NCBI RefSeq assembly: GCF_900110115.1
Contig: NZ_FOCM01000003.1
Location: 1-64,000 of the forward strand
Direction: 5' to 3'
DNA length: 64,000 nt
Source of the DNA: Palleronia pelagia
GTDB lineage: Bacteria; Pseudomonadota; Alphaproteobacteria; Rhodobacterales; Rhodobacteraceae
The notes under the pieces were generated by a model. That model made no database searches, was not told the origin of the DNA, and saw only the letters and a list, made by a program, of their open reading frames with translations. Of this stretch, positions 1-64,000 are shown piece by piece. The position numbers and the translations under genes were made by a program. Numbering within the stretch: the stretch's first letter is position 1; each line of letters begins with the position of its first letter.

Positions 1-278
1 CCCGACCAAGGCCGCTGCCCCGCCGGTGAAGCGCTATCTAGGGAGACACGCTCAAACCCGCAAGCAGTTTTTTCAACAGTGAGGGAAGTTTTCTGAGGAA
101 GACCATTTGCAGGCCTGATCGGGCCGTTTGGCGCAAGATCCGGGGGCCCGCGGATCCCGTTCGGGCAACAATCTGACCCGGGTCCCGAGTGCCTGCCGCG
201 AGCCGCCTCTGAACTGACGCGGGGGCAGGAAAACCTGCCCCCGCGTCACCGATCCACATCCGAGTCGGATCGGGCGGT
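1..278. other. Left-edge non-coding stretch
   Basis: No ORF here reads like a protein I recognise. A plus-strand frame open from base 2 to a TGA at 80-82 could be the last codons of a gene lying to the left, but it is too short to support. The only clear structure is the perfect hairpin at 215-248, listed separately. Confidence 0.4.
215..248 (-). terminator. Perfect 15-bp hairpin downstream of the histidine phosphatase gene
   Basis: TGACGCGGGGGCAGG (215-229) and its exact reverse complement (234-248) flank a 4-base AAAA loop. It lies 30 nt past the stop codon of the minus-strand phosphatase gene, so it probably ends the msrP-msrQ-phosphatase transcript. There is no U-tract on either side, so it may need Rho or act as a 3' stability hairpin rather than as a classic intrinsic terminator. 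Confidence 0.55.
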
Positions 279-1115
279 TCAGTTGCTCTCGCCCGTCACG
301 AAGTTGCGCTCCTGCCGGTATTGCGGCCGGATATTGCCCTGTTCGTCGTAGATCGATTCCTGGTCGCCGATGTTGAAATGGCCGACATCGGGCCCGGCCG
401 TCTTCAGGCGCACGTATCCCAGCACCCGATTCTCGCGATCGGGATCCAGCACCAGCATCTCGCCCTCGTAGACCGAGAACTCGGTCAGCTCCTGAATATT
501 GGTGAAGTGCGAGATGATCATCAGCGGACCGTCGGCGCCGACCGCGTCCCAGGTCGATACGCGGTTGCGCAGGTTGGTCACGTTCGGCGCCCCCTGAAGC
601 GACAGCAGGAGATTCGTCGCCGGATCGGTCTCGATCGCTATGGTGTCGAAGACGCCGGGCTTAGCCTGCTCGTAGCCCTGCTTGATCATGTCGAGCGTCT
701 GCTGATTGCGGCACCACTGGCTGACCACGATCTTGGCGGGCTTGATGTCGTTGAACGCCAGCAGGGCGCCGAAGTCGCGCATGTCCTTGCGCCCCTGCTC
801 GGACAGGATTCGCTGGTCGTCGCAATCGGTGGGACCGACATTGGGAACATCCAGCTTGTCCCAATCGGTCGGGCCGTGGCGCATGAGGAAGACCACGTCG
901 TCGCGCAGGAACATGTCCTCGAAGTTCTGGAGCGGTTCGAATCGTAGGGTGTTGTCGATATCACCGATATCGATCGACCCGTTCGGCATGGGTATCGCCA
1001 TCTCGCCGACGAATCGCGTGATGGGTTGGACCATGTCCTCGGACGGGTCGGCGGTGGCGGTGCCTGCCAGCGCCGCCAGGACGGCAGCGTGGATCAACGG
1101 TCGAAAACCGGTCAT
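279..1115 (-). CDS. Secreted histidine phosphatase family protein
   Basis: 278 aa. An N-terminal hydrophobic segment ending near TATA-DP (about residue 22) looks like a Sec signal peptide. The phosphohistidine motif is visible as LMRHGPTDW (RHG at 79-81), a second Arg in QWCRNQQT (about 136), and the second catalytic His in ISHFTNIQ (203), so the active site of the branch-2-like phosphoglycerate-mutase fold is intact. The ATG is 5 nt downstream of the msrQ stop, so it is probably co-transcribed with msrP-msrQ. The longer upstream reading of this frame is antisense shadow over msrQ/msrP and was rejected. The substrate is unknown; a periplasmic phosphoester or phosphosugar is an inference from the signal peptide only. 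Confidence 0.85.
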   Translation of the reverse strand: MTGFRPLIHAAVLAALAGTATADPSEDMVQPITRFVGEMAIPMPNGSIDIGDIDNTLRFEPLQNFEDMFLRDDVVFLMRHGPTDWDKLDVPNVGPTDCDDQRILSEQGRKDMRDFGALLAFNDIKPAKIVVSQWCRNQQTLDMIKQGYEQAKPGVFDTIAIETDPATNLLLSLQGAPNVTNLRNRVSTWDAVGADGPLMIISHFTNIQELTEFSVYEGEMLVLDPDRENRVLGYVRLKTAGPDVGHFNIGDQESIYDEQGNIRPQYRQERNFVTGESN

Positions 1116-1120
1116 GTCCC

Positions 1121-1738
1121 TTATCCTTTCTCGGCCGGCGACAGTCGCCGGGGCAGCTCGATTCTTGTGGCCAGGAGCACCAGGATGATCACCAGGTAGG
1201 CGAGCGGCTTGGCCTCCCAGACCTTCTGGACCATCACGTAGTGGGCGACCCCCAAAACGGAAATCACATATGTGAGTTGATGGAGTCTGCGCCAACGCAC
1301 AGGTCCCAGCTTGCGGATCGACCAGTTGTTCGAGGTCGCGGCCACCGGCAGCAGCAGGATGAACGCTGCCATGCCGATGGTGATGTAGGGACGCTTGAGA
1401 ATGTCGGCCCAGACGCGGCCCAGGTCCTGCACGTCCAGCACCAGCCACACCAGCAGGTGGCACAACACGTAGAAGAACGACAAAAGGCCCAGCGCCCGGC
1501 GATGCATGACCAGCGAGATGCCCGTCAGACGACGGAAGGGCGTGACGGCCAGCACGATCACCAATGTCAGGATCGCCAGTTCGCCCAGCTCGCGCTCCAG
1601 CGCGTTGATGGGTTCGACCCCCATGCCGCCCGTTGCCGCAAGGTAGAGAGACCAGAAGGGGATGGCGCCCCCGACAAGGTAGACCAGCCAGGACGGCACC
1701 TTTCGCAGCCCGACATTCGCCCGCTGTGAAAAGGTCAT
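1121..1738 (-). CDS. msrQ: MsrQ, haem-binding membrane subunit of the methionine sulfoxide reductase system
   Basis: 205 aa, the usual size for MsrQ (YedZ). Several hydrophobic helices are evident (about 15-35, 50-65, 82-102, 115-135, 150-185). Conserved His residues sit in the helices (MHRRALG, LCHLLVW, HQLTYV, AHYVMV), consistent with haem ligation in the ferric-reductase-like fold. MsrQ passes electrons from the quinone pool or cytosolic flavin to periplasmic MsrP. It lies 51 nt downstream of msrP on the same strand, the standard arrangement. Confidence 0.95.
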   Translation of the reverse strand: MTFSQRANVGLRKVPSWLVYLVGGAIPFWSLYLAATGGMGVEPINALERELGELAILTLVIVLAVTPFRRLTGISLVMHRRALGLLSFFYVLCHLLVWLVLDVQDLGRVWADILKRPYITIGMAAFILLLPVAATSNNWSIRKLGPVRWRRLHQLTYVISVLGVAHYVMVQKVWEAKPLAYLVIILVLLATRIELPRRLSPAEKG

Positions 1739-1789
1739 GGCGCGGCCGCCCTGCGACAGGTCGCCGATCTGGCTGCGCGGAAATCCACG

Positions 1790-2698
1790 TCAGATGTTCT
1801 CGGTCGCGGTCAGGTCCATGCCTTCGTAGAGCGACGCGACCTCGTCCTCGTAGCCGTTGAACATCAGCGTGTCGCGCCGCTTGGAGAAAAGTCCCCCGCC
1901 CACGCGGCGCTCGGTCGCCTGGCTCCAGTTCGGGTGGTCCACGTTGGGATTCACGTTGGCGTAGAAGCCGTAGACCCCCGGCGCGGCCAGCGCCCAGGTC
2001 GTGGGCGGCTGTTCGGCCAGCGCGGTGATCCGCACGATCGACTTGATGCCCTTGAAGCCGTATTTCCACGGCACGACCAGCCGGATGGGGGCGCCGTTCT
2101 GGTTCGGCATCGGCTCGCCGTAGATACCGGTCGCCATGATGGTCAGCGGGTGCATGGCCTCGTCCATGCGCAGCCCTTCGACATAGGGCCATTCCAGGAT
2201 GGGATATTGCTGACCGGGCATTTCCTCGGGGCGCATGAGGGTCTGGAACGCGACGAATTTCGCCTCGTCCTGCACGCCCGCGACGGACAGCAGGTCGGCC
2301 AGCTCGAACCCGTTCCAGGGGATCACCATCGACCACGCCTCGACGCAGCGCATGCGGTAGATGCGTTCCTCGATGTCGAACTGGCTGAGGATGTCCTCCA
2401 TCGAGAACCGGCCGGGATTGTCGACCAGGCCGTCGACCTCGATGCTCCACGGCTCGGTGGTCAGCTGGTCGGCGTATTTCTTCGGGTCGGTCTTGGATGT
2501 CCCGAACTCGTAGAAATTGTTGTAGGACGTGATCTCTTCCAGCGAATTCGGCTCGAGCTCTTCCTGGGCGTGGGCACGACCGGCAACACCCAACAGCGAT
2601 GCGCCGCCCAGACCGGCCATCAGTTGACGGCGGTTCATGTAGACGGAGCGCGGGGTCGCATCGGACCGCGTCAAATCGTTCGTCCAGCGTCGGGCCAT
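1790..2698 (-). CDS. msrP: MsrP, periplasmic molybdopterin methionine sulfoxide reductase
   Basis: 302 aa. A twin-arginine signal (NRRQLMAG at 22-29, hydrophobic stretch, AHA-QEE cleavage near 44) marks Tat export of a folded molybdoenzyme. The sulfite-oxidase-like core contains the expected Mo-ligating Cys in RMRCVEAW (C118). The enzyme reduces oxidised methionine in envelope proteins, with MsrQ as electron donor. The Tat motif is preceded by about 20 residues, as in other MsrP proteins. First gene of an apparent operon msrP-msrQ-phosphatase. The moaE/moaD genes at 11.0-11.7 kb could help supply its cofactor, but they are not linked to it. Confidence 0.95.
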
Positions 2699-3013
2699 GG
2701 CGAATTCTCCTTCGTCGTCGGTTGGCGCGTTGCTGTGCTCGCCTGATCAGATAACGCGTGTTAGCAGATTTCCAGTGAAGCAAGCACCCCGACGGCGGGA
2801 CTGCCAAGCCCGCACTCCGGCCTCCCCGATAAATCGCACACAAATAAGCGTGACTTGACGCGAAAACTGCCGGCGGCTTAGCGGCGCCGTCGATCACGTC
2901 AACGCGTGCGCCCGTCGCATCGGCGAGAATACGCACCTTAACAACCAACCTCCGGCCCCCATCTTCTATTCCAAGGACGCACACCGTCCACTCACTAGTC
3001 TGGAGGACTTTAA
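2699..3013. promoter_or_regulatory. Divergent intergenic region msrP / fasciclin gene
   Basis: 315 nt with no gene I can support. It must carry the promoters for msrP (leftward) and for the fasciclin gene (rightward). A TTGACG hexamer at 2855-2860 could be a -35 for the rightward gene, but I see no convincing -10 at 17-nt spacing. A TGATCAGATAACGCG segment near 2744 is nearest msrP. The ribosome-binding site of the fasciclin gene is clear (GGAGGA at 3002-3007). Confidence 0.4.
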
Positions 3014-3505
3014 ATGTTTCGTAGAACTCTGCTTTCGATGACCGCCGCCGCCGCGATCGCTGCCCCCGCAGCCTATGCCGGCGAGCACTCCATGAACATC
3101 GTCGAGACCGCGCAGAACACCGAGGGCTTCAGCACCCTCGTCGCCGCGATCGAGGCCGCCGGCCTTGCCGAGACGCTGTCGGGCGAAGGCCCGTTCACCG
3201 TCTTCGCGCCGACCGACGAAGCCTTCGCCGCGCTGCCCGAGGGCACGCTCGACGAACTGCTGATGGAGGAAAACCAGGAGCAGCTGGCCGCGATCCTGAC
3301 CTACCACGTCCTGCCGCAAGCCGTGATGGCGGGCGACATTTCCGGTGACATGGAAGTCGAAACCGTCAACGGCGCCGAGGCGTCGGTCAGCACCGGCGGT
3401 GGCGTGACCTACGAGGGCGCCAATGTCGTCGATACCGACATCGAGGCCAGCAACGGCGTGATCCACGTGATCGATAGCGTCGTGCTGCCGCCCGAAGACA
3501 TGTAA
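3014..3505 (+). CDS. Secreted fasciclin (FAS1) domain protein
   Basis: 163 aa. A signal peptide (Arg at 3-4, Ala-rich core, cleavage near AYA-GE at 22-23) is followed by one FAS1 domain. The H1 motif [14 protein letters not shown] (about 62-75), the YHVLP element (about 97) and the H2-like [13 protein letters not shown] (about 146-158) are all present, so the domain is complete. Bacterial single-FAS1 proteins are periplasmic or extracellular and have adhesion-like roles, but their ligands are mostly unknown. The start is fixed by GGAGGACTTTAA-ATG. It appears monocistronic: a strong terminator follows 28 nt after the stop and a divergent promoter region precedes it. Confidence 0.92.
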
Positions 3506-3532
3506 TCGCGCTTGCCCCTCGGGGCGAATGTG

Positions 3533-3559
3533 GGGCGCACCTTCGGGTGCGCCCTTTTT
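3533..3559 (+). terminator. Intrinsic terminator after the fasciclin gene
   Basis: A 9-bp GC-rich stem (GGGCGCACC / GGTGCGCCC) with a stable TTCG tetraloop is followed directly by TTTTT. This is a textbook Rho-independent terminator, and one of only two with a T-tract in this window. Confidence 0.93.
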
Positions 3560-3641
3560 CGTGCGGTCCCGGTGACGTCCCGGCTCGACGGGGCCGCGGG
3601 CTTGTGGTCAGGATGTCGCGGATGAACCGAAGGGGCCCGCC

Positions 3642-4220
3642 ATGCTGATCCTCACCGCGATCATGTCCTACCTTCTGGGGTCGGTTCCCTTCGGGCTGGT
3701 CATCGTCCGCGCCATGGGGCTGGGCGATCTGCGCCAGATCGGGTCGGGCAATATCGGTGCGACCAACGTCCTGCGAACCGGCAACAAGCCGGCCGCGCTG
3801 CTGACGCTGATCTGCGACGTGGGCAAGGGCGCCTTCGCGGTGATCGTGGCGCGGCTGACGCTGGGACCCGATGCCGCCCTCGTAGCCGGGGCCGCTGCGT
3901 TCCTGGGCCATTGCTACCCACTTTACCTGGGATTCAAGGGCGGCAAAGGGGTGGCGACCTTCCTGGGCACCACCCTGGCGCTGGCCTGGCCGATCGGTCT
4001 CGCGGTCTGCGCCACGTGGATCGCCGTCGCCGCGATCTTCCGCATCTCGTCGCTGGCCGCGCTGGTCGCCGCCGCGCTGTCTCCGGTCTATGCGGCGATC
4101 TTCGGGATGCCGGCCCTGGTGGTGGTCATGGCGGCGATGGCGGCGCTCATCTTCCTGCGGCACCGCGCCAATATCTCGCGCCTTCTGGCCGGGCAGGAGC
4201 CGCGGATCGGAAACAAATGA
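3642..4220 (+). CDS. plsY: PlsY, acyl-phosphate:glycerol-3-phosphate acyltransferase
   Basis: 192 aa integral membrane enzyme that makes lysophosphatidic acid from acyl-phosphate and glycerol-3-phosphate, the first acylation in phospholipid synthesis. All three cytoplasmic family motifs are visible: GSGNIGATNVLR (34-45), the GHCYPLYLGFKGGKG block (about 89-103) and the C-terminal RHRANISRLLAGQEPRIG. About five hydrophobic helices connect them. Its TGA overlaps the ATG of the next small gene (ATGA), implying coupled translation. Confidence 0.97.
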   Translation: MLILTAIMSYLLGSVPFGLVIVRAMGLGDLRQIGSGNIGATNVLRTGNKPAALLTLICDVGKGAFAVIVARLTLGPDAALVAGAAAFLGHCYPLYLGFKGGKGVATFLGTTLALAWPIGLAVCATWIAVAAIFRISSLAALVAAALSPVYAAIFGMPALVVVMAAMAALIFLRHRANISRLLAGQEPRIGNK

Positions 4221-4477
4221 CCGACCGCTTCCGCGCGGCATTCGACGCGCTGCCGGAAGGAAGCTTCGACGCCATCTACGATGGTCGCCGCTACGTGGTC
4301 GCGAAGACCCGCTTTGCCCAGGGCCGGAGTCACAAGCTCGAGGCGTGGGAGCGGGGTGGAACAGACTACATCAGCCTGAACCTCTACGACCTGTCATCGG
4401 GGAAGATGGTGCTGAACCCGTGCGAGATGCCGGCGGAAAACGTGCGCCGCTTCGTCGAAAGGGTTCGGCCGGAGTGA
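4217..4477 (+). CDS. Conserved hypothetical protein, 86 aa, coupled to plsY
   Basis: Soluble-looking 86 aa protein with no signal or membrane segment. It contains YDGRRYVVAKTRF and ISLNLYDLSSGKMVLNPCEMP and reads like one small alpha/beta domain. The start is chosen because ATGA overlaps the plsY stop by 4 nt. I recall similar small genes beside plsY in relatives but know no function. A longer upstream reading of this frame would run inside plsY and is rejected. Confidence 0.75.
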   Translation: MTDRFRAAFDALPEGSFDAIYDGRRYVVAKTRFAQGRSHKLEAWERGGTDYISLNLYDLSSGKMVLNPCEMPAENVRRFVERVRPE

Positions 4478-4517
4478 TCGCCCCCGCCCTGATGGACGGA
4501 GACGATCGGGTATTCGA

Positions 4518-4772
4518 TCAGTTGCAGGGCGCGGTGTAGCGCTGGCCGCTGGGATACTGATAGACGCACTGGCCCGACTGGGTCTGACCGATGTAGTTGC
4601 CGGCCGCCGCGCCGACAGCGCCGCCGATCAGCGCGCCCGCGGCGCGATCATCGCTGCCCGACACCGCCGCGCCAGTGGCCGCGCCAACGGCCGCACCGGT
4701 CAGCGCGCCCTGATTCTGCACACAGCCGGCGAGAAGACCGATGGTCGGCAGGATAATAAGCAGTTTCTTCAT
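4518..4772 (-). CDS. Small glycine-zipper lipoprotein
   Basis: 84 aa. The start MKKLLIILPTIGLLAGC gives a lipoprotein signal with lipobox LAGC (lipidated Cys at 17). Residues 23-62 are a glycine/alanine-rich glycine-zipper segment (GAAVGAATGAAVSG, GALIGGAVGAAAG) like the SlyB/Rcp-type 2TM domain. The C-terminus has two further Cys residues (QCVYQY, APCN). It is probably outer-membrane associated. I chose the ATG at 4772 over the longer frame because of the lipobox and a GGAG upstream. Confidence 0.8.
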   Translation of the reverse strand: MKKLLIILPTIGLLAGCVQNQGALTGAAVGAATGAAVSGSDDRAAGALIGGAVGAAAGNYIGQTQSGQCVYQYPSGQRYTAPCN

Positions 4773-4880
4773 TGGATACTCCAAAGCATGTTCATACTCC
4801 GCACATGGTGCAAGGTATCGCGCCGCCCCACCGCGGCAAGCGTCGTCGGCGAAAATCCGCGACATTCCGCCGCGCGGGAC

Positions 4881-6251
4881 CTAGTAGGAGTGCGTCGCGA
4901 ACACCCGGGTCACGTCTCCGTCCCATTCACCTTCGTAAAGCTGCAACAGCTCATCGGCGGGCACCTGGCCAGACGCCACGCTTTCACGCAGGGCATTCAG
5001 GAAGTGGGTCTCGTCCGGGATCAGCCCGCCGGCGCCGGGCCGGGCCCGCGCCTGCAGGCCGGCAGTGGCGATGTCGATGCATTCGCGGGCAACCTCGTGC
5101 ATGTCGATGCCATCGACCCGGGCCTGCAGCCCGTCCTTCGACGCCGCCACGCGCAACGCCTCGCGCTGCTCGGCGGTCCAGCCCTTGCAGAGATCCCACG
5201 CGGCATCGAGCGCGCCCTGGTCGTAGGTCAGCCCGACCCAGAAGGCGGGCAGCGCGCACAACCGGCGCCACGGCCCGCCATCGGCGCCGCGCATCTCGAT
5301 GAAGCGCTTCACGCGCGCCTCGGGAAACAGCGTGGTCAGGTGGTCGGCCCAGTCCGACAGCGTCGGCTTCTCGCCCGGCAACGCGGGCAGCTCGCCCTTC
5401 AGGAAGTCGCGGAATGACTGGCCCAGCGCGTCGATATACTTGCCGTCGCGGTAGACGAAATACATCGGTACATCGAGCGCGTACTGCACCCACGCCTCGA
5501 ACCCGAAACCGTCCTCGAAGATGAAGGGGATCATGCCGGTGCGGTCGGGATCAAGGTCGCGCCAGATGCGCGATCGCCAGGACTTGTGCCCGTTGGGCTT
5601 GCCCTCGAGGAACGGCGAATTGGCGAAAAGCGCGGTGGCCACCGGCTGCAACGCCACGGCCACGCGCATCTTCTGCACCATGTCGGCCTCGGAGCTGAAA
5701 TCGAGGTTCACCTGAACGGTGCAGGTGCGCCGCATCATCTGAAGCCCCAGCGCCCCGACCTTGCGCATGTAGCCGTCCATCAGCTTGTAGCGGCCCTTGG
5801 GCATCAGCGGCATGTCGTCATGGGTCCAGTGCGGCGCGGCGCCAAGGCCGATGAAGCCGACGCCGATCTCGTCCGCGACGGATTTCACCTGCGCCAGGTG
5901 GTCGTTCACCTCGTCGCAGGTGCCGTGGATCGTCTCCAGCGGCGCGCCCGACAGTTCCAGCTGCCCGCCCGGCTCGAGCGAGACGTTGGCCCCGTCCTTT
6001 TCCAGCCCGATCAGCTTGCCGCCCTCTTCCACGGGCGCCCAGCCGAACCGGTCGCGCAGGCCCGACAGCACGGCATTGATCGACCGCTCGCCGTCATAGG
6101 GCAGCGGCTTCAGCGTGTCCTTGCAGTAGCCGAACTTCTCGTGCTCGGTCCCGATCCGCCAGTCTTCCTTGGGCTTGCACCCGTCGGCCATGTATTGCGC
6201 CAGCTGATCGTGGTGTTCGATCGGGCCGCCGCCGGACTGGGGAATGGACAT
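4881..6251 (-). CDS. gshA: Glutamate-cysteine ligase (plant/alphaproteobacterial type)
   Basis: 456 aa, matching the class-3 GCS2 family found in alphaproteobacteria and plants. It catalyses ATP-dependent gamma-glutamylcysteine formation, the first step of glutathione synthesis. The N-terminal RIGTEHEKFGY motif (substrate/metal-binding Glu residues), the GGQLELSGAPLETIH block and VQVNLDFSSEADM are visible. The alternative MSIPQ start has no competitor. No gshB is in the window. It is expected to support glutathione-based redox defence. Confidence 0.95.
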   Translation of the reverse strand: MSIPQSGGGPIEHHDQLAQYMADGCKPKEDWRIGTEHEKFGYCKDTLKPLPYDGERSINAVLSGLRDRFGWAPVEEGGKLIGLEKDGANVSLEPGGQLELSGAPLETIHGTCDEVNDHLAQVKSVADEIGVGFIGLGAAPHWTHDDMPLMPKGRYKLMDGYMRKVGALGLQMMRRTCTVQVNLDFSSEADMVQKMRVAVALQPVATALFANSPFLEGKPNGHKSWRSRIWRDLDPDRTGMIPFIFEDGFGFEAWVQYALDVPMYFVYRDGKYIDALGQSFRDFLKGELPALPGEKPTLSDWADHLTTLFPEARVKRFIEMRGADGGPWRRLCALPAFWVGLTYDQGALDAAWDLCKGWTAEQREALRVAASKDGLQARVDGIDMHEVARECIDIATAGLQARARPGAGGLIPDETHFLNALRESVASGQVPADELLQLYEGEWDGDVTRVFATHSY

Positions 6252-6307
6252 GGATGGACGCTCCGCGGTTCAGGTGGGGTGGGAAGTGGGCCGGTGCGTT
6301 TGCGAAG

Positions 6308-6847
6308 TCAATGCAGCAGGCGCGGTTTGTCCGCACCGGGTTTGCGCCAGAGGACGAAGCGGCCGGTCGTGCCGCCGCCTGCCGCGCGGATCGCGGTGGG
6401 GTGGTCGGCCCCGGGCAACACGGCCAGCGCGTCGAACATCTTGTCGGCCCCCCGCGCGTCGCCGGGGATGTGCAGGGCCTCGCCCCCCTCGGGCGTGACG
6501 ATCCAGAAGACGTCCGACTGGTAGGGACCATCGCGCCGCGCCTCGATCTCGACTTGCAGCAGGTGGTCGAGGCTGACGGCGCCGCCGCCATGGCCCGAAA
6601 GGTATGTCAGCTGCCGCTCGGTCAGGTCGACCACGCCCGGCCCGGCACCGGTGGCGGGCCGCAGGGCCCGGCTCCACCCCTCGCGCGCGATGGCGAGGCC
6701 GCCCAGCACGAAGGCCACGCCGACCCAGCGCAGCACGCCCGGCTCGGTCCAGATCCACCAAGCGCCCAGCGCGGCGGCACCCAGCCCGATGGCGGCCTCG
6801 CGCCAGCGCAGGATCGCGGCCAGCGCCTCGGGCCGCAGGAAACTCAC
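6308..6847 (-). CDS. Conserved two-TM membrane protein of unknown function
   Basis: 179 aa when started at the GTG at 6845-6847, which overlaps the rsmE stop as GTGA. An ATG 27 nt further upstream would add 9 residues inside rsmE and is less likely. Two adjacent hydrophobic segments (about 17-35 and 38-55, around GAAALGAWWIW and GVAFVLGGLAI) precede a cytoplasmic-looking domain containing VVDLTERQLTYLSGHGGG and IVTPEGGEALHIPG. The arrangement recalls small PH-like membrane proteins, but I do not recognise the family with confidence. The overlap suggests it is translated together with rsmE. Confidence 0.7.
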   Translation of the reverse strand: MSFLRPEALAAILRWREAAIGLGAAALGAWWIWTEPGVLRWVGVAFVLGGLAIAREGWSRALRPATGAGPGVVDLTERQLTYLSGHGGGAVSLDHLLQVEIEARRDGPYQSDVFWIVTPEGGEALHIPGDARGADKMFDALAVLPGADHPTAIRAAGGGTTGRFVLWRKPGADKPRLLH

Positions 6848-7563
6848 GCCCAGTCCCCCAGCGTCGTCTGCCAAAGGGTCAGTGCGGCGACGGCCGCGGT
6901 GTCGGCGCGCAGGATCCGGGGCCCGAGGCTGACGGCATGGGCCTGCGGCAAAGCGGCCAGGCGCGACCGCTCACCCTCGGAAAACCCGCCCTCGGGGCCG
7001 ATGAGCACCGCCCACGGCCCGGCGTCACGGGGCAGGGTCGCGCCCGCGCCGGCCAGCCCCTCGTCGCAGAACATCAGCCGCCGGTCCTCGGGCCAGTGAT
7101 CCAGCAACGCGACCAGCTTCTCGATCTCGGCCACCTCGGGCACGAAGGTGCCGCCGCATTGCTCGGCCGCCTCGACCGCGTGGGCCTGCAAGCGGTCGCG
7201 GCGGATGCGCTCGGAATTGGTGAAATCGGTCTGCACCGGGCAGATCCGCGCGGCCCCCATCTCGGCCGCCTTCTCGACGATGAAGTCAGTGCGCGCCCGC
7301 TTGATGGGCGCGAACAGCAGCCACAGGTCGGGCGGATCGCGCTGGGGTCGCACCTGCGCCATCACCCGCAAGGCGCCCTTCTTCTTGCCGGCCTCCACGA
7401 CCTCGGCATCCCAGCCGCCCGAGCGGCCGTCGAAGACCTCGACAACCTCGCCCGTGCCCTTGCGCATCACGCCGAACAGGTAGTGTGCCTGGTCGGGCGA
7501 CAGGCGAAGGGTTTGCCCCTCCTGCGGTGGCTGGGCTACATGAAGGCGAATTTTCGATGCCAT
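6844..7563 (-). CDS. rsmE: RsmE, 16S rRNA (uracil-1498-N3)-methyltransferase
   Basis: 239 aa. An N-terminal PUA-like region is followed by a SPOUT (trefoil-knot) methyltransferase domain. Signature motifs are AVLIGPEGGFSEGE (about 185-198) and the knot motif VSLGPRILRADTA (about 210-222). It methylates U1498 of 16S rRNA in the assembled 30S subunit using SAM. The start codon lies only 17 nt from the chosen start of divergent ubiA, so promoters must overlap coding sequence. Confidence 0.95.
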   Translation of the reverse strand: MASKIRLHVAQPPQEGQTLRLSPDQAHYLFGVMRKGTGEVVEVFDGRSGGWDAEVVEAGKKKGALRVMAQVRPQRDPPDLWLLFAPIKRARTDFIVEKAAEMGAARICPVQTDFTNSERIRRDRLQAHAVEAAEQCGGTFVPEVAEIEKLVALLDHWPEDRRLMFCDEGLAGAGATLPRDAGPWAVLIGPEGGFSEGERSRLAALPQAHAVSLGPRILRADTAAVAALTLWQTTLGDWA

Positions 7564-7579
7564 GGGCGACTTTCACGCG

Positions 7580-8539
7580 ATGAGCGAAACATCCCAGACA
7601 CAAGGGCAGGTGGCCGATGCCGTCAAGGGCAACTGGGTCGACCGGCTGGCCCCCGCGCCCACCCGTCCCTTCCTGCGGCTCAGCCGCGCGGACCGGCCCA
7701 TCGGCACGTGGCTGCTGCTGCTGCCGTGCTGGTGGGGGCTGCTGCTGGGGGCGGGGCAGACCGGAACCTTCACCCTGCACGATGCATGGATCGCGCTGGG
7801 ATGTGCCATCGGTGCCTTCCTGATGCGCGGCGCGGGCTGCACCTGGAACGACATCACCGATCGCAACATCGACGACAAGGTCGCGCGCACCCGGTCCCGC
7901 CCGATCCCGTCGGGACAGGTCAGCGTGCGCGCGGCGCTGGCATGGATGGTCGTGCAATCGCTGGTTTCGTTCGGGATCCTGCTGACCTTCAACTGGGCGG
8001 CCATCGGGCTGGGCGTGCTGTCGCTGCTGCCGGTCTGCGTCTACCCGTTCGCCAAGCGCTTCACCTGGTGGCCGCAGGTGTTCCTTGGCCTCGCCTTCAA
8101 CTGGGGCGCGCTTCTGGCCTACACGGCGCATACCGGGTCGCTGGGCTGGCCGGCCGTGGCGCTGTATGTCGCCGGGATCGCGTGGACGCTGTTCTACGAC
8201 ACGATCTACGCCTTCCAGGATGTCGAAGATGACGCGCTGATCGGGGTGAAATCCACCGCGCGGCTCTTCGGCGACGCGCCGCGCCCGTGGCTGCGGGGCT
8301 TCATGGTCGCCGCGACGCTGCTGATGGCCCTGGCGGTGATCGGTGCGCTGGCGCCGGGCGGGAACATCCTGGCGCTGGTCGTCGGGCTGGGCGCCCCCTG
8401 GGCCTTCGCCTGGCACATGGCGTGGCAATTGTCGCGGCTGGACCCGGGCGACGGCGGTATCTGCCTGCGGCTGTTCCGGTCGAACCGGGACGCGGGTCTT
8501 CTGGTTCTGCCGTTTCTTGCCGGTGCCGTCGCGCTCTGA
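7580..8539 (+). CDS. ubiA: UbiA, 4-hydroxybenzoate polyprenyltransferase
   Basis: 319 aa from the ATG at 7580. An in-frame ATG at 7562 would add 6 residues and overlap the rsmE start, so I prefer 7580. The two aspartate motifs of UbiA prenyltransferases are present: NDITDRNID (about 90-98) and DVEDD (about 214-218). About eight membrane helices follow. The enzyme attaches the polyprenyl tail to 4-hydroxybenzoate in ubiquinone synthesis. No other ubi gene is adjacent. Confidence 0.95.
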   Translation: MSETSQTQGQVADAVKGNWVDRLAPAPTRPFLRLSRADRPIGTWLLLLPCWWGLLLGAGQTGTFTLHDAWIALGCAIGAFLMRGAGCTWNDITDRNIDDKVARTRSRPIPSGQVSVRAALAWMVVQSLVSFGILLTFNWAAIGLGVLSLLPVCVYPFAKRFTWWPQVFLGLAFNWGALLAYTAHTGSLGWPAVALYVAGIAWTLFYDTIYAFQDVEDDALIGVKSTARLFGDAPRPWLRGFMVAATLLMALAVIGALAPGGNILALVVGLGAPWAFAWHMAWQLSRLDPGDGGICLRLFRSNRDAGLLVLPFLAGAVAL

Positions 8540-8597
8540 TTGCGGCCCGGGCGCCGGGGCGGTAAGCCAAGGCGTTGTCTGAACCAGGGGATCCCAC

Positions 8598-10454
8598 ATG
8601 GGAAAACGGTCGTTCCTTCCACTGATCCTGACCTTCGGGGTGGCCGGCGGCGCGGCGGTCTTCGCCGCCACGGTCGCGGTCGAACAGATCGAGCAGCAAT
8701 CCGTGCTGGGCACCCAGCGCGCGCTGTCCCAGGCCGGGCTCGACTGGACCACGGTCGAAGCCGACGGCCTGCGCCTGAAACTGGCCGGCACCGCCCCGGA
8801 CGAAGCCGCGCGCTTCCGCGCGCTGAGCGTCGCCGGCAACATCGTCGACGCCGCCCGGGTGGATGACCTCATGGCCGTCGAGAAGCGCGACACGGTCGAG
8901 GCGCCGACCTTCTCGATCGAGATCCTGCGCCAGCCGGACGAGATCACGCTGATCGGCCTCGTGCCGCAGGACATGGACCGCCAGGCGCTGATCGAAAGGG
9001 TCGCCCGCGCCGCCTTCGAGACGCGCATCACGGACCTGCTGGAAGTCGCCTCCTTCCCCGCGCCGCCCACCTGGTCGGACGCGGTGGATTACGGGATCGA
9101 GTCGCTCGAAGGCCTGACCTCGGCAAAGGTCTCCATCGGCGAGGCCTCCGTCAGCCTGACGACCCTGGCCGAAAGCGCCGCCGCCCGCGACCGTCTGGAA
9201 CGGGATCTCGACCGTGCCGCGCCCGAGGGGCTCGACGTGACGCTCGACATCCAAGCCCCGCGCCCCGTGGTCGCGCCGTTCATCCTGCGGCTGGTGAAGG
9301 ATGGCGAGGGGATGCGCTTCAATGCCTGCACCGCCGGGACCGAGCAGGGCGCCGCGCGGATCCTGTCGGCCGCGCAGGAGGCCGGCGTGCCTGCGGGCGA
9401 CGATTGCCGCCTGGCGCTGGGGCTGCCCAGCCCCGACTGGGCGCGCGTCGGGGCCCGCGCCATTCGCACCCTCGGCACGCTGGACGGCGGGCAGCTGACC
9501 ATTTCCGACCTGCAGGTACGGCTCGAAGCGGCGCAGGGCCAGGAGCCCGCCGTGTTCGAGACGGCCGTCTCGGACCTGCGCGCCGACCTGCCCGACGCCT
9601 TCACCCTGACCGCGACCCTGCCCGACGACAGCGCGGTCGAGCCCGAAGCCGGGCCCGCGCAATTCGTCGTGACCCGCAGCCCCGAGGGGCTGGTCCAGAT
9701 GCGCGGCCGCGTGGGGTCCGAGCGGGCCCGCGAAGCGACGCTGGCCTATGCCCGGTCGCTCTTCGGGGTCGAACAGATCGACAGCGATCTCGAGGTTCTG
9801 CCGCAAGTGCCCCAGGGCTGGTCGCCGCGGTTGCTGGTCGCGCTGGACAGCCTGTCGATGCTGACCAACGGCGCGGTGATGGTGGACGAGTCCCAGGTGG
9901 ATATCTCGGGCACCACCGGCACCCGCGACGCGGACGATGAAATCGCCCGCATCCTGGCGGGCCGGATGGGCGAAAGCGGCAGCTTCAGCATCGACGTGTC
10001 CTACGACGAGCGCGCCGACCCGACCGCGGCCCTGCCCTCGCCCGAGGAATGCGTCGAACAGATCAACGCGATCCTGACCGAGCGGCAGATCACCTTCGAT
10101 CCCGGCTCGGCCATCATCGATGCCGAATCGCGCGCCAGCGTCGACGCCATCGCCGACGTGGTGAAGCAATGCGAAGGCGTGCCCATGGAAGTCGGCGGCT
10201 TCACCGACAGCCAGGGCCGCGAGGAAATGAACCAGCAGCTCAGCCAGCAACGCGCCGAGGCGCTGCTGGCCGGGCTGATGGCGCGGCGGGTGCTGACGTC
10301 GGACCTGGTCGCGCGCGGCTATGGCGAAGAGAACCCGATCGCCGACAATTCCACCGCCGAGGGCCGCGAGGCCAACCGGCGTCTTGAATTCCGGCTGCTG
10401 GATGGCGAAGAAAGCGCGTCAGACAGTGCCGAGGACGAGGCCCCGCCGGAATGA
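8598..10454 (+). CDS. Large OmpA-family protein with BON-like repeats
   Basis: 618 aa. An N-terminal signal or anchor (GKRSFLPLILTFGVAGGAAVFAA) precedes a long region of repeating about 70-residue units rich in LxGxxP and acidic residues (for example LKLAGTAPDEAAR and ITLIGLVPQDMDR), which resemble BON domains. It ends in a complete OmpA-like peptidoglycan-binding domain (about 485-600: ITFDPGSAIID, GFTDSQGREEMNQQLSQQRA, ANRRLEFRLL). It probably tethers the envelope to peptidoglycan. The downstream 109 aa coiled-coil gene begins 10 nt after its stop. Confidence 0.85.
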   Translation: MGKRSFLPLILTFGVAGGAAVFAATVAVEQIEQQSVLGTQRALSQAGLDWTTVEADGLRLKLAGTAPDEAARFRALSVAGNIVDAARVDDLMAVEKRDTVEAPTFSIEILRQPDEITLIGLVPQDMDRQALIERVARAAFETRITDLLEVASFPAPPTWSDAVDYGIESLEGLTSAKVSIGEASVSLTTLAESAAARDRLERDLDRAAPEGLDVTLDIQAPRPVVAPFILRLVKDGEGMRFNACTAGTEQGAARILSAAQEAGVPAGDDCRLALGLPSPDWARVGARAIRTLGTLDGGQLTISDLQVRLEAAQGQEPAVFETAVSDLRADLPDAFTLTATLPDDSAVEPEAGPAQFVVTRSPEGLVQMRGRVGSERAREATLAYARSLFGVEQIDSDLEVLPQVPQGWSPRLLVALDSLSMLTNGAVMVDESQVDISGTTGTRDADDEIARILAGRMGESGSFSIDVSYDERADPTAALPSPEECVEQINAILTERQITFDPGSAIIDAESRASVDAIADVVKQCEGVPMEVGGFTDSQGREEMNQQLSQQRAEALLAGLMARRVLTSDLVARGYGEENPIADNSTAEGREANRRLEFRLLDGEESASDSAEDEAPPE

Positions 10455-10464
10455 GCCCTATCGC

Positions 10465-10794
10465 ATGAGCCGCACCGAATTCATCGTGGTCACGGCCATC
10501 ATCCTGTTCGTGGCCTTCGCGCTGGGCTGGTTCGCCAACTGGCTGGTGCACCGCCTGACCCGCGTCAGCCAGGCCGACCTGGGCGAGCTCGACAACATGG
10601 CGCGGGCGATGCACGACGCCGAACAGGCCCGCGACCAGGCCATCGCCTACCTGCAGGAGCGCGAGGCCGAGATGACGAACCAGCTGCACCAGACCGAGGC
10701 CGAGCTGCGCGCCGCCATGGACGGCCTGCGCGATGCCCGCACCGAGGCCGAGGAACTCCGCGCCCATATCGAGCGGATGAACCAGCAGGTCTGA
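10465..10794 (+). CDS. Membrane-anchored coiled-coil protein, 109 aa
   Basis: The N-terminus has one transmembrane helix (about 5-25, VVTAIILFVAFALGWFANWL). The rest, about 40-109, is charged heptad-like sequence (EQARDQAIAYLQEREAEM, ELRAAMDGLRDARTEAEELR) expected to form a coiled coil. The ATG at 10465 is 10 nt after the upstream OmpA gene stop; a longer frame runs inside that gene. Function is unknown. It may be a scaffold partner of the OmpA/BON protein, judged only from position. Confidence 0.8.
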   Translation: MSRTEFIVVTAIILFVAFALGWFANWLVHRLTRVSQADLGELDNMARAMHDAEQARDQAIAYLQEREAEMTNQLHQTEAELRAAMDGLRDARTEAEELRAHIERMNQQV

Positions 10795-10907
10795 CCTGCC
10801 CCGATCCGCACCAAGGTCTTGCCGAAACTCATGATGTCGTCATGCCGGACGCTGTCCGGATTGGCGCTCCCGATCGGCCGTATACTCACGCTGCGATGCG
10901 GTGCGTC

Positions 10908-10971
10908 GAGTATTTCTGGACCAGTGATGCCATGGGCGACGCCTGCCGCATCACTGGTCTTCAAATACTTC
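10908..10971. repeat. Palindromic pair of the convergent-gap repeat element
   Basis: One copy on the plus strand (10908-10929, GAGTATTT-CTGG-ACCAGTGATG) faces one on the minus strand (10949-10971, reading AGTATTT-GAAG-ACCAGTGATG). The arms match at 18 of 22 positions, and the spacer contains its own GGCG-A-CGCC palindrome (10935-10943). The element lies between the convergent coiled-coil gene and moaE. Transcribed from either side it would fold into a long imperfect hairpin. See 23234, 38613, 54343 and 54458 for the other copies. Confidence 0.85.
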
Positions 10972-11014
10972 CAGGACACTCCATAGGCGCCGCGCGACAC
11001 GGGCAGCGGCGCGG

Positions 11015-11452
11015 CTACCAGCGGTCCAGCGCCGCCTCGTCGGTGTCCTTGGCGGCGACCCATTCGGCGCCGTCCCCGGTGACTTCCTTCTTCCAGAAAG
11101 GTGCGCGGGATTTCAGGTAGTCCATCAGGAAATCCGCAGCGGCGAAGGCGGCGGCGCGGTGGGCGCCGGCGGTGGCGACCATCATGATCTGCTCGCCGGG
11201 GCGCAGCTTGCCGTGACGGTGAATGACCAGCACGTCGCGCAGGTCCCAGCGGGCCTGTGCCCGCTCGGCGATCTCGGTCAGGGCCTTGGCGGTCATGCCG
11301 GGATAATGCTCGATTTCCATGTGGCGCAGGCCGCCGTCGTCGCGCACCAGGCCCGAGAACGTCACCACCGCGCCGCTGTCGCCCCGCCGGGCGGCGAAGC
11401 GGTTCAGCTCGGCGCCCGCATCGAAGGGCTCGGCCTGCACGCGGATATCCAT
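11015..11452 (-). CDS. moaE: MoaE, molybdopterin synthase catalytic subunit
   Basis: 145 aa, the family's usual length. Motifs AVVTFSGLVRD (about 28-38), LEIEHYPG-like IEHYPGMT, VIHRHGKLRPGE and the C-terminal APFWKKEV with its conserved lysines are present. With MoaD it inserts sulfur into cyclic pyranopterin monophosphate to make molybdopterin. It is separated from moaD by only 3 nt. Confidence 0.97.
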   Translation of the reverse strand: MDIRVQAEPFDAGAELNRFAARRGDSGAVVTFSGLVRDDGGLRHMEIEHYPGMTAKALTEIAERAQARWDLRDVLVIHRHGKLRPGEQIMMVATAGAHRAAAFAAADFLMDYLKSRAPFWKKEVTGDGAEWVAAKDTDEAALDRW

Positions 11453-11455
11453 GGC

Positions 11456-11707
11456 TCAGCCGCCGGTCATGGGAGGGAAGAACGCGACCTCGCGCGCCGT
11501 GCCCAACGGCGCGTCGAAATCGGTGAGCTCCTGGTCCACGGCGACCCGCAACGCCTTCAGGTCCTGGAACGCCACCGCGTAGCGATCCTCGCGCGCGGTC
11601 AGCTCGGCCACCAGGTCGGCCACGGTGGCGGCGTCGGTCTCGACCCGCTCACGCGGGAGGCCGATACGTTCGCGCAGCCAGGCGAAATAGAGAACGTCCA
11701 GGGTCAT
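11456..11707 (-). CDS. moaD: MoaD, molybdopterin synthase sulfur-carrier subunit
   Basis: 83 aa ubiquitin-like protein ending in the obligatory Gly-Gly (FFPPMTGG), whose terminal carboxylate becomes the thiocarboxylate sulfur donor to MoaE. The N-terminal LDVLYFAWLRERIG and VADLVAEL are typical. The ATG overlaps the pgsA TGA (ATGA at 11704-11707), so it is probably coupled to pgsA translation. The longer frame extending into pgsA is a shadow. Confidence 0.95.
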   Translation of the reverse strand: MTLDVLYFAWLRERIGLPRERVETDAATVADLVAELTAREDRYAVAFQDLKALRVAVDQELTDFDAPLGTAREVAFFPPMTGG

Positions 11708-12369
11708 GCGGGCTCCTTCAGGAACGGCAGGGCCTTGCGGAAATAATCCCACCCGGTGATCAGCGTCAACGCCGCCGCGACCCACAGCAGCGCGAGGCCG
11801 ACATACCCGGCCGCGTCGCGCGCCTGGGCCAGCCAGAGCAACCCGACCTCGTCGGCGATGGACCCGTCGAGGATGCCGGACAGCGTCGCGTCGTCCATGC
11901 CGATGGACCGGTCGATCATGTGATGCAGGAAGATGTCGCGCGAAAACAGCACCGCGATCGCCACCATCTGCGCCGTGGTTTTCCACTTGGCAAGCTTCGT
12001 GACCTGCAGCAGCTTGGCGTCAGCGCCAAGGAATTCGCGCAGCCCGCTGACGAAGACCTCGCGGAAGACAATGAAGGTCGCGGGCAGCACCAGCCAGGGC
12101 GACATCGAGGAATAACCAACGATCACCAGCAGCGCGATCACCACCATCGCCTTGTCGGCGATGGGGTCGAGCATGGCGCCGAAGCGGCTTTCCTGTTGCC
12201 AGCTGCGCGCGAGATAGCCGTCGAACCAGTCGGTGATGGCCGCGCCGAGGAACAGCACCAGGGCGAACCAGTCCGCCCAGGGCCGGGTGAAGTACAGGAA
12301 CATGACCGCCACGCCGGGCGCGGCCAGCAGCCGCAGGACGGTCAGGATGTTCGGAAGGGTCCATTTCAT
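11704..12369 (-). CDS. pgsA: PgsA, CDP-diacylglycerol-glycerol-3-phosphate 3-phosphatidyltransferase
   Basis: 221 aa membrane enzyme of the CDP-alcohol phosphotransferase family. The signature DG-x2-AR-x8-G-x3-D-x3-D is visible (DGYLARSWQQ...GAMLDPIADK, about 51-78). It makes phosphatidylglycerophosphate, the committed step to phosphatidylglycerol and cardiolipin. The order uvrC-pgsA-moaD-moaE is, from memory, common in alphaproteobacteria. Confidence 0.96.
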   Translation of the reverse strand: MKWTLPNILTVLRLLAAPGVAVMFLYFTRPWADWFALVLFLGAAITDWFDGYLARSWQQESRFGAMLDPIADKAMVVIALLVIVGYSSMSPWLVLPATFIVFREVFVSGLREFLGADAKLLQVTKLAKWKTTAQMVAIAVLFSRDIFLHHMIDRSIGMDDATLSGILDGSIADEVGLLWLAQARDAAGYVGLALLWVAAALTLITGWDYFRKALPFLKEPA

Positions 12370-12704
12370 GGGCGATTGATAGACGTGCGCGCCCTGGGTG
12401 GAAAGGGGTCAGGCGAGGGGCGCCGCCCCTCGCGCTCCCCGGAGGTATTTCGGGAAAGATGAAGGAGGCGGTGGCGTGTGACTCGGGGCCGGCTCTTGGT
12501 GAATGGGCGAAGCCGCGGCTTGCGCCAAATTGACGGATTATCGGGGCACCGCCCGTTCGGTTCCGGATGCCCTATCTGGGCTCCGCCCGTTCGCGGCTTG
12601 ATCGCTCCACTGGAGCGATCATCGGCTACGCCGAACCGCCGTGTGTCGGGGCTCCGCCCGTTCGGTGCTGAAATCGCTCCACCGGAGCGATTTCCGGGCG
12701 CACC
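12370..12704. repeat. pgsA-uvrC spacer with hairpins and triple direct repeat
   Basis: 335 nt without a supportable gene between two minus-strand genes. It holds three copies of GGGC-A/T-CCGCCCGTTCG (12544-12559, 12578-12593 and 12649-12664). Two inverted repeats share a core: GATCGCTCCA-C-TGGAGCGATC (12600-12620) and AAATCGCTCC-ACC-GGAGCGATTT (12671-12693). The second lies 11 nt past the uvrC stop and may end or stabilise its mRNA, though it has no U-tract. GGAGGTATTTCGGGAAAGATGAAG (12441-12464) is a separate element. Confidence 0.75.
12441..12464 (+). repeat. GGAGGTATTT...AAAGATGAAG element
   Basis: A single copy of a motif I recall seeing repeatedly in intergenic DNA of Rhodobacteraceae (a GGAG-TATTT...GGAAAGATGAAG form). 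It shares its ends (GAG-TATTT and GATG) with the convergent-gap repeat described elsewhere here, so the two may be variants of one family. The recall is from general knowledge, not a search. Confidence 0.5.
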
Positions 12705-14561
12705 TCACCCCCTTTCATGAAAATGATCGTAGATCTTCTCGGCGAGCGAGGCGCTGATGCCGTCCACGGCCTTCAGGTCCTTCAAGTCGGCGCGGCTGAC
12801 GGCCTTGGCCGATCCGAAATGGGTCAGCAGCGCGCGCTTGCGGGTGGCGCCGACGCCGGGCACGTCGTCCAGCGGCGTGGCGCTGACAGACTTGGCCCGC
12901 CGCGCGCGGTGGGTGCCGATGGCGAAGCGGTGCGCCTCGTCCCGCAGACGCTGCACGAAATACAGCACCGGGTCGTTGTGGCGCAGGGCGAAGGGCTGTT
13001 TGCCCGTGCGGTGGAACTCTTCCTTGCCGGCGTCCCGGTCCAGCCCCTTGGCCACGCCCACCATGGCCACGTCCTCGACCCCGTGTTCCTCCATGATCTG
13101 GCGCACGGCGCTGACCTGCCCCGCGCCCCCGTCGATCAGCAGCAGGTCCGGCCACAGCCCCTTCTCGCGGTCCGGGTCATCCTTCAGCAGGCGCTTGAAG
13201 CGCCGGGTCAGCACCTCTTTCATCATGCCGAAATCGTCGCCGGGGGTCAGGTCGTCGCCCCGGATGTTGAACTTGCGGTACTGGTTCTTCAGGAACCCCT
13301 CGGGTCCCGCCACGATCATCGCGCCCACGGCATTGGTCCCCTGGATGTGGGAGTTGTCGTAGACCTCGATCCGCTCGGGCCGGGTCTCGAGATCGAAGGC
13401 CTCGGCCAGCCCATCGAGCAGCTTGGCCTGGGTGGCCGTCTCGCTCATCTTGCGCCCCAGGCTTTCGCGGGCGTTGCGCAGGGCGCCAGCGACCAGGTCC
13501 TTCTTCTCGCCCCGTTGGGGCACCTCGATCCGGACCTTGCGGCCCAGCTTCTCGGTCAGGGCGCCCGCCATCAGGTCGCTGTCCTCGATCTCGTCCGACA
13601 GAAGCAGCAGGCGCGGCGGGTCCTTGGTGTCGTAGAACTGCCCGATGAAGGCCTGAAGCACCTCGGCCGCGTCGGCGCCCGCGCCGGTGCGGGGATAGAA
13701 GTCGCGGTTGCCCCAGTTCTGGTTCGCCCGGATGAAGAAGACCTGCACGCAGGCCTGCCCCCCTTCCATGTGGAGCGCGATGACATCGGCCTCGGCCACG
13801 CCCTGCGGGTTGATGCCCTGCCCGCCCTGCACGTGGGTCAGGGCGCGGATCCGGTCGCGCAGGGCGGCGGCGCGCTCGAACTCCATGGCCTCGGACGCCT
13901 TCTCCATCTCGCCGGCCAGCTGGGCCTGCACGCGGGTTGTCTTGCCCTGCAGGAAGTCCTCGGCATCGGCGACCGAGGCCGCGTAGTCCTGGGCGCTGAT
14001 CTTGCCGACGCAGGGGCCGCTGCACCGCTTGATCTGGTACAGAAGGCAGGGCCGGGTGCGGCTTTCGAACATGGTGTCGGTGCAGTTGCGCAGCAGGAAC
14101 ACGCGCTGGAGCTGGGTGAGCGTCCGGTTCACCGCGCCGGCGCTGGCGAAGGGGCCGTAATAGCTGCCCTTGTCGCGCTTGGCGCCGCGATGCTTGCGGA
14201 TCTGCGGATAGTCGTGGCCCGAGACGAGGATGTTAGGGAACGACTTGTCGTCGCGCAGCAGCACGTTGAACTTGGGCTTGAGCTGCTTGATCAGGTTCTG
14301 CTCGAGCAGCAGGGCCTCGGTCTCGGTCCGGGTCGAGAGGAACATCATCGACCGCGTCTCGCGGATCATGCGGGCGATGCGCGGGCTGTGGCCGCTGGGA
14401 TTGGCGTAATTCGCCACGCGCTTCTTCAGGTTGCGCGCCTTGCCGACATAGAGAACCGCCTGCCGCTCATCCAGCATCCGGTAGACGCCGGGCGAGTTGT
14501 CCAGCGTCCTTAGGTAGGACTGGATCAGCGCGTGGCCGGTCAGCGGGCTGTCGTCGGTCAT
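12705..14561 (-). CDS. uvrC: UvrC, excinuclease ABC subunit C
   Basis: 618 aa. The N-terminal GIY-YIG nuclease domain is evident ([26 protein letters not shown], about 19-45). A Cys-rich segment ([18 protein letters not shown]), a UvrB-interacting UVR region, the RNase-H-like C-terminal nuclease domain ([28 protein letters not shown]) and a terminal HhH motif ([21 protein letters not shown]) follow. It makes both incisions in nucleotide excision repair. No SOS box is seen in front of it. Confidence 0.97.
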
Positions 14562-14828
14562 CGGGATCTCGCGATTCTGGTGCTGGGCTGCAAGTTATGC
14601 GCGGGAGCCACAAGCGAAAAGACGTCCCCAAATTCTGTGGATAACCCTGGGGGCAAACTCAGGGATTGCCGGAAAAAGCCTTTTCTACAGGGGCGTTCGC
14701 TGGTTCGCCCAAAAATACAGCAGTATTGTAAAGCGCTGAATTCCATTGGGAAATATTGTATACCGGGCCTATCTCATTGAGGCAGAAGGAAATTATGAAG
14801 GATTCGTGACGAATGGGATAACGTAGGG
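14562..14828. promoter_or_regulatory. AT-rich region upstream of uvrC with a DnaA-box-like 9-mer
   Basis: About 267 nt, clearly more AT-rich than the rest of the window, between the uvrC start and the SDR-like gene's 3' end. It contains a perfect DnaA-box consensus on the minus strand (TTATCCACA, plus-strand positions 14636-14644), an inverted repeat AATAC-AGCA-GTATT (14714-14727) and repeated TATTGTA. It presumably carries the uvrC promoter. A single DnaA box does not make an origin. Confidence 0.45.
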
Positions 14829-15458
14829 TCATCCGGAGCCGCGCGGCTCGGACCGGAGCTGCAGGACCTGCCCGGTGATCGACGGTGTCGCGATCAGGTA
14901 TCGCAGGCTGGGCGCAAGGTCCTCCGACGTCAGGGGCAGACGGCTGTCGATGGTGACGAGTCCGGCGTGCGCATCGCCGTTTCGCACATGTGCGGTGTGG
15001 TCGGCCGGGACGATCGCGTTGACCCGCAGGCGCGGCGCGAATTGCTGGGCGCCGATCCGCACCATGGACACCAGTGACGCGGCGGCCATCGCTAGGCTTG
15101 CCTGATCGGGCGTGGCCGAGTTCGGTGGCTGGTCAATGACGTGGATGATCTGGGTCATGGGTCGTGGGCCATCCGCGTCGTTGCCCGGGGGCAGAGCTTG
15201 CCGCGCGAACGCACGCGACAGCGCGGCGAGGTCACGCGGCACGCGAAGAACGGCGTCGTCCAGCCCTTTGTCATCGTCGAGCCGGTCCTCGGTGGTGGTG
15301 CCGGTCACACAGATCAGCAGGTCAGGCCAGTTGCCAAGCTCGGCCCGCGCCCGTTCCATCGCTTCGGGTCCGTCGGCGATGCAACAGGGAACGCCACAGG
15401 CCCCGGCCACCACGCGCACAAGCGCGGGCGCGTTGCCCGTCACCAGCGCATGGGTCAC
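14829..15458 (-). CDS. Degenerate SDR-family (Rossmann) protein, probably non-catalytic
   Basis: 209 aa from a GTG that overlaps the antiporter stop (GTGA, 15455-15458). The C-terminal half reads like a short-chain dehydrogenase: SLVSMVRIGAQQFAPRLRVN-type helix, VNAIVPADHT, and a final ITGQVLQL. However, the N-terminal motif is TGNAPALVRVV instead of TG-x3-G-x-G, and no Tyr/Lys pair stands where YxxxK should be (TPDQASLAMAAASLV). It is likely a pseudoenzyme or a diverged binding protein. The function is unknown. Confidence 0.7.
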   Translation of the reverse strand: MTHALVTGNAPALVRVVAGACGVPCCIADGPEAMERARAELGNWPDLLICVTGTTTEDRLDDDKGLDDAVLRVPRDLAALSRAFARQALPPGNDADGPRPMTQIIHVIDQPPNSATPDQASLAMAAASLVSMVRIGAQQFAPRLRVNAIVPADHTAHVRNGDAHAGLVTIDSRLPLTSEDLAPSLRYLIATPSITGQVLQLRSEPRGSG

Positions 15459-16414
15459 GCCATCACCAGCCGCGCGAGATAGACTGCATAGGCCGCGCAG
15501 AAGATCACGCCCCAGATCCGCCCCATGTACCAGCGGCGGAAGACGAACGGGATGAGCAGCAGGGACGCGCCCAGCATCACCCACAGGTCCAGGGCGAGGA
15601 ATTCGCGACCGATCGGGATCGGCCCGACGATCGCGGTGATGCCCATGATGGCCAGCAGGTTGAACAGGTTCGACCCGATGACGTTGCCCAGCGCCACGTC
15701 GGCCTGCCGCCGTATGGCCGCGATCACCGTCGTCGCCAGTTCCGGCAAGGAGGTGCCGATGGCGACCAGTGTCAGTCCGATCACCGCGTCCGACAGGCCG
15801 AACATCTTGGCGATCTCGGTTGCAGATCCGATCAGGATCTGCGCGCCCAGCGGCAGGCCGACCAGTCCGACCACCAGGAAGGCCGCGATTTTCCAGCCGG
15901 AAAGCGCGGGATCGGCACCTTCGAGATCCTCGACCAGGTCCTCGACGGGCTCCTTGCGCGCATCGTTGCGCGACGCCAGCCCCTCGCGCAGCTGGTCGCC
16001 CAGCACAAGCGCCAGCGCGGCCAGAAGGACGAGGCCGTGCCACCAGGTCAACGGCCCGGCGAAGCACAGCCCGATGAACAGCAGCGTTCCGCCCAGCATG
16101 GTGACGAAGCTTTTGCGCGTCTCGCAATCCTTCATCGAGATGCCCGAGATCAGCGCGGGCACGCCCAGCACAAGCAGGATGTTGGCGGTGTTCGATCCCA
16201 CGACATTGCCCAGCGCGATGCCCGGAACCCCGTCCAGTACCGCACCGACCGAGATCAGAAGCTCGGGCGCCGATGTGCCGAAGGCGACCACGGTCAGGCT
16301 GACGATCAGGGCGGGGATGCCCAGCCGCAACGCGAGGTTCACGGCGCCGCGCACCAGCGCGTCGCCCGCAAGCAGGAGGATCGCCAATCCGACGATGGCC
16401 CAGACGAAAACCAT
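15455..16414 (-). CDS. Calcium/sodium antiporter (CaCA family, YrbG-like)
   Basis: 319 aa inner-membrane protein with the internal duplication of CaCA exchangers. The two ion-binding repeats are FGTSAPELLISVGA (about 47-60) and IGTSLPELATTVIA (about 215-228), each followed by a GN-x-x-GSN helix (LGNVVGSNTANILLVLG and LGNVIGSNLFNLLAIMG). An acidic cytoplasmic loop (about 150-165) joins the halves. It exchanges Ca2+ or Na+ across the membrane. Translation is coupled to the SDR-like gene through GTGA. Confidence 0.93.
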   Translation of the reverse strand: MVFVWAIVGLAILLLAGDALVRGAVNLALRLGIPALIVSLTVVAFGTSAPELLISVGAVLDGVPGIALGNVVGSNTANILLVLGVPALISGISMKDCETRKSFVTMLGGTLLFIGLCFAGPLTWWHGLVLLAALALVLGDQLREGLASRNDARKEPVEDLVEDLEGADPALSGWKIAAFLVVGLVGLPLGAQILIGSATEIAKMFGLSDAVIGLTLVAIGTSLPELATTVIAAIRRQADVALGNVIGSNLFNLLAIMGITAIVGPIPIGREFLALDLWVMLGASLLLIPFVFRRWYMGRIWGVIFCAAYAVYLARLVMA

Positions 16415-16418
16415 GCGC

Positions 16419-16577
16419 TCAGCCCTTTCCGCAGGCGCAGGGGCCCTTGCCCAGGCGATACCGGCCGCAGCGGTCGCATTTCATGGATTGCAGCCGCTTC
16501 TGCCCCGGAAAGCGCAGCCTTCCGAACATGGCGAGAACCAGCATGCCGATGAGGAACAGCGATACGATCTTGATCAT
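16419..16577 (-). CDS. 52-aa membrane protein with a C-terminal zinc-ribbon-like motif
   Basis: Started at MIKIVSLFLIGM (ATG at 16575-16577). One transmembrane helix (about 4-20) is followed by a basic stretch and KCDRCGRYRLGKGPCACGKG, i.e. CxxC-x9-CxC, a likely metal-binding knuckle. The gene lies 4 nt upstream of the antiporter start and 4 nt after the sppA stop, so it is probably in the same operon. I do not know a function. The longer start shown by the frame (16607) runs into sppA and is less likely. Confidence 0.7.
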   Translation of the reverse strand: MIKIVSLFLIGMLVLAMFGRLRFPGQKRLQSMKCDRCGRYRLGKGPCACGKG

Positions 16578-16581
16578 GCGA

Positions 16582-17382
16582 TCAGAGCCCGAACCGGGCG
16601 AAGGCAAGCTTGTCCTCGACCGCGTCCGTTCCCGCGCGCATCAGCGAGGCGCCGAAACGGCTGAGGAAGGGGCGGCGCTGCTTGTACTCGACGAAGCGCG
16701 TCTTCTGCCCGAACCGTTCCTTCATCACCGGTGAAAGATGACCGATACCGTCGGCAAGGCCCATCTCGCACGCACGCTCGCCGACCCAGATCTCGCCAGT
16801 GAAAAGGCGGTCGTCCGCGGGCAGCTTGGCACCGCGCCGGTCCTTCACGTGGGAGATGAACGACTCGTGGATCTGGTTCTGAAGGTCCTTCAGCCGCGCC
16901 ACGTCATCGGGGTTCTCGGGCTTGAACGGGTCCAGCATGCTTTTCGACTTGCCCGAGGTATAGACACGCCGTTCGATCCCGTTGCGGGCGATGAACTCCG
17001 AGAGCCCGAAACTGGCCGAGATCACGCCGATGGATCCGACGATGGAATTGCGGTCGACGAAGATCTCGTCCGCCGCAGTCGCCAGCCAGTAGCCGCCCGA
17101 GGCGGCGACATCCTCGACGAAGGCCACGACCGGCACGCCTTTCTCGTCGGCCAGCCGCCTGATGCGCGCGGCGATCAGCGAGGATTGCACCGGGCTGCCG
17201 CCGGGCGAATTCAGCACCAGGGCCACGGCCTTGGGCTTGCCGCGCCGGAACGCGCGTTCGATCAGGCTGGACAGGCCCGCATCGTTCAGCCGCGCACCCG
17301 CGCCGCCCGCCGCGATGACACCCTGCAGGCGCACGACGGCCACCAGCGGATCGGAATTGAGAAAGGGGATGAAGCGTTTCAT
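16582..17382 (-). CDS. SppA/SohB-type S49 signal peptide peptidase
   Basis: 266 aa, the short single-domain form. The catalytic Ser is in VAASGGYWLATA (S95) and the general-base Lys is in the SGKSKSML segment (143-150). An oxyanion-type LNSPGGSP (57-64) is present. There is no obvious N-terminal transmembrane helix, so it may be cytoplasmic or membrane-peripheral, unlike full-length SppA. It degrades released signal peptides or membrane fragments in the model systems. Confidence 0.9.
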   Translation of the reverse strand: MKRFIPFLNSDPLVAVVRLQGVIAAGGAGARLNDAGLSSLIERAFRRGKPKAVALVLNSPGGSPVQSSLIAARIRRLADEKGVPVVAFVEDVAASGGYWLATAADEIFVDRNSIVGSIGVISASFGLSEFIARNGIERRVYTSGKSKSMLDPFKPENPDDVARLKDLQNQIHESFISHVKDRRGAKLPADDRLFTGEIWVGERACEMGLADGIGHLSPVMKERFGQKTRFVEYKQRRPFLSRFGASLMRAGTDAVEDKLAFARFGL

Positions 17383-17434
17383 CCGCCTGATGTAGGCGCC
17401 ACCGCGTCCGAGGCCAAGCCCGCCCCGCGCGACG

Positions 17435-18196
17435 TCAGTCGCGCAGGCGCCAGCCGGTCCGGAAGATCAGCCCGATGATGAAGATGCAGGCCGCCGTGAA
17501 CCCCAGGATCGCCAGCAGCGACCAGCCGATGGGCACATCCGCCAAACCGTAGAACGACCACCGGAAGCCCGACACCAGGTAGACCACCGGGTTGAAGTAG
17601 GTGACCGTCTGCCACAGCTCGGGCAGCATCGAGACCGAGTAGAACGCACCACCCAGGAAAATCAGCGGTTGCAGCACCAGCAGCGGCACCAGCTGCAACT
17701 GTTCGAAGTTGCCCGCCCAGATGCCGATGATGAAGCCTAGCAGGCTGAACGACAGGCAGGTGAGCAGCAGGAACGCCAGCATCCAGACCGGGTGCTGGAT
17801 CTGCAGATCGACGAAGAAGAATGCCGTCGCGAGGATGATCAGCCCGATCGCCAGCGACTTGGTCGCCGCCGCCAGCACGTAGCCGGCCGTGATCTCGAGG
17901 AAGGACGCGGGCGCCGACAGAAGCTCGTAGATCGTGCCGATGAACTTGGGAAAGTAGATCCCGAAGGCCGCGTTGGTGACGGATTGGGTCAGCACCGTCA
18001 GCATGATCAGCCCCGGCACGATGAACGCGCCATAGCTCACGCCCTCGACCTGGTCGATGCGGCTGCCGATGGCGGCGCCGAACACCACGAAATACAACGA
18101 CGTGGACATCACCGGCGCCACCACCGATTGCAGCAGCGTGCGGAAGGTGCGCTTCATCTCGAAGATGTAGATGGCCTTTATGGCGATCAGGTTCAT
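17435..18196 (-). CDS. ABC-2 type transporter permease
   Basis: 253 aa with six predicted membrane segments ([113 protein letters not shown]). It pairs with the ATPase immediately upstream; the ATG overlaps its stop (18193-18196). The family exports drugs, polysaccharides or lipids (YadH/NodJ-like). The substrate here is unknown. Confidence 0.93.
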
Positions 18197-19122
18197 CGCG
18201 CGTCCCCCTTGGTCAGGTCCACGAAGATGTCTTCGAGGCTGGATTGCTCGGTGCGCACGTCGCTCATCTGCAGGCCGGCGGCCTGGAGGTCGTTCAGCAG
18301 GCGCGTGATGCCCGTGCGATCCTTGCGGCTGTCGTAGTGATAGACGATCTCGGACCCGCCATCCGACAGGGTCAGGTCATATTTCCCCAGGCTCTCGGGG
18401 ATACCGTTCGCCCGCTCGGACAGCTCGACCACCAGCTGCTTCTTGCCCAGCTCGGCCATCAGCGCCTCTTTCTCGCGGACGAGCTTGATCTCGCCCTTGG
18501 CGATGATGCCGATGCGGTCGGCCATCAACTCGGCCTCCTCGATGTAGTGGGTGGTCAGGATGATGGTGACGCCGTGGGATTTCAGATCCTTCATCGTCTC
18601 CCACATGTCGCGGCGCAGCTCGACATCGACGCCCGCCGTGGGCTCGTCCAGGAACAGCACCTTGGGCTCATGCGCCAGCGCCTTGGCGATCAGAACGCGG
18701 CGCTTCATGCCACCGGACAACTCCTTGGTCTGGGCGTCTTTCTTGTCCCACAGGCTCAGCTGCCGCAGAATGCGCTCCATGTGGGCGTCGTCGCGCGGCT
18801 TGCCGAACAGCCCGCGCGAGAAGGTGACGGTGTTCATCACCGTCTCGAACGGCTCGAGGTTGATCTCCTGCGGGACAAGGCCGATCAGGCTGCGCGCGGC
18901 CCGGTAGTCATCGACCGTGTCGTGGCCGCCCACCTTCACCTGGCCCGACGTGGCCGTGGCGATACCGCAGATGATCGAGATCAGCGTCGTCTTCCCGGCG
19001 CCGTTCGGGCCCAGCAGGGCCAGGACCTCGCCGTCGCGGATGTCGAGCGACACGCCTTTCAGCGCCTCGAACCCGCCGTCATAGGTTTTCTGCACGTCCT
19101 TGACGGACACGATGGGGGTCAT
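18193..19122 (-). CDS. ABC transporter ATP-binding protein (YadG/NodI-like)
   Basis: 309 aa. Walker [10 protein letters not shown] (about 37-45), Q-loop VPQEINL, signature LSGGMKRRV, Walker [13 protein letters not shown] and the H-loop TTHY are all intact. A C-terminal extension ([13 protein letters not shown]..., about 220-309) follows, as in ABC-2 exporters. The start is the ATG at 19120-19122. The long frame reaching to 20205 is antisense to the flavoprotein and rejected. It drives the permease encoded downstream. Confidence 0.95.
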
Positions 19123-19257
19123 GGCGCACCTTTCTGTCTGTCCGCCCGATCTAGTGCCCCGGATGGCCGCCGCCAAGCCATGCCATGCGCACACCCCGCG
19201 CTGCCGTCCCGCACCTTGCGCTGGAACGACCCCGCGGCCTGTGGCAGGAGCGCGGAC

Positions 19258-20421
19258 ATGGAGACACGCGCGCTGATCATCGGGGGCGGCCCCGCGGGGT
19301 TGATGGCGGCCGAGCAATTGGCCGATGCGGGCCACGCGCCGCTGGTGGTTGACGCCATGCCGTCGCTGGGCCGCAAGTTGCTGATGGCGGGCAAGTCCGG
19401 CCTGAACCTGACCAAGTTCTCGGACGAGGATTTGGCAGAGGTCTACGGCCCCGGCGCCGGACCGATCCCCGCCATGCTGGAGGACTGGGGCCCGGTCGAG
19501 CTGGCCGGCTGGGCCGAGGATCTGGGGGTCGAGCTTTTCACCGGGTCGACTGGCCGGGTCTTTCCCAAGGCGATGAAGGCCTCGCCGCTTCTGCGTGCCT
19601 GGCTGCGGCGGCTGTCGGACCAGGGGGCCGAGATGCGCACGCGCTGGCGCTGGACCGGTCTGTCCGATGGCGGCTTCGCCTTCGACACGCCCGATGGCCC
19701 CCGCGTGCTGCACCCCGAGGTCTGCGTGCTGGCGCTGGGCGGGGCGTCGTGGCGGCGGCTGGGATCCGACGGCGCATGGGTTCCGTGGCTGCGCGCGGCA
19801 GGCGTGACGATCGCCGACTTTGCGCCCGCCAATGTGGGCCTGCGCGTGGAGTGGTCCGAGCACATGGATCGCGTGATGGGCCAGCCCGTGAAGGGCACCG
19901 CGCTGCACGCGGGCGACGCCGTGCACCGTGGCGAGTACGTGATCTCGAAACGCGGGCTCGAAGGCGGCGGGATCTACGCCGTCAGCCGCGCGGTGCGCGA
20001 GGGCGCAGCGCTGCACGTGGACCTGATGCCGGACTGGGACGCGGGAAAGATCGCCAGGCGCCTGCGCGGGGCCAAGGGTTCGCTGCCGAACCGCCTGCGC
20101 AAGGGGCTGGGGCTGGATGCTGCGCGCGCGGCGTTGCTGATGGAGTTCGGACAGCCCCTGCCCGACGACCTCGCCCCGCTCATCAAGCGGCTGCCAATCC
20201 GCCACGACGGACTGCGCCCGCTGGACGAGGCGATTTCAAGCGCGGGGGGCGTCGCGTGGGACGGGCTGGACCGTCATCTGCAACTGAAGGCGTTGCCCGG
20301 CACCTTCGCCTGCGGCGAGATGCTGGATTGGGAGGCGCCCACCGGTGGCTGGCTGCTGACCGCCTGCATGGCGACGGGCCGTGCCGCGGGGCTGGGGGCC
20401 GCCCGGCTACTGGGCCGGTAG
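19258..20421 (+). CDS. FAD-dependent BaiN/HI0933-like flavoprotein
   Basis: 387 aa. The N-terminal dinucleotide-binding motif [19 protein letters not shown] (7-25) and the family motif [18 protein letters not shown] (about 38-55) identify the HI0933/BaiN-type flavoprotein group (the 387-aa subfamily, TIGR03862 by recollection). The C-terminal [19 protein letters not shown] completes the FAD site. The redox substrate is unknown. It is transcribed divergently from the ABC transporter. Its last 15 nt overlap the 3' end of the convergent MFS gene. Confidence 0.88.
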
Positions 20422-21654
20422 GGGCGGCGGCGCGCGGTCCTCGTTGATGGGCAGGTGGATGATGGCCGAGAAGGCGCCGACCGCCACGCCCAGCCACCAA
20501 ACGAAGGTGTAGTTGCCCGTCACGTCGTACAGCCACCCGCCCAGCCAGACGCCGAAAAAGCTGCCCAGCTGGTGCGACAGGAACACCACGCCGTACAGCG
20601 TCCCCATGTAGCGCAGCCCGAACAGGTGCGCGACCAGACCCGCCGTCAGCGGCACCGTGGCCAGCCACAGCGCGCCCATGACGAAGGCGAAGGCCAGCAC
20701 CGTGCCGGGCGTGATCGGGAAACTGATGAACAGCGCCGCCGCCACGGTCCGGCCCGTGTAGATCCCCGCCAGCAGGTACTTGCGCGGGAACCGGTTGCCC
20801 AGCCAGCCCGCCGCCAGCGTCCCGCCGATATTGGCGAGGCCAATGAGCGAGATCGCCACCGCGCCCAGCGCGGCGGTGTCCACGATGCCGAGCCCCGCAA
20901 GGAACCCCGCGGGATCGATCGACGCGCTCATCTCGGTGACCATCGCGGGGAAATGCGCGGTGACGAAGGCCAGCTGGTAGCCGCACGAGAAGAATCCCAC
21001 GAACAGCATGACGTAGGACGGATCGCGCGCGGCCCGGCGCAGCACCGCGCCCAGCGATTCCTCGAGCTCGACCTTCGACACCGGCGCGGGGGCGCGCATC
21101 ATCGGCAGGACCGCGAGGCTGGCCAGGACGGCCGCCGCGAAGATCACGAAGACGGTCTGCCACGGGAAGAAGCCCAGCAGCCACTCGGCCACCGGCGCGC
21201 CGAAGACCTGCCCCGCGCTGCCCGCCGCCGTCGCGATCGCCAGCGACATGGCGCGCGTCTCGTTCGACGAGGCCCGCCCGACGACCGCGAGGATCACGCC
21301 GAAGCCCGTGCCGGCGATGCCGAAGCCCACGAGCACCTCGAGCAATTGGTGCGCGCCGGGGGTGACCGCGAAACTACTCAGCACCAGCCCGGCTGCGTAG
21401 GTCAGCGCGCCCAGGATGATGGCCTTGCGGTCGCCGATCCGTTCGGCGATGGCGCCGAAGATCGGCTGGCCGATACCCCAGGCGAGGTTCTGGATGGCGA
21501 TGGCCATGGAGAACTCGGCCCGGGCCCAGCCGAACTCCTCGGCCACGGGGATCTGGAACACGCCGAAGCTCGCCCGGATGGCGAAGCTGACCATCAGGAT
21601 CAGGCAACCGGCGACCAGGACCGGCGTGACGAGGGGCGCGCGCGTGGTTTGCAT
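20407..21654 (-). CDS. MFS transporter (monocarboxylate/oxalate-formate-like)
   Basis: 415 aa from the ATG at 21652-21654. A TTG 42 nt further upstream is the longer option, with no better RBS. Twelve hydrophobic helices are visible, with FGVFQIPVAEEFGWARAEFS after TM1 and an MFS loop-2-3 motif GAIAERIGDRKAIILGA. The sequence style (FGVFQ..AxEFGW) resembles MCT/OFA-type carriers of small carboxylates, but the substrate is unproven. It overlaps the convergent flavoprotein gene by 15 nt. Confidence 0.88.
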   Translation of the reverse strand: MQTTRAPLVTPVLVAGCLILMVSFAIRASFGVFQIPVAEEFGWARAEFSMAIAIQNLAWGIGQPIFGAIAERIGDRKAIILGALTYAAGLVLSSFAVTPGAHQLLEVLVGFGIAGTGFGVILAVVGRASSNETRAMSLAIATAAGSAGQVFGAPVAEWLLGFFPWQTVFVIFAAAVLASLAVLPMMRAPAPVSKVELEESLGAVLRRAARDPSYVMLFVGFFSCGYQLAFVTAHFPAMVTEMSASIDPAGFLAGLGIVDTAALGAVAISLIGLANIGGTLAAGWLGNRFPRKYLLAGIYTGRTVAAALFISFPITPGTVLAFAFVMGALWLATVPLTAGLVAHLFGLRYMGTLYGVVFLSHQLGSFFGVWLGGWLYDVTGNYTFVWWLGVAVGAFSAIIHLPINEDRAPPPLPAQ

Positions 21655-21770
21655 GGCGCAGCATTGGCCGCAGGCGGCGAGGCTGTCAAAACGCAATCGG
21701 TGATGCGTGCCATGCGACGCCGCGAATTATCGCGTTTTCCCTGCCCCGGCACAGGCGTTATGCAAGGGGC

Positions 21771-22118
21771 ATGGATGATCACGACCCAGACCTGATGCGC
21801 GCGCGATACGCGCCAGCCCTGCAGGACGAACTGGCGCAGATCGCCGCCGCGTCGGACAGCACCCGTGCCGACCGCGCGCCCGTGACGCTGGACCAGCAGA
21901 GCGTCGGACGGCTCAGCCGCATGGACGCGCTGCAGAACCAGGCCATGGCCGCCGGAACCGAGGCTCGGCGCGCCACCCGCACCCGCGCCATCCAAGCCGC
22001 GCTGACCCGGCTGGACGAGGGCGAATTCGGCTGGTGCGACGAATGCGGCGAGCCGATCCCGCTGAAGCGGCTGGACCTCGACCCTTGCGCGACACGCTGC
22101 GTGGGATGCGCCGGCTGA
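21771..22118 (+). CDS. DksA/TraR-family zinc-finger protein
   Basis: 115 aa. The N-terminal half is helical and the C-terminus carries a zinc finger: WCDECG (C89, C92) and DPCATRC (C106, C110), plus C113. This is the DksA-type C4 finger, but the protein is shorter than classical DksA (~150 aa) and lacks its long coiled coil tip, so it belongs to the short DksA/TraR group that can act on RNA polymerase. Its TGA overlaps the ATG of zapE. Confidence 0.88.
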   Translation: MDDHDPDLMRARYAPALQDELAQIAAASDSTRADRAPVTLDQQSVGRLSRMDALQNQAMAAGTEARRATRTRAIQAALTRLDEGEFGWCDECGEPIPLKRLDLDPCATRCVGCAG

Positions 22119-23185
22119 TGGCACAGGATTTCGAGTCGATCTACGACGCCGCCGTTGCGCGGGACGAGGTCCAGGACGACCCGGCCCAGCGCGGCGTTCT
22201 GCCCGAGTTCACCCGCATCGCCCAGGCGCTGGACTCGCAGCCGGCGCGGCGCGGCTGGTTTTCACGCAAGCAGCCCGAGGCGGTGAAGGGCCTCTACCTT
22301 TGGGGCGGTGTCGGACGCGGCAAGTCCATGCTGATGGACCTGTTCTTCGTTCATGTGGAGGTCGAGGGAAAACGCCGCGTGCATTTCCACGCCTTCATGC
22401 AGGAGGTGCACAAAGGCATCACCGCGGCCCGCAAGCGCGGGGTGGACGACGCCCTGGCCCCGGTGGCGGACGACATCGCCGACGGCCTGCGGCTGCTGTG
22501 TTTCGACGAAATGCAGATCGGCGACATCACCGACGCGATGATCGTCGGGCGCCTGTTCCAGCGGCTGTTCGACGGCGGCGTGACCGTCGTCGCCACGTCG
22601 AACCGCATTCCCGACGATCTCTACAAGGACGGTCTGAACCGCCAGCTGTTCCTGCCCTTCATCGACCTCATCAAGGACCGCATGGCGGTGGTCGAGCTCG
22701 CCTCGCCCCGCGACTGGCGGCAGGACCGCATCGCCGGGTCCGACCTGTATTTCAGCCCCGCCGATGCCGAGGCGCGCGCCGCCATGGACGCGCTGTGGGA
22801 CCGGCTCGCCGACGGGCCGGGCGAACCGATGGAGCTGACCGTGTCGGGCCATTCGGTGGAGATCCCGCGCTTTTCCTCGGGTGTCGGCCGCGCGCGGTTC
22901 TGGGACCTCTGCGGCAAGCCGCTGGGCGCGGCGGACTACTTGGCCATCGCCGAGCGTGTCCGGGTCCTGATGCTGGACGACGTCCCGCGCCTGGGGTCCG
23001 AGAACTACAACGAGGCGCGACGCTTCGTAACTCTGATCGACGCGCTTTACGAGGCGCGCACGCGGCTGATCCTGTCGGCAGCCGACACGCCGGAAAACCT
23101 GTATATCGAGGGCGCCGGATCCTTCGAGTTCGAGCGCACGGCATCCCGCCTGCGCGAGATGCAGAGCGCCGACTGGGGTACGTGA
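22118..23185 (+). CDS. zapE: ZapE (AFG1-like) cell-division ATPase
   Basis: 355 aa. Walker A LWGGVGRGKS (61-70), Walker B LLCFDEMQIGDITDA (about 124-138) and the sensor VVATSNRIPDDLYKDG identify the AFG1/ZapE AAA-type family. In E. coli it associates with the Z-ring and with membrane-protein quality control. The start ATG at 22118 overlaps the upstream TGA; upstream in-frame codons are inside the DksA-like gene. A convergent-gap repeat lies 49 nt after its stop. Confidence 0.92.
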   Translation: MAQDFESIYDAAVARDEVQDDPAQRGVLPEFTRIAQALDSQPARRGWFSRKQPEAVKGLYLWGGVGRGKSMLMDLFFVHVEVEGKRRVHFHAFMQEVHKGITAARKRGVDDALAPVADDIADGLRLLCFDEMQIGDITDAMIVGRLFQRLFDGGVTVVATSNRIPDDLYKDGLNRQLFLPFIDLIKDRMAVVELASPRDWRQDRIAGSDLYFSPADAEARAAMDALWDRLADGPGEPMELTVSGHSVEIPRFSSGVGRARFWDLCGKPLGAADYLAIAERVRVLMLDDVPRLGSENYNEARRFVTLIDALYEARTRLILSAADTPENLYIEGAGSFEFERTASRLREMQSADWGT

Positions 23186-23233
23186 GCCGGTCGCGCCACG
23201 GCCACGGGGCGGCGCGGTCTGATCGCTTCGGAT

Positions 23234-23255
23234 GAGTATTTGGAGACCAGTGATG
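23234..23255 (+). repeat. Convergent-gap repeat element, zapE/folC copy
   Basis: Single copy (GAGTATTT-GGAG-ACCAGTGATG) in the 119-nt gap between the convergent zapE and folC genes. It agrees with the 38613 copy at 20 of 22 positions. Confidence 0.8.
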
Positions 23256-23304
23256 TGAAGCGCGCGCCTTGCGGCTTGTCCGTGCGGCGATCTGCCGAAA
23301 GCGC

Positions 23305-24576
23305 TCAGGCGTTTTCGCGCAGGACCCGGCCGGCGAGGTAGAGCGAGCCGCAGACCAGGATGCGGGCGTGCGGGTCCTGCGCCGCGATGGCGCGAACCGC
23401 GTCCAGGACGCTGTCGGCCGTGGTGGCCGCCAGGCCCACGCCGCGCGCGACCTCGGCCGTGCGGTCGGCGGGCAGCGTGTTCGCCTCGCCGGGGATCGAC
23501 ACCGCGGTCAGGCTGTCCGCGTGCCGCGCGAGCGGACGCAGGTATCCCGCGATATCCTTGGTGTTGAGCATCCCGCAGACCAGGTGCGTGCCGCGCGGTG
23601 GCAGCGCGGCGAGAGTGGCGGCGATGGCCGCGCCCGCCGCCGGGTTGTGGCCGCCGTCCAGCAGGATCTCGGCCCCCGGCGCCGCGTCGACCAGCGGACC
23701 GTGCCGCAGCCGCTGCATCCGGGCGGGCCAGGTCGCGTCGGTCATGGCGGCGGCGCAGGCGGGCTCGGTCAGGCCCAGCGCGCGCAGCGCGGCGATGGCG
23801 ATGCCCGCGTTTTCCAGCTGGTGTGGCCCGGCCAGCGCGGGCCGCGGCAGGTCGAGAAGGCCGGTTTCGTCCTGGAACACCAGCCCGTCCCGCTCGGGCG
23901 CCACGTGCCAGTGCTGACCGTGGACCTGTAGCGGCGCGCCCAGCCGCGCGGCGCGCGCCTCGATCACCTCGAGCGCCGGCTCCGCCTGGCGGCCGATCAC
24001 CCCCGGCACACCGCGCTTGAGGATGCCGGCCTTCTCGCCCGCGATCTGGGCCAGCGTGTCGCCGAGGAAGGACTGGTGGTCCAGGTCCACCGGCGTGATG
24101 ACGGTGAGCGCGGGGGTGTCGATCACGTTGGTGGCGTCGAGCCGCCCGCCCAGACCGACCTCGAGCAGGGTGTAATCCGCCGGCGTCCGCGCGAAGGCCA
24201 GCAGCGCGGCGGCGGTCGTGACCTCGAAGAAGGTGATGGGTTCGCCGCCGTTCGCCGTCTCGACCTCGTCCAGAAGCGCCGCGAGGTCGGGCTCGGAGAT
24301 CAGCGCGCCGTTCAGGCGGATCCGCTCGTGGAAGCGCGCCAGGTGGGGCGACGTGTAGGCGTGCACCCGGTGGCCCGCCGACTCCAGCCCCGCCCGGATC
24401 ATCGCCAGGGTCGAGCCCTTGCCGTTGGTCCCGGCGATATGGACGACCGGGGGCAGCGACCGCTCGGGGTGGCCCAGCTGCGCCAGCAGCCGGTGCATCC
24501 GGTCCAAGCTCAGGTCGATCACCTTGGGATGCAGCGCCATCAGCCGATCGAGGATGGCGTCGGAACCCGCCGTCAT
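23305..24576 (-). CDS. folC: FolC, folylpolyglutamate/dihydrofolate synthase
   Basis: 423 aa. The Mur-ligase-like P-loop VVHIAGTNGKGSTLAMI (about 43-59), SPHLARFHERIRLNG and GGHNPAAGAAI are diagnostic. It adds glutamate to dihydropteroate and polyglutamylates folate. I start at the ATG at 24574-24576; a GTG three codons upstream is possible. It lies downstream of accD on the same strand, a pairing seen in many proteobacteria. Confidence 0.95.
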   Translation of the reverse strand: MTAGSDAILDRLMALHPKVIDLSLDRMHRLLAQLGHPERSLPPVVHIAGTNGKGSTLAMIRAGLESAGHRVHAYTSPHLARFHERIRLNGALISEPDLAALLDEVETANGGEPITFFEVTTAAALLAFARTPADYTLLEVGLGGRLDATNVIDTPALTVITPVDLDHQSFLGDTLAQIAGEKAGILKRGVPGVIGRQAEPALEVIEARAARLGAPLQVHGQHWHVAPERDGLVFQDETGLLDLPRPALAGPHQLENAGIAIAALRALGLTEPACAAAMTDATWPARMQRLRHGPLVDAAPGAEILLDGGHNPAAGAAIAATLAALPPRGTHLVCGMLNTKDIAGYLRPLARHADSLTAVSIPGEANTLPADRTAEVARGVGLAATTADSVLDAVRAIAAQDPHARILVCGSLYLAGRVLRENA

Positions 24577-24613
24577 CCGGCGCACCGGGCCGAAGGGTCG
24601 TGGTCCATGGGTG

Positions 24614-25549
24614 TCAGGACTTCGCGGCTTCGGGCCGCGCCGGTTCGGGCAGGGCCTCGGGCAGGTCGCCCGGGGGCGGCAGGTCGCCCTGGGTCGCGGC
24701 GGGCATGCCCCGGATCATCCGCAGGATGGTGATGAGTTCCTCGCGCAGCTCGCGCCGGTCGGTCACCCGGTCGAGCATGCCGTGGTCCAGCAGGTACTCG
24801 GCCCGCTGGAAGCCCTCGGGCAACTTCTCGCGGATGGTCTGTTCGATCACCCGGGGGCCGGCGAAGCAGATCAGCGCGCCCGGCTCGGCGATTTGGATGT
24901 CGCCCAGCATGGCGTAGCTGGCGGTCACGCCACCGGTGGTCGGGTGGGTGAGCACGACGATATAGGGCAGGCCTGCCTCTTTCAGCATGTCCACCGCGAC
25001 GGTGCTGCGGGGCATCTGCATGAGGCTGAGGATGCCTTCCTGCATCCGGGCGCCGCCGGCGGCCGAGAACAGGATCAACGGGCAGTTCAGCTCGACCGCG
25101 CGGCGCGCGGCGGCCAGGATCGCGTTGCCCACGTACATGCCCATGGATCCGGCCATGAAGCTGAAATCCTGTCCGGCCGCGACGATGGGCACGCGGCCCA
25201 GTTCGCCCTCGGCGACCAGCATCGCCTCTTTCTCGCCGGTCTGCTTCTGCGCCTGCTTCAGGCGGTCGGGGTATTTCTTCTGATCGCGGAACTGCAGCGG
25301 GTCGGCCGGGGGCGCCTTGACCGGCACCTCCTTGAAGGCGCCGCCGTCGAACAGCGCGCTGAACCGCGCCCGCGGGGTCAACGGCATGTGGTGGCCGCAA
25401 TTGGTGCAGACGTTCAGGTTCTCGGCGATCTCGCGGTGGAACAGCATGGTCCCGCACTCGTCGCACTTCGTCCAGAGGTTCTCGGGCACCTCGCGGCGCG
25501 AGAAGAGCGAGTTGATCTTGGGGCGGACGTAGTTCGAGATCCAGTTCAT
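24614..25549 (-). CDS. accD: AccD, acetyl-CoA carboxylase carboxyltransferase beta subunit
   Basis: 311 aa. The N-terminal C4 zinc ribbon is intact (C29, C32, C48, C51). The carboxyltransferase core contains FSAAGGARMQEG (oxyanion/biotin-binding) and VVLTHPTTGGVTASYAMLGD. It makes malonyl-CoA together with AccA and biotinylated AccB, neither of which is in this window. The C-terminal ~25 residues are Pro-rich, typical for the group. Confidence 0.97.
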   Translation of the reverse strand: MNWISNYVRPKINSLFSRREVPENLWTKCDECGTMLFHREIAENLNVCTNCGHHMPLTPRARFSALFDGGAFKEVPVKAPPADPLQFRDQKKYPDRLKQAQKQTGEKEAMLVAEGELGRVPIVAAGQDFSFMAGSMGMYVGNAILAAARRAVELNCPLILFSAAGGARMQEGILSLMQMPRSTVAVDMLKEAGLPYIVVLTHPTTGGVTASYAMLGDIQIAEPGALICFAGPRVIEQTIREKLPEGFQRAEYLLDHGMLDRVTDRRELREELITILRMIRGMPAATQGDLPPPGDLPEALPEPARPEAAKS

Positions 25550-25613
25550 CGGGCGGCGTGTCCTGCGTCTTGGTATCGCGAATTGACCTAGTGCGCGGTC
25601 CGGCGGAATGCAA

Positions 25614-26501
25614 TCAGGGCCTGAGCGCGAAGCGCAGCACGCCCCAGACCAGCGAGACCAGCGCCAGGTCGGCCATGAGCAGCGGCCCGGTGATGGTGAC
25701 CTCGTCGGCGGCGTAGGGTGTCAGGAACAGCGCGAGCCCGGTGATCGTCCCCTTGGTCGAGATCAGAAGCAGGGCCACGACGTTGTTGGCGAAATGCAGC
25801 CCCCAGGCCGCGCCGATGGTGCCGGTCACCACGGTCAGGTCGGCGGCGATCAGCCCGAAGAACGCGGTCGACCCCACGACCGCCCAGGCATTGGCGCCCA
25901 TGGTGGCGGGATCGAAATGCAGCATCCCGAACAGCAGCGACGGCACCAGCATGTAGATCAACGGCGAGGCAAAGCGCGCGGCCAGCTGTTGCAGCAGGTA
26001 GCCACGAAACAGAAGCTCTTCCGCGCCGGTCTGCACCAGCACCCCCAGCAGCGCCAACGGCAGCAGCGTCAGCCACAGGTCGGGGGGTAGGTTGGGCTCG
26101 CCGTCGAACTGCACGGTCCAGACGGCCAGCGTCAGGCCGTATATCGCCCCCGTCGTGCCTACCGCGACAAGGAAGTGCCGAACCGTGCGGCCGCGTCGCC
26201 CGACCAGGCTGCCCACGCGGCGCCGGTGAAGTAGCCTGACGGCCACGACCGGCCCCAACGCCATGCCGACGAAGGTGGCCAGCAACAGAAGGGTGGCGCG
26301 CGGGGTCGTCGGCTCGGCCATGCCCTGGAGCAGGCCCAGCGCCTCCTGTTGGCCGATGACCAGGACAAGCAGGCCGAACAGCGCGGCCAGCCACAGCACC
26401 ATCGCCAGCACGCAGATGACCAGCCCGAGCACGAGCCGCCAGATCTGGGGCCTGCCCCGGGCCGGGGAGACGAAGGTCTCGAAAGGCATCGTGTCCGGCA
26501 T
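25614..26501 (-). CDS. CPBP-family intramembrane glutamic protease (Abi)
   Basis: 295 aa from ATG 26499-26501; the longer frame to 26615 adds a non-homologous prefix. Eight or so membrane helices. The CPBP motifs are present: EELLFRGYLLQQ (EExxxR), FGMLHF (FxxxH) and HFANN (HxxxN). Relatives process prenylated or membrane substrates or serve in bacteriocin immunity; the substrate here is unknown. It is divergent from ilvD. Confidence 0.88.
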   Translation of the reverse strand: MPDTMPFETFVSPARGRPQIWRLVLGLVICVLAMVLWLAALFGLLVLVIGQQEALGLLQGMAEPTTPRATLLLLATFVGMALGPVVAVRLLHRRRVGSLVGRRGRTVRHFLVAVGTTGAIYGLTLAVWTVQFDGEPNLPPDLWLTLLPLALLGVLVQTGAEELLFRGYLLQQLAARFASPLIYMLVPSLLFGMLHFDPATMGANAWAVVGSTAFFGLIAADLTVVTGTIGAAWGLHFANNVVALLLISTKGTITGLALFLTPYAADEVTITGPLLMADLALVSLVWGVLRFALRP

Positions 26502-26650
26502 GGTTCGGCCGATCCAACTCGTGAGGGTGAAATGGTACCTAGCCCGCCCAACCGTCGGGTGCAAACCGACGCCGGCGCCCGGCCAAATCCCTTGTGTGCA
26601 GGCGCACCGTCCCATATGCGATGGAAAACACTGCCTGCCGGAGCGTCACC

Positions 26651-28414
26651 ATGTTGAAGTCGAAAGCCGACAAGTCCAAGCTGCCCAGCCGCCACGTCAC
26701 CGATGGCCCGGCCCGGGCGCCGCACCGGTCGTATTACTACGCCATGGGCCTGACGCAGGAAGATATCGACGCGCCCTTCGTCGGCGTCGCGACCTGCTGG
26801 AACGAGGCTGCGCCGTGCAACATCGCGCTGAACTGGCAGGCCCAGACGGTCAAGCTGGGCGTGAAGGCGGCAGGCGGCACCCCGCGTGAATTCACCACCA
26901 TCACCGTGACCGACGGCATCGCCATGGGACACGAGGGTATGCGCTCGTCCCTGGCCTCGCGCGAGGCGATCGCCGACACGGTCGAGCTGACCATGCGCGG
27001 CCACGGCTACGATGCGCTGGTCGGGCTGGCGGGCTGCGACAAGTCGCTGCCGGGCATGATGATGGCGATGATCCGGCTGAACGTGCCGTCGGTCTTCATG
27101 TATGGCGGGTCGATCCTGCCGGGCAAGGTGCCCGAGGGCGCCGACGTGCCCGAGGATTTCGCCACGCGCGACCTGACCGTGCAGGACATGTTCGAGGCCG
27201 TCGGCCGCTACCAGGCGGGCGAGATGACCGATGCGCAACTGGCCGTGCTGGAGCGTGTCGCCTGTCCCTCGGCCGGCGCGTGCGGCGGACAGTTCACCGC
27301 CAACACCATGGCTTGCGTGTCCGAGGCCATCGGGCTCGCCTTGTTCAACAGCTCGGGCATGCCCGCGCCGTTCGAGTCCCGCGGCCAGTACGGCGAGGCC
27401 TCGGGCGGGGCCGTCATGCACCTGGTCGAACAGAACATCCGCGCCCGTGACATCGTCACCCGCAAGTCGCTGGAGAACGCCGCGCGCGTGGTGGCCTGCA
27501 CCGGCGGGTCGACCAATGCCGGCCTGCACATGCCCGCCATGGCCCACGAGGCCGGGATCGATTTCGATTTGATGGATGTCTGCGACATCTTCCGCGACAC
27601 CCCCTATTTCGTTGACCTCAAGCCCGGCGGCCAGTTCGTGGCGAAAGACCTTTACGACGTGGGCGGCATTCCGGTCGTGATGAAGGAGCTGCGCAAGGCG
27701 GGGCTGATCCACGAGGACTGCATGACCGCGTCGGGTCGCGCCATCGGCGAGGAGATCGACCGGGTCGAACGCGAGGCCGATGGCCGCGTGATCTATCCCA
27801 TCGACACCCCCATCACCAAGACCGGCGGTGTCGTTGGCCTGAAGGGCAACCTCGCGCCCGAGGGGGCCATCGTGAAAGTGGCCGGCATGAGCGCCGAGCA
27901 ACAGCTCTTCACCGGCCCCGCCCGCGTGTTCGAATGCGAGGAAGACGCCTTCGCCGCCGTGAAGGCACGGTCCTACCAGGAAGGCGAGGTCCTGGTCATC
28001 CGCAACGAGGGCCCCGCCGGCGGCCCCGGCATGCGCGAAATGCTGGCGACCACTGCCGCGCTGTCGGGCCAGGGTATGGGCAAGAAGGTGGCGCTGATCA
28101 CCGATGGCCGCTTCTCGGGCGCAACGCGGGGCTTCTGCGTGGGCCATGTCGGCCCCGAGGCTGCCCATGGCGGGCCCATCGCGCTGCTGGAAGACGGCGA
28201 TATGATCACCATCGACGCGATCGAGGGCACCCTGTCGGTGGACCTTCCGGCCGAGGTGCTGGACGAACGCCGCGCCGCATGGTCCGGCCCGCGCGAGACG
28301 ATCTATGCCAGCGGTGCGCTGTGGAAATACGCGCAGCTCGTCGGCGACACCCGCAAGGGCGCGGTCACACATCCCGGAGGCAAGGCCGAGAAGCACGTCT
28401 ACATGGATCTTTAA
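26651..28414 (+). CDS. ilvD: Dihydroxy-acid dehydratase
   Basis: 587 aa from ATG 26651 ([10 protein letters not shown]); 57 nt of in-frame upstream sequence is not supported. Cluster cysteines appear in [12 protein letters not shown] and [17 protein letters not shown], and the C-terminal [20 protein letters not shown] is the family signature. The enzyme dehydrates dihydroxy-isovalerate/-methylvalerate in valine and isoleucine synthesis. No ilvBN or ilvC is nearby. The DUF6478 gene follows 48 nt later. Confidence 0.97.
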
Positions 28415-28462
28415 GGCTTCCGTGACACGGGACCACGTGTGGTCGACGGAGGGGCGCAGGCG

Positions 28463-29218
28463 ATGAGGCTCATGGGCAGGCTGGACCGATTGGCCCATCG
28501 GCGCGCGCTCAGGCACTGGACGCGGGTCGGTCGCGATGCGGCCGCCCTCGATCCGGAGGTCCTCGGCAAGCTCGGTGACAAGGCGCGTGGCCTGCGCGGG
28601 GCGCTGGACCAGGTGATTGCCGCGGCGGAGCGGTCGACCACGCCCGTTTCGGGGCAGCTTGCCCCCGCAGCCGCCGATGACTGGACCTGGCGCCCGGCCG
28701 CTTGGGAAGCCGCCCAGCCCGGCGCGACGCTGGTCGCGCCCGCCACCGGCACCCCGCTGGGCACGACGCTCAAGCTGTTCCACGATTGCACCGATCCCAC
28801 CTTCAGCGCCCGGCAGGAGCTGTCGCCGCCACGCCCTCCGAAAATCGCGCTGGAGTGTTTCCAGTTCGACGGCTCGTTCCTGAGCCTGGTCATGGACCTG
28901 CCGGATCACGGCCTGACGGATCTGAAACGGCACCATATCATCGAGGTGCGGATGTGCGCGCGGCGCGAGCGGCCGATCGAGATGCTGGCGCGCCTGAACC
29001 TGCGGCACGGCCTCAACACCGAGCAGATCGTGCACGAGATGGCACCGGTTCCCGAGGCCGAGGATACTTGGGGGCTTGCCTTCGACATGGCCTATGCGGG
29101 GATCGATCAGGCGCGCATCTCGGGCGCCTGGATCGACCTGATCTTCGACAGCCCCGCCATGAACCGCATCGTCATCCAGGACCTTCTCGTGACCCGCCGC
29201 GTGCGGTCCGAAGTCTGA
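28463..29218 (+). CDS. DUF6478-type conserved hypothetical protein
   Basis: 251 aa from the ATG at 28463, which has GGAGG 10 nt upstream. A GTG 8 codons earlier is the alternative. There is no signal peptide. The sequence has DDWTWRPAAWE and KLFHDCTDPTFSARQ in the first half and a beta-rich second half (ECFQFDGSFLSLVMDLP, IIEVRMCARRERP). I recall it as the Rhodobacteraceae DUF6478 family; no function is known. The following 130 aa gene is 19 nt away. Confidence 0.75.
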   Translation: MRLMGRLDRLAHRRALRHWTRVGRDAAALDPEVLGKLGDKARGLRGALDQVIAAAERSTTPVSGQLAPAAADDWTWRPAAWEAAQPGATLVAPATGTPLGTTLKLFHDCTDPTFSARQELSPPRPPKIALECFQFDGSFLSLVMDLPDHGLTDLKRHHIIEVRMCARRERPIEMLARLNLRHGLNTEQIVHEMAPVPEAEDTWGLAFDMAYAGIDQARISGAWIDLIFDSPAMNRIVIQDLLVTRRVRSEV

Positions 29219-29237
29219 CCGGAGAGGGCCGAACGCC

Positions 29238-29630
29238 ATGACCGACATCCAAAGATCCCGCTGGACCGTCAGCACCGCGTCGCTCGACTCGGGGACTTGG
29301 CAGGTGACGCTCGCACCGGTCGGCCACGCCGGCGACAGCGCGCCGCGCCTCAAGGCCACCCACCGCAGCCGGCCCGTCGCCCTGCCCGATTTCGAGCGCG
29401 CCGAGACCGGCTGGTCCATGCGGCTGCGCCTGCCCGACGCGATGCTGTCCGACGGGGTGCAGACCCTGCTGCTGACCGACGCCGAAACCGGGGCCGCGGT
29501 GGGCAGCTGCCACGTCTCGGCGGGGCGCGCGTTGGACGGCGATCTGTTGGCCGAGATGTCGCAGCTGCGGGCCGAGCTGGATCTTCTGAAACGATCCTTC
29601 CGCATGCACTGCGCCGACAGCGGCGAATGA
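29238..29630 (+). CDS. Conserved hypothetical protein, 130 aa
   Basis: Soluble protein, beta-rich N-terminal two thirds (WTVSTASLDSGTWQVTLAPV, GWSMRLRLPDAML) and a short coiled-coil-like tail (LLAEMSQLRAELDLLKRSF). It sits 19 nt after the DUF6478 gene, whose repeated mention of target-like beta sequence suggests a paired function, but this is only positional inference. The start ATG has GGAGAGG upstream. Confidence 0.72.
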   Translation: MTDIQRSRWTVSTASLDSGTWQVTLAPVGHAGDSAPRLKATHRSRPVALPDFERAETGWSMRLRLPDAMLSDGVQTLLLTDAETGAAVGSCHVSAGRALDGDLLAEMSQLRAELDLLKRSFRMHCADSGE

Positions 29631-31718
<2,088 letters not shown>

Positions 31719-31741
31719 CCCCGCGAAGCCACGAATTTTAT

Positions 31742-31756
31742 TCGGCTTTTTGCCGA
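31742..31756 (+). terminator. Weak hairpin after the NADH:flavin oxidoreductase gene
   Basis: TCGGC-TTTTT-GCCGA, a 5-bp stem with a T-loop, 23 nt past the stop. There is no following U-tract, so termination function is uncertain. Confidence 0.3.
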
Positions 31757-31808
31757 GCGCCCTGAAACTTGCCGTCCGGCGCGCGCGTGTTTCGGCTTGG
31801 GGAACGAT

Positions 31809-31864
31809 CCGACAATTACCCCCTTATTGTCGGTCCCGCACCGCAATCCTGCCCGATTGTCGGG
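31809..31864 (+). promoter_or_regulatory. Candidate LysR operator: ATTGTCGG repeats
   Basis: CCGACAAT (31809-31816) and ATTGTCGG (31826-31833) form an 8-bp inverted repeat around a 9-nt spacer. A second ATTGTCGG lies at 31856-31863 inside the palindrome CCCGA-TTG-TCGGG (31852-31864). They lie 46-101 nt upstream of the lysR start, where an autoregulatory LysR-type site is expected. Their recurrence in GC-rich DNA supports a real site. The target protein is inferred. Confidence 0.55.
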
Positions 31865-31909
31865 CCAGATTGTTCCCTGAACCGGAACAGCCAACCAAGG
31901 TAAGGCGCA

Positions 31910-32815
31910 ATGGACCGACTGACCGAGATGGAAGCTTTTGCCACGGTAGTGGATCAGGGTGGATTCACCGACGCGGCGAAGAAGATGGGGATCTCGAAAT
32001 CCGCCGTCTCGAAACACGTCTCGTCGCTCGAGGCGCGGCTGGGGGCTCGCCTTCTGAACCGCACCACGCGCCGGGTCAGCCCGACCGAAATCGGCCTGGC
32101 CTATTACGACCGGGCGCGGCGCGTCCTGAACGACGCGGGCGAGGCCGACAGCCTCGTCACCTCAATGCAATCGGCGCCGTCGGGCCTGCTGCGCATCAGC
32201 GTCGCAACCGATTTCGGCGTGAACCACCTCAGCCCGATCCTTGGTGATTTCCTGTCGGAATTTCCCGAGATCACCGTGAACATGGTGCTGAACAACCGCT
32301 ATGTGGAACTGATCAGCGAAGGCTTCGACATGGCCGTCCGCATCGGCGAGCTTGAAGACAGCACCCTGCGCGCCCGCAAGCTGACCGAGACGTCCAAGCG
32401 GATGATCGCGTCACCGGCCTATTTTCAGAAGTTCGGGCGGCCGATGAAGATCGACGACCTGAACGAACACAAGCTTCTGCACTATTCCAGCCAGTCCAAC
32501 GGATCGGTCTGGAAGCTGACTGCGCCCTCGGGCGAGAAGCGGCAGGTCCGCACCGCGGGCTGGCTGTCGGTCAATGACGGGCAGTCGCTGCTGAACGCCG
32601 CGATCTCGGGGCTGGGCATCGCCTACCTTCCCTCGTTCCTCTACGCCGAAGCCATGGCGCAGGGTCTCGTGGAAGAGGCGATCCCCGACTTGCCGCAGGA
32701 GATGCAGGGCATCTACGCCGTCTATCCGCCTGGCCGGTTCACCCAGCCCAAGGTCCGCGCTTTCATCGATTTCCTGGTGCACGCCTTTGCCGAGAAAGGC
32801 CCCGACGCCTGGTGA
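31910..32815 (+). CDS. LysR-family transcriptional regulator
   Basis: 301 aa. The N-terminal winged helix-turn-helix (MEAFATVVDQGGFTDAAKKM, SKSAVSKHVSSLEARLG, about 4-45) is canonical. The C-terminal effector domain follows (periplasmic-binding-like, from about 90, LLRISVATDFGVNHLSPILGDF). The family usually responds to small metabolites. The inverted repeats upstream may be its own operator. Neighbouring candidates for control are the upstream oxidoreductase or itself; there is no divergent target. Confidence 0.92.
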   Translation: MDRLTEMEAFATVVDQGGFTDAAKKMGISKSAVSKHVSSLEARLGARLLNRTTRRVSPTEIGLAYYDRARRVLNDAGEADSLVTSMQSAPSGLLRISVATDFGVNHLSPILGDFLSEFPEITVNMVLNNRYVELISEGFDMAVRIGELEDSTLRARKLTETSKRMIASPAYFQKFGRPMKIDDLNEHKLLHYSSQSNGSVWKLTAPSGEKRQVRTAGWLSVNDGQSLLNAAISGLGIAYLPSFLYAEAMAQGLVEEAIPDLPQEMQGIYAVYPPGRFTQPKVRAFIDFLVHAFAEKGPDAW

Positions 32816-32823
32816 GGCTTTAG

Positions 32824-33777
32824 TCAGTACGTAATTCGCACCACCTCGACACGGCGGTTGGCCAGGCGGCCTTCGGCCGTGTCGTTGGTCGCGCGCGGCG
32901 CCAGGAACCCGACGCCGTGGGCCGTGACCTGTCCCGGGTCGACGCCGTAGTCCTCGACCAACGCATCACGCACAGCCTGCGCCCGGCGACGCGATAGCGC
33001 AACGTTGGGATCCAGCCCCCCTTCCGTATCTGTATGGCCGACGATTGCCACCCGCATCTCGGGCCGTTCGGACAGGTGATCCGCCAACGCCCGCAGCGAT
33101 GACGACTCGCCCGGGTCCAGCGTGGCCGCGCCGGTGGCGAACAGCAGTCCCTCAAGCACAGCGCGCCCGTTTCGCCGAAGCTCATCGATGACCGTTGCGG
33201 AGTCCCCGGCGGCGGACGTTCCGGGGTCCAATGCGGGCGCCTGGGTCCCGCCCACCGGAGACGAGTCCGACACTTCGGGGCTGGCGCCGCCCTCGGGCGC
33301 CACGTGGGTCAGCTGCACGAAGGCCGATCCGCCACCGCGGCTGAGCATCAGCGACAGCCGCGCGCCGGTCCCGTGCTCGGCCAGCAAGTAGCGGAAATTC
33401 CCCAGGTCCACGTACATCGCGGGCGCCGGCAGCGCGTTCGAGGCGAAGCGGAAATCATAGCCGCCGCACACCCGGTCGCGGCACTCGAACGTGACGGTCC
33501 AGCCCTCGGCCTGAAGCTGCGGAACAAGGGCATCGCGCAGCTGCAACGGCGTGATCATCTGCCCCCGCAACTGCCACGCGGTGCGGGTCACGGTGCCCGC
33601 GGCGCGCGTCACCGGCACCTGTGCCCCGTCCCACGCCCCGCTGGGCAGCCGGACGCTGGCGCCCTGCTCGACCCGCTCGGCGGTGCGGACGGCGTCGCCC
33701 GGCAGGTCCAGCGTGACCGCACCCGCCACGCCCGCCAGCGCCGAAAGAAGCGCCGCCAGGACGGCCGGTCGGATCAT
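32824..33777 (-). CDS. OmpA-family C-terminal domain protein
   Basis: 317 aa. A signal peptide (IRPAVLAALLSALAGVAGA, about 2-20) precedes an unrelated N-terminal half with Cys pair (ECRDRVCGGYDF). The C-terminal OmpA-like domain is complete (LLFATGAATLDPGE, IVGHTDTEGGLDPN, ANRRVEVVRI). A peptidoglycan-binding envelope protein is likely. The ATG overlaps the stop of the upstream peroxidase-like gene (ATGA at 33774-33777). Confidence 0.85.
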   Translation of the reverse strand: MIRPAVLAALLSALAGVAGAVTLDLPGDAVRTAERVEQGASVRLPSGAWDGAQVPVTRAAGTVTRTAWQLRGQMITPLQLRDALVPQLQAEGWTVTFECRDRVCGGYDFRFASNALPAPAMYVDLGNFRYLLAEHGTGARLSLMLSRGGGSAFVQLTHVAPEGGASPEVSDSSPVGGTQAPALDPGTSAAGDSATVIDELRRNGRAVLEGLLFATGAATLDPGESSSLRALADHLSERPEMRVAIVGHTDTEGGLDPNVALSRRRAQAVRDALVEDYGVDPGQVTAHGVGFLAPRATNDTAEGRLANRRVEVVRITY

Positions 33778-34343
33778 CGCGCCTGCGCGTGGTATTCGGG
33801 GTTCGGCGCCATCTCCGACGCGCTGGCCACGCGGTTGGTCATGTTGAAGAAACCGGCGACCGAGGCAATGTCCCAGATATCGCGATCGGTGAAGCCCACG
33901 TCGCGCAGCCCCTTGCGGTCGGACTCGCCCATCAGGTGCGGCGTCTCGGTCAGCTTGGTGGCGAAGGCCAGCATCGCGGTCTGCCGCGCGTCGAGCTTCG
34001 CCACCCGCCAGTTCATCACCATCTGTTCGCCCAGAGCCGGATCTCCCGACAACTGCCGCACCGCCGCGCCATGGGCGACAAGGCAGTAGTAGCACTTGTT
34101 CACCGACGAGACCGCCACCGCGATCATCTCGCGCTCGAGCTTCGACAGGCCCGAGTCGGCCAGCATCAGGTCGTTGTAGAGCGCGGTGAAGGCGTTCAGC
34201 TTGTCGATGTCGAACGCGTAGGCCCGCAGGACATTGGGCACCATCCCCAGCTTGTCCTGGCAGATGTCGAAGTATTTCTGCGTTTCGGGCGGCAGCGGAT
34301 CCACCATCGGCAGGTCCAGCGCGGTCGGGGCGTCGTCGTTCAT
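33774..34343 (-). CDS. AhpD-like carboxymuconolactone decarboxylase-family peroxidase-related protein
   Basis: 189 aa. The motif CYYCLVAHGA (C84, C87, H91) is the CxxC-xxx-H redox site of AhpD/CMD proteins. The rest (TGLSKLERE-like SKLEREMIAVAVSSVN) agrees with the peroxidase-related subgroup. It probably takes part in alkyl-hydroperoxide or thiol peroxide metabolism. Its stop overlaps the start of the OmpA gene, and its start is 7 nt after the GNAT stop. Confidence 0.85.
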   Translation of the reverse strand: MNDDAPTALDLPMVDPLPPETQKYFDICQDKLGMVPNVLRAYAFDIDKLNAFTALYNDLMLADSGLSKLEREMIAVAVSSVNKCYYCLVAHGAAVRQLSGDPALGEQMVMNWRVAKLDARQTAMLAFATKLTETPHLMGESDRKGLRDVGFTDRDIWDIASVAGFFNMTNRVASASEMAPNPEYHAQAR

Positions 34344-34350
34344 CGGGGCC

Positions 34351-35070
34351 TCATGGTCTGATGCGGTAGTGGTAGCATGGCTGTTCCGCCATGCCGAGCG
34401 AACGGTAGAGCGCGTTCGCGGGATCGTTGGCGCGCGTGACCAGCAGCGTGAGCGTCGTGGCGCCGTTCTTCCGCGCCCAGTGGGCCGCGTGACTGATCAG
34501 CGTGCGCCCGGCGCCGTTGCGGCGCAACTTGGGCCGGGTTTCCAGCGCGTGGACCATGGCGATGTCGTCCGCGACGGCGACGAACACCGTCGCGGCGGGC
34601 TGATCCCTGGCACGGCCGAGGATGGCGATCTTCGGCACCGTGACCCGCTCCATCACCGCCACACGGGCGGGACCGATGCCGCCCGCCGCCCAGATGTCGC
34701 GCTGGATCTGCAGCGGCGGCCACGCGCCGAAGCCGGTGACCGGCGGCGGTGGATCCCCCGCCACCTGCGCGACGGGGGCGTGATACAGAACCGTCGGGTC
34801 CACGGTCAGGTAGCCGCGATCGTCCAGGCGCGCGTCCAGGTCGGACCGGTCGGGCCGCACCTGGAACAGCGCCTGCTGGCCCGCGTCGTCCATGGCGGCC
34901 TCGGCGGCGGTGATGTCCCGTTCGCCCACCGTGGTGTCGGTGGTGGCGGCCGAGACCCGCTTGCCGCCGCCCGCCCCGTCCCGCAGGGTCCAGGGCCCGT
35001 GCTGCCAGCTGCGGAGGGGTGGCCAGGTGGCGGCCAGCGTCGCGTCGATGTCCGCCTGCGGCAGGTTCAC
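34351..35070 (-). CDS. GNAT-family N-acetyltransferase
   Basis: 239 aa from a GTG overlapping the cinA-like stop (GTGA at 35067-35070). The C-terminal part carries the acetyl-CoA binding signature (RPKLRRNGAGRTLISHAAHWARKNGA...) and NALYRSLGMAE, typical of GNAT. The N-terminal half is not conserved in an obvious way. The acceptor substrate is unknown. Confidence 0.8.
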   Translation of the reverse strand: MNLPQADIDATLAATWPPLRSWQHGPWTLRDGAGGGKRVSAATTDTTVGERDITAAEAAMDDAGQQALFQVRPDRSDLDARLDDRGYLTVDPTVLYHAPVAQVAGDPPPPVTGFGAWPPLQIQRDIWAAGGIGPARVAVMERVTVPKIAILGRARDQPAATVFVAVADDIAMVHALETRPKLRRNGAGRTLISHAAHWARKNGATTLTLLVTRANDPANALYRSLGMAEQPCYHYRIRP

Positions 35071-35798
35071 TCGGCCGCCTCGGGAAAGTGGGATTTCAGC
35101 GCGCCCATAGCCGCCTCGAGCCGGTCCACGTCCGAGCCGCGCACGACGACATTCACGCCGAAGCGGCCCTTCTGTACGAAGGGATAGGAGCCGACGGAAA
35201 GGTCCGGGTAGTCTGACGCGACCTGGCCCAGCGCCTCGGCGATGTCGCCCTCGCCCCGCTCCACCCGGATCGTGCGGCTTTCGACGCGCGCGCCGCCGGT
35301 CAGCGTCGGCAAAAGGCCCGCGACCATCGCCTCGAAGATCTGCGGCACGCCGGCCATGACGTGGATGTTGCCCAGCGAGAATCCCGGCGCGGCGGAAACC
35401 GGGTTGTCGATCAGCGTCGCGCCCTCGGGGATGCGGGCCATGCGCAGCCGCGCATCGTTCAGGGTGCCGCCCTGCCGGTCGTAATGGGCCTGAAGGATCG
35501 CGCGCGCATCGTCGCGGACGCCGATGGGCACGCCCTTGGCGCGCGCGATGCATTCCGCGGTGATGTCGTCATGGGTGGGACCGATCCCGCCCGAGGTGAA
35601 GACATGGTCGAACGCCTCGGACAACGCGCGCGCCGCCTGTTCGATGGCGTCCGCGTCGTCGGCCACCACGCGCACCTCTCGCAGGTCGATCCCGTGCTCG
35701 GTCAGCCGCCCCGCCAGGTGGTGCATGTTGCTGTCCCGGGTGCGACCCGACAGGATCTCGTCCCCGATGACCAGCATGGCGGCGGTTGGGTTGGGCAT
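35067..35798 (-). CDS. CinA-like molybdopterin-binding domain protein
   Basis: 243 aa, only the N-terminal MoaB/MoeA-like domain of CinA (VIGDEILSGRTRDSNMHHLA, TSGGIGPTHDDIT). The C-terminal amidohydrolase domain of full CinA is absent, as usual for alphaproteobacterial paralogues. Such proteins may have nicotinamide-mononucleotide or pyrophosphatase activity. The start ATG has GGAG at a good distance. First gene of the coupled run to GNAT, AhpD-like and OmpA genes. Confidence 0.85.
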   Translation of the reverse strand: MPNPTAAMLVIGDEILSGRTRDSNMHHLAGRLTEHGIDLREVRVVADDADAIEQAARALSEAFDHVFTSGGIGPTHDDITAECIARAKGVPIGVRDDARAILQAHYDRQGGTLNDARLRMARIPEGATLIDNPVSAAPGFSLGNIHVMAGVPQIFEAMVAGLLPTLTGGARVESRTIRVERGEGDIAEALGQVASDYPDLSVGSYPFVQKGRFGVNVVVRGSDVDRLEAAMGALKSHFPEAAE

Positions 35799-35843
35799 GG
35801 CACGCTCCTTGAGGGTCGGTTGCCAGCGTTGTAGGCCCGGCCC

Positions 35844-36548
35844 ATGCGCTTTCAAACCCCTCTTGTCCGCGCCCGGCTGGTCCGCCGCTGGAACCGTTTC
35901 CTGAGCGAGGCGACGCTCGAGGACGGGACGCTGGTGCGCGCCCACTGCCCCAACCCCGGCACGATGATGGGGCTGAACGCGCCAGGCACGCCGATCTGGC
36001 TGGAGCCGAACGACGACCCGAAGCGCAAACTGAAATACGGCTGGCGCCTGGTCGAGCTGGGGGACGGCGAATGGTCGGGCATCGACACCGCCGTGCCGAA
36101 CCGCGTGGTCGGCGAAGCCCTGCGCGCCGGTCGGATCGCCGAGCTGGCCGCCTACCAGGGCGTGAAACCCGAGGTGAAATACGGGCAGAAAAGCCGCGTG
36201 GACTTCCTGCTGAGCCAGTCCGGCCTGCCCGATGCCTATGTCGAGGTGAAGAACGTCCACCTGCGCCGCAACGGCGACCTGGCCGAGTTTCCCGATTGCG
36301 TCACCGCCCGCGGCGCGCGGCACCTGGACGAACTGGCCGACATGGTGCGCCAGGGCCACCGGGCGGTGATGCTGTACCTGGTGCAGCGCACCGATTGCGC
36401 GGCCTTCGACCTGGCGCGCGACCTCGACCCGGGCTACGGCGCGGCCTTCGACCGGGCCCGGGCGGCGGGGGTCGAGGCGATCTGCTACGATACCGCCATC
36501 TCGACCGCGGCCATCACCCTGCGCCGCCCGCTACCCATCCGCGCCTGA
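35844..36548 (+). CDS. sfsA: SfsA, DNA/RNA nuclease-like protein
   Basis: 234 aa. The family signature is clear: LVRAHCPNPGTMMGLNAPG (about 31-49), the YGQKSRVDFLL segment (about 112) and AYVEVKNVHLRRNGDLAEFPD (about 131), with TARGARHLDELA. In E. coli it was named for sugar-fermentation stimulation; the fold is a restriction-endonuclease-like nuclease. It is divergent from the cinA-like gene by 45 nt. Confidence 0.95.
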   Translation: MRFQTPLVRARLVRRWNRFLSEATLEDGTLVRAHCPNPGTMMGLNAPGTPIWLEPNDDPKRKLKYGWRLVELGDGEWSGIDTAVPNRVVGEALRAGRIAELAAYQGVKPEVKYGQKSRVDFLLSQSGLPDAYVEVKNVHLRRNGDLAEFPDCVTARGARHLDELADMVRQGHRAVMLYLVQRTDCAAFDLARDLDPGYGAAFDRARAAGVEAICYDTAISTAAITLRRPLPIRA

Positions 36549-36621
36549 ACCGGCGGCGGGTGGTCAACGCCGCCCCGCGCGCCTATGTTCGCTGCGACGC
36601 AAAAAGACGAAAGCCAGACCC

Positions 36622-37434
36622 GTGGACGACACCAACCGTGGCCGCCTGACCAAGGACGGCATCCGCATCCATCACCCGGACGACTTCGCCGGCATGGCGA
36701 AGGCCGGTGCCCTTGCGGCCACCATCCTGGACGAGCTGATCCCCCACGTGCAGCCGGGCGTCACCACCGCCGCGCTGGACAAGATGATCGAGGACCGGAT
36801 CGCGGCGGCCGGCGCGACCTCGGCCACCATCGGCTACAAGGGCTACCAGCACGCCAGCTGCATCAGCGTGAACCACGTGGTCTGCCACGGCATCCCCGGC
36901 GAGAAGGTCCTGAAGGACTGCGACATCCTGAACATCGACGTGACCGTGATCGTCGATGGCTGGTTCGGAGACACCAGCCGCATGTACGTGGCCGGCAAGC
37001 TCAGCCGCAAGGCCGACCGGCTATTGCAGGTGACGCACGACTCGCTGATGAAGGGCATCGAGGCCGCGAAGCCCGGCAACACCTTCGGCGATATCGGCCA
37101 CGCGATCCAGAGCTACGTTGAAAGCCAGCGCATGTCGGTGGTTCGCGACTTCTGCGGCCACGGGCTGGGCCGGGTGTTCCACGCCCCGCCCAACGTGCTG
37201 CATTACGGTCGCCCCGGCACCGGTCCCGAGCTGGAAGAGGGCATGTTCTTCACCATCGAGCCCATGGTGAACCTCGGCCGACCCGAGACCAAGGTGCTGG
37301 CCGATGATTGGACCGCCGTGACCCGCGACAAGTCGCTGTCGGCGCAATACGAGCATTCCATCGGCATCCGTGCCGACGGGGCCGAGATCTTCACCCCCTC
37401 GCCCGCGGGCCGGTTCCACCCCACCTATGGATGA
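36622..37434 (+). CDS. map: Methionine aminopeptidase, type I
   Basis: 270 aa from a GTG start. All five metal ligands are in place: DVTVIVDGWFGDTSRMY (the two Asp), CGHGLGRVFH (His), IEPMVN (Glu) and QYEHSIGI (Glu). It removes N-terminal methionine from nascent proteins. The length is the family norm. It follows sfsA by 73 nt and overlaps the MFS start by 8 nt. Confidence 0.97.
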   Translation: MDDTNRGRLTKDGIRIHHPDDFAGMAKAGALAATILDELIPHVQPGVTTAALDKMIEDRIAAAGATSATIGYKGYQHASCISVNHVVCHGIPGEKVLKDCDILNIDVTVIVDGWFGDTSRMYVAGKLSRKADRLLQVTHDSLMKGIEAAKPGNTFGDIGHAIQSYVESQRMSVVRDFCGHGLGRVFHAPPNVLHYGRPGTGPELEEGMFFTIEPMVNLGRPETKVLADDWTAVTRDKSLSAQYEHSIGIRADGAEIFTPSPAGRFHPTYG

Positions 37435-38590
37435 CACGTCAGGCGGTCACCGCACGGTGATCTGGAGCCTCTCGGCCTCGAACTTCGTGATCGGGATGGG
37501 GGCCTTCGTGCTGATCGGGCTGGTCACGCCCATCGCCGACGACATGGACCTGTCCCCGCCGCGCGTGGGCGCGGCCATGACGACATATGCCATCGCCTAC
37601 GCGTTGCTGTCGCCGTTCCTGGTGTCGCTGACCGGCGCGCTGGGGCGCCGCCGGGTGCTGGCGCTGGCGATGACGATTTTCGCCGGCGGCAACCTTCTGA
37701 CCGCGCTGGCGCCGTCCGAGTTCGTTCTGCACCTGAGCCGCGTGGTCGCCGCGGCGGGCGCGGGGATGTTCACGCCCGTCACGTCCTCGGTCGCCGCCGC
37801 GCTGGCGCCGCCGCAGGCGCGCGGCCGGGCGCTGGCCAATGTGATCGTCGGCCTGACCGTGGCGCAGGTGCTGGGCGTGCCCGTGGGCAGCTTCGTGGGC
37901 TACACCTTCGGCTGGCGGGCCGGCTTCCTGATCGTCGTGGCGCTGGCGCTGCCCTGCCTGTGGCTGATCTGGACGCGCGTGCCCAAGGGGCTGGAGGTCG
38001 CGCCCGCGTCCCTGCGCCAGCTGGGCCGCACGCTGCTGGACGGGCCGGTGATCCTTGCGGTGCTGTTCACGGCCAGCTTCCTGGGCTCGGTCTACGTGCT
38101 CTACACCTACCTTGCGCCGCTCCTGGAGCAGACCATGGGCTTCGGCCGCAACGGCGTGACCGCCGCGCTGGTGGTCTTCGGCCTGGGCGCGGTGATGGGC
38201 AACATCCTGGGCGGACGCATGACCGACCGGTTGGGGCCGGTCCGCACGCTGGTGATCCTCAGCTCGGCCCAGATCCTGGTGATGCCGGTCTTCTCGCTGC
38301 TGCCGGTGCCCGCGCCCGCCCTGTTCGCGCTGCTGCTGGTCTGGTCGATCTTCGGCTGGTCCTTCATGGCCGGGCAGCAGGTGCGCATCATCGGGCTGAA
38401 CCCCGGGGCGGCGAGCGTGATCCTGTCGCTGAACGCAGCGGCGATCTACGTGGGCGCGGCGCTGGGCTCGGCCGTGGGCGCGTCGGTCCTGGGCGGGTTC
38501 GGCATCGGTGCGCTGGGGCTCGCGGCGGGGCTGTGCGCGGTCGTGCCCCTTCTCCACGTCCTGGTGTCGCGCTGGATCTCGGGGCGTTGA
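37427..38590 (+). CDS. MFS transporter (DHA1/AraJ-like)
   Basis: 387 aa from ATG 37427, which overlaps the map stop. Twelve hydrophobic helices, with the first loop motif GALGRRRVLALAM and PVGSFVGYTFGWRAGFLIVV in TM5. The sequence type resembles arabinose-efflux/DHA1 exporters (AraJ, YdhP). The substrate is unknown. A convergent-gap repeat lies 22 nt past the stop. Confidence 0.88.
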   Translation: MDDTSGGHRTVIWSLSASNFVIGMGAFVLIGLVTPIADDMDLSPPRVGAAMTTYAIAYALLSPFLVSLTGALGRRRVLALAMTIFAGGNLLTALAPSEFVLHLSRVVAAAGAGMFTPVTSSVAAALAPPQARGRALANVIVGLTVAQVLGVPVGSFVGYTFGWRAGFLIVVALALPCLWLIWTRVPKGLEVAPASLRQLGRTLLDGPVILAVLFTASFLGSVYVLYTYLAPLLEQTMGFGRNGVTAALVVFGLGAVMGNILGGRMTDRLGPVRTLVILSSAQILVMPVFSLLPVPAPALFALLLVWSIFGWSFMAGQQVRIIGLNPGAASVILSLNAAAIYVGAALGSAVGASVLGGFGIGALGLAAGLCAVVPLLHVLVSRWISGR

Positions 38591-38612
38591 GCACGCGGCA
38601 GACGGTGCGCCG

Positions 38613-38634
38613 GAGTATTTGAAGACCAGTGATG
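38613..38634 (+). repeat. Convergent-gap repeat element, MFS/aminotransferase copy
   Basis: Copy GAGTATTT-GAAG-ACCAGTGATG in the 100-nt gap between the convergent MFS and aminotransferase genes. Beyond the core it continues GC-A-ATGGGC, matching the 10908 copy, so the repeat unit may be about 32 nt. Confidence 0.85.
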
Positions 38635-38690
38635 CAATGGGCCGCGGCGCTTCGACCCCGCCGGGATGCGAGCCGGGCCTCGCGCGCGGG

Positions 38691-39875
38691 TCAGAGGCCG
38701 GCGGCGACCATGGCGCGGGCCAGCTGCGGCACCGTTTTCGTGCTCAGGCCCGCCAGGTTCACCCGGCCGTCGCACACCATGTAGATCCCGTGATCGCGGC
38801 GCATGGTGGCGACCTGTTCGGGCGTGGCGGGCAGGCGCGAGAACATGCCCTTCTGCGCGGCGAGCCCGTCGAACCGGTCGGAATTGGTCTGCCGGCGCAA
38901 TTCCTCGGCGAGGGTGCCGCGCAGGTCGCGGATGCGGTCGCGCATATGCGCCAGTTCCTGCTGCCACGCGTTGCGCAGCGGTCGGTCGGTCAGCACCATG
39001 GTCACCAGCCGCGCGCCGTGGTCGGGCGGGAAGCTGTAGTTCTGGCGATTCAGATGCTCCAGCGTGCCCTGCGCGCGCCGCGCCATGGTCGCATCGGGCG
39101 CGAGCGCCACGAGCAGCCCCACCCGTTCGCGGTAGAGCCCGAAATTCTTCGAGCAGCTGGCGGCGATCAGCATCTCGGGCAGCTGGCGCGCGAGGTGCCG
39201 CAGGCCGGCGACGTCGGCGTCGAGCCCGTCACCGAAGCCCTGGTAAGCCAGGTCGACCATGGGGATCGCGCCGCGGTCCGACAGGATTTTCGCGATACGC
39301 TCCCAAAGCGCCATGTCGGGATCGGCGCCGGTGGGGTTGTGGCAGCAGCCGTGCAGCAGCACCACGTCTCCCTTGGCGAGGCCCGCCAGGTCAGCGGCCA
39401 TGCCGTCCGCGTCGACGGCGCCGGTGGCGGGGTCGTAGTAGCGGTAGGTTCGATGCGGGCGGCCCAGATGCGCGAGGATCGACAGGTGGTTGGGCCAGGT
39501 GGGCTCGGGCACCCAGACGGTCGCCTCGGGCGCGGCGAGGCCGACCAGTTCCAGTCCCTGCCGCACGGCGCCGGTTCCGCCGGGCGTGGCGATGGCCGCG
39601 CGCCGGTCGCGGCCCGCCGCATCGCCCAGCACCAGGTCACCCAGCGCGGCGGCAAAGGCCGGATCGCCGGCCAGCCCGGTATAGGACTTGGATTTCTGCA
39701 CTTCCCAGAGCGCCAGCTCGGCCTGCTTGATCGCGCCCATGACCGGGGTGATCCCAGCATCGTCGCGGTAGACGCCCACGCCCAGGTCCAGCTTGTCGCC
39801 ACGCGGATCGGCGGCGAAGTCCTGCATCAGCGACAGGATCTTGTCCGCGGGCTGTTCGGCAAGCCGGCCCAGCAT
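38691..39875 (-). CDS. Aromatic/aspartate aminotransferase, class I
   Basis: 394 aa. The PLP lysine sits in AASCSKNFGLYRERVG (K243). PLP and substrate motifs are HGCCHNPTGADPD (about 175-187), the tyrosine in VDLAYQGFGDG and GVYRDDAGITPVMGA at the N-terminus. This is the AspC/TyrB-type family, so amino-group exchange between aromatic or acidic amino acids and 2-oxoglutarate is expected. The stop of sseA lies 3 nt upstream of its start, so the two may be co-transcribed. Confidence 0.92.
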   Translation of the reverse strand: MLGRLAEQPADKILSLMQDFAADPRGDKLDLGVGVYRDDAGITPVMGAIKQAELALWEVQKSKSYTGLAGDPAFAAALGDLVLGDAAGRDRRAAIATPGGTGAVRQGLELVGLAAPEATVWVPEPTWPNHLSILAHLGRPHRTYRYYDPATGAVDADGMAADLAGLAKGDVVLLHGCCHNPTGADPDMALWERIAKILSDRGAIPMVDLAYQGFGDGLDADVAGLRHLARQLPEMLIAASCSKNFGLYRERVGLLVALAPDATMARRAQGTLEHLNRQNYSFPPDHGARLVTMVLTDRPLRNAWQQELAHMRDRIRDLRGTLAEELRRQTNSDRFDGLAAQKGMFSRLPATPEQVATMRRDHGIYMVCDGRVNLAGLSTKTVPQLARAMVAAGL

Positions 39876-39878
39876 GGC

Positions 39879-40733
39879 CTAGGCGTCGCCCGTCGCGACG
39901 GGCATGTCCTCGTAGGCGCCCCATTCCGACCACGACCCGTCGTAGAGCGACCAGTCCGCGTGGCCCAGCCGCGCGAGGCCCAGCGCCAGCACCGCCGCCG
40001 TGACGCCCGACCCGCAGGTGGTAATCACGGGTCGATCCAGGTCGATGCCCGCAGACTCGAACGCGGCGCGCAGACCGTCCGTGTCCTTCATCGTGCCGTC
40101 ATCGTTCAGAAGGTGCGTGAAAGGCAGATTCTTCGAGCCCGGGATATGCCCCGCGCGCAGGCCGGGGCGCGGCTCGGGCGCTTCGCCGCGAAACCGCTCG
40201 GGCGCGCGGGCGTCGAGGATCTGCGGCTCGGCCAGCTTCTGCGCGGCGGCCACCTGCGTCACGTCCCGTATCAGCGCGTTCTGGCGGCTGACGGTCATGT
40301 GCCGGTCGCGCACGATGGGGGCCATGTCCTCGACATTCCGTGCTTCGGCCTTCCACTTGGGCAGGCCGCCGTCCAGCACGGCGACATCCGTCTTGCCCAT
40401 CAGGCGGAACAACCACCAGACACGCGCGGCCGAGAACAGCCCGGCGCCGTCGTAGACCACCACCTGGTGCCCGTCGCCCACGCCCAGCGCGCGCATCCGC
40501 GACACGAATTTCTCGACCGGTGGGGCCATGTGCGGCAGGTCCGACCGCTGGTCCGAGATCTCGTCGATGTCGAAGAACCGCGCCCCCGGGATATGCGCCG
40601 CGTCGTACTCGGCGCGCGGGTCGCGCCCCGCGTCGGGCATGTACCAGCTGGCATCGAGGATCCGCAGGTCTGGATCTTCGATATGCTTGGCCAGCCAATC
40701 GGTGGAAACCAGGGTTCGGGGATCGTCGCGCAT
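39879..40733 (-). CDS. sseA: 3-mercaptopyruvate sulfurtransferase (rhodanese family)
   Basis: 284 aa with two rhodanese domains. The catalytic Cys is in ITTCGSGVTAAV (C240), with CGSGVT instead of CRxGxT, the MST signature. The first domain keeps VVVYDGAGLFSAARVWW. It transfers sulfane sulfur from 3-mercaptopyruvate to thiol acceptors or cyanide. It precedes the aminotransferase, which could produce mercaptopyruvate from cysteine, a plausible functional link. Confidence 0.93.
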   Translation of the reverse strand: MRDDPRTLVSTDWLAKHIEDPDLRILDASWYMPDAGRDPRAEYDAAHIPGARFFDIDEISDQRSDLPHMAPPVEKFVSRMRALGVGDGHQVVVYDGAGLFSAARVWWLFRLMGKTDVAVLDGGLPKWKAEARNVEDMAPIVRDRHMTVSRQNALIRDVTQVAAAQKLAEPQILDARAPERFRGEAPEPRPGLRAGHIPGSKNLPFTHLLNDDGTMKDTDGLRAAFESAGIDLDRPVITTCGSGVTAAVLALGLARLGHADWSLYDGSWSEWGAYEDMPVATGDA

Positions 40734-40804
40734 GAAGGGCCCTTGCCGCTAGAGTGTCCGCTTCTGAGTAGAAGAGGCCGCGCCAAGAGGCAATGGCGCA
40801 GCGC

Positions 40805-41080
40805 TTAGCGGGCCATGAGGTTGCGCAGGCCGCCCACCAGAGCCACGAAGGCCGCCCCGCCGGCGAGCGCGACCAGCAGCGCGGGCCACTGCGTATACAG
40901 GTCGCCCGAAAGCGCGGGGTCGGCGCCGGGGAGCAGCAGAACCCGCAATTGCTGCGCCAGCCCGCCGCCCGCGACGCCGACGACGGCGTTCACCGGAAAT
41001 CCGAAATCCAGGCGGCGCACCAGGCGCCCCGCCAGCGCGCCGCCCAGGGCGCCGAGGAGGATGACCGGAAGAAGGGCCAT
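40805..41080 (-). CDS. Small membrane protein, 91 aa
   Basis: Glycine-rich hydrophobic segments at about 3-18 (LLPVILLGALGGALAG), 28-45 (AVVGVAGGGLAQQL) and 66-88 (ALLVALAGGAAFVALVGGL) suggest three membrane helices. It is similar in style to GlsB/YeaQ-like transglycosylase-associated proteins, but I cannot make the family call. It follows smpB by 10 nt on the same strand. Confidence 0.65.
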   Translation of the reverse strand: MALLPVILLGALGGALAGRLVRRLDFGFPVNAVVGVAGGGLAQQLRVLLLPGADPALSGDLYTQWPALLVALAGGAAFVALVGGLRNLMAR

Positions 41081-41090
41081 CGCCGGCGCG

Positions 41091-41564
41091 CTATCCCAGA
41101 TCCTTCAGCAGCCGCTGCTTCTGGCGTTGCCAGTCGCGCTTGGCCGCGGTTTCGCGCTTGTCGGGGGCCTTCTTGCCCTTGGCGATGCCGATCTTCACCT
41201 TGGCGATGCCGCGGTGGTTGAAATAAAGGACCAGCGGCACGAGCGTCATGCCCTTGCGCTGCGTCTCGTTCCACAGCCGGGCCAGTTCGCGCCGGTTGAC
41301 CAGCAGCTTGCGGCGGCGCCGGTCCTCGTGGCCGAACATCGCGGGGTCGTAGGGCGCGATATAGCTGTTCACCAGCCACAGCTCGCCATCCTCGACCGCG
41401 GCATAGCTTTCGGCGATGTTCGACTGCCCGGTCCGCAGCGATTTCACCTCGGATCCCTGCAGCACGATCCCGCATTCCACGTCATCCTCGATGGCGTAGT
41501 CGTAGCGGGCGCGCCGGTTCTCGGCGATCACCTTGTAGTTCGGATTGTCCTTGGGCTTGGCCAT
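41091..41564 (-). CDS. smpB: SmpB, tmRNA-binding protein
   Basis: 157 aa. The family hallmarks are present: [15 protein letters not shown] (N-terminal), the [19 protein letters not shown] segment and the basic C-terminal tail ([21 protein letters not shown]) that enters the decoding centre. It works with tmRNA in trans-translation to rescue stalled ribosomes. The ssrA gene is not in this window. Confidence 0.97.
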
Positions 41565-41613
41565 GGCGACCGAGATAGGGATGCGCGCCGCCGCTGTCCA
41601 GCGGCGCGCGGGT

Positions 41614-42489
41614 TCAGCCCAGCAGGCCCAGCCGTTCCATCTCGGATTTCAGCATCAGCTTGGTGCCGTCCGTCAGCCCGACCAGCGGCAGGCGCACGTC
41701 CTCGCGGCAGCGGCCCAGAAGCGACAGGCCGTATTTCGCGCCCACCAGCCCCGGCTCGGCGAAGACGGCCTTGTGCAGCGGCAGAAGCCTGTCCTGCAAT
41801 TCGAGCGCGCGGGCCCAGTCGCCGTTCAGCGTGGCGGTCTGGAACTCAGAGCAGAGCTTGGGCGCGATGTTGGCGGTGACGCTGATGCAGCCCACGCCGC
41901 CATGAACGTTGAAGCCCAGCGCCGATGCATCCTCGCCCGACAGCTGGCAGAAGTCGGGTCCGCAGGCGGCGCGCTGTTCGCTGACGCGCACGATGTCGCC
42001 GGTGCTGTCCTTCACACCGACGATGCGCGGCAGCTCGGCCAGGCGCGCCATGGTGTCGACCTTCATGTCCACGACCGACCGGCCGGGGATGTTGTAGATG
42101 ATGATCGGCAGGTCGGCGGCGTCGTGGACGGCCTTGAAATGCTGGTAGAGCCCCTCCTGCGTGGGCTTGTTGTAATAGGGCGTGACCACCAGCGCGGCAT
42201 CGGCGCCGACCGAGGCGGCGTGCTGGATCAGGCCGATGCCCTCGGCGGTGTTGTTGGACCCGCACCCGGCGATCACGGGGACCCGGCCGGCCGCCGCCTT
42301 GACGACCTCGGCGACCACGGTCTCGTGCTCGTCGTGGCTCAGCGTCGGGGTCTCGCCGGTCGTGCCCACGGGGACGAAGCCATGCGTGCCCTGCTCCACG
42401 TGCCAGTCGACCAGACGTTTCAGGGCGTCGAGATCCAGCTGGCCGTCCTTGAACGGCGTGACCAGTGCGACGATAGAACCCCTGAACAT
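41614..42489 (-). CDS. dapA: 4-hydroxy-tetrahydrodipicolinate synthase
   Basis: 291 aa. The Schiff-base Lys lies in [10 protein letters not shown] (K160), with the Tyr of IIYNIPGRS (Y132) and the [14 protein letters not shown] (42-55) substrate motif. It condenses pyruvate with aspartate semialdehyde at the head of the lysine/diaminopimelate branch. smpB lies 49 nt downstream. It is divergent from the slt gene. Confidence 0.97.
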
Positions 42490-42604
42490 GCTGCGTGCTC
42501 CCTTGCTGGCGGTGGCGGGCGGCCCCGCGGTTGCGCGCCGCCCCTATACGCGCGCCCGGGCGTGTTGCCAAGTTCGTGTCTTGGCCAAGGCCGGGCCGCG
42601 GCAT

Positions 42605-44554
42605 ATGTTTCCTCGGATGCTGCTGCGCCCCCTGATCCTTGCCGTCTCGCTTTGGGCGGCCCCGAGCCACGCGCAGGTCGCGGCGCCCGAGCCCATCGCC
42701 TCGGACCCGTCCGCGGGCCTGGCCCAGGCGTTCGCCGAGCTGCGTGCGGGCAGCTTCACCGACGCGCTGGACGCCGCCGCGCGGTCGGGGCCTGTGGCGC
42801 GCGACGTGATCGAGTGGCTGCGCCTGCGCGAGGGACAAGGCAGCTTCGACGACGCGCTGTCGTTCCTGACGCGCAATCCCGACTGGCCGGGACTCGATCT
42901 GCTGCGCCGCCGTGCCGAGTCGAACCTGCCCGACATCATCGCCGATGCCGATGCCGCCGAGCGGGTGCTGGCCTTCTTCGACGGCACGCCGCCCGCCACC
43001 GGCCAGGGCACCGTCGCGCTTGTCCAGGCCTACCAGATGCTGGGCCGCGAAGGCGACGCCGAAGCGCAGGCGGCCCTTGCCTGGGTCGAACGGTCCATGA
43101 CCTCCGAGGCCGAGCGCTGGCTCCTGTCGCGCTACGCCGAACTGCTCGAGCCGCTGGAGCCGCAGCGGATGGAGCAGATGTTCTGGGACGGCGCCGACGT
43201 GGCGCTGCGGCGCGCCATCGCGCGCGACAGCGATACCGAGGCCGCGCGGGTGGCGCAGGCGCGGCTGAGCAACCGGGTGCCCGACGACCTGGAGGACGAT
43301 CCCGGCGTGCGCCACCACGCGTTCCGGCAAGCCATGCGGGGACGCGATTTCGACGAGGCGCAGGACATCATCCTGTCCGCCTCGACCGACGCCGAGGGGC
43401 TGGGCCGTCCGCAGGCCTGGGCGCGGGACCGGCGGGACCTGGCACGGCGGCTCATGCGCGCGGGCGAACCGGCGCAGGCCTACGCCGTCGCGTCTTCGCA
43501 CTGGCTGGAATCCGGTTCGGACTACGCCGACCTGGAGTGGCTGTCCGGGTTCCTGTCGCTGCGCCGGCTGGATCAGCCCGAACGCGCGGTGAGCCATTTC
43601 CGGCGGTTCGCCACGGCGGTCGAGACGCCGATCTCGCTGGGCCGTGCGGGCTATTGGACCGGGCGGGCGCTCGAGGCCGCGGGCCGCGAGGACGAGGCGC
43701 AGACGGCCTACGGCGTCGGCGCGCAGTTCCAGACCAGCTTCTACGGCCTGCTCGCCGCCGAACGCCTGGGCCTGTCCATCGACCCCACGCTGACGGGGCG
43801 CGAGCCTTTCCCGCCCTTCGCCGATGCGACCTTCCGGGGCAGCACGGTGTTCGAGGCGGGTCTGGCCCTGCTCGCAGCCGGGGAGCGTGACCTGGGCGAG
43901 CGGTTCCTGACCCACCTGACCGAGAGCCTCGAGAGACCCGATATCGGCACGCTGGCCAATCTGGTCCTGGGTTTGGGCGAACCGCATGTCGCATTGCTGA
44001 TTGCCAAGCGCGCGGCCCGCGCTGGCCTGACCCTGCCGCACGCCTATTTCCCGGTGGTCGAACTTGGCGTCGAGAATATGCCCGTGTCGGCGGAACTGGC
44101 GTTGGCCATCGCGCGCCGCGAGAGCGAATTCGATCCCGGCGTGACCTCGGGCGTGGGAGCTCAGGGGTTGATGCAGCTGATGCCCGGCACCGCGCAGGAC
44201 GTGGCCCGCGCGCTCAGCCTGCCCTACCAGCGCGCACGCCTTTACAGCGACCCGAGCTACAATGCGACGTTGGGAACGGGCTACCTGGCCGGGCTGATCG
44301 ACCGCTTCGGCGACAACCCGGTGCTGGTCTCGGCGGGCTATAATGCCGGGCCGGGACGGCCCGCGTCGTGGATCGAGGACAACGGCGACCCGCGCGATCC
44401 GGACGTGGACGTCGTCGACTGGATCGAGATGATCCCATTCGACGAGACACGCAACTACGTCATGCGGGTGGCCGAATCGATCCCGGTCTACAGCGCGCGT
44501 CTTTCGGGTCGCTCTGCCCCGTTGGAATTCACCGATCTGCTGAAAGGACGCTAG
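42605..44554 (+). CDS. Soluble lytic murein transglycosylase (Slt70 type)
   Basis: 649 aa from ATG 42605 (MFPRML; an ATG 4 codons on is possible). Signal peptide (LLRPLILAVSLWAAPSHA), long alpha-superhelical TPR-like U-domain (about 40-480), then an SLT catalytic domain with the acid Glu at 506 (IARRESEFDPG), GAQGLMQLMPGTAQ and AGYNAGPG motifs. It cleaves the MurNAc-GlcNAc bond to 1,6-anhydro products. It ends overlapping the convergent secreted-protein gene by 4 nt. Confidence 0.93.
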   Translation: MFPRMLLRPLILAVSLWAAPSHAQVAAPEPIASDPSAGLAQAFAELRAGSFTDALDAAARSGPVARDVIEWLRLREGQGSFDDALSFLTRNPDWPGLDLLRRRAESNLPDIIADADAAERVLAFFDGTPPATGQGTVALVQAYQMLGREGDAEAQAALAWVERSMTSEAERWLLSRYAELLEPLEPQRMEQMFWDGADVALRRAIARDSDTEAARVAQARLSNRVPDDLEDDPGVRHHAFRQAMRGRDFDEAQDIILSASTDAEGLGRPQAWARDRRDLARRLMRAGEPAQAYAVASSHWLESGSDYADLEWLSGFLSLRRLDQPERAVSHFRRFATAVETPISLGRAGYWTGRALEAAGREDEAQTAYGVGAQFQTSFYGLLAAERLGLSIDPTLTGREPFPPFADATFRGSTVFEAGLALLAAGERDLGERFLTHLTESLERPDIGTLANLVLGLGEPHVALLIAKRAARAGLTLPHAYFPVVELGVENMPVSAELALAIARRESEFDPGVTSGVGAQGLMQLMPGTAQDVARALSLPYQRARLYSDPSYNATLGTGYLAGLIDRFGDNPVLVSAGYNAGPGRPASWIEDNGDPRDPDVDVVDWIEMIPFDETRNYVMRVAESIPVYSARLSGRSAPLEFTDLLKGR

Positions 44555-45027
44555 TCAGCTTCAGGATCGGCGGATTCTTGTGGCTCGACGGTGTCGGTGA
44601 TGCCGATCTCGGATGCGGTGGCCACGGTGCCGACCGCGGCGTTGCTGGGACAGCGTTCGTACTTGAAAGCATATCCGTTCCAGATCAGGAACAGCCCGCC
44701 ATCGGCTGCGGTCATGAACATGGCCCGGTCGCTCCAGCTGCGCGTCCGGGTCTGCGATTCGCCGTCGATTTCAACCTGTTCGTCTGACGAGCAGGCCATG
44801 TCGTAAAGGATGGCTTCCATGTCGCGGACATTAACCGGGGTCGTCATCTCACACCGACTTTCGACACCGAAAAGAACGTTGTCCTCGATCTTCAATGCAC
44901 TGGCCGGCGTATCGGTGAAGGCGCATTCGGCGGTGGGGTTCGCCCGCCACAAACCATCGTAGGCGCCGGCAATTCCTTGCCCACCGGCGACCAGGCAAAA
45001 GGCACAAATCTTGCCGAAATGCTTCAT
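44551..45027 (-). CDS. Secreted 158-aa protein of unknown function, Cys-containing
   Basis: The N-terminus (MKHFGKICAFCLVAGGQGIAGA) reads as a signal peptide with cleavage near GIAGA-YD. The mature part has four Cys (C35, C59, C79, C126), suggesting two disulfides, and acidic residues; the C-terminal tail (TVEPQESADPEAD) is acidic. It is divergent from the type I secretion ABC gene with a shared 109-nt promoter region. A functional link is only positional. GGGAGGA precedes the ATG. Base composition looks lower in GC than the neighbours. Confidence 0.72.
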   Translation of the reverse strand: MKHFGKICAFCLVAGGQGIAGAYDGLWRANPTAECAFTDTPASALKIEDNVLFGVESRCEMTTPVNVRDMEAILYDMACSSDEQVEIDGESQTRTRSWSDRAMFMTAADGGLFLIWNGYAFKYERCPSNAAVGTVATASEIGITDTVEPQESADPEAD

Positions 45028-45136
45028 TCATTCCTCCCCTTTGTGGACAATCGGTCGGGAGACCGTTGCCAGTGCTCATTAAGGACAGATAAACACCAGC
45101 CAGGCAAATCATACGCCAAATCCTGGAGCACCCCCC

Positions 45137-46876
45137 GTGAGACCCAGCATCGATACCCGCCGCGGCTTGGACGAACTACGTCAGACGCGTGCAGAAAGCC
45201 GGCGTCTATTCTGGGCGGTCGGCGTTTTCAGCCTGTTTGTGAACCTGCTGATGCTCACCGGTCCGCTTTACATGTTGCAAGTCTACGACCGCGTTCTCGG
45301 TTCCCGGTCCGAGGCGACTCTGGTCGCATTGACGGCGCTGATGGCGTTCCTGTTCCTTATCATGGGCGTACTGGATTTTGCCCGTGGCCGAATTTTGGCG
45401 CGGGTGGGGGCGCGGTTCCAATCCAATCTGGATCGCAGGGTGTTCGCGGCGATGGTGCGCAAGGCCGCCATCGCGCCAGACTCCGAGTCCGAGCAAAATA
45501 ACCTGCGGGACCTGGAATCAGTGCAGCGCCTCTTGTCCTCTCCGGTGCTGACCGCGTTCTTCGACATGCCTTGGACGCCGATCTTCCTGATCGTGATCGC
45601 GATCCTGCATCCCTGGCTCGGGCTGCTGGCGCTTTTCGGATCGCTCGTGCTGATCGGGATCGCCGTCCTGAACCAGATTTACACGATTCGCCCGCAGGCC
45701 ATGGCCAGCGCGGTCAATATCCGCGCGGAACGGATGTCCGAACAGATCCGGCAAGAGGCCGAGATGGTCCGGTCGCTTGGCATGCAGCAAGCCACGTTCA
45801 GCCGCTGGCAGCAACTGCGGGAGAACTCGCTGAGTGAAACCATCTCGGCCAGCGACATGGGCGGACGCTTCACCACGATGACCAAGACCTTCAGGCTGTT
45901 TCTCCAATCCTTGATGCTGGGCGTGGGTGCCTACCTGGTATTGCAGAACCAGATGACGGCGGGCGGTATGATCGCGGGCTCGATCCTGCTGGGTCGCGCG
46001 CTTGCGCCGGTCGATCTGGCACTCGGGCAATGGGCCCTGGTGCAGCGCGCCCAGCAGGGCTGGCGCAATCTCGCCGAATTGCTTTCGACGGTGGGCGAAG
46101 AGCCGCAGCGCACCGCGCTGCCACGCCCCAAGGCCAACCTCTCAGTGAACCAGGTCACGATCATCCCCCCCGGTCAGAACCAGGCATCCGTCCGGATGGT
46201 GTCGTTCGACCTGAAACCGGGCGAATCTCTGGGCATCATCGGGCCTTCGGGCTCGGGCAAGTCGACACTGGCCCGCGCCATCGTCGGCGTCTGGCGGGTT
46301 GCGGGCGGCAAGATTCGGCTCGACGGCGCATCACTGGACCAGTTCGAACCCGACGTCCTGGGGCAGCATATCGGCTATCTTCCCCAGCGCGTGCAGCTGT
46401 TCGACGGCACCATCGCCCAGAACATCGCACGGATGCAGCCCGACGCCCGTGACGAGGACATCGTCGCAGCCGCGCAGAAAGCCGCGGTCCACGAGATGAT
46501 CCTGCAACTGCCCGATGGCTACGACACGCAGGTCAGCACAGCCGGCGGTCGCCTGTCGGGCGGGCAAATCCAGCGCATCGGTCTGGCCCGCGCCATGTAT
46601 GGTGATCCCGTCCTCCTCGTTCTGGACGAGCCGAACTCGAACCTCGACAATGAGGGCTCGAACGCCATGAACCGGTCGATGGAAATGTTGAAAGAAGCCG
46701 GCGGAGCGGTAATCATCATGGCGCACAGGCCCTCGGCCATCCAGACCTGCGAAAAGCTGCTGGTGATGGATGGCGGGATGCGCCGCGCCTTCGGACCGAA
46801 AGAGGAAGTGCTTCGCGAGATGGTCAAGAACCACAAGCAGCTGATCGACGGGCCGCAGGTTGGGGGCGTGTCGTGA
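45137..46876 (+). CDS. Type I secretion system permease/ATPase (PrtD-like)
   Basis: 579 aa from a GTG with GGAG upstream. Membrane domain (about 25-300, six helices) fused to an ABC domain with Walker A GPSGSGKST, signature LSGGQIQRIGLARAM and Walker B VLLVLDEPNSNLD. There is no N-terminal C39 peptidase or C39-like domain, so it is the PrtD/protease-exporter type, typical for RTX or similar substrates with a C-terminal signal. It overlaps the HlyD gene by 4 nt (GTGA). Confidence 0.93.
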   Translation: MRPSIDTRRGLDELRQTRAESRRLFWAVGVFSLFVNLLMLTGPLYMLQVYDRVLGSRSEATLVALTALMAFLFLIMGVLDFARGRILARVGARFQSNLDRRVFAAMVRKAAIAPDSESEQNNLRDLESVQRLLSSPVLTAFFDMPWTPIFLIVIAILHPWLGLLALFGSLVLIGIAVLNQIYTIRPQAMASAVNIRAERMSEQIRQEAEMVRSLGMQQATFSRWQQLRENSLSETISASDMGGRFTTMTKTFRLFLQSLMLGVGAYLVLQNQMTAGGMIAGSILLGRALAPVDLALGQWALVQRAQQGWRNLAELLSTVGEEPQRTALPRPKANLSVNQVTIIPPGQNQASVRMVSFDLKPGESLGIIGPSGSGKSTLARAIVGVWRVAGGKIRLDGASLDQFEPDVLGQHIGYLPQRVQLFDGTIAQNIARMQPDARDEDIVAAAQKAAVHEMILQLPDGYDTQVSTAGGRLSGGQIQRIGLARAMYGDPVLLVLDEPNSNLDNEGSNAMNRSMEMLKEAGGAVIIMAHRPSAIQTCEKLLVMDGGMRRAFGPKEEVLREMVKNHKQLIDGPQVGGVS

Positions 46877-48255
46877 AGCCCCCCGCCAAGGCGCCGGTTG
46901 GCAAGATCGAGCCCGTCAAGCAACGCCCCGACCAGGCGCGCAAGGCAGCCATGGCCGAGACCAGTCGACGCTGGACCGCGCGCTGGCCGCTGACGGTGGG
47001 CGTGCTGGCGCTGACCCTTCTTGTGGGCGGCCTGGGCAGCTGGGCCTTCATGACCGAGATCTCCGGCGCGATCATCGCCACCGGCCAGGTCGAGGTCGAG
47101 CGGAATCGCCAGGTCGTCCAGCACCCCGACGGCGGAGTCGTCACCGAGATCCTGGTGAACGAGGGCGATCGCGTCGAGGCAGGCGACCCGCTGATCCTGC
47201 TGGACACGGTTCTTCTGAACACCCAGTTGGCCACCGCACGCGGCCAGCTGTCCGAGCTTCTCGCCCGGCAGGCCCGGCTTGAGGCCGAGCGTGACAATGC
47301 GGACGAAATCGATTTCTCGGAGCTGATTGAATTCGCCGGCGACACGGAAGAGGCCCAGGAACTCATGCAGGGCCAGTCCAACCTGTTTCAGGCCAGGAAC
47401 GAGAACCGCACCCAGCTGGTCCGCCAGCTGAACGGGCGCCGCGCGCAGATCGACCGCCAGATCGACGGGATCACCGCCCAGCGCGACGCGCTCGAAGTGC
47501 AATTGGGGCTGATCCAGACCGAACTCGAGGATCAGCAGAGCCTTCTCGACCAGGGGCTGACCCAGGCCAGCCGCGTGTCGTCCCTGCGCCGGGAGGAAGC
47601 CCGGCTCCTGGGCCAGGTCGGCGAGTTGGAAGCATCTGCCGGCGAGGCGGCCGAGCGCATCAGCGAAATAGAGGTCCAGCTTCTGACGCTGGATACCCAG
47701 CGCCGCGAAGAGGCCATCACCCAGCTGCGGGATCTGCAGTTCCGCGAGGTCGAGTTTCGCGAGCGGGCGAATGCCCTGCAGGAACAACTCAGCCGCACCG
47801 CCATCACCGCGCCTGTCTCCGGCGTGGTATACGGCCTGACAGTCTTCGCAGAACGCAGCGTTGTCCGGCCCGCCGATCCGATCCTTTACATCGTGCCGCA
47901 GGATCGGCCCTTGATCATCGCCGCCCAGGTGGACCCCATCCACATCGACCAGGTCGACGTGGGGCAGGAGGTGTCCGTTCGCCTGTCGGCCTTCGACGCG
48001 CGAACCACGCCGGAACTGTTCGGAACGGTCACCCAGGTATCGGCCGACAGCTTCACGGACGAGGGCAGCCGTTCGTCCTTCTACCGCGCTGAGATTGCCC
48101 TGAACCCGGGCGAGCTCGATCGCCTGCCACCGGAACGTGTCCTGATCCCCGGCATGCCGGTGGAGACCTTTCTGCAGACCGAGGATCGGACGCCGATCGC
48201 CTACCTGGTGAAGCCGCTGACCGACTATTTCAACCGCGCCTTCCGCGAGAGCTGA
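46873..48255 (+). CDS. HlyD-family type I secretion periplasmic adaptor
   Basis: 460 aa from GTG 46873, overlapping the ABC stop. One N-terminal transmembrane segment (about 35-60, LTVGVLALTLLVGGLGSWAFM), a lipoyl-like half (VEVERNRQVVQHPDGGVVTE), a long coiled coil (about 115-300, ISEIEVQLLTLDTQ) and the membrane-fusion beta-barrel (TAITAPVSGVVYGL). It bridges the ABC transporter to an outer-membrane TolC. No TolC or RTX substrate is in the window. Confidence 0.93.
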   Translation: MKPPAKAPVGKIEPVKQRPDQARKAAMAETSRRWTARWPLTVGVLALTLLVGGLGSWAFMTEISGAIIATGQVEVERNRQVVQHPDGGVVTEILVNEGDRVEAGDPLILLDTVLLNTQLATARGQLSELLARQARLEAERDNADEIDFSELIEFAGDTEEAQELMQGQSNLFQARNENRTQLVRQLNGRRAQIDRQIDGITAQRDALEVQLGLIQTELEDQQSLLDQGLTQASRVSSLRREEARLLGQVGELEASAGEAAERISEIEVQLLTLDTQRREEAITQLRDLQFREVEFRERANALQEQLSRTAITAPVSGVVYGLTVFAERSVVRPADPILYIVPQDRPLIIAAQVDPIHIDQVDVGQEVSVRLSAFDARTTPELFGTVTQVSADSFTDEGSRSSFYRAEIALNPGELDRLPPERVLIPGMPVETFLQTEDRTPIAYLVKPLTDYFNRAFRES

Positions 48256-48271
48256 GACAGGAGAGCCCCCG

Positions 48272-48733
48272 ATGAACACGATCGAGACACGCCTTGCCGA
48301 CCTTGGGGTCACCCTGCCCGATGCGCCTGCGCCCGCGGCCAATTACGTTCCCTACGTTCAGGTCGGCGACCTGGTGCATGTCTCAGGCCAGATCAGCATG
48401 CAGGATGGCCAGATGATGACCGGCAAGCTGGGCGACACCGTGTCGGTCGAGGACGGCGCCCGGGCCGCCCGGGCCTGCGCGATCAGCCTGCTGGCGCAGC
48501 TGAAGGCCGCGTGCGACGGCGACATCGACCGTCTGGTCCGGGTGGTGAAGCTGACGGGCTTCGTGAACTCCACCGCCGATTTCACCGACCAGCCCAAGGT
48601 GATCAACGGTGCGTCCGATTTCCTGGTCGAGGCGCTGGGCGATGCGGGGCGGCACGCCCGCTCGGCCGTCAGCGCGGGATCCCTGCCCCTTGGCGTCTCG
48701 GTCGAGATCGAAGCGATCTTCCAAGTCCGGTGA
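48272..48733 (+). CDS. RidA-family enamine/imine deaminase
   Basis: 153 aa, the longer (YjgH/Rut-C-like) RidA form. Contains LVHVSGQISMQDGQMMTGKLG (about 33-53), LVRVVKLTGFVNSTADFTDQP and the C-terminal GGRHARSAVSAGSLPLGVSVEIEAIF with the Arg that binds substrate. The family removes reactive 2-aminoacrylate-type intermediates. It overlaps the GDPD gene by 4 nt (GTGA). Confidence 0.93.
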   Translation: MNTIETRLADLGVTLPDAPAPAANYVPYVQVGDLVHVSGQISMQDGQMMTGKLGDTVSVEDGARAARACAISLLAQLKAACDGDIDRLVRVVKLTGFVNSTADFTDQPKVINGASDFLVEALGDAGRHARSAVSAGSLPLGVSVEIEAIFQVR

Positions 48734-49491
48734 CCCTGCCCCGCACCTTTCTCGATCGTCCCCTGGCGCATCGCGGTCTTCACGACCTGTCCGCGGGCGT
48801 GGTCGAAAACAGCATGGCCGCGTTCGAAGCGGCGGCCGACGCCGCCTACGGGATCGAGCTGGACGTCCAGATCAGCGCCGATGGCGTGCCCGTCGTGTTC
48901 CACGATCACACGCTGGACCGCGTCACCGACCGTACGGGTCCGGTGAATGCCCTGACCGTCGAAACGCTGGGCAAGACCCGGTTGGCGGGCAGTGACGACA
49001 CGATCCTGACGCTGGAACAGGTTCTGGACCAGCTAGGCAACCGCACGCCCGTCGTGGTCGAGATCAAGGACCAGTCCGACAGCGCGCTGGCGGGCGCCGC
49101 GCTGGACCAGGAGACCGGGCGCGTCCTGCGCGCCGCGCGCGACCGCCACGGCAGCGACGTGGCCGTGATGTCCTTCAACCCGCAGTACATCGTCGGGCTG
49201 TCGTGGCTGGGCGAGGATATTCCGCGCGGCATCACCTCGGGCACGATCGACGATTACGCGACCGACCTGCCCGAACAGGTGCGGCGCGACCTGGCCGCGA
49301 ACCTGTATTACGAGGCCGCCGGCGCCGGGTTCGTCAGCCACAATCACCGCGACCTCGCCAATCCGCGCATCGCCGAGCTGAAGGCAAGAGGTGCCGCGAT
49401 CCTGTGCTGGACGGTGCGAAATGCATCCGAGGCCAAGACCGCCCTGCGCATCGCCGACAACATCACGTTCGAGGGCTTTCGCCCCGCTTGA
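48730..49491 (+). CDS. Glycerophosphodiester phosphodiesterase family protein
   Basis: 253 aa from GTG 48730, overlapping the RidA stop. The GDPD motif LAHRGLHD...ENSMAAFEAA, EL-D-V pair (GIELDVQIS) and HDHTLDRVTDRTG show the metal-binding Glu/Asp and His residues. It hydrolyses glycerophosphodiesters to glycerol-3-phosphate and alcohol. No signal peptide is seen, so it is likely cytosolic. Confidence 0.9.
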   Translation: MTLPRTFLDRPLAHRGLHDLSAGVVENSMAAFEAAADAAYGIELDVQISADGVPVVFHDHTLDRVTDRTGPVNALTVETLGKTRLAGSDDTILTLEQVLDQLGNRTPVVVEIKDQSDSALAGAALDQETGRVLRAARDRHGSDVAVMSFNPQYIVGLSWLGEDIPRGITSGTIDDYATDLPEQVRRDLAANLYYEAAGAGFVSHNHRDLANPRIAELKARGAAILCWTVRNASEAKTALRIADNITFEGFRPA

Positions 49492-49523
49492 ACCCTGCGG
49501 GCACCGGCCCAGTTATCCACCCC

Positions 49524-50705
49524 ATGGATGACACCCCGATCGAGCTGCGCGCCCATGCCAGCCTGTCCGAAATCGACCCCGCCGAATGGGATGCCTGCGC
49601 CTGCCCCGAGGCGGCGGAGGGCCGACCGCGTGATCCGTTCACCACGCACCGCTTCCTGCTGGCGCTGGAAGAGTCGGGTTCGGTCGGGCCCGGCACCGGC
49701 TGGCAGCCGCAATACCTTGCCGTGCGGCAGAGTGACCGGCTGATCGCCTGCGCGCCGCTTTACGCCAAGGGGCACAGCCAGGGCGAGTATATCTTCGACC
49801 ACAACTGGGCCCACGCCTACGAGCGCGCGGGTGGACGGTACTACCCCAAGCTGCAGATCGCCGTGCCCTTCACCCCCGCCACCGGCCGCCGCCTGCTGGT
49901 GCGCGAAGGATATGAGGAGACGGGCCGCGCCGCCCTGTTGCAAGGCGCGCTGCGCATCGCCACCGACAACGGCCTGTCGTCGCTGCACATCACCTTCTGC
50001 ACCGAGGCCGAGGCAATCGCGGGCGAGGATATGGGCCTGCTGCGCCGCGCTGGGCAGCAATACCACTGGCTCGACGACGGCTACGGCGATTTCGGCGGCT
50101 TCCTGGCCGCGCTGAGTTCGCGCAAGCGCAAGAACATCCGCAAGGAACGCGCCACCGCGCAGGCCTTCGGCGGTGAGATCGTGCACCTGACCGGCGACCA
50201 GATCGAGCCGCACCACTGGGACGCTTTCTGGCGGTTCTACCAGGACACCGGCGCGCGCAAGTGGGGCACGCCCTACCTGACGCGCGACTTCTTCGACCGC
50301 GCGCACGAGACCCTGCGCGACGACATCCTGCTGATCCTTGCCCAGCGCGACGGCGTGCCCATCGCGGGCGCCCTGAACCTGATCGGGCGCGAAACGCTTT
50401 ATGGCCGCTACTGGGGCTGCGTCGAGGATCACAACGCGCTGCATTTCGAACTTTGCTACTACCAGGCCATCGACTGGGCGCTGGCCCACGGCCTGACCCG
50501 GGTCGAGGCGGGCGCGCAGGGCGAACACAAGCTGGCGCGCGGCTATCTGCCCGTGCCCACCCATTCGCTGCACTGGATGGCCGACGAAGGCTTTTCGCGC
50601 GCCGTCGCCGACTACCTCGAGGCCGAGCGGCGCGCCGTGGACGAGGAGATCGAGGTGCTGACCAGCTACGGCCCGTTCCGCAAGGTTGAAGGAGAGCCAG
50701 AATGA
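49524..50705 (+). CDS. FemAB-like / GNAT-fold peptidogalycan-biosynthesis family protein
   Basis: 393 aa. The ATG at 49524 has no strong RBS and lies 32 nt after the GDPD stop. Motifs such as [35 protein letters not shown] and [20 protein letters not shown] match the PF04339-type proteins with a GNAT-like fold. Peptidoglycan or aminoacyl transfer is suggested by family name only. The stop overlaps phhB (ATGA). Confidence 0.82.
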
Positions 50706-50998
50706 CCGAGAAACTTGAAAAGGGCGCCCGCGACGAGGCGCTGTCGCCGCTGAAAGACGCCGGCTGGGAGATGGCCGCTGACCGCGACGCGATCACCAAG
50801 ACCTTCCGCTTCGACAGTTTCGTCGACGCCTTCGGCTGGATGGCGCGGGCCGCGATCCTGGCCGAAAAGATGAACCACCACCCGGAATGGTTCAACGTTT
50901 ACAACAAGGTAACCGTCACATTGACAACCCATGACGCCGGTGGTCTGTCGCATCTCGATATCGACCTTGCCAACAAGATGGACACGCTCTCGCGATGA
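50702..50998 (+). CDS. 4a-hydroxytetrahydrobiopterin dehydratase (PhhB/PCD)
   Basis: 98 aa. The motif [15 protein letters not shown] (about 56-70) holds the paired His residues of the dehydratase and is the family signature. It recycles the pterin cofactor of aromatic amino-acid hydroxylases, or acts in Moco-related pterin chemistry. Both ends overlap neighbours by 4 nt (ATGA at 50702-50705 and 50995-50998). Confidence 0.95.
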
Positions 50999-51918
50999 TC
51001 GAAACGATCCTGAACACGCCGCTGATGAACGGCACCTCCTTGGGCGACCTGCTGTCGCTGGAATTCCTGATCGCGCTTCTGGGCGACGTGCTGACCGCCA
51101 TCGTGATCCTGATCATCGGTTACCTGCTGGGCGGCTGGGCCGGGCGGCGCATCCGCTCGATCGGCACCAAGGGCAAGCACCTGGACGAGACGCTGTTCAA
51201 CTTCCTGGGCAACATCGTCCGCTACGTCTTCATCGGCTTCTCGTTCCTGTTCGTGCTGAACACCTTCGGGGTGCAGACGACCAGCGTCGTCGCCGTCATC
51301 GGTGCCGCCGGTCTTGCCATCGGCCTTGCCCTGCAGGGAACACTGTCGAACGTGGCGGCGGGCGTGATGATCATCTTCTTCCGCCCCATCAAGAACGGCG
51401 ATTTCGTCGAGATCTCCGGCCAGATGGGCACGGTCAAGGACATCTCGCTGAACTTCACCGAGCTGGCCAGTATCGGCAACGTGCAGATCATCATCCCCAA
51501 CTCGCAGGTCTGGGGAAACACCATCGTCAACTACTCGGTCTACGAAACCCGGCGGGCGGAGTGGACCTTCGGCGTGGGCTACGGCGCCAACCTGGCGCAG
51601 GCCGAGAAGGTCATCCGCGACACGATCATGGCCGACGAACGCTCCATGTCCGAGCCCGAGCCCTTCATCCAGATCAACAACCTGGGCGACTCGTCGTGCG
51701 ATTTCCTGGTGCGGGTGTGGTGCAACTCGGCGGACTATTTCGGCTACCAGGCCGACATGAAGCGCCGCGTGAAGGAAGAACTCGACCGCAATGGCGTGCC
51801 GATCCCGTTCCCCACGCGCACCGTCTGGATGAACGAGGGCGACAGCCCCACGCCCCACCACGGTCTGACCTCGTCCAGCGACGAGGACGTGGTCAAGGCC
51901 GACTCCGAGCTGACCTGA
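50995..51918 (+). CDS. Small-conductance mechanosensitive channel (MscS family)
   Basis: 307 aa. Three transmembrane helices (about 20-45, 75-95 and 105-130; the last is the pore helix with [17 protein letters not shown]), then the beta domain with [20 protein letters not shown] (about 128-147) and [13 protein letters not shown], and a C-terminal alpha/beta part. It releases osmolytes upon hypo-osmotic shock. Overlaps phhB by 4 nt. Confidence 0.95.
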
Positions 51919-51941
51919 GGCCAGACCGGAGACGCGCTATC

Positions 51942-52430
51942 CTACAGGGTGGCGAGGATCGCCTCGCCACCCGAGGTCTCGCAGACGCCGGGGTTCTCCT
52001 CGGCGTGCAGGGTGACGATCTTGTTGTCGTCCACCACCATCGCGTAGCGTTTCGAGCGGTCGAAGAACCCCACGGGCGGCGCGGTGAAATCCATGCCGGC
52101 GGCCTTGGTGAACTCGGCCGAGGCATCGCCCAGCATGGTGATCCCCGCCACGTCCGCGCCGGTGGAGTCCGACCACGCCTTCATCACGAAGGGGTCGTTC
52201 ACCGCCACGCAGATCACGTCATCGATCCCCTTCTCGCCCAGCTGGTCGCGCACCCGCATGAAGCTGGGCACGTGGGCCGAGGTGCAGGTCCCGGTAAATG
52301 CGCCGGGCAGGCCGAAGACCACGACCTTCTTGCCGCTGGTCAGGTCGTGCAGCTGCACCTGTTCGGGGCCATCCGCCCCCATCCGCAGCAGCGTGGCATC
52401 GGGAAGCGTATCGCCTGTGGTAATGCTCAT
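51942..52430 (-). CDS. Peroxiredoxin, Prx5 type
   Basis: 162 aa from ATG 52428-52430, with AAGGA upstream. The peroxidatic Cys is in GAFTGTCTSAHVP (C49), preceded by the ready FGLPGAFTGTC motif of Prx5. A second Cys (C150, GVCETSGGE) may serve as resolving Cys. It reduces hydroperoxides. Divergent from the FAD reductase gene by 86 nt. Confidence 0.93.
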   Translation of the reverse strand: MSITTGDTLPDATLLRMGADGPEQVQLHDLTSGKKVVVFGLPGAFTGTCTSAHVPSFMRVRDQLGEKGIDDVICVAVNDPFVMKAWSDSTGADVAGITMLGDASAEFTKAAGMDFTAPPVGFFDRSKRYAMVVDDNKIVTLHAEENPGVCETSGGEAILATL

Positions 52431-52516
52431 CGGTTCGTCCTTCCGGTCGGTTGTTGGCACCATATTCCGCCGACGATATACGGTGCCGACACCGATCCGC
52501 CAGCGGGGACACTTCA

Positions 52517-53728
52517 ATGACACATATCGTCGTGATCGGCGCCGGCCAGGCCGCCAGCTCGCTGATCGGCACGCTGCGGGCCAAGGGCTTCGGCGGCGCC
52601 ATCACCCTTGTCGGCGCCGAACCCGTGCCGCCCTACCAGCGCCCGCCCCTGTCGAAGGGATACCTGCTGGGCGACGTGGCCCGCGACCGGCTGTTCCTGC
52701 GCCCGGCCAGCTGGTGGGATGACCACGATGTGACGCTGAAACTGGGAACGCCGGCCAGCGATATCGACACGGCGGCGCGCACGGTCCGGGTGGGCGACGA
52801 GACGCTGTCCTACGATCAGCTGGCGATCTGCACCGGCCTTGTCCCGCGCGCGCTGCCCGCCGATCTCGGCGGCGTGCTGGACGGCGTGCACACCGTGCGC
52901 AGCCTGGCCGACGTGGACGCGATGGCCGACCCGCTGAAGGCGGCCCGGCGGCTGCTGGTCGTGGGCGGCGGCTATATCGGGCTCGAGGCGGCGGCCGTGG
53001 CCCGCAAGCTCGGCGTCGAGGTCACGCTGGTCGAGGCCGCACCGCGCATCCTGTCCCGCGTCGCCGCGGACGAGACGGCGGCCTATTTCCGCGACCTGCA
53101 TCGCGGCCACGGGGTGCACCTTGTGGAGGGCGCCAGCCTTGCCCGGCTCGAGGGCGAGGCGCGCGTCACCGGCGCGGTCCTGGCCGATGGGCGCCGGATC
53201 GACTGCGATATCGCCATCGTCGGCATCGGCCTGCTGCCCCGCTGCGCCATCGCCGAGGCCGCCGGGCTCGACGTCGATGGCGGGGTTGCGGTCGACGACC
53301 GGGGCCGGACCTCGGACCCGCGGATCTGGGCGGCGGGCGACTGCGCGGCGCTGCCCCTGCCTGGCGGGCGGATGCGGATCGAGTCGGTGGGCAACGCCAT
53401 CGACATGGGTGCGGCGGTGGCGGCCAACATGCTGGGCGCCGATGCCGCCTACGATCCGAAACCGTGGTTCTGGTCGGACCAGTACGACGTGAAGCTGCAG
53501 ATCGCCGGGCTGAACACCGGGCATGACCGTGTCGTGGTGCGGCCCGGCGCCCGCGACGGCGAGGGATCGCACTGGTACTTTGCCGGCGACCGGCTGCTGG
53601 CGGTGGACGCCATGAACGACGCGCGCGCCTACATGATCGGCAAGCGCCTGATCGAGGCGGGCCGGTCGGCCGACCCCGAGACACTGGCCGATCCCGCGGC
53701 CGACCTGAAGGCGCTGCTGCGCGCATGA
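52517..53728 (+). CDS. FAD-dependent ferredoxin/rubredoxin reductase-like protein
   Basis: 403 aa. N-terminal FAD site VVIGAGQAASSLIG, NAD site VVGGGYIGLEAAAVARKLG (about 151-170) and a C-terminal GDCAALP loop (about 275). The PYQRPPLSKGYL and SDQYDVKLQIAGL segments are typical of putidaredoxin-reductase-like (ThcD/CamA) enzymes. It probably passes electrons from NADH to a ferredoxin, none of which is adjacent. Confidence 0.9.
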   Translation: MTHIVVIGAGQAASSLIGTLRAKGFGGAITLVGAEPVPPYQRPPLSKGYLLGDVARDRLFLRPASWWDDHDVTLKLGTPASDIDTAARTVRVGDETLSYDQLAICTGLVPRALPADLGGVLDGVHTVRSLADVDAMADPLKAARRLLVVGGGYIGLEAAAVARKLGVEVTLVEAAPRILSRVAADETAAYFRDLHRGHGVHLVEGASLARLEGEARVTGAVLADGRRIDCDIAIVGIGLLPRCAIAEAAGLDVDGGVAVDDRGRTSDPRIWAAGDCAALPLPGGRMRIESVGNAIDMGAAVAANMLGADAAYDPKPWFWSDQYDVKLQIAGLNTGHDRVVVRPGARDGEGSHWYFAGDRLLAVDAMNDARAYMIGKRLIEAGRSADPETLADPAADLKALLRA

Positions 53729-53738
53729 GGCGGGCGTC

Positions 53739-54308
53739 GTGAGAATCGTCGGCGGCCGGTTCCGGGGCCGCGCCCTCGCGGCCGTGGGCAAAGGCGATCC
53801 TGCCGCCCACCTGCGCCCCACGACCGACCGCGTGCGCGAAAGCCTGTTCAACGTGTTGTCGGGCGGGAAATTCGGCGATCCGGTCACCGGTGCCGCGGTG
53901 CTCGACGTGTTCGCCGGGACCGGCGCCCTGGGGCTCGAGGCGCTTTCGCGCGGCGCGGCCGCCGTCACCTTCCTCGAGAAGGGGCGCAAGGCGCAGGCCA
54001 TCCTGCGCCGCAATCTCGACCTGCTGGGTGTAGAGGCCGAGGCGACGCTGATCTCCCGCGACGCCACCCGCCCCGGCCCGGCGCCCGGCGCCCACGACCT
54101 GGTCTTCCTCGACCCGCCCTACGGCACCGGCCTGGGCGAACGGGCCATGACCGCGCTGCTGGACGGCGGTTGGATCGCGCCCGGCGCTCTGGTGGTCTGG
54201 GAAGACCCGCGTGCGCCGACGCTGCCTGCCGCACTGACCCAGATCGACCAGCGGCGCTATGGCGACAGCATGATCACCTTCGCCCGCCACGACGAGCCCA
54301 ACGCCTGA
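53739..54308 (+). CDS. rsmD: RsmD, 16S rRNA (guanine-966-N2)-methyltransferase
   Basis: 189 aa from a GTG start. The SAM motif VLDVFAGTGALGLEALSRG (about 51-69) and catalytic FLDPPYGTGLG (about 123-133) are clear, together with RPTTDRVRESLFNVL. It modifies G966 in the 30S head. It follows the FAD reductase by 10 nt. A convergent gap with two repeat copies follows. Confidence 0.96.
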   Translation: MRIVGGRFRGRALAAVGKGDPAAHLRPTTDRVRESLFNVLSGGKFGDPVTGAAVLDVFAGTGALGLEALSRGAAAVTFLEKGRKAQAILRRNLDLLGVEAEATLISRDATRPGPAPGAHDLVFLDPPYGTGLGERAMTALLDGGWIAPGALVVWEDPRAPTLPAALTQIDQRRYGDSMITFARHDEPNA

Positions 54309-54342
54309 CCCGCCGTCCGGGCCCGAACGGGCCGGGAAACCC

Positions 54343-54364
54343 CATCACTGGTCCGTAAATACTC
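54343..54364 (-). repeat. Convergent-gap repeat element, rsmD/amt copy 1
   Basis: Minus-strand copy, reading GAGTATTT-ACGG-ACCAGTGATG. Same orientation as the second copy 94 nt further on. It lies 34 nt past the rsmD stop. Confidence 0.8.
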
Positions 54365-54457
54365 ATGGCCGACCATTTCCGGTCGGGCGCGGCGTCCGGG
54401 GTGTCGCGATCCATTCCCACGACCAGCCCGGCCCAGTCCATTCGCTTAACGGCCCAT

Positions 54458-54480
54458 CATCACTGGTCCGAGGATACCTC
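54458..54480 (-). repeat. Convergent-gap repeat element, rsmD/amt copy 2
   Basis: Minus-strand copy, reading GAGGTATCC-TCGG-ACCAGTGATG; it then continues ATGGGC, like the 10908 and 38613 copies. The TATTT part is altered (TATCC), so this is the most diverged copy. Confidence 0.65.
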
Positions 54481-54527
54481 TGCCGAAGGTCGGAGACTGG
54501 CGCGACGCTGCCGTGGTGGCGCCCACG

Positions 54528-54560
54528 AAAAAACCCCGGCGCGGGAGGATGCGCCGGGGT
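54528..54560 (-). terminator. Intrinsic terminator of amt
   Basis: Read on the minus strand, a 9-bp GC-rich stem CCCCGGCGC / GCGCCGGGG with an 8-nt loop is followed by TTTTTT. It lies 35 nt after the amt stop and ends the glnK-amt transcript. Confidence 0.92.
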
Positions 54561-54594
54561 TCAGTGTTCACCTTGGGGTGCAAGGGAGGAGGAA

Positions 54595-55923
<1,329 letters not shown>

Positions 55924-55950
55924 TCGTCGTTATCCTTCAGGCTGTGCCGT

Positions 55951-56289
55951 TTAGATGGCATCGTCGTTGGTTTCGCCGGTCCGCACGCGGATGGCGCTCT
56001 GGACGTCCAGCACGAAGATCTTGCCGTCGCCGATCTTGTCGGTCTTCGCGGTGGTCGCGATGGTGTCGACGACCTGATCGACCATGCCTTCGCTCACCAC
56101 GATCTCGAGCTTGATCTTCGGCACGAAGTTCACGGCGTATTCGGCACCGCGGTAGATCTCGGTATGGCCCGACTGCGACCCAAAGCCCTTGATCTCGGTG
56201 ACCATCATCCCGCGCACGCCGATTGCGGTCAGCGCCTCGCGGACCTCCTCGAGCTTGAACGGTTTGATCGCTGCAATGATGAGTTTCAC
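55951..56289 (-). CDS. glnK: P-II nitrogen regulatory protein GlnK
   Basis: 112 aa from a GTG, the exact P-II length. T-loop with the uridylylation Tyr in RGAEYAVNF (Y51), and the C-terminal VRTGETNDDAI. It senses 2-oxoglutarate and ATP/ADP and controls Amt. A longer frame to 56412 is unsupported. An AAGGGA lies upstream. glnK-amt linkage supports GlnK over GlnB, which is otherwise indistinguishable by sequence. Confidence 0.95.
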   Translation of the reverse strand: MKLIIAAIKPFKLEEVREALTAIGVRGMMVTEIKGFGSQSGHTEIYRGAEYAVNFVPKIKLEIVVSEGMVDQVVDTIATTAKTDKIGDGKIFVLDVQSAIRVRTGETNDDAI

Positions 56290-56550
56290 GTGTCTGTCCC
56301 TTGTCGTTGCGATGAGCCGGCCCACGGGCCTTGCACGTGAGAGAGAGTGAAAGCCCCTGAATCGGCAAGAAAGCGCCCCATGCGCGGACGCCTCAGAAAG
56401 GGACAAACGCACAATTTTTGCACAAATTAGTCGGACAGTCTAAAAATTAGGCGGAAACGAATCCGCCATCAGGCTTGCATCCGCGTTCCGCATCGCCAGA
56501 TCAGGCGCTATGCTCTCGCGAAAGAGCAGGACAGATAAAAGGGATCGGCC
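56290..56550. promoter_or_regulatory. Divergent region glnK / class A PBP gene
   Basis: 261 nt with no gene. On the minus strand, TGGGGCGCTTTCTTGC (56365-56380 in plus coordinates 56365-56381) has GG and TTGC spaced like a sigma-54 -24/-12 promoter, about 65-75 nt before glnK; the middle bases are poor matches. Nearby GCACAATTTTTGCACAAA (56410-56427) is a direct repeat that could bind a regulator. The rightward promoter for the PBP gene must also be here. Confidence 0.35.
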
Positions 56551-58758
56551 ATGGCCAGTTCCGGCAAGGGCAAAGGCCCCCTCGTCGCGCATCGCCGCAC
56601 CCGGCAGGCGAACAAGACAAAGCCGACCAAGCGCAAACCGGCGCGCGCCACCGCGCGGCGGACGCGCCGCCGTGGGCCCCTGGGCTGGATCGCGGCCCTT
56701 TTCTCGTGGGTGCTGCGCCTATTCGGGCGTCTCGTGCTGCGCGGCGTGGCGGTTGTCGCACTGCTCGTCGGCCTTGCCACTTTCTATATCTACACGACCC
56801 TGCCCCCGGTGACCGAGGTGCTGGATGGCCGTGCCAAGGGATCGGTCACCATGCTCGACCGCGACGGCGACGTTTTCGCCTGGCGGGGCGAACAGTTCGG
56901 CGGCCAGATCGATGCGCAGACGATCTCGCCCCACCTGAAGAACGCCATCATCGCCACCGAGGATCGCCGCTTCTACAGCCATTTCGGCGTCTCTCCGCGC
57001 GGCATCGCCAGCGCCGTGCGCATCAATCTGCGCGAAGGCCGCGGGCCGCTGTCGGGGCATGGCGGCTCGACCATCACGCAGCAGTCGGCCAAGCTTCTGT
57101 GCCTCGGCGTGCCCTATGACCCAGATACGTGGGAGTCCGAGGCCGATTACGAGGCCGACTGCCGTCGCGGGTCGCTGTGGCGCAAGGCCAAGGAGGCGAT
57201 CTACGCCCTGGCGATGGAAGCCAAGTATTCCAAGGACGAGATCCTGACCATCTACGTGAACCGCGCCTTCCTCGGCGCCGGGTCGCGCGGGTTCGAGGCC
57301 GCGGCGCAGCGCTATTTCGGCAAGTCCGCCAACGATGTCACCCCGGCCGAGGCGGCGATGCTGGCCGGCCTTTTGGTGGCGCCCACCCGCTATGCCCCGA
57401 CCAACGACCTCGAGCGCAGCCAGGACCGCGCGACCCTGATCGTCAGCCTCATGGAGGAACAGGGGTACCTGTCCGAGGCCGAGGCCCAGCGCGCCCGCAA
57501 CAATCCCGCCGTCCTGTCCGAGGCGGCCGAGGCGCGGGCCGGCGGCTATTTCGCCGACTGGGTCATGGGCGCGGCCCCCGATTTCCTGACGCGCAAGACC
57601 ACCGAGGACGTGATCCTGCGCACCACGTTCGACCCGCGCATCCAGACGGCGGCCGAATCGGCCCTGCGCGAGGTGTTCGAGACCAAGGTCTCACCTTCGT
57701 CGAAGGCGCAGGCCGCCATCGTGGTGATGAGCGCCGACGGCGCCGTGCGTGCCATGGTCGGCGGGCGCAAGTTCAAGGGCGTTGCCGGGCAGTTCAACCG
57801 CGCCACCATGGCCAATCGGCAGCCGGGCTCGGCCTTCAAGCCGTTCGCCTATGCCGCCGCGCTGGACATGGGCTATTCGCCGCTGGACCAGATCGTGGAC
57901 GAACCGATGTCGTTGCAGATCCCCGGTTCGGGTGACTGGTCGCCGCAGAACTATACCCGCGACTTTGCCGGTCCGATGACCATGGCCGACGCCCTGAAGG
58001 ACAGCCGCAACATCCCCGCCATCAAGGTGACCGAGGCCGTGGGCCGCGACGTGGTGCGCCGGGTGGCCAGCGATTTCGGGCTGGAATCGGACCTGGCCTC
58101 GGGCCCCGCGCTGGCCCTGGGCGTTTCCGAGACGACGCTGCTGAACATGACCGGCGCCTATGCCGGTATCCTGAACGGCGGTACCTCGGTCGAGCCCTAC
58201 GGCATCCTCGAATTGCGGCTGAAGGCCAACGACGAGCCATTGATGGGCCAGGAAGGCGGTCTGGGCGAGCGCGTGATCTCGGAAAATGCCGCGCGGCAGC
58301 TGGTCTGGATGATGTCCCGCGTGATCGACGAAGGCACCGGCCAGCGCGCCCGCCTGGACGGGCGCGAGGCCGCGGGCAAGACCGGCACCACGCAGGAGGC
58401 GCGCGACGCCTGGTTCCTGGGCTTCACCGCCGATTACGTGGTGGGCGTCTGGATGGGCTACGACGACAACACCCCGCTGACCGGCGTGACCGGCGGCGGC
58501 CTGCCCGCCGACATCTGGCGCGAGACGATGGTGCGCATCAATCGCGACGTGCCCCCGCGCCCCCTGCCGATGAGCCCGCCGGCCGGCGTGTCGGGCCAGG
58601 GACAGGCGCCGCGCTACGAAGGTCAAAGCGCCGGTGCCCAAAGCGGCGGTCAACCGCAGGGTCAGCCGCGCAACCTCGGCCCGGTGCGACAGCCCAGCGT
58701 GGGCGACGTGGCCGACCAGATCATCAACGACGTGCTGGGCAAGATTTTCGGCAACTGA
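56551..58758 (+). CDS. Class A penicillin-binding protein (transglycosylase/transpeptidase)
   Basis: 735 aa. Basic cytoplasmic tail (about 1-45), one transmembrane helix (about 62-82), GT51 transglycosylase domain with the catalytic Glu in ATEDRRFYSHFG (E137) and GGSTITQQSAK (171-181), then the transpeptidase with SxxK at S427 (GSAFKP), SxN 485-487 (SRN) and KTG 610-612. A short insert with two Cys (C184, C204) separates QQSAK from the RKAKE helix. The C-terminal ~70 residues are Gly/Gln/Pro-rich. It builds peptidoglycan. Confidence 0.95.
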   Translation: MASSGKGKGPLVAHRRTRQANKTKPTKRKPARATARRTRRRGPLGWIAALFSWVLRLFGRLVLRGVAVVALLVGLATFYIYTTLPPVTEVLDGRAKGSVTMLDRDGDVFAWRGEQFGGQIDAQTISPHLKNAIIATEDRRFYSHFGVSPRGIASAVRINLREGRGPLSGHGGSTITQQSAKLLCLGVPYDPDTWESEADYEADCRRGSLWRKAKEAIYALAMEAKYSKDEILTIYVNRAFLGAGSRGFEAAAQRYFGKSANDVTPAEAAMLAGLLVAPTRYAPTNDLERSQDRATLIVSLMEEQGYLSEAEAQRARNNPAVLSEAAEARAGGYFADWVMGAAPDFLTRKTTEDVILRTTFDPRIQTAAESALREVFETKVSPSSKAQAAIVVMSADGAVRAMVGGRKFKGVAGQFNRATMANRQPGSAFKPFAYAAALDMGYSPLDQIVDEPMSLQIPGSGDWSPQNYTRDFAGPMTMADALKDSRNIPAIKVTEAVGRDVVRRVASDFGLESDLASGPALALGVSETTLLNMTGAYAGILNGGTSVEPYGILELRLKANDEPLMGQEGGLGERVISENAARQLVWMMSRVIDEGTGQRARLDGREAAGKTGTTQEARDAWFLGFTADYVVGVWMGYDDNTPLTGVTGGGLPADIWRETMVRINRDVPPRPLPMSPPAGVSGQGQAPRYEGQSAGAQSGGQPQGQPRNLGPVRQPSVGDVADQIINDVLGKIFGN

Positions 58759-58806
58759 CCCGGCGGGTCCGAATTCTCGCAGAGGATTCGCGCGTCCGGC
58801 TCTGCC

Positions 58807-61800
58807 CTAGCTGCGGACCGACGTGCATTTCAGACCGCCGCCCTCGTCGTCGCGGGCCCAGGCGTCGCTGCGCGTGAGGCCGCCGGCCTCGGCGAAGCGG
58901 CGACCGTCCTGCACCGCGCCCAGGGCGGGCGTGCCCATTCCGGGCGTCAGCCGCGCGCGCAGGAACGACATGGGGTGGCGGCGCAGGGTCAGGCGCATGG
59001 CGACGTAATCCTCGATCACCTGCTCGCCCTCGGTCATCTGCGGCAGGTAGGCGGCGGGCTCGACAATGCCCTCGCCGTCCATGTCCCCGCCGAACAGCGG
59101 CAGCGGCTCGGTCCCGTGCAGCGCCTTGGCGGCCCAGATGGCCTCGCGCCGGCTAAGGCCCAGCCCTGCGAAGGCGTCCGCCTCGGCCAGCGCGCGCAGC
59201 GACCGCTGGCACAGCCCCGCGCGGCGCCACAGATCCTCGACCTGCACGTAACCGTTGCCGCGCGCCGCGGTGATCCAGTGCGCCTCGGCCTCGCGCATGG
59301 CCTTGATCTGGCGGAACCCCAGACGCAGCGCCAGACCACCCTTGGCGTCGGGTTCCATCACGTTGTCCCAGAAGCTGGCGTTGACGCAGACGGGCCGCAC
59401 CTCGACCCCGTGTTCGCGGGCGTCCCGCACGATCTGCGCGGGGGCGTAGAACCCCATGGGCTGCGCGTTCAGCAGGGCGCAGGCGAAGATGCCGGGATGG
59501 TGCCGCTTGACCCAGGCCGAGGCATAGACCAGCAGCGCGAAGCTGGCCGCGTGGCTTTCGGGGAAACCGTAGCTGCCGAACCCCTCGATCTGGGCGAAGC
59601 AGCGTTCGGCGAAGTCGCGGTCGTAGCCGTTGTCGCGCATCCCTTTCAGGAAGCGGTTCCGGAACTCGCTGATATTGCCGAGCTTCTTGAAGGTGGCCAG
59701 CGCCCGGCGCAGGCGGTCGGCCTCGTCCGGAGTGAAGCCCGCGCCGATGATGGCGATCTGCATCGCCTGCTCCTGGAACAGCGGCACGCCCAGCGTCTTG
59801 CCCAGCACCCGGCCCAGCGCGTCCGAGGGGAATGTCACCTCCTCCTCGCCCGCGCGGCGGCGCAGGTAGGGATGCAGCATGTCGCCCTGGATCGGGCCGG
59901 GCCGGATGATCGCCACCTCGATCACAAGGTCGTAGAAGGTGCGCGGCCGCATCCGGGGCAGGAAGTTCATCTGCGCCCGGCTTTCCACCTGGAAAACGCC
60001 AAGGCTATCGGCCTTGCACAGCATGTCGTAGGTCGCGGGATCCTCGGGCGGCAGGCTGGACAGCGTGTACTCGGTCCGGTGATGCCGCTGGATCAGGTCG
60101 AACGCCTTGCGCAGGCACGACAGCATCCCCAGCGCCAGCACGTCGACCTTGAGGATCCCCAGGCTGTCGATGTCGTCCTTGTCCCAGCAGATGACCGTCC
60201 GGTCCTCCATGCTGGCATTTTCCACCGGGACCAGTTCGTCCAGCCGGCCCTCGGTGATGACGAAGCCGCCCACGTGCTGGCTCAGGTGGCGCGGGAAGCC
60301 GATGATCTGGAAGATCAGTTCAAGCGTCAGGCGCAGCCGCTTGTCGCGCGGGTCGAGCCCGATTTCCGCCATGCGGTGCGCCTCGAGCCCGTTGGTGCCG
60401 AAGAACCCCCAAAGCTGCGACGAGAGCGATGCCAGCGTGTCGTCGGTCAGGCCCATGGCGCGCCCCACCTCGCGGATGGCGCGCTTGGCGCGATAGTGGA
60501 TCACCGTGGCGCACAGCCCGGCGCGGTGGCGGCCGTAGCGGTCGTAAATGTGCTGGATCACCTCCTCGCGGCGCTCGTGCTCGAAATCCACGTCGATATC
60601 GGGCGGCTCGTCCCGCGCCTCTGAGACGAAACGCTCGAACACCATGGTCCCGATCTCGGGGGAAACCGAGGTCACGCCAAGGCAGTAGCAGACCACCGAG
60701 TTCGCCGCGCTGCCCCGCCCCTGGCACAGGATGTCGCGCGACCGCGCGAAGCTGACGATATCGTTCACGGTCAGGAAATACGGCTCGTATCCCAGCTTGC
60801 CGATCAGCGTCAGCTCGTGCTCGAGCAGCTGGGCCACGTGGTCCGGCGCGCCCGAGGGATAGCGCCACTCCAGCCCCTTCAGCGCCAGCCGCCGCAGCCG
60901 GTCCGACGCCGATTCGCCGTCGGCCACCTCGGACGGGTATTCATAGCGCAGCTCGTCCAGCGAGAAGGTGCAGCGCGCGGCCAGCGCGGCGGCGCGGTCC
61001 CATGCCTTTTCGTGCTCGCCCAGCAGGCGCCGCATCTCGGGGCCCCCGCGCAGGCGCTGCTCGGCATTGGCCAGCGACGCCCGGCCCAGCGCGTCCACCC
61101 GCGTGCCGGTGCGGATCGCGGTCAGCACGTCGGCCAGCCGCCGCCGCGCGCCGTGGTGCATCATCGGCCGTGCGCTGGCCACCGTTGGCACGCCCAGATC
61201 CGCGGCGGCGCTGGTGGCGCGGGCCCAGCGCGCGGGGTCCTGCCCGTCATAGCGGGGCGACAGGCACAGGCTCACCTGCCCGGGAAACCGGCCCGCCAGC
61301 CGCGCCGCCTGCTTGCGCCAATCGGACGGCCCGCCGGGATGGACGATCAGCTCGCAGCCCGAGCCCCAGTCCAGAAGATCGTCAAGACGAACCTGGCAGC
61401 TGCCCTTCTCGGCCCGAAGCCGCCCGAGCGAAATCAGGCGGCACAGCCGGCCCCAGCCGTCGCGGTCGCGGGGGATGACGGTGACTTGCAAGTCACGGTC
61501 GGTGTCGATGCGCGCCGCCGGGATCAGCCGCGGCACGGTGGTGATGTCTGCGCTGGGCGGCCTGGGCAGGCCCGGTGGCGCGGGCGGGCCGATCAGCTCG
61601 GCCTCGGCCCTGAGCTTCACCATGCGCCGCAGCTCACGCGCGCGGGTATGGGCGCGCACGATGCCGGCCACGCTGTTCTCGTCGGCGATGGCGATGGCCG
61701 ACAGCCCCAGCAGCCCCGCCCGGTCCACGTATTCCTCGGGGTGGGACGCCCCGGTGAGGAAGGTGAAGTTGGACGTGGCCGACAGCTCGACAGATGCGGT

Positions 61801-61815
61801 GGCGGGGCGACTCAT
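58807..61815 (-). CDS. dnaE2: Error-prone DNA polymerase III alpha subunit DnaE2
   Basis: 1002 aa from ATG 61813-61815; the longer frame to 61875 would put the SOS box inside the gene. PHP-like N-terminal domain (about 1-290), polymerase core with the metal site Asp residues (PPDIDVDFEHER, GILKVDVLALGML), and a (HhH)2-like region up to about 900. It acts in SOS mutagenesis, normally with ImuA and ImuB, which are not adjacent here. The usual C-terminal OB-fold region looks missing or replaced after DGRRFAEAGG. Confidence 0.92.
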   Translation of the reverse strand: MSRPATASVELSATSNFTFLTGASHPEEYVDRAGLLGLSAIAIADENSVAGIVRAHTRARELRRMVKLRAEAELIGPPAPPGLPRPPSADITTVPRLIPAARIDTDRDLQVTVIPRDRDGWGRLCRLISLGRLRAEKGSCQVRLDDLLDWGSGCELIVHPGGPSDWRKQAARLAGRFPGQVSLCLSPRYDGQDPARWARATSAAADLGVPTVASARPMMHHGARRRLADVLTAIRTGTRVDALGRASLANAEQRLRGGPEMRRLLGEHEKAWDRAAALAARCTFSLDELRYEYPSEVADGESASDRLRRLALKGLEWRYPSGAPDHVAQLLEHELTLIGKLGYEPYFLTVNDIVSFARSRDILCQGRGSAANSVVCYCLGVTSVSPEIGTMVFERFVSEARDEPPDIDVDFEHERREEVIQHIYDRYGRHRAGLCATVIHYRAKRAIREVGRAMGLTDDTLASLSSQLWGFFGTNGLEAHRMAEIGLDPRDKRLRLTLELIFQIIGFPRHLSQHVGGFVITEGRLDELVPVENASMEDRTVICWDKDDIDSLGILKVDVLALGMLSCLRKAFDLIQRHHRTEYTLSSLPPEDPATYDMLCKADSLGVFQVESRAQMNFLPRMRPRTFYDLVIEVAIIRPGPIQGDMLHPYLRRRAGEEEVTFPSDALGRVLGKTLGVPLFQEQAMQIAIIGAGFTPDEADRLRRALATFKKLGNISEFRNRFLKGMRDNGYDRDFAERCFAQIEGFGSYGFPESHAASFALLVYASAWVKRHHPGIFACALLNAQPMGFYAPAQIVRDAREHGVEVRPVCVNASFWDNVMEPDAKGGLALRLGFRQIKAMREAEAHWITAARGNGYVQVEDLWRRAGLCQRSLRALAEADAFAGLGLSRREAIWAAKALHGTEPLPLFGGDMDGEGIVEPAAYLPQMTEGEQVIEDYVAMRLTLRRHPMSFLRARLTPGMGTPALGAVQDGRRFAEAGGLTRSDAWARDDEGGGLKCTSVRS

Positions 61816-61826
61816 GCCGCCAGTAT

Positions 61827-61841
61827 GTTCTATTTTTGTTC
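61827..61841 (-). promoter_or_regulatory. SOS box (LexA site) of dnaE2
   Basis: GTTC-TATTTTT-GTTC, a perfect match to the alphaproteobacterial LexA direct repeat GTTC-N7-GTTC, 11 nt upstream of the dnaE2 ATG. The site would overlap the promoter or leader and repress dnaE2 until SOS induction. Confidence 0.88.
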
Positions 61842-61888
61842 TTCGGTGGAGTCGTTTTGCCGCGCCCCGCGACACGATGCCCCAGACT

Positions 61889-62362
61889 CTAGCCGTCGGT
61901 GTCGCAGGCCCCGCCCGTGTGGCAGTCGGCGACCCGGGCCACCTGCTCTGAATTTGGGTTCTGGAACAGCCATTGCGGGCAGGGGCCGAGATCCAGCACC
62001 AGCCGCCCGTCTTCGTGGCGCAGGAAGATCAGCAGGTCGCGATCCTGCGGCGGTGGCTGTCCGCACCACTCGGACAAGCAGGTGATGTTCAGCTGGACGG
62101 GCCGCGCAATGGGGCGCGCGAAGCCGTCAGGGCCCAGCGCGCGGCCCCGCATCCGCGCGGCGATGCGCAGATCACGCGAGGGGGTGTGCGAAGAGATCGG
62201 GGTTCCGGCCCTGATGCGGCCCAGAACCACCGTGTAGAAATCGTCGGAGGCGTCCGCGTCGAGATAGCTGCGCACCACGTCCGGCGCGCGGCAGGACAGC
62301 GCCAGGGCCGGTCCCGCCGCGAGGCAGGCCACCAGGGCGCCGAAGATCGCCGCCCGGATCAC
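61889..62362 (-). CDS. Small secreted protein of unknown function, Cys-rich
   Basis: 157 aa from a GTG overlapping the rppH stop (GTGA at 62359-62362). A signal peptide ([21 protein letters not shown]) is followed by a mature part with several Cys ([31 protein letters not shown]). The longer frame to 62458 runs into rppH. I recognise no domain. Confidence 0.72.
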
Positions 62363-62838
62363 AGCCTGTCGCGGAAGGCGGCGAACACGGCGTGGTAGAT
62401 GTCGCGCTTGAAGGGCACGATCTGGTCGATCAGCGCGTCGGGATCGGTCCAGCGCCACGCCGAGAACTCGGGGTGGTCGGTGTCGATGCGCACGTCATCG
62501 TCGCTGCCCCGGAACCGCAGCAGGAACCATTTCTGCTTCTGACCGCGATACTTGCCGCCCCAGACCTTGCCCAGCAGGTCGTCGGGCAGGTCGTAGAACA
62601 GCCAGTCGTCCGTCGCCGCCTCGACATCGACAAGGGCGGGCGCGATGCCGGTTTCTTCCTGGAGCTCGCGCAGGGCGGCGGTCTGCGCGTCCTCGCCCGG
62701 GTCGATCCCGCCCTGCGGCATCTGCCATGCGCCCGAAGCGTGGTCGATCCGCTGGCCCGCGAAGACGTGGCCGGCCGGGTTGGCCAGGACCACGCCCGCG
62801 CAGGGACGATAGGGCAGATCTTCGGCTTTGACGGCCAC
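62359..62838 (-). CDS. rppH: RppH, RNA pyrophosphohydrolase (Nudix)
   Basis: 159 aa. The Nudix box is complete (GGIDPGED...RELQEETGI, 43-65), and the first part [21 protein letters not shown] and the [11 protein letters not shown] motif are typical of RppH. It removes pyrophosphate from 5' ends of mRNAs to trigger decay. It begins 2 nt after the ctpA stop and overlaps the secreted gene by 4 nt. Confidence 0.95.
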
Positions 62839-62840
62839 GC

Positions 62841-64000
62841 TTACTGGCCGCCCGGGCTCAGCGCCGACAGGCCCTTGAGGATGTCGATGGCATAGGCCAG
62901 CTGGTAATCCTCGTTGCGCAGCTCGGCGGCCTCCTCGGCGGCTTCCTGCTCCTGCAGGATGATCTCGCGCTGATCGTCGGTGACCGAGTCGTTGCTGATC
63001 GCGCCGCGCAGGTCCGCCTCGGACCGGCGCTGGAAGGGGCTCGTCTCTTCCTCGGACTCGTCTTCCTCGGGGGTTGCGGCGGGCTGCTGCACCACGATGT
63101 CGGGCGACACGCCCAGCGCCTGGATCGACCGGCCCGACGGGGTGTAGTAGCGCGCGGTGGTCAGGCGCATGGCGCCCTCGCCCCTCAGCGGCATGACCGT
63201 CTGAACCGAGCCCTTGCCGAAGGACTTGGTGCCGACGACGATGGCGCGGCGGTGGTCCTGCAGCGCGCCGGCGACGATCTCGGACGCCGAGGCCGAGCCG
63301 CCGTTGATCAGCACGACGATGGGCTTGCCCTCGGTCAGGTCGCCCTCGGTGGCATTCACCCGTTCGCTGTCCTGCACGTCGCGGCCGCGGGTCGAAACGA
63401 TTTCCCCTTCTTCGAGGAACGCGTCGCTGACCTGGATCGCCTGGGTCAGAAGGCCCCCGGGGTTGTTGCGCAGGTCGATGACGAAGCCGTTGACGTTCTG
63501 CATGCCGCCGGCGGCCTCGACCTGCTCTTCCAGGCTCTCGACCAGCTTGGGATAGGTCTGGTCGCTGAAAGTGATGACCCGCAGCACCACGGTGTCGCCC
63601 ACCAGGCGCGACCGCACCGCCGTCAGCTCGATCGTGTCGCGGATGATCGACACGTCGAAGGGTTCGTCGACGCCCTCGCGCACGACGGTGACGACGATCT
63701 CGCTGCCCACCGGGCCGCGCATCAGGGCCACGGCGTCGTCCAGGGTCAGGCCCAGAAGAGACTCGCCGTCGACATGGGTGATGAAGTCGCCGGCCTGCAT
63801 GCCTGCGGCGTCGGCTGGGGTGTCGTCCATGGGCGACACGACCTTCACGAAGCCCTCTTCCTGGGTCACCTCGATGCCGAGACCGCCGAATTCGCCGCGC
63901 GTCTGGGTGCGCATCTTCTGCGCGTCATCGGGCGAGAGATAGCTGGAATGCGGGTCGAGCGAGGTCAGCATCCCGTCGATGGCGGCCTCGATCAGGTCAC
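62841..64000 (-). CDS. C-terminal processing peptidase CtpA/S41, 5' end beyond the window
   Basis: At least 386 codons to the window edge; the frame is still open there. PDZ domain ([21 protein letters not shown]...[18 protein letters not shown]), then the S41 protease with the catalytic Ser in [13 protein letters not shown] and Lys in [13 protein letters not shown]. The C-terminal acidic tail ([15 protein letters not shown]) is typical. It degrades or trims periplasmic proteins. The N-terminus, including any signal peptide, is outside the window. Confidence 0.93.

Follow-up and report, generated by a model that had tools for sequence, protein, structure and literature searches.

A two-part box behind genes of Palleronia pelagia belongs to a widespread yet patchy Rhodobacteraceae family

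Introduction

Intrinsic (Rho-independent) terminators lie 3′ of genes in sense orientation, with a GC hairpin directly before a U-tract. REP/BIME elements, tagged GTAG or CGTC, are short, intergenic and present in many copies, mostly between convergent or unidirectional genes; they occur singly or as inverted pairs and form families per lineage (PMC3733652, available portion). The DUS of Neisseriaceae number thousands of copies, exist in dialects and form inverted pairs at terminators, according to the accessible part of PMC3630211.

Here we analyze a box dispersed through the genome of Palleronia pelagia, starting from a stretch of 64,000 nucleotides (the window) in which a preliminary description had noticed it in every large convergent gap. 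Like REP/BIME as described in the portion of PMC3733652 cited above, the box is short, multicopy and intergenic, stands alone or in inverted pairs and forms lineage-wise families; it also lies in convergent and unidirectional gaps and avoids divergent ones. Unlike REP, whose unit is a palindrome of 20–40 bp, its core is asymmetric and non-palindromic, the hairpin of one class being separate and upstream. The unpaired GTAG/CGTC end tag of REP is missing from the fixed class A columns and from class B and C boxes alike, the core is bipartite, with a common half, a free 3-nt spacer and a dialect half, and RAYT was not found in 12 motif-rich genomes. CGTC is present inside one hairpin subtype only. 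The module resembles MITEs and other non-autonomous elements in being short, insert-like and arranged in lineage-specific sets, but in the alignments read the box was flanked by neither terminal inverted repeats nor a target duplication. Open-access full texts, to which the searches were confined, yielded no description of the box, several of the searches addressing related topics only; the string GAGTATTT combined with Rhodobacter retrieved unrelated papers only, and the available portions of PMC8632094 and PMC5107571 contain nothing similar.

Results

Structure of the box and its copies in the window

The class A box is RRGTATTT-NNN-GACCAGTGATG, a two-part, asymmetric 22-bp core whose logo comprises a left half of 8 bp, 3 free bp and a right half of 11 bp. 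Dinucleotide shuffles gave an expectation of 0 such boxes. The six sites of the preliminary description are all real, two of its end coordinates being wrong by one (10970 and 54479 are correct); of the 3- or 4-nt spacer it gave, the 4-nt form holds, its last base being a fixed G, whereas the 3-nt form has 0 matches. The convergent gap 10795–11014 contains an inverted pair, with its left arm, including the right half GACCAGTGATG, at 10908..10929 (+ strand) and its right arm at 10949..10970 (−); in P. salina both boxes of this pair (10908–10970) lie at the identical place. Single boxes occupy 23234..23255 (+) in the convergent gap 23186–23304 and 38613..38634 (+) in the convergent gap 38591–38690. 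The convergent gap 54309–54594 carries a box at 54343..54364 (−) and a diverged class A box, AGGTATCCTCGGACCAGTGATG, at 54458..54479 (−), which has 2 mismatches to the RR consensus.

Genes were called with our own hexamer model rather than taken from annotation. These calls reproduced the ten convergent junctions, and within the window the box was present in 4/4 convergent gaps of at least 100 nt and in 0/6 shorter ones. No class A box lay in a divergent or tandem gap of the window, as had been reported, but the tandem gap 12370–12704 contains an overlooked sister box, AGGTATTTCGGGAAAGATGAAG, at 12443..12464 (+). This class B dialect, AGGTATTT-NNN-GAAAGATGAAG, is preceded by a GC hairpin, here GCGAGGGG-CGCCG-CCCCTCGC plus GCTCCCCGG at 12413..12442 (+), immediately before the box, with four bases each in G-run, C-arm and C-run. 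The half-sites are rigidly coupled: a left half stood at spacer 3 beside the right half in 64/67 class A and 20/20 class B occurrences, counted over ~1.1 Mb of stretches partly picked for class A.

Genome-wide number and placement

The P. pelagia genome (3.85 Mb) holds 74 class A sites at ≤3 mismatches, whereas the reversed pattern has 0, which rules out chance or base composition as the source of the motif. Class B contributes about 45 copies (counted by eye). The 74 sites comprise 31 convergent, 41 tandem and 2 divergent ones. Leaving out three sites with 3 mismatches (one, L123, within a gene) and three lying >5 nt into ORFs (L107, L115 and L117) gave 68 intergenic copies, of which 30 were convergent against 10.3 expected from the share of bases, 37 tandem against 37.2 and 1 divergent against 20.4. 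Divergent gaps are thus nearly devoid of boxes, as the first description would have it, but tandem copies are common, at their expected level. Exclusivity to large convergent gaps is lost genome-wide, both through these tandem copies and through five box-bearing convergent gaps of 54–99 nt (L111, L116, L122, L126 and L127); what stands is a strong convergent excess per base. In a 449-kb sample including the window, the box occurred in 7/19 convergent gaps of at least 100 nt (3/15 outside the window) and in 0/6 of at least 400 nt.

Among the matches listed for five other genera, which were the first returned by the searches rather than a random draw (G164 supplied one tandem copy only), 33 copies were convergent, 33 tandem and 2 divergent, with 4 in ORFs and 6 at locus edges. 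The proposed association with gene 3′ ends is upheld: boxes lie behind stop codons, at a median of 47 nt from the upstream stop for the 37 tandem copies of P. pelagia, and divergent gaps are nearly box-free.

Constraint and dialects

Comparison with the sister species P. salina was attempted for 93 boxes, of which 67 were usable and 26 had no usable orthologue there. Changes affected 17/1138 fixed positions (1.5%), 23/201 spacer positions (11.4%) and 549/7979 flanking positions. Because some P. salina loci had been chosen for holding the motif, the stretches not picked for P. salina motifs were counted separately; they gave 3/340, 9/60 and 113/2391, respectively. We conclude that both half-sites are under selective constraint. 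The spacer diverges faster than the flanks (P = 0.017), which speaks against the reading favored below. At this 97% identity no movement was seen: of the boxes that could be mapped, 20/20 from P. pelagia and 21/21 from P. salina were in the same place.

Among Rhodobacteraceae bearers the left half is constant and the right half clade-specific, and P. pelagia, P. pontilimi and genome G146 each use two or three dialects. The broader pattern has no match in 57/149 family genomes and at least five copies in 48/149 (counted by eye). The class A dialect is itself patchy, being absent at ≤2 mismatches from 11/13 congeners, and class C is a lineage-specific set in P. pontilimi, 9/10 class C gaps compared being box-less in P. 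pelagia. The box is therefore one dialect of a widespread yet patchy Rhodobacteraceae family, and its clade-wise spelling, together with the constraint, suggests a factor that recognizes DNA.

Dialects between genera, inverted pairs, intergenic sites and a short asymmetric core recall the DUS, for which dialects as well as inverted pairs located at terminators are described (PMC3630211, same part), and the box might by analogy be a DNA-uptake-type self-recognition signal. We hold this to be highly improbable: the 3.85-Mb genome has 74 class A and about 45 class B copies where DUS run to thousands, few lie in coding sequence whereas intragenic DUS are common, and a single genome carries two or three dialects differing in the right half.

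Orthologous gaps and gap length

Across 228 orthologous gaps of P. pontilimi and P. pelagia, with the P. pelagia stretches partly picked for class A, a box was present in both species in 10 against 1.9 expected (P about 9e-7), and 3 of these 10 gaps used differing dialects. Of the 22 gaps in which just one species has a box, 17 were longer on the box-bearing side (median excess 67 nt; P = 0.004) and 5 were not; 5 of the 22 box-less orthologues were overlapping gene pairs. One gap of this set scored as box-less contains a decayed remnant (L145). Since box-bearing gaps exceed their box-less orthologues in this way, the element probably makes the gap large rather than the reverse, so that cause and effect of the large-gap placement are probably inverted. 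The alignments read showed neither a clean target-site duplication nor an exact insertion edge, so that one-sided boxes may instead reflect deletion in the other species. One copy of hairpin and box is read through in frame within the variable linker of bchB; it may be an insertion, although the linkers of the closest solved chains are longer. The genes bchN, bchB and bchH flank another pair.

These comparisons bear on whether the box could be a non-mobile, purely functional protein site, for example an RNA polymerase roadblock or a transcription-unit boundary. The constraint on both half-sites, neutral orientation, convergent excess and retention at P. pontilimi orthologous gaps are consistent with such a site. 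The extra length of box-bearing gaps, the lineage-specific class C set and the copy inside bchB instead resemble module spread; we consider a purely non-mobile site unlikely.

Hairpins and termination

The preliminary description had suggested termination or RNA stability, and a bidirectional element of this kind, in which the box or an inverted pair would fold in RNA and set transcript 3′ ends, fits the position behind stops. The nine or ten head-to-head box pairs of the P. pelagia genome could fold into long hairpins. Like intrinsic terminators, the box lies 3′ of genes, and class B has a GC hairpin and then TATTT: the hairpin was followed by AGGTATTT in 17/20 copies (by eye), in mixed orientation. 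Hairpin arms equal the C-run before the box in length in 67/77 hairpin copies against 40.4 permuted, an agreement that may partly stem from common descent of subtypes.

Unlike intrinsic terminators, the box has no sense bias, with 38 sense and 32 antisense copies in tandem gaps (21/16 in P. pelagia, 17/16 in the five other genera pooled), bears conserved sequence after the T stretch and, in most class A copies, lacks a hairpin; no U-tract was found at boxes beyond TATTT. Flanks of class A boxes were GC-richer and more stable than control, yet their shuffle z-scores were control-like, so that hairpins did not exceed composition. The box as a hairpin loop was likewise rejected, its flanks being no better paired than permuted flanks in 8/9 sets. 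The exception is class B, whose flanks pair weakly across the box at 20 nt (15/2000 permutations as good); class A and G160 flanks pair worse than permuted at this distance (1986 and 1984 of 2000). By a crude detector and in small numbers, terminator-like sites showed about the same frequency at ends with a box as at ends lacking one, both convergent (7/54 against 8/62) and tandem (3/37 against 33/279), and we rejected a coupling to intrinsic terminators. Rfam gave no gathering match in the window, and 12 box-bearing loci gave two matches far under cut-offs. With neutral orientation, no class A hairpin excess and similar terminator frequencies, the termination or RNA-stability reading finds no support, and we regard it as quite unlikely.

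Mobility genes

RAYT, the Y1 transposase associated with REP elements (PF01797), was found in 0/12 motif-rich genomes. Among 22 genomes tested it matched in one, a congener without class A boxes, and it also matched in 5/14 control genomes. We therefore rejected a REP element with RAYT. Ten proteins beside boxes, four at the densest cluster and six at three window gaps, included no transposase or recombinase, and eight of them belonged to an ordinary Pfam family above cut-off. PADLOC returned 0 matches for three box-flanking proteins.

Discussion

Our observations comprise the box itself and where it lies, the selective constraint on it, its dialects and the greater length of the gaps that bear it. 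On balance, the reading we find somewhat probable is a REP-like module without RAYT that carries a constrained site for a putative DNA-binding factor. The preliminary description had offered a REP-like element tolerating only such sites as its alternative, and this is borne out as REP-like, with no RAYT in the 12 motif-rich genomes. The 22-bp core would sit in a short, GC-rich module whose extra length is mostly about 50–110 nt, and which would be gained and lost just behind stop codons; it would persist in convergent and tandem gaps but be nearly barred from divergent (promoter) ones. Insertion would then be the usual direction of change. The core may be a two-part recognition site, its half-site centers lying roughly one helical turn apart, and a putative trans-acting DNA-binding factor would read it regardless of orientation. 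Such a factor presumably exists and may either mobilize the site or use it; our analysis found no candidate for a binding factor or a mobilizing enzyme.

A bolder and rather doubtful reading is a widespread DNA recognition code at gene 3′ ends in the Rhodobacteraceae. Related, fast-evolving DNA-binding proteins would each read RRGTATTT plus their own dialect half independently of orientation, acting as boundary, roadblock or mobilizer, and would drive concerted dialect replacement at orthologous sites.

The box is a dispersed element shared by numerous genomes in a bacterial family that is large and well studied. It also calls for caution, as long convergent gaps may result from extra modules rather than cause their placement. 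Each genome offers many natural replicate sites, selection on them is measurable and dialects are swapped at orthologous positions, so that the trans-acting factor and the effect on gene ends can be sought directly.

Placement of the box in the window genome

The 22-bp box of the window, GAGTATTT-N4-ACCAGTGATG, was recovered at the sites named in the preliminary description, where shuffled sequence would yield none, and its class A consensus could be improved to RRGTATTT-NNN-GACCAGTGATG. Gene calls made with a hexamer model returned the same ten convergent junctions in the window, with the box in all four gaps of at least 100 nt. A search of the whole window genome, 3.85 Mb in 25 contigs, with up to 3 mismatches allowed gave 74 class A sites, of which 57 were exact, and none for the reversed pattern. 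Flanking genes were convergent at 31 sites, tandem at 41 and divergent at 2. After removal of three sites with 3 mismatches and three overlapping ORFs, the remaining 68 comprised 30 convergent (10.3 expected, P ~1e-8), 37 tandem (37.2 expected, P 1.0) and 1 divergent site (20.4 expected, P ~2e-9), the expected counts following from how the intergenic bases of a 449-kb sample, made up of the window, a complete contig and 200 kb from a further one, divide among the gap classes. Among this sample's gaps of at least 100 nt, the box was present in 7 of the 19 convergent ones (3 of 15 when the window is left out), in 5 of the 87 tandem ones and in 1 of the 51 divergent ones. The claim that every large convergent gap carries a box thus holds in the window and fails genome-wide, where tandem sites are also many; the claimed absence from other gaps is contradicted by the whole-genome count for tandem gaps, divergent copies being rare. 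We conclude that the proposed placement rule reflects a real trend, sharpened locally in the window.

Within tandem gaps the box lay closer to the upstream stop in 27 of 37 cases (median 47 nt, versus 110 nt to the next start), in either orientation (21 sense, 16 antisense). The densest cluster, four boxes in less than 3 kb (contig C14, 142127-145071), surrounds the gene of a DNA ligase and another whose metallo-beta-lactamase match stays below threshold, and holds the sole convincing divergent copy. By eye, a textbook-like intrinsic terminator (AACCCCGGCGC...GCGCCGGGGTTTTTT; 54528-54561, minus strand) serves the ammonium transporter gene at 54595-55923; it shares its gap with two boxes, so the box is no substitute for a terminator there. 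Intrinsic-like terminators showed no clear difference between gene ends with and without a box.

Dialects and the preceding hairpin

The right half varies as dialects. Class B, AGGTATTT-NNN-GAAAGATGAAG, is the second dialect of the window genome, accounting for about 45 of the 60 hits obtained there for GAGGTATTT with free bases added (controls, 2). The 20 class B copies in the fetched stretches were 6 convergent, 12 tandem, 1 unplaced and 1 divergent, the last doubtful as it lies deep within a called gene. By eye, a GC hairpin precedes 17 of these 20, and one such hairpin and box occurs in the window at 12413-12464. The third dialect, class C (GGATATTT-NNN-AGAACAAAGATG), was found in P. pontilimi, where boxes in 800 kb were 10 convergent, 9 tandem and 2 divergent. 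Hairpin arms and pre-box C-run were equal in length in 67 of 77 hairpin copies from five genomes (40.4 expected when permuted within genome; 0 of 5000 permutations reached 67); this may reflect two alternative pairings or shared ancestry of the copies. In one relative (G164, L273-L282), several copies are, by eye, faced downstream by a second, different box (reverse complement roughly GGATATTT-N4-CCAAAGAAG), so a single gap can contain boxes of two dialects in head-to-head arrangement.

Conservation and turnover between species

P. salina is about 97% identical to the window genome, and mapped boxes stood in the same place in both directions (20/20 and 21/21). Of 93 boxes, 67 could be aligned, and in these, changes affected 17 of 1138 fixed positions, 23 of 201 spacer positions and 549 of 7979 flanking positions; stretches not chosen for P. 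salina motifs gave 3/340, 9/60 and 113/2391, respectively. The right half had its left half at spacer 3 in 64/67 (class A) and 20/20 (class B) occurrences. Such a difference between fixed and spacer positions of one 22-bp box is hard to explain without sequence-specific recognition. Over class A and B boxes, the spacer evolves somewhat faster than the flanks (P = 0.017).

Alignments of P. pontilimi to the window genome were mostly 75–88% identical. Comparison of 228 orthologous gaps that include a 3' end showed 21 box-bearing gaps in each species; 10 were shared (1.9 expected), and 11 were confined to each species. The dialect differed in 3 of the 10 shared gaps (A versus B twice, A versus C once); one gap alignment (L126) has a different right half behind a conserved hairpin. 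For one-sided boxes, the gap with the box exceeded its box-less partner in length 17 times out of 22 (median 67 nt); 5 of the 22 partners were overlapping gene pairs. On the simplest view of these alignments, the module would be gained or lost behind stop codons. One hairpin and box copy is translated in frame in a variable linker of bchB. It is the second of two opposite boxes, 1397 bp apart, that enclose most of this gene (stretch L107, 3692-5110); the P. salina site list has the same spacing.

Distribution and relation to known elements

Among the matches listed, the named genomes with many class A loci were Palleronia salina, P. pontilimi and an uncultured Jannaschia, and further named genomes had single matches. 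Class A is patchy within the genus: at up to 2 mismatches it was present in two congeners (G004 and G013) and was not found in 11 others. Other genera carry alternative right halves after the same left half (e.g. GAACAATGAAG, GAACAAAGAAG, ACCAGAGAAG, GAATAATGAAG, GACAAGATGAAG, GCCAGAAAAAG), the corresponding pattern matching 25 of 120 family genomes (reversed control, at most 1). CCCGRAGTATTT plus 17 free bases matched 92 of 149 family genomes (reversed control never above 2), with at least 5 copies in 48 by our own count and a maximum of 98; one genome (G146) has two dialects, with 151 matches versus 4 for controls. Of 285 genomes outside the family but within the class, 4 had CCCCGGAGTATTT, once each. 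The hairpin and left half also occur on plasmids of Paracoccus, Ruegeria, Sagittula and Cereibacter, and 39 of 40 such matches, among those listed, had no annotated feature beneath them; the few found in other phyla are probably chance matches in GC-rich sequence.

REP-rich genomes carry their REP elements mostly between unidirectional and convergent ORFs, according to PMC3733652, and the box is alike in placement and habit. It behaves like a REP element, yet we do not class it as one because it lacks the palindrome and tag, and because RAYT was not found in any of the 12 motif-rich genomes tested. By contrast, seven matches to Y1 (RAYT-like) transposases came from a congener without class A boxes (G001). 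The dialects recall those of DUS, from which the box differs in copy number and placement (PMC3630211). No published description of the box was found in the open-access full text searched.

Pooled over six genomes, orientation was 38 sense and 32 antisense, and no RNA fold was found around class A boxes. Half-sites about one turn apart, a free spacer, the lack of strand preference and of a class A RNA fold together speak for recognition of the box as double-stranded DNA. A putative factor may mobilise the module or act at the ends of transcription units.
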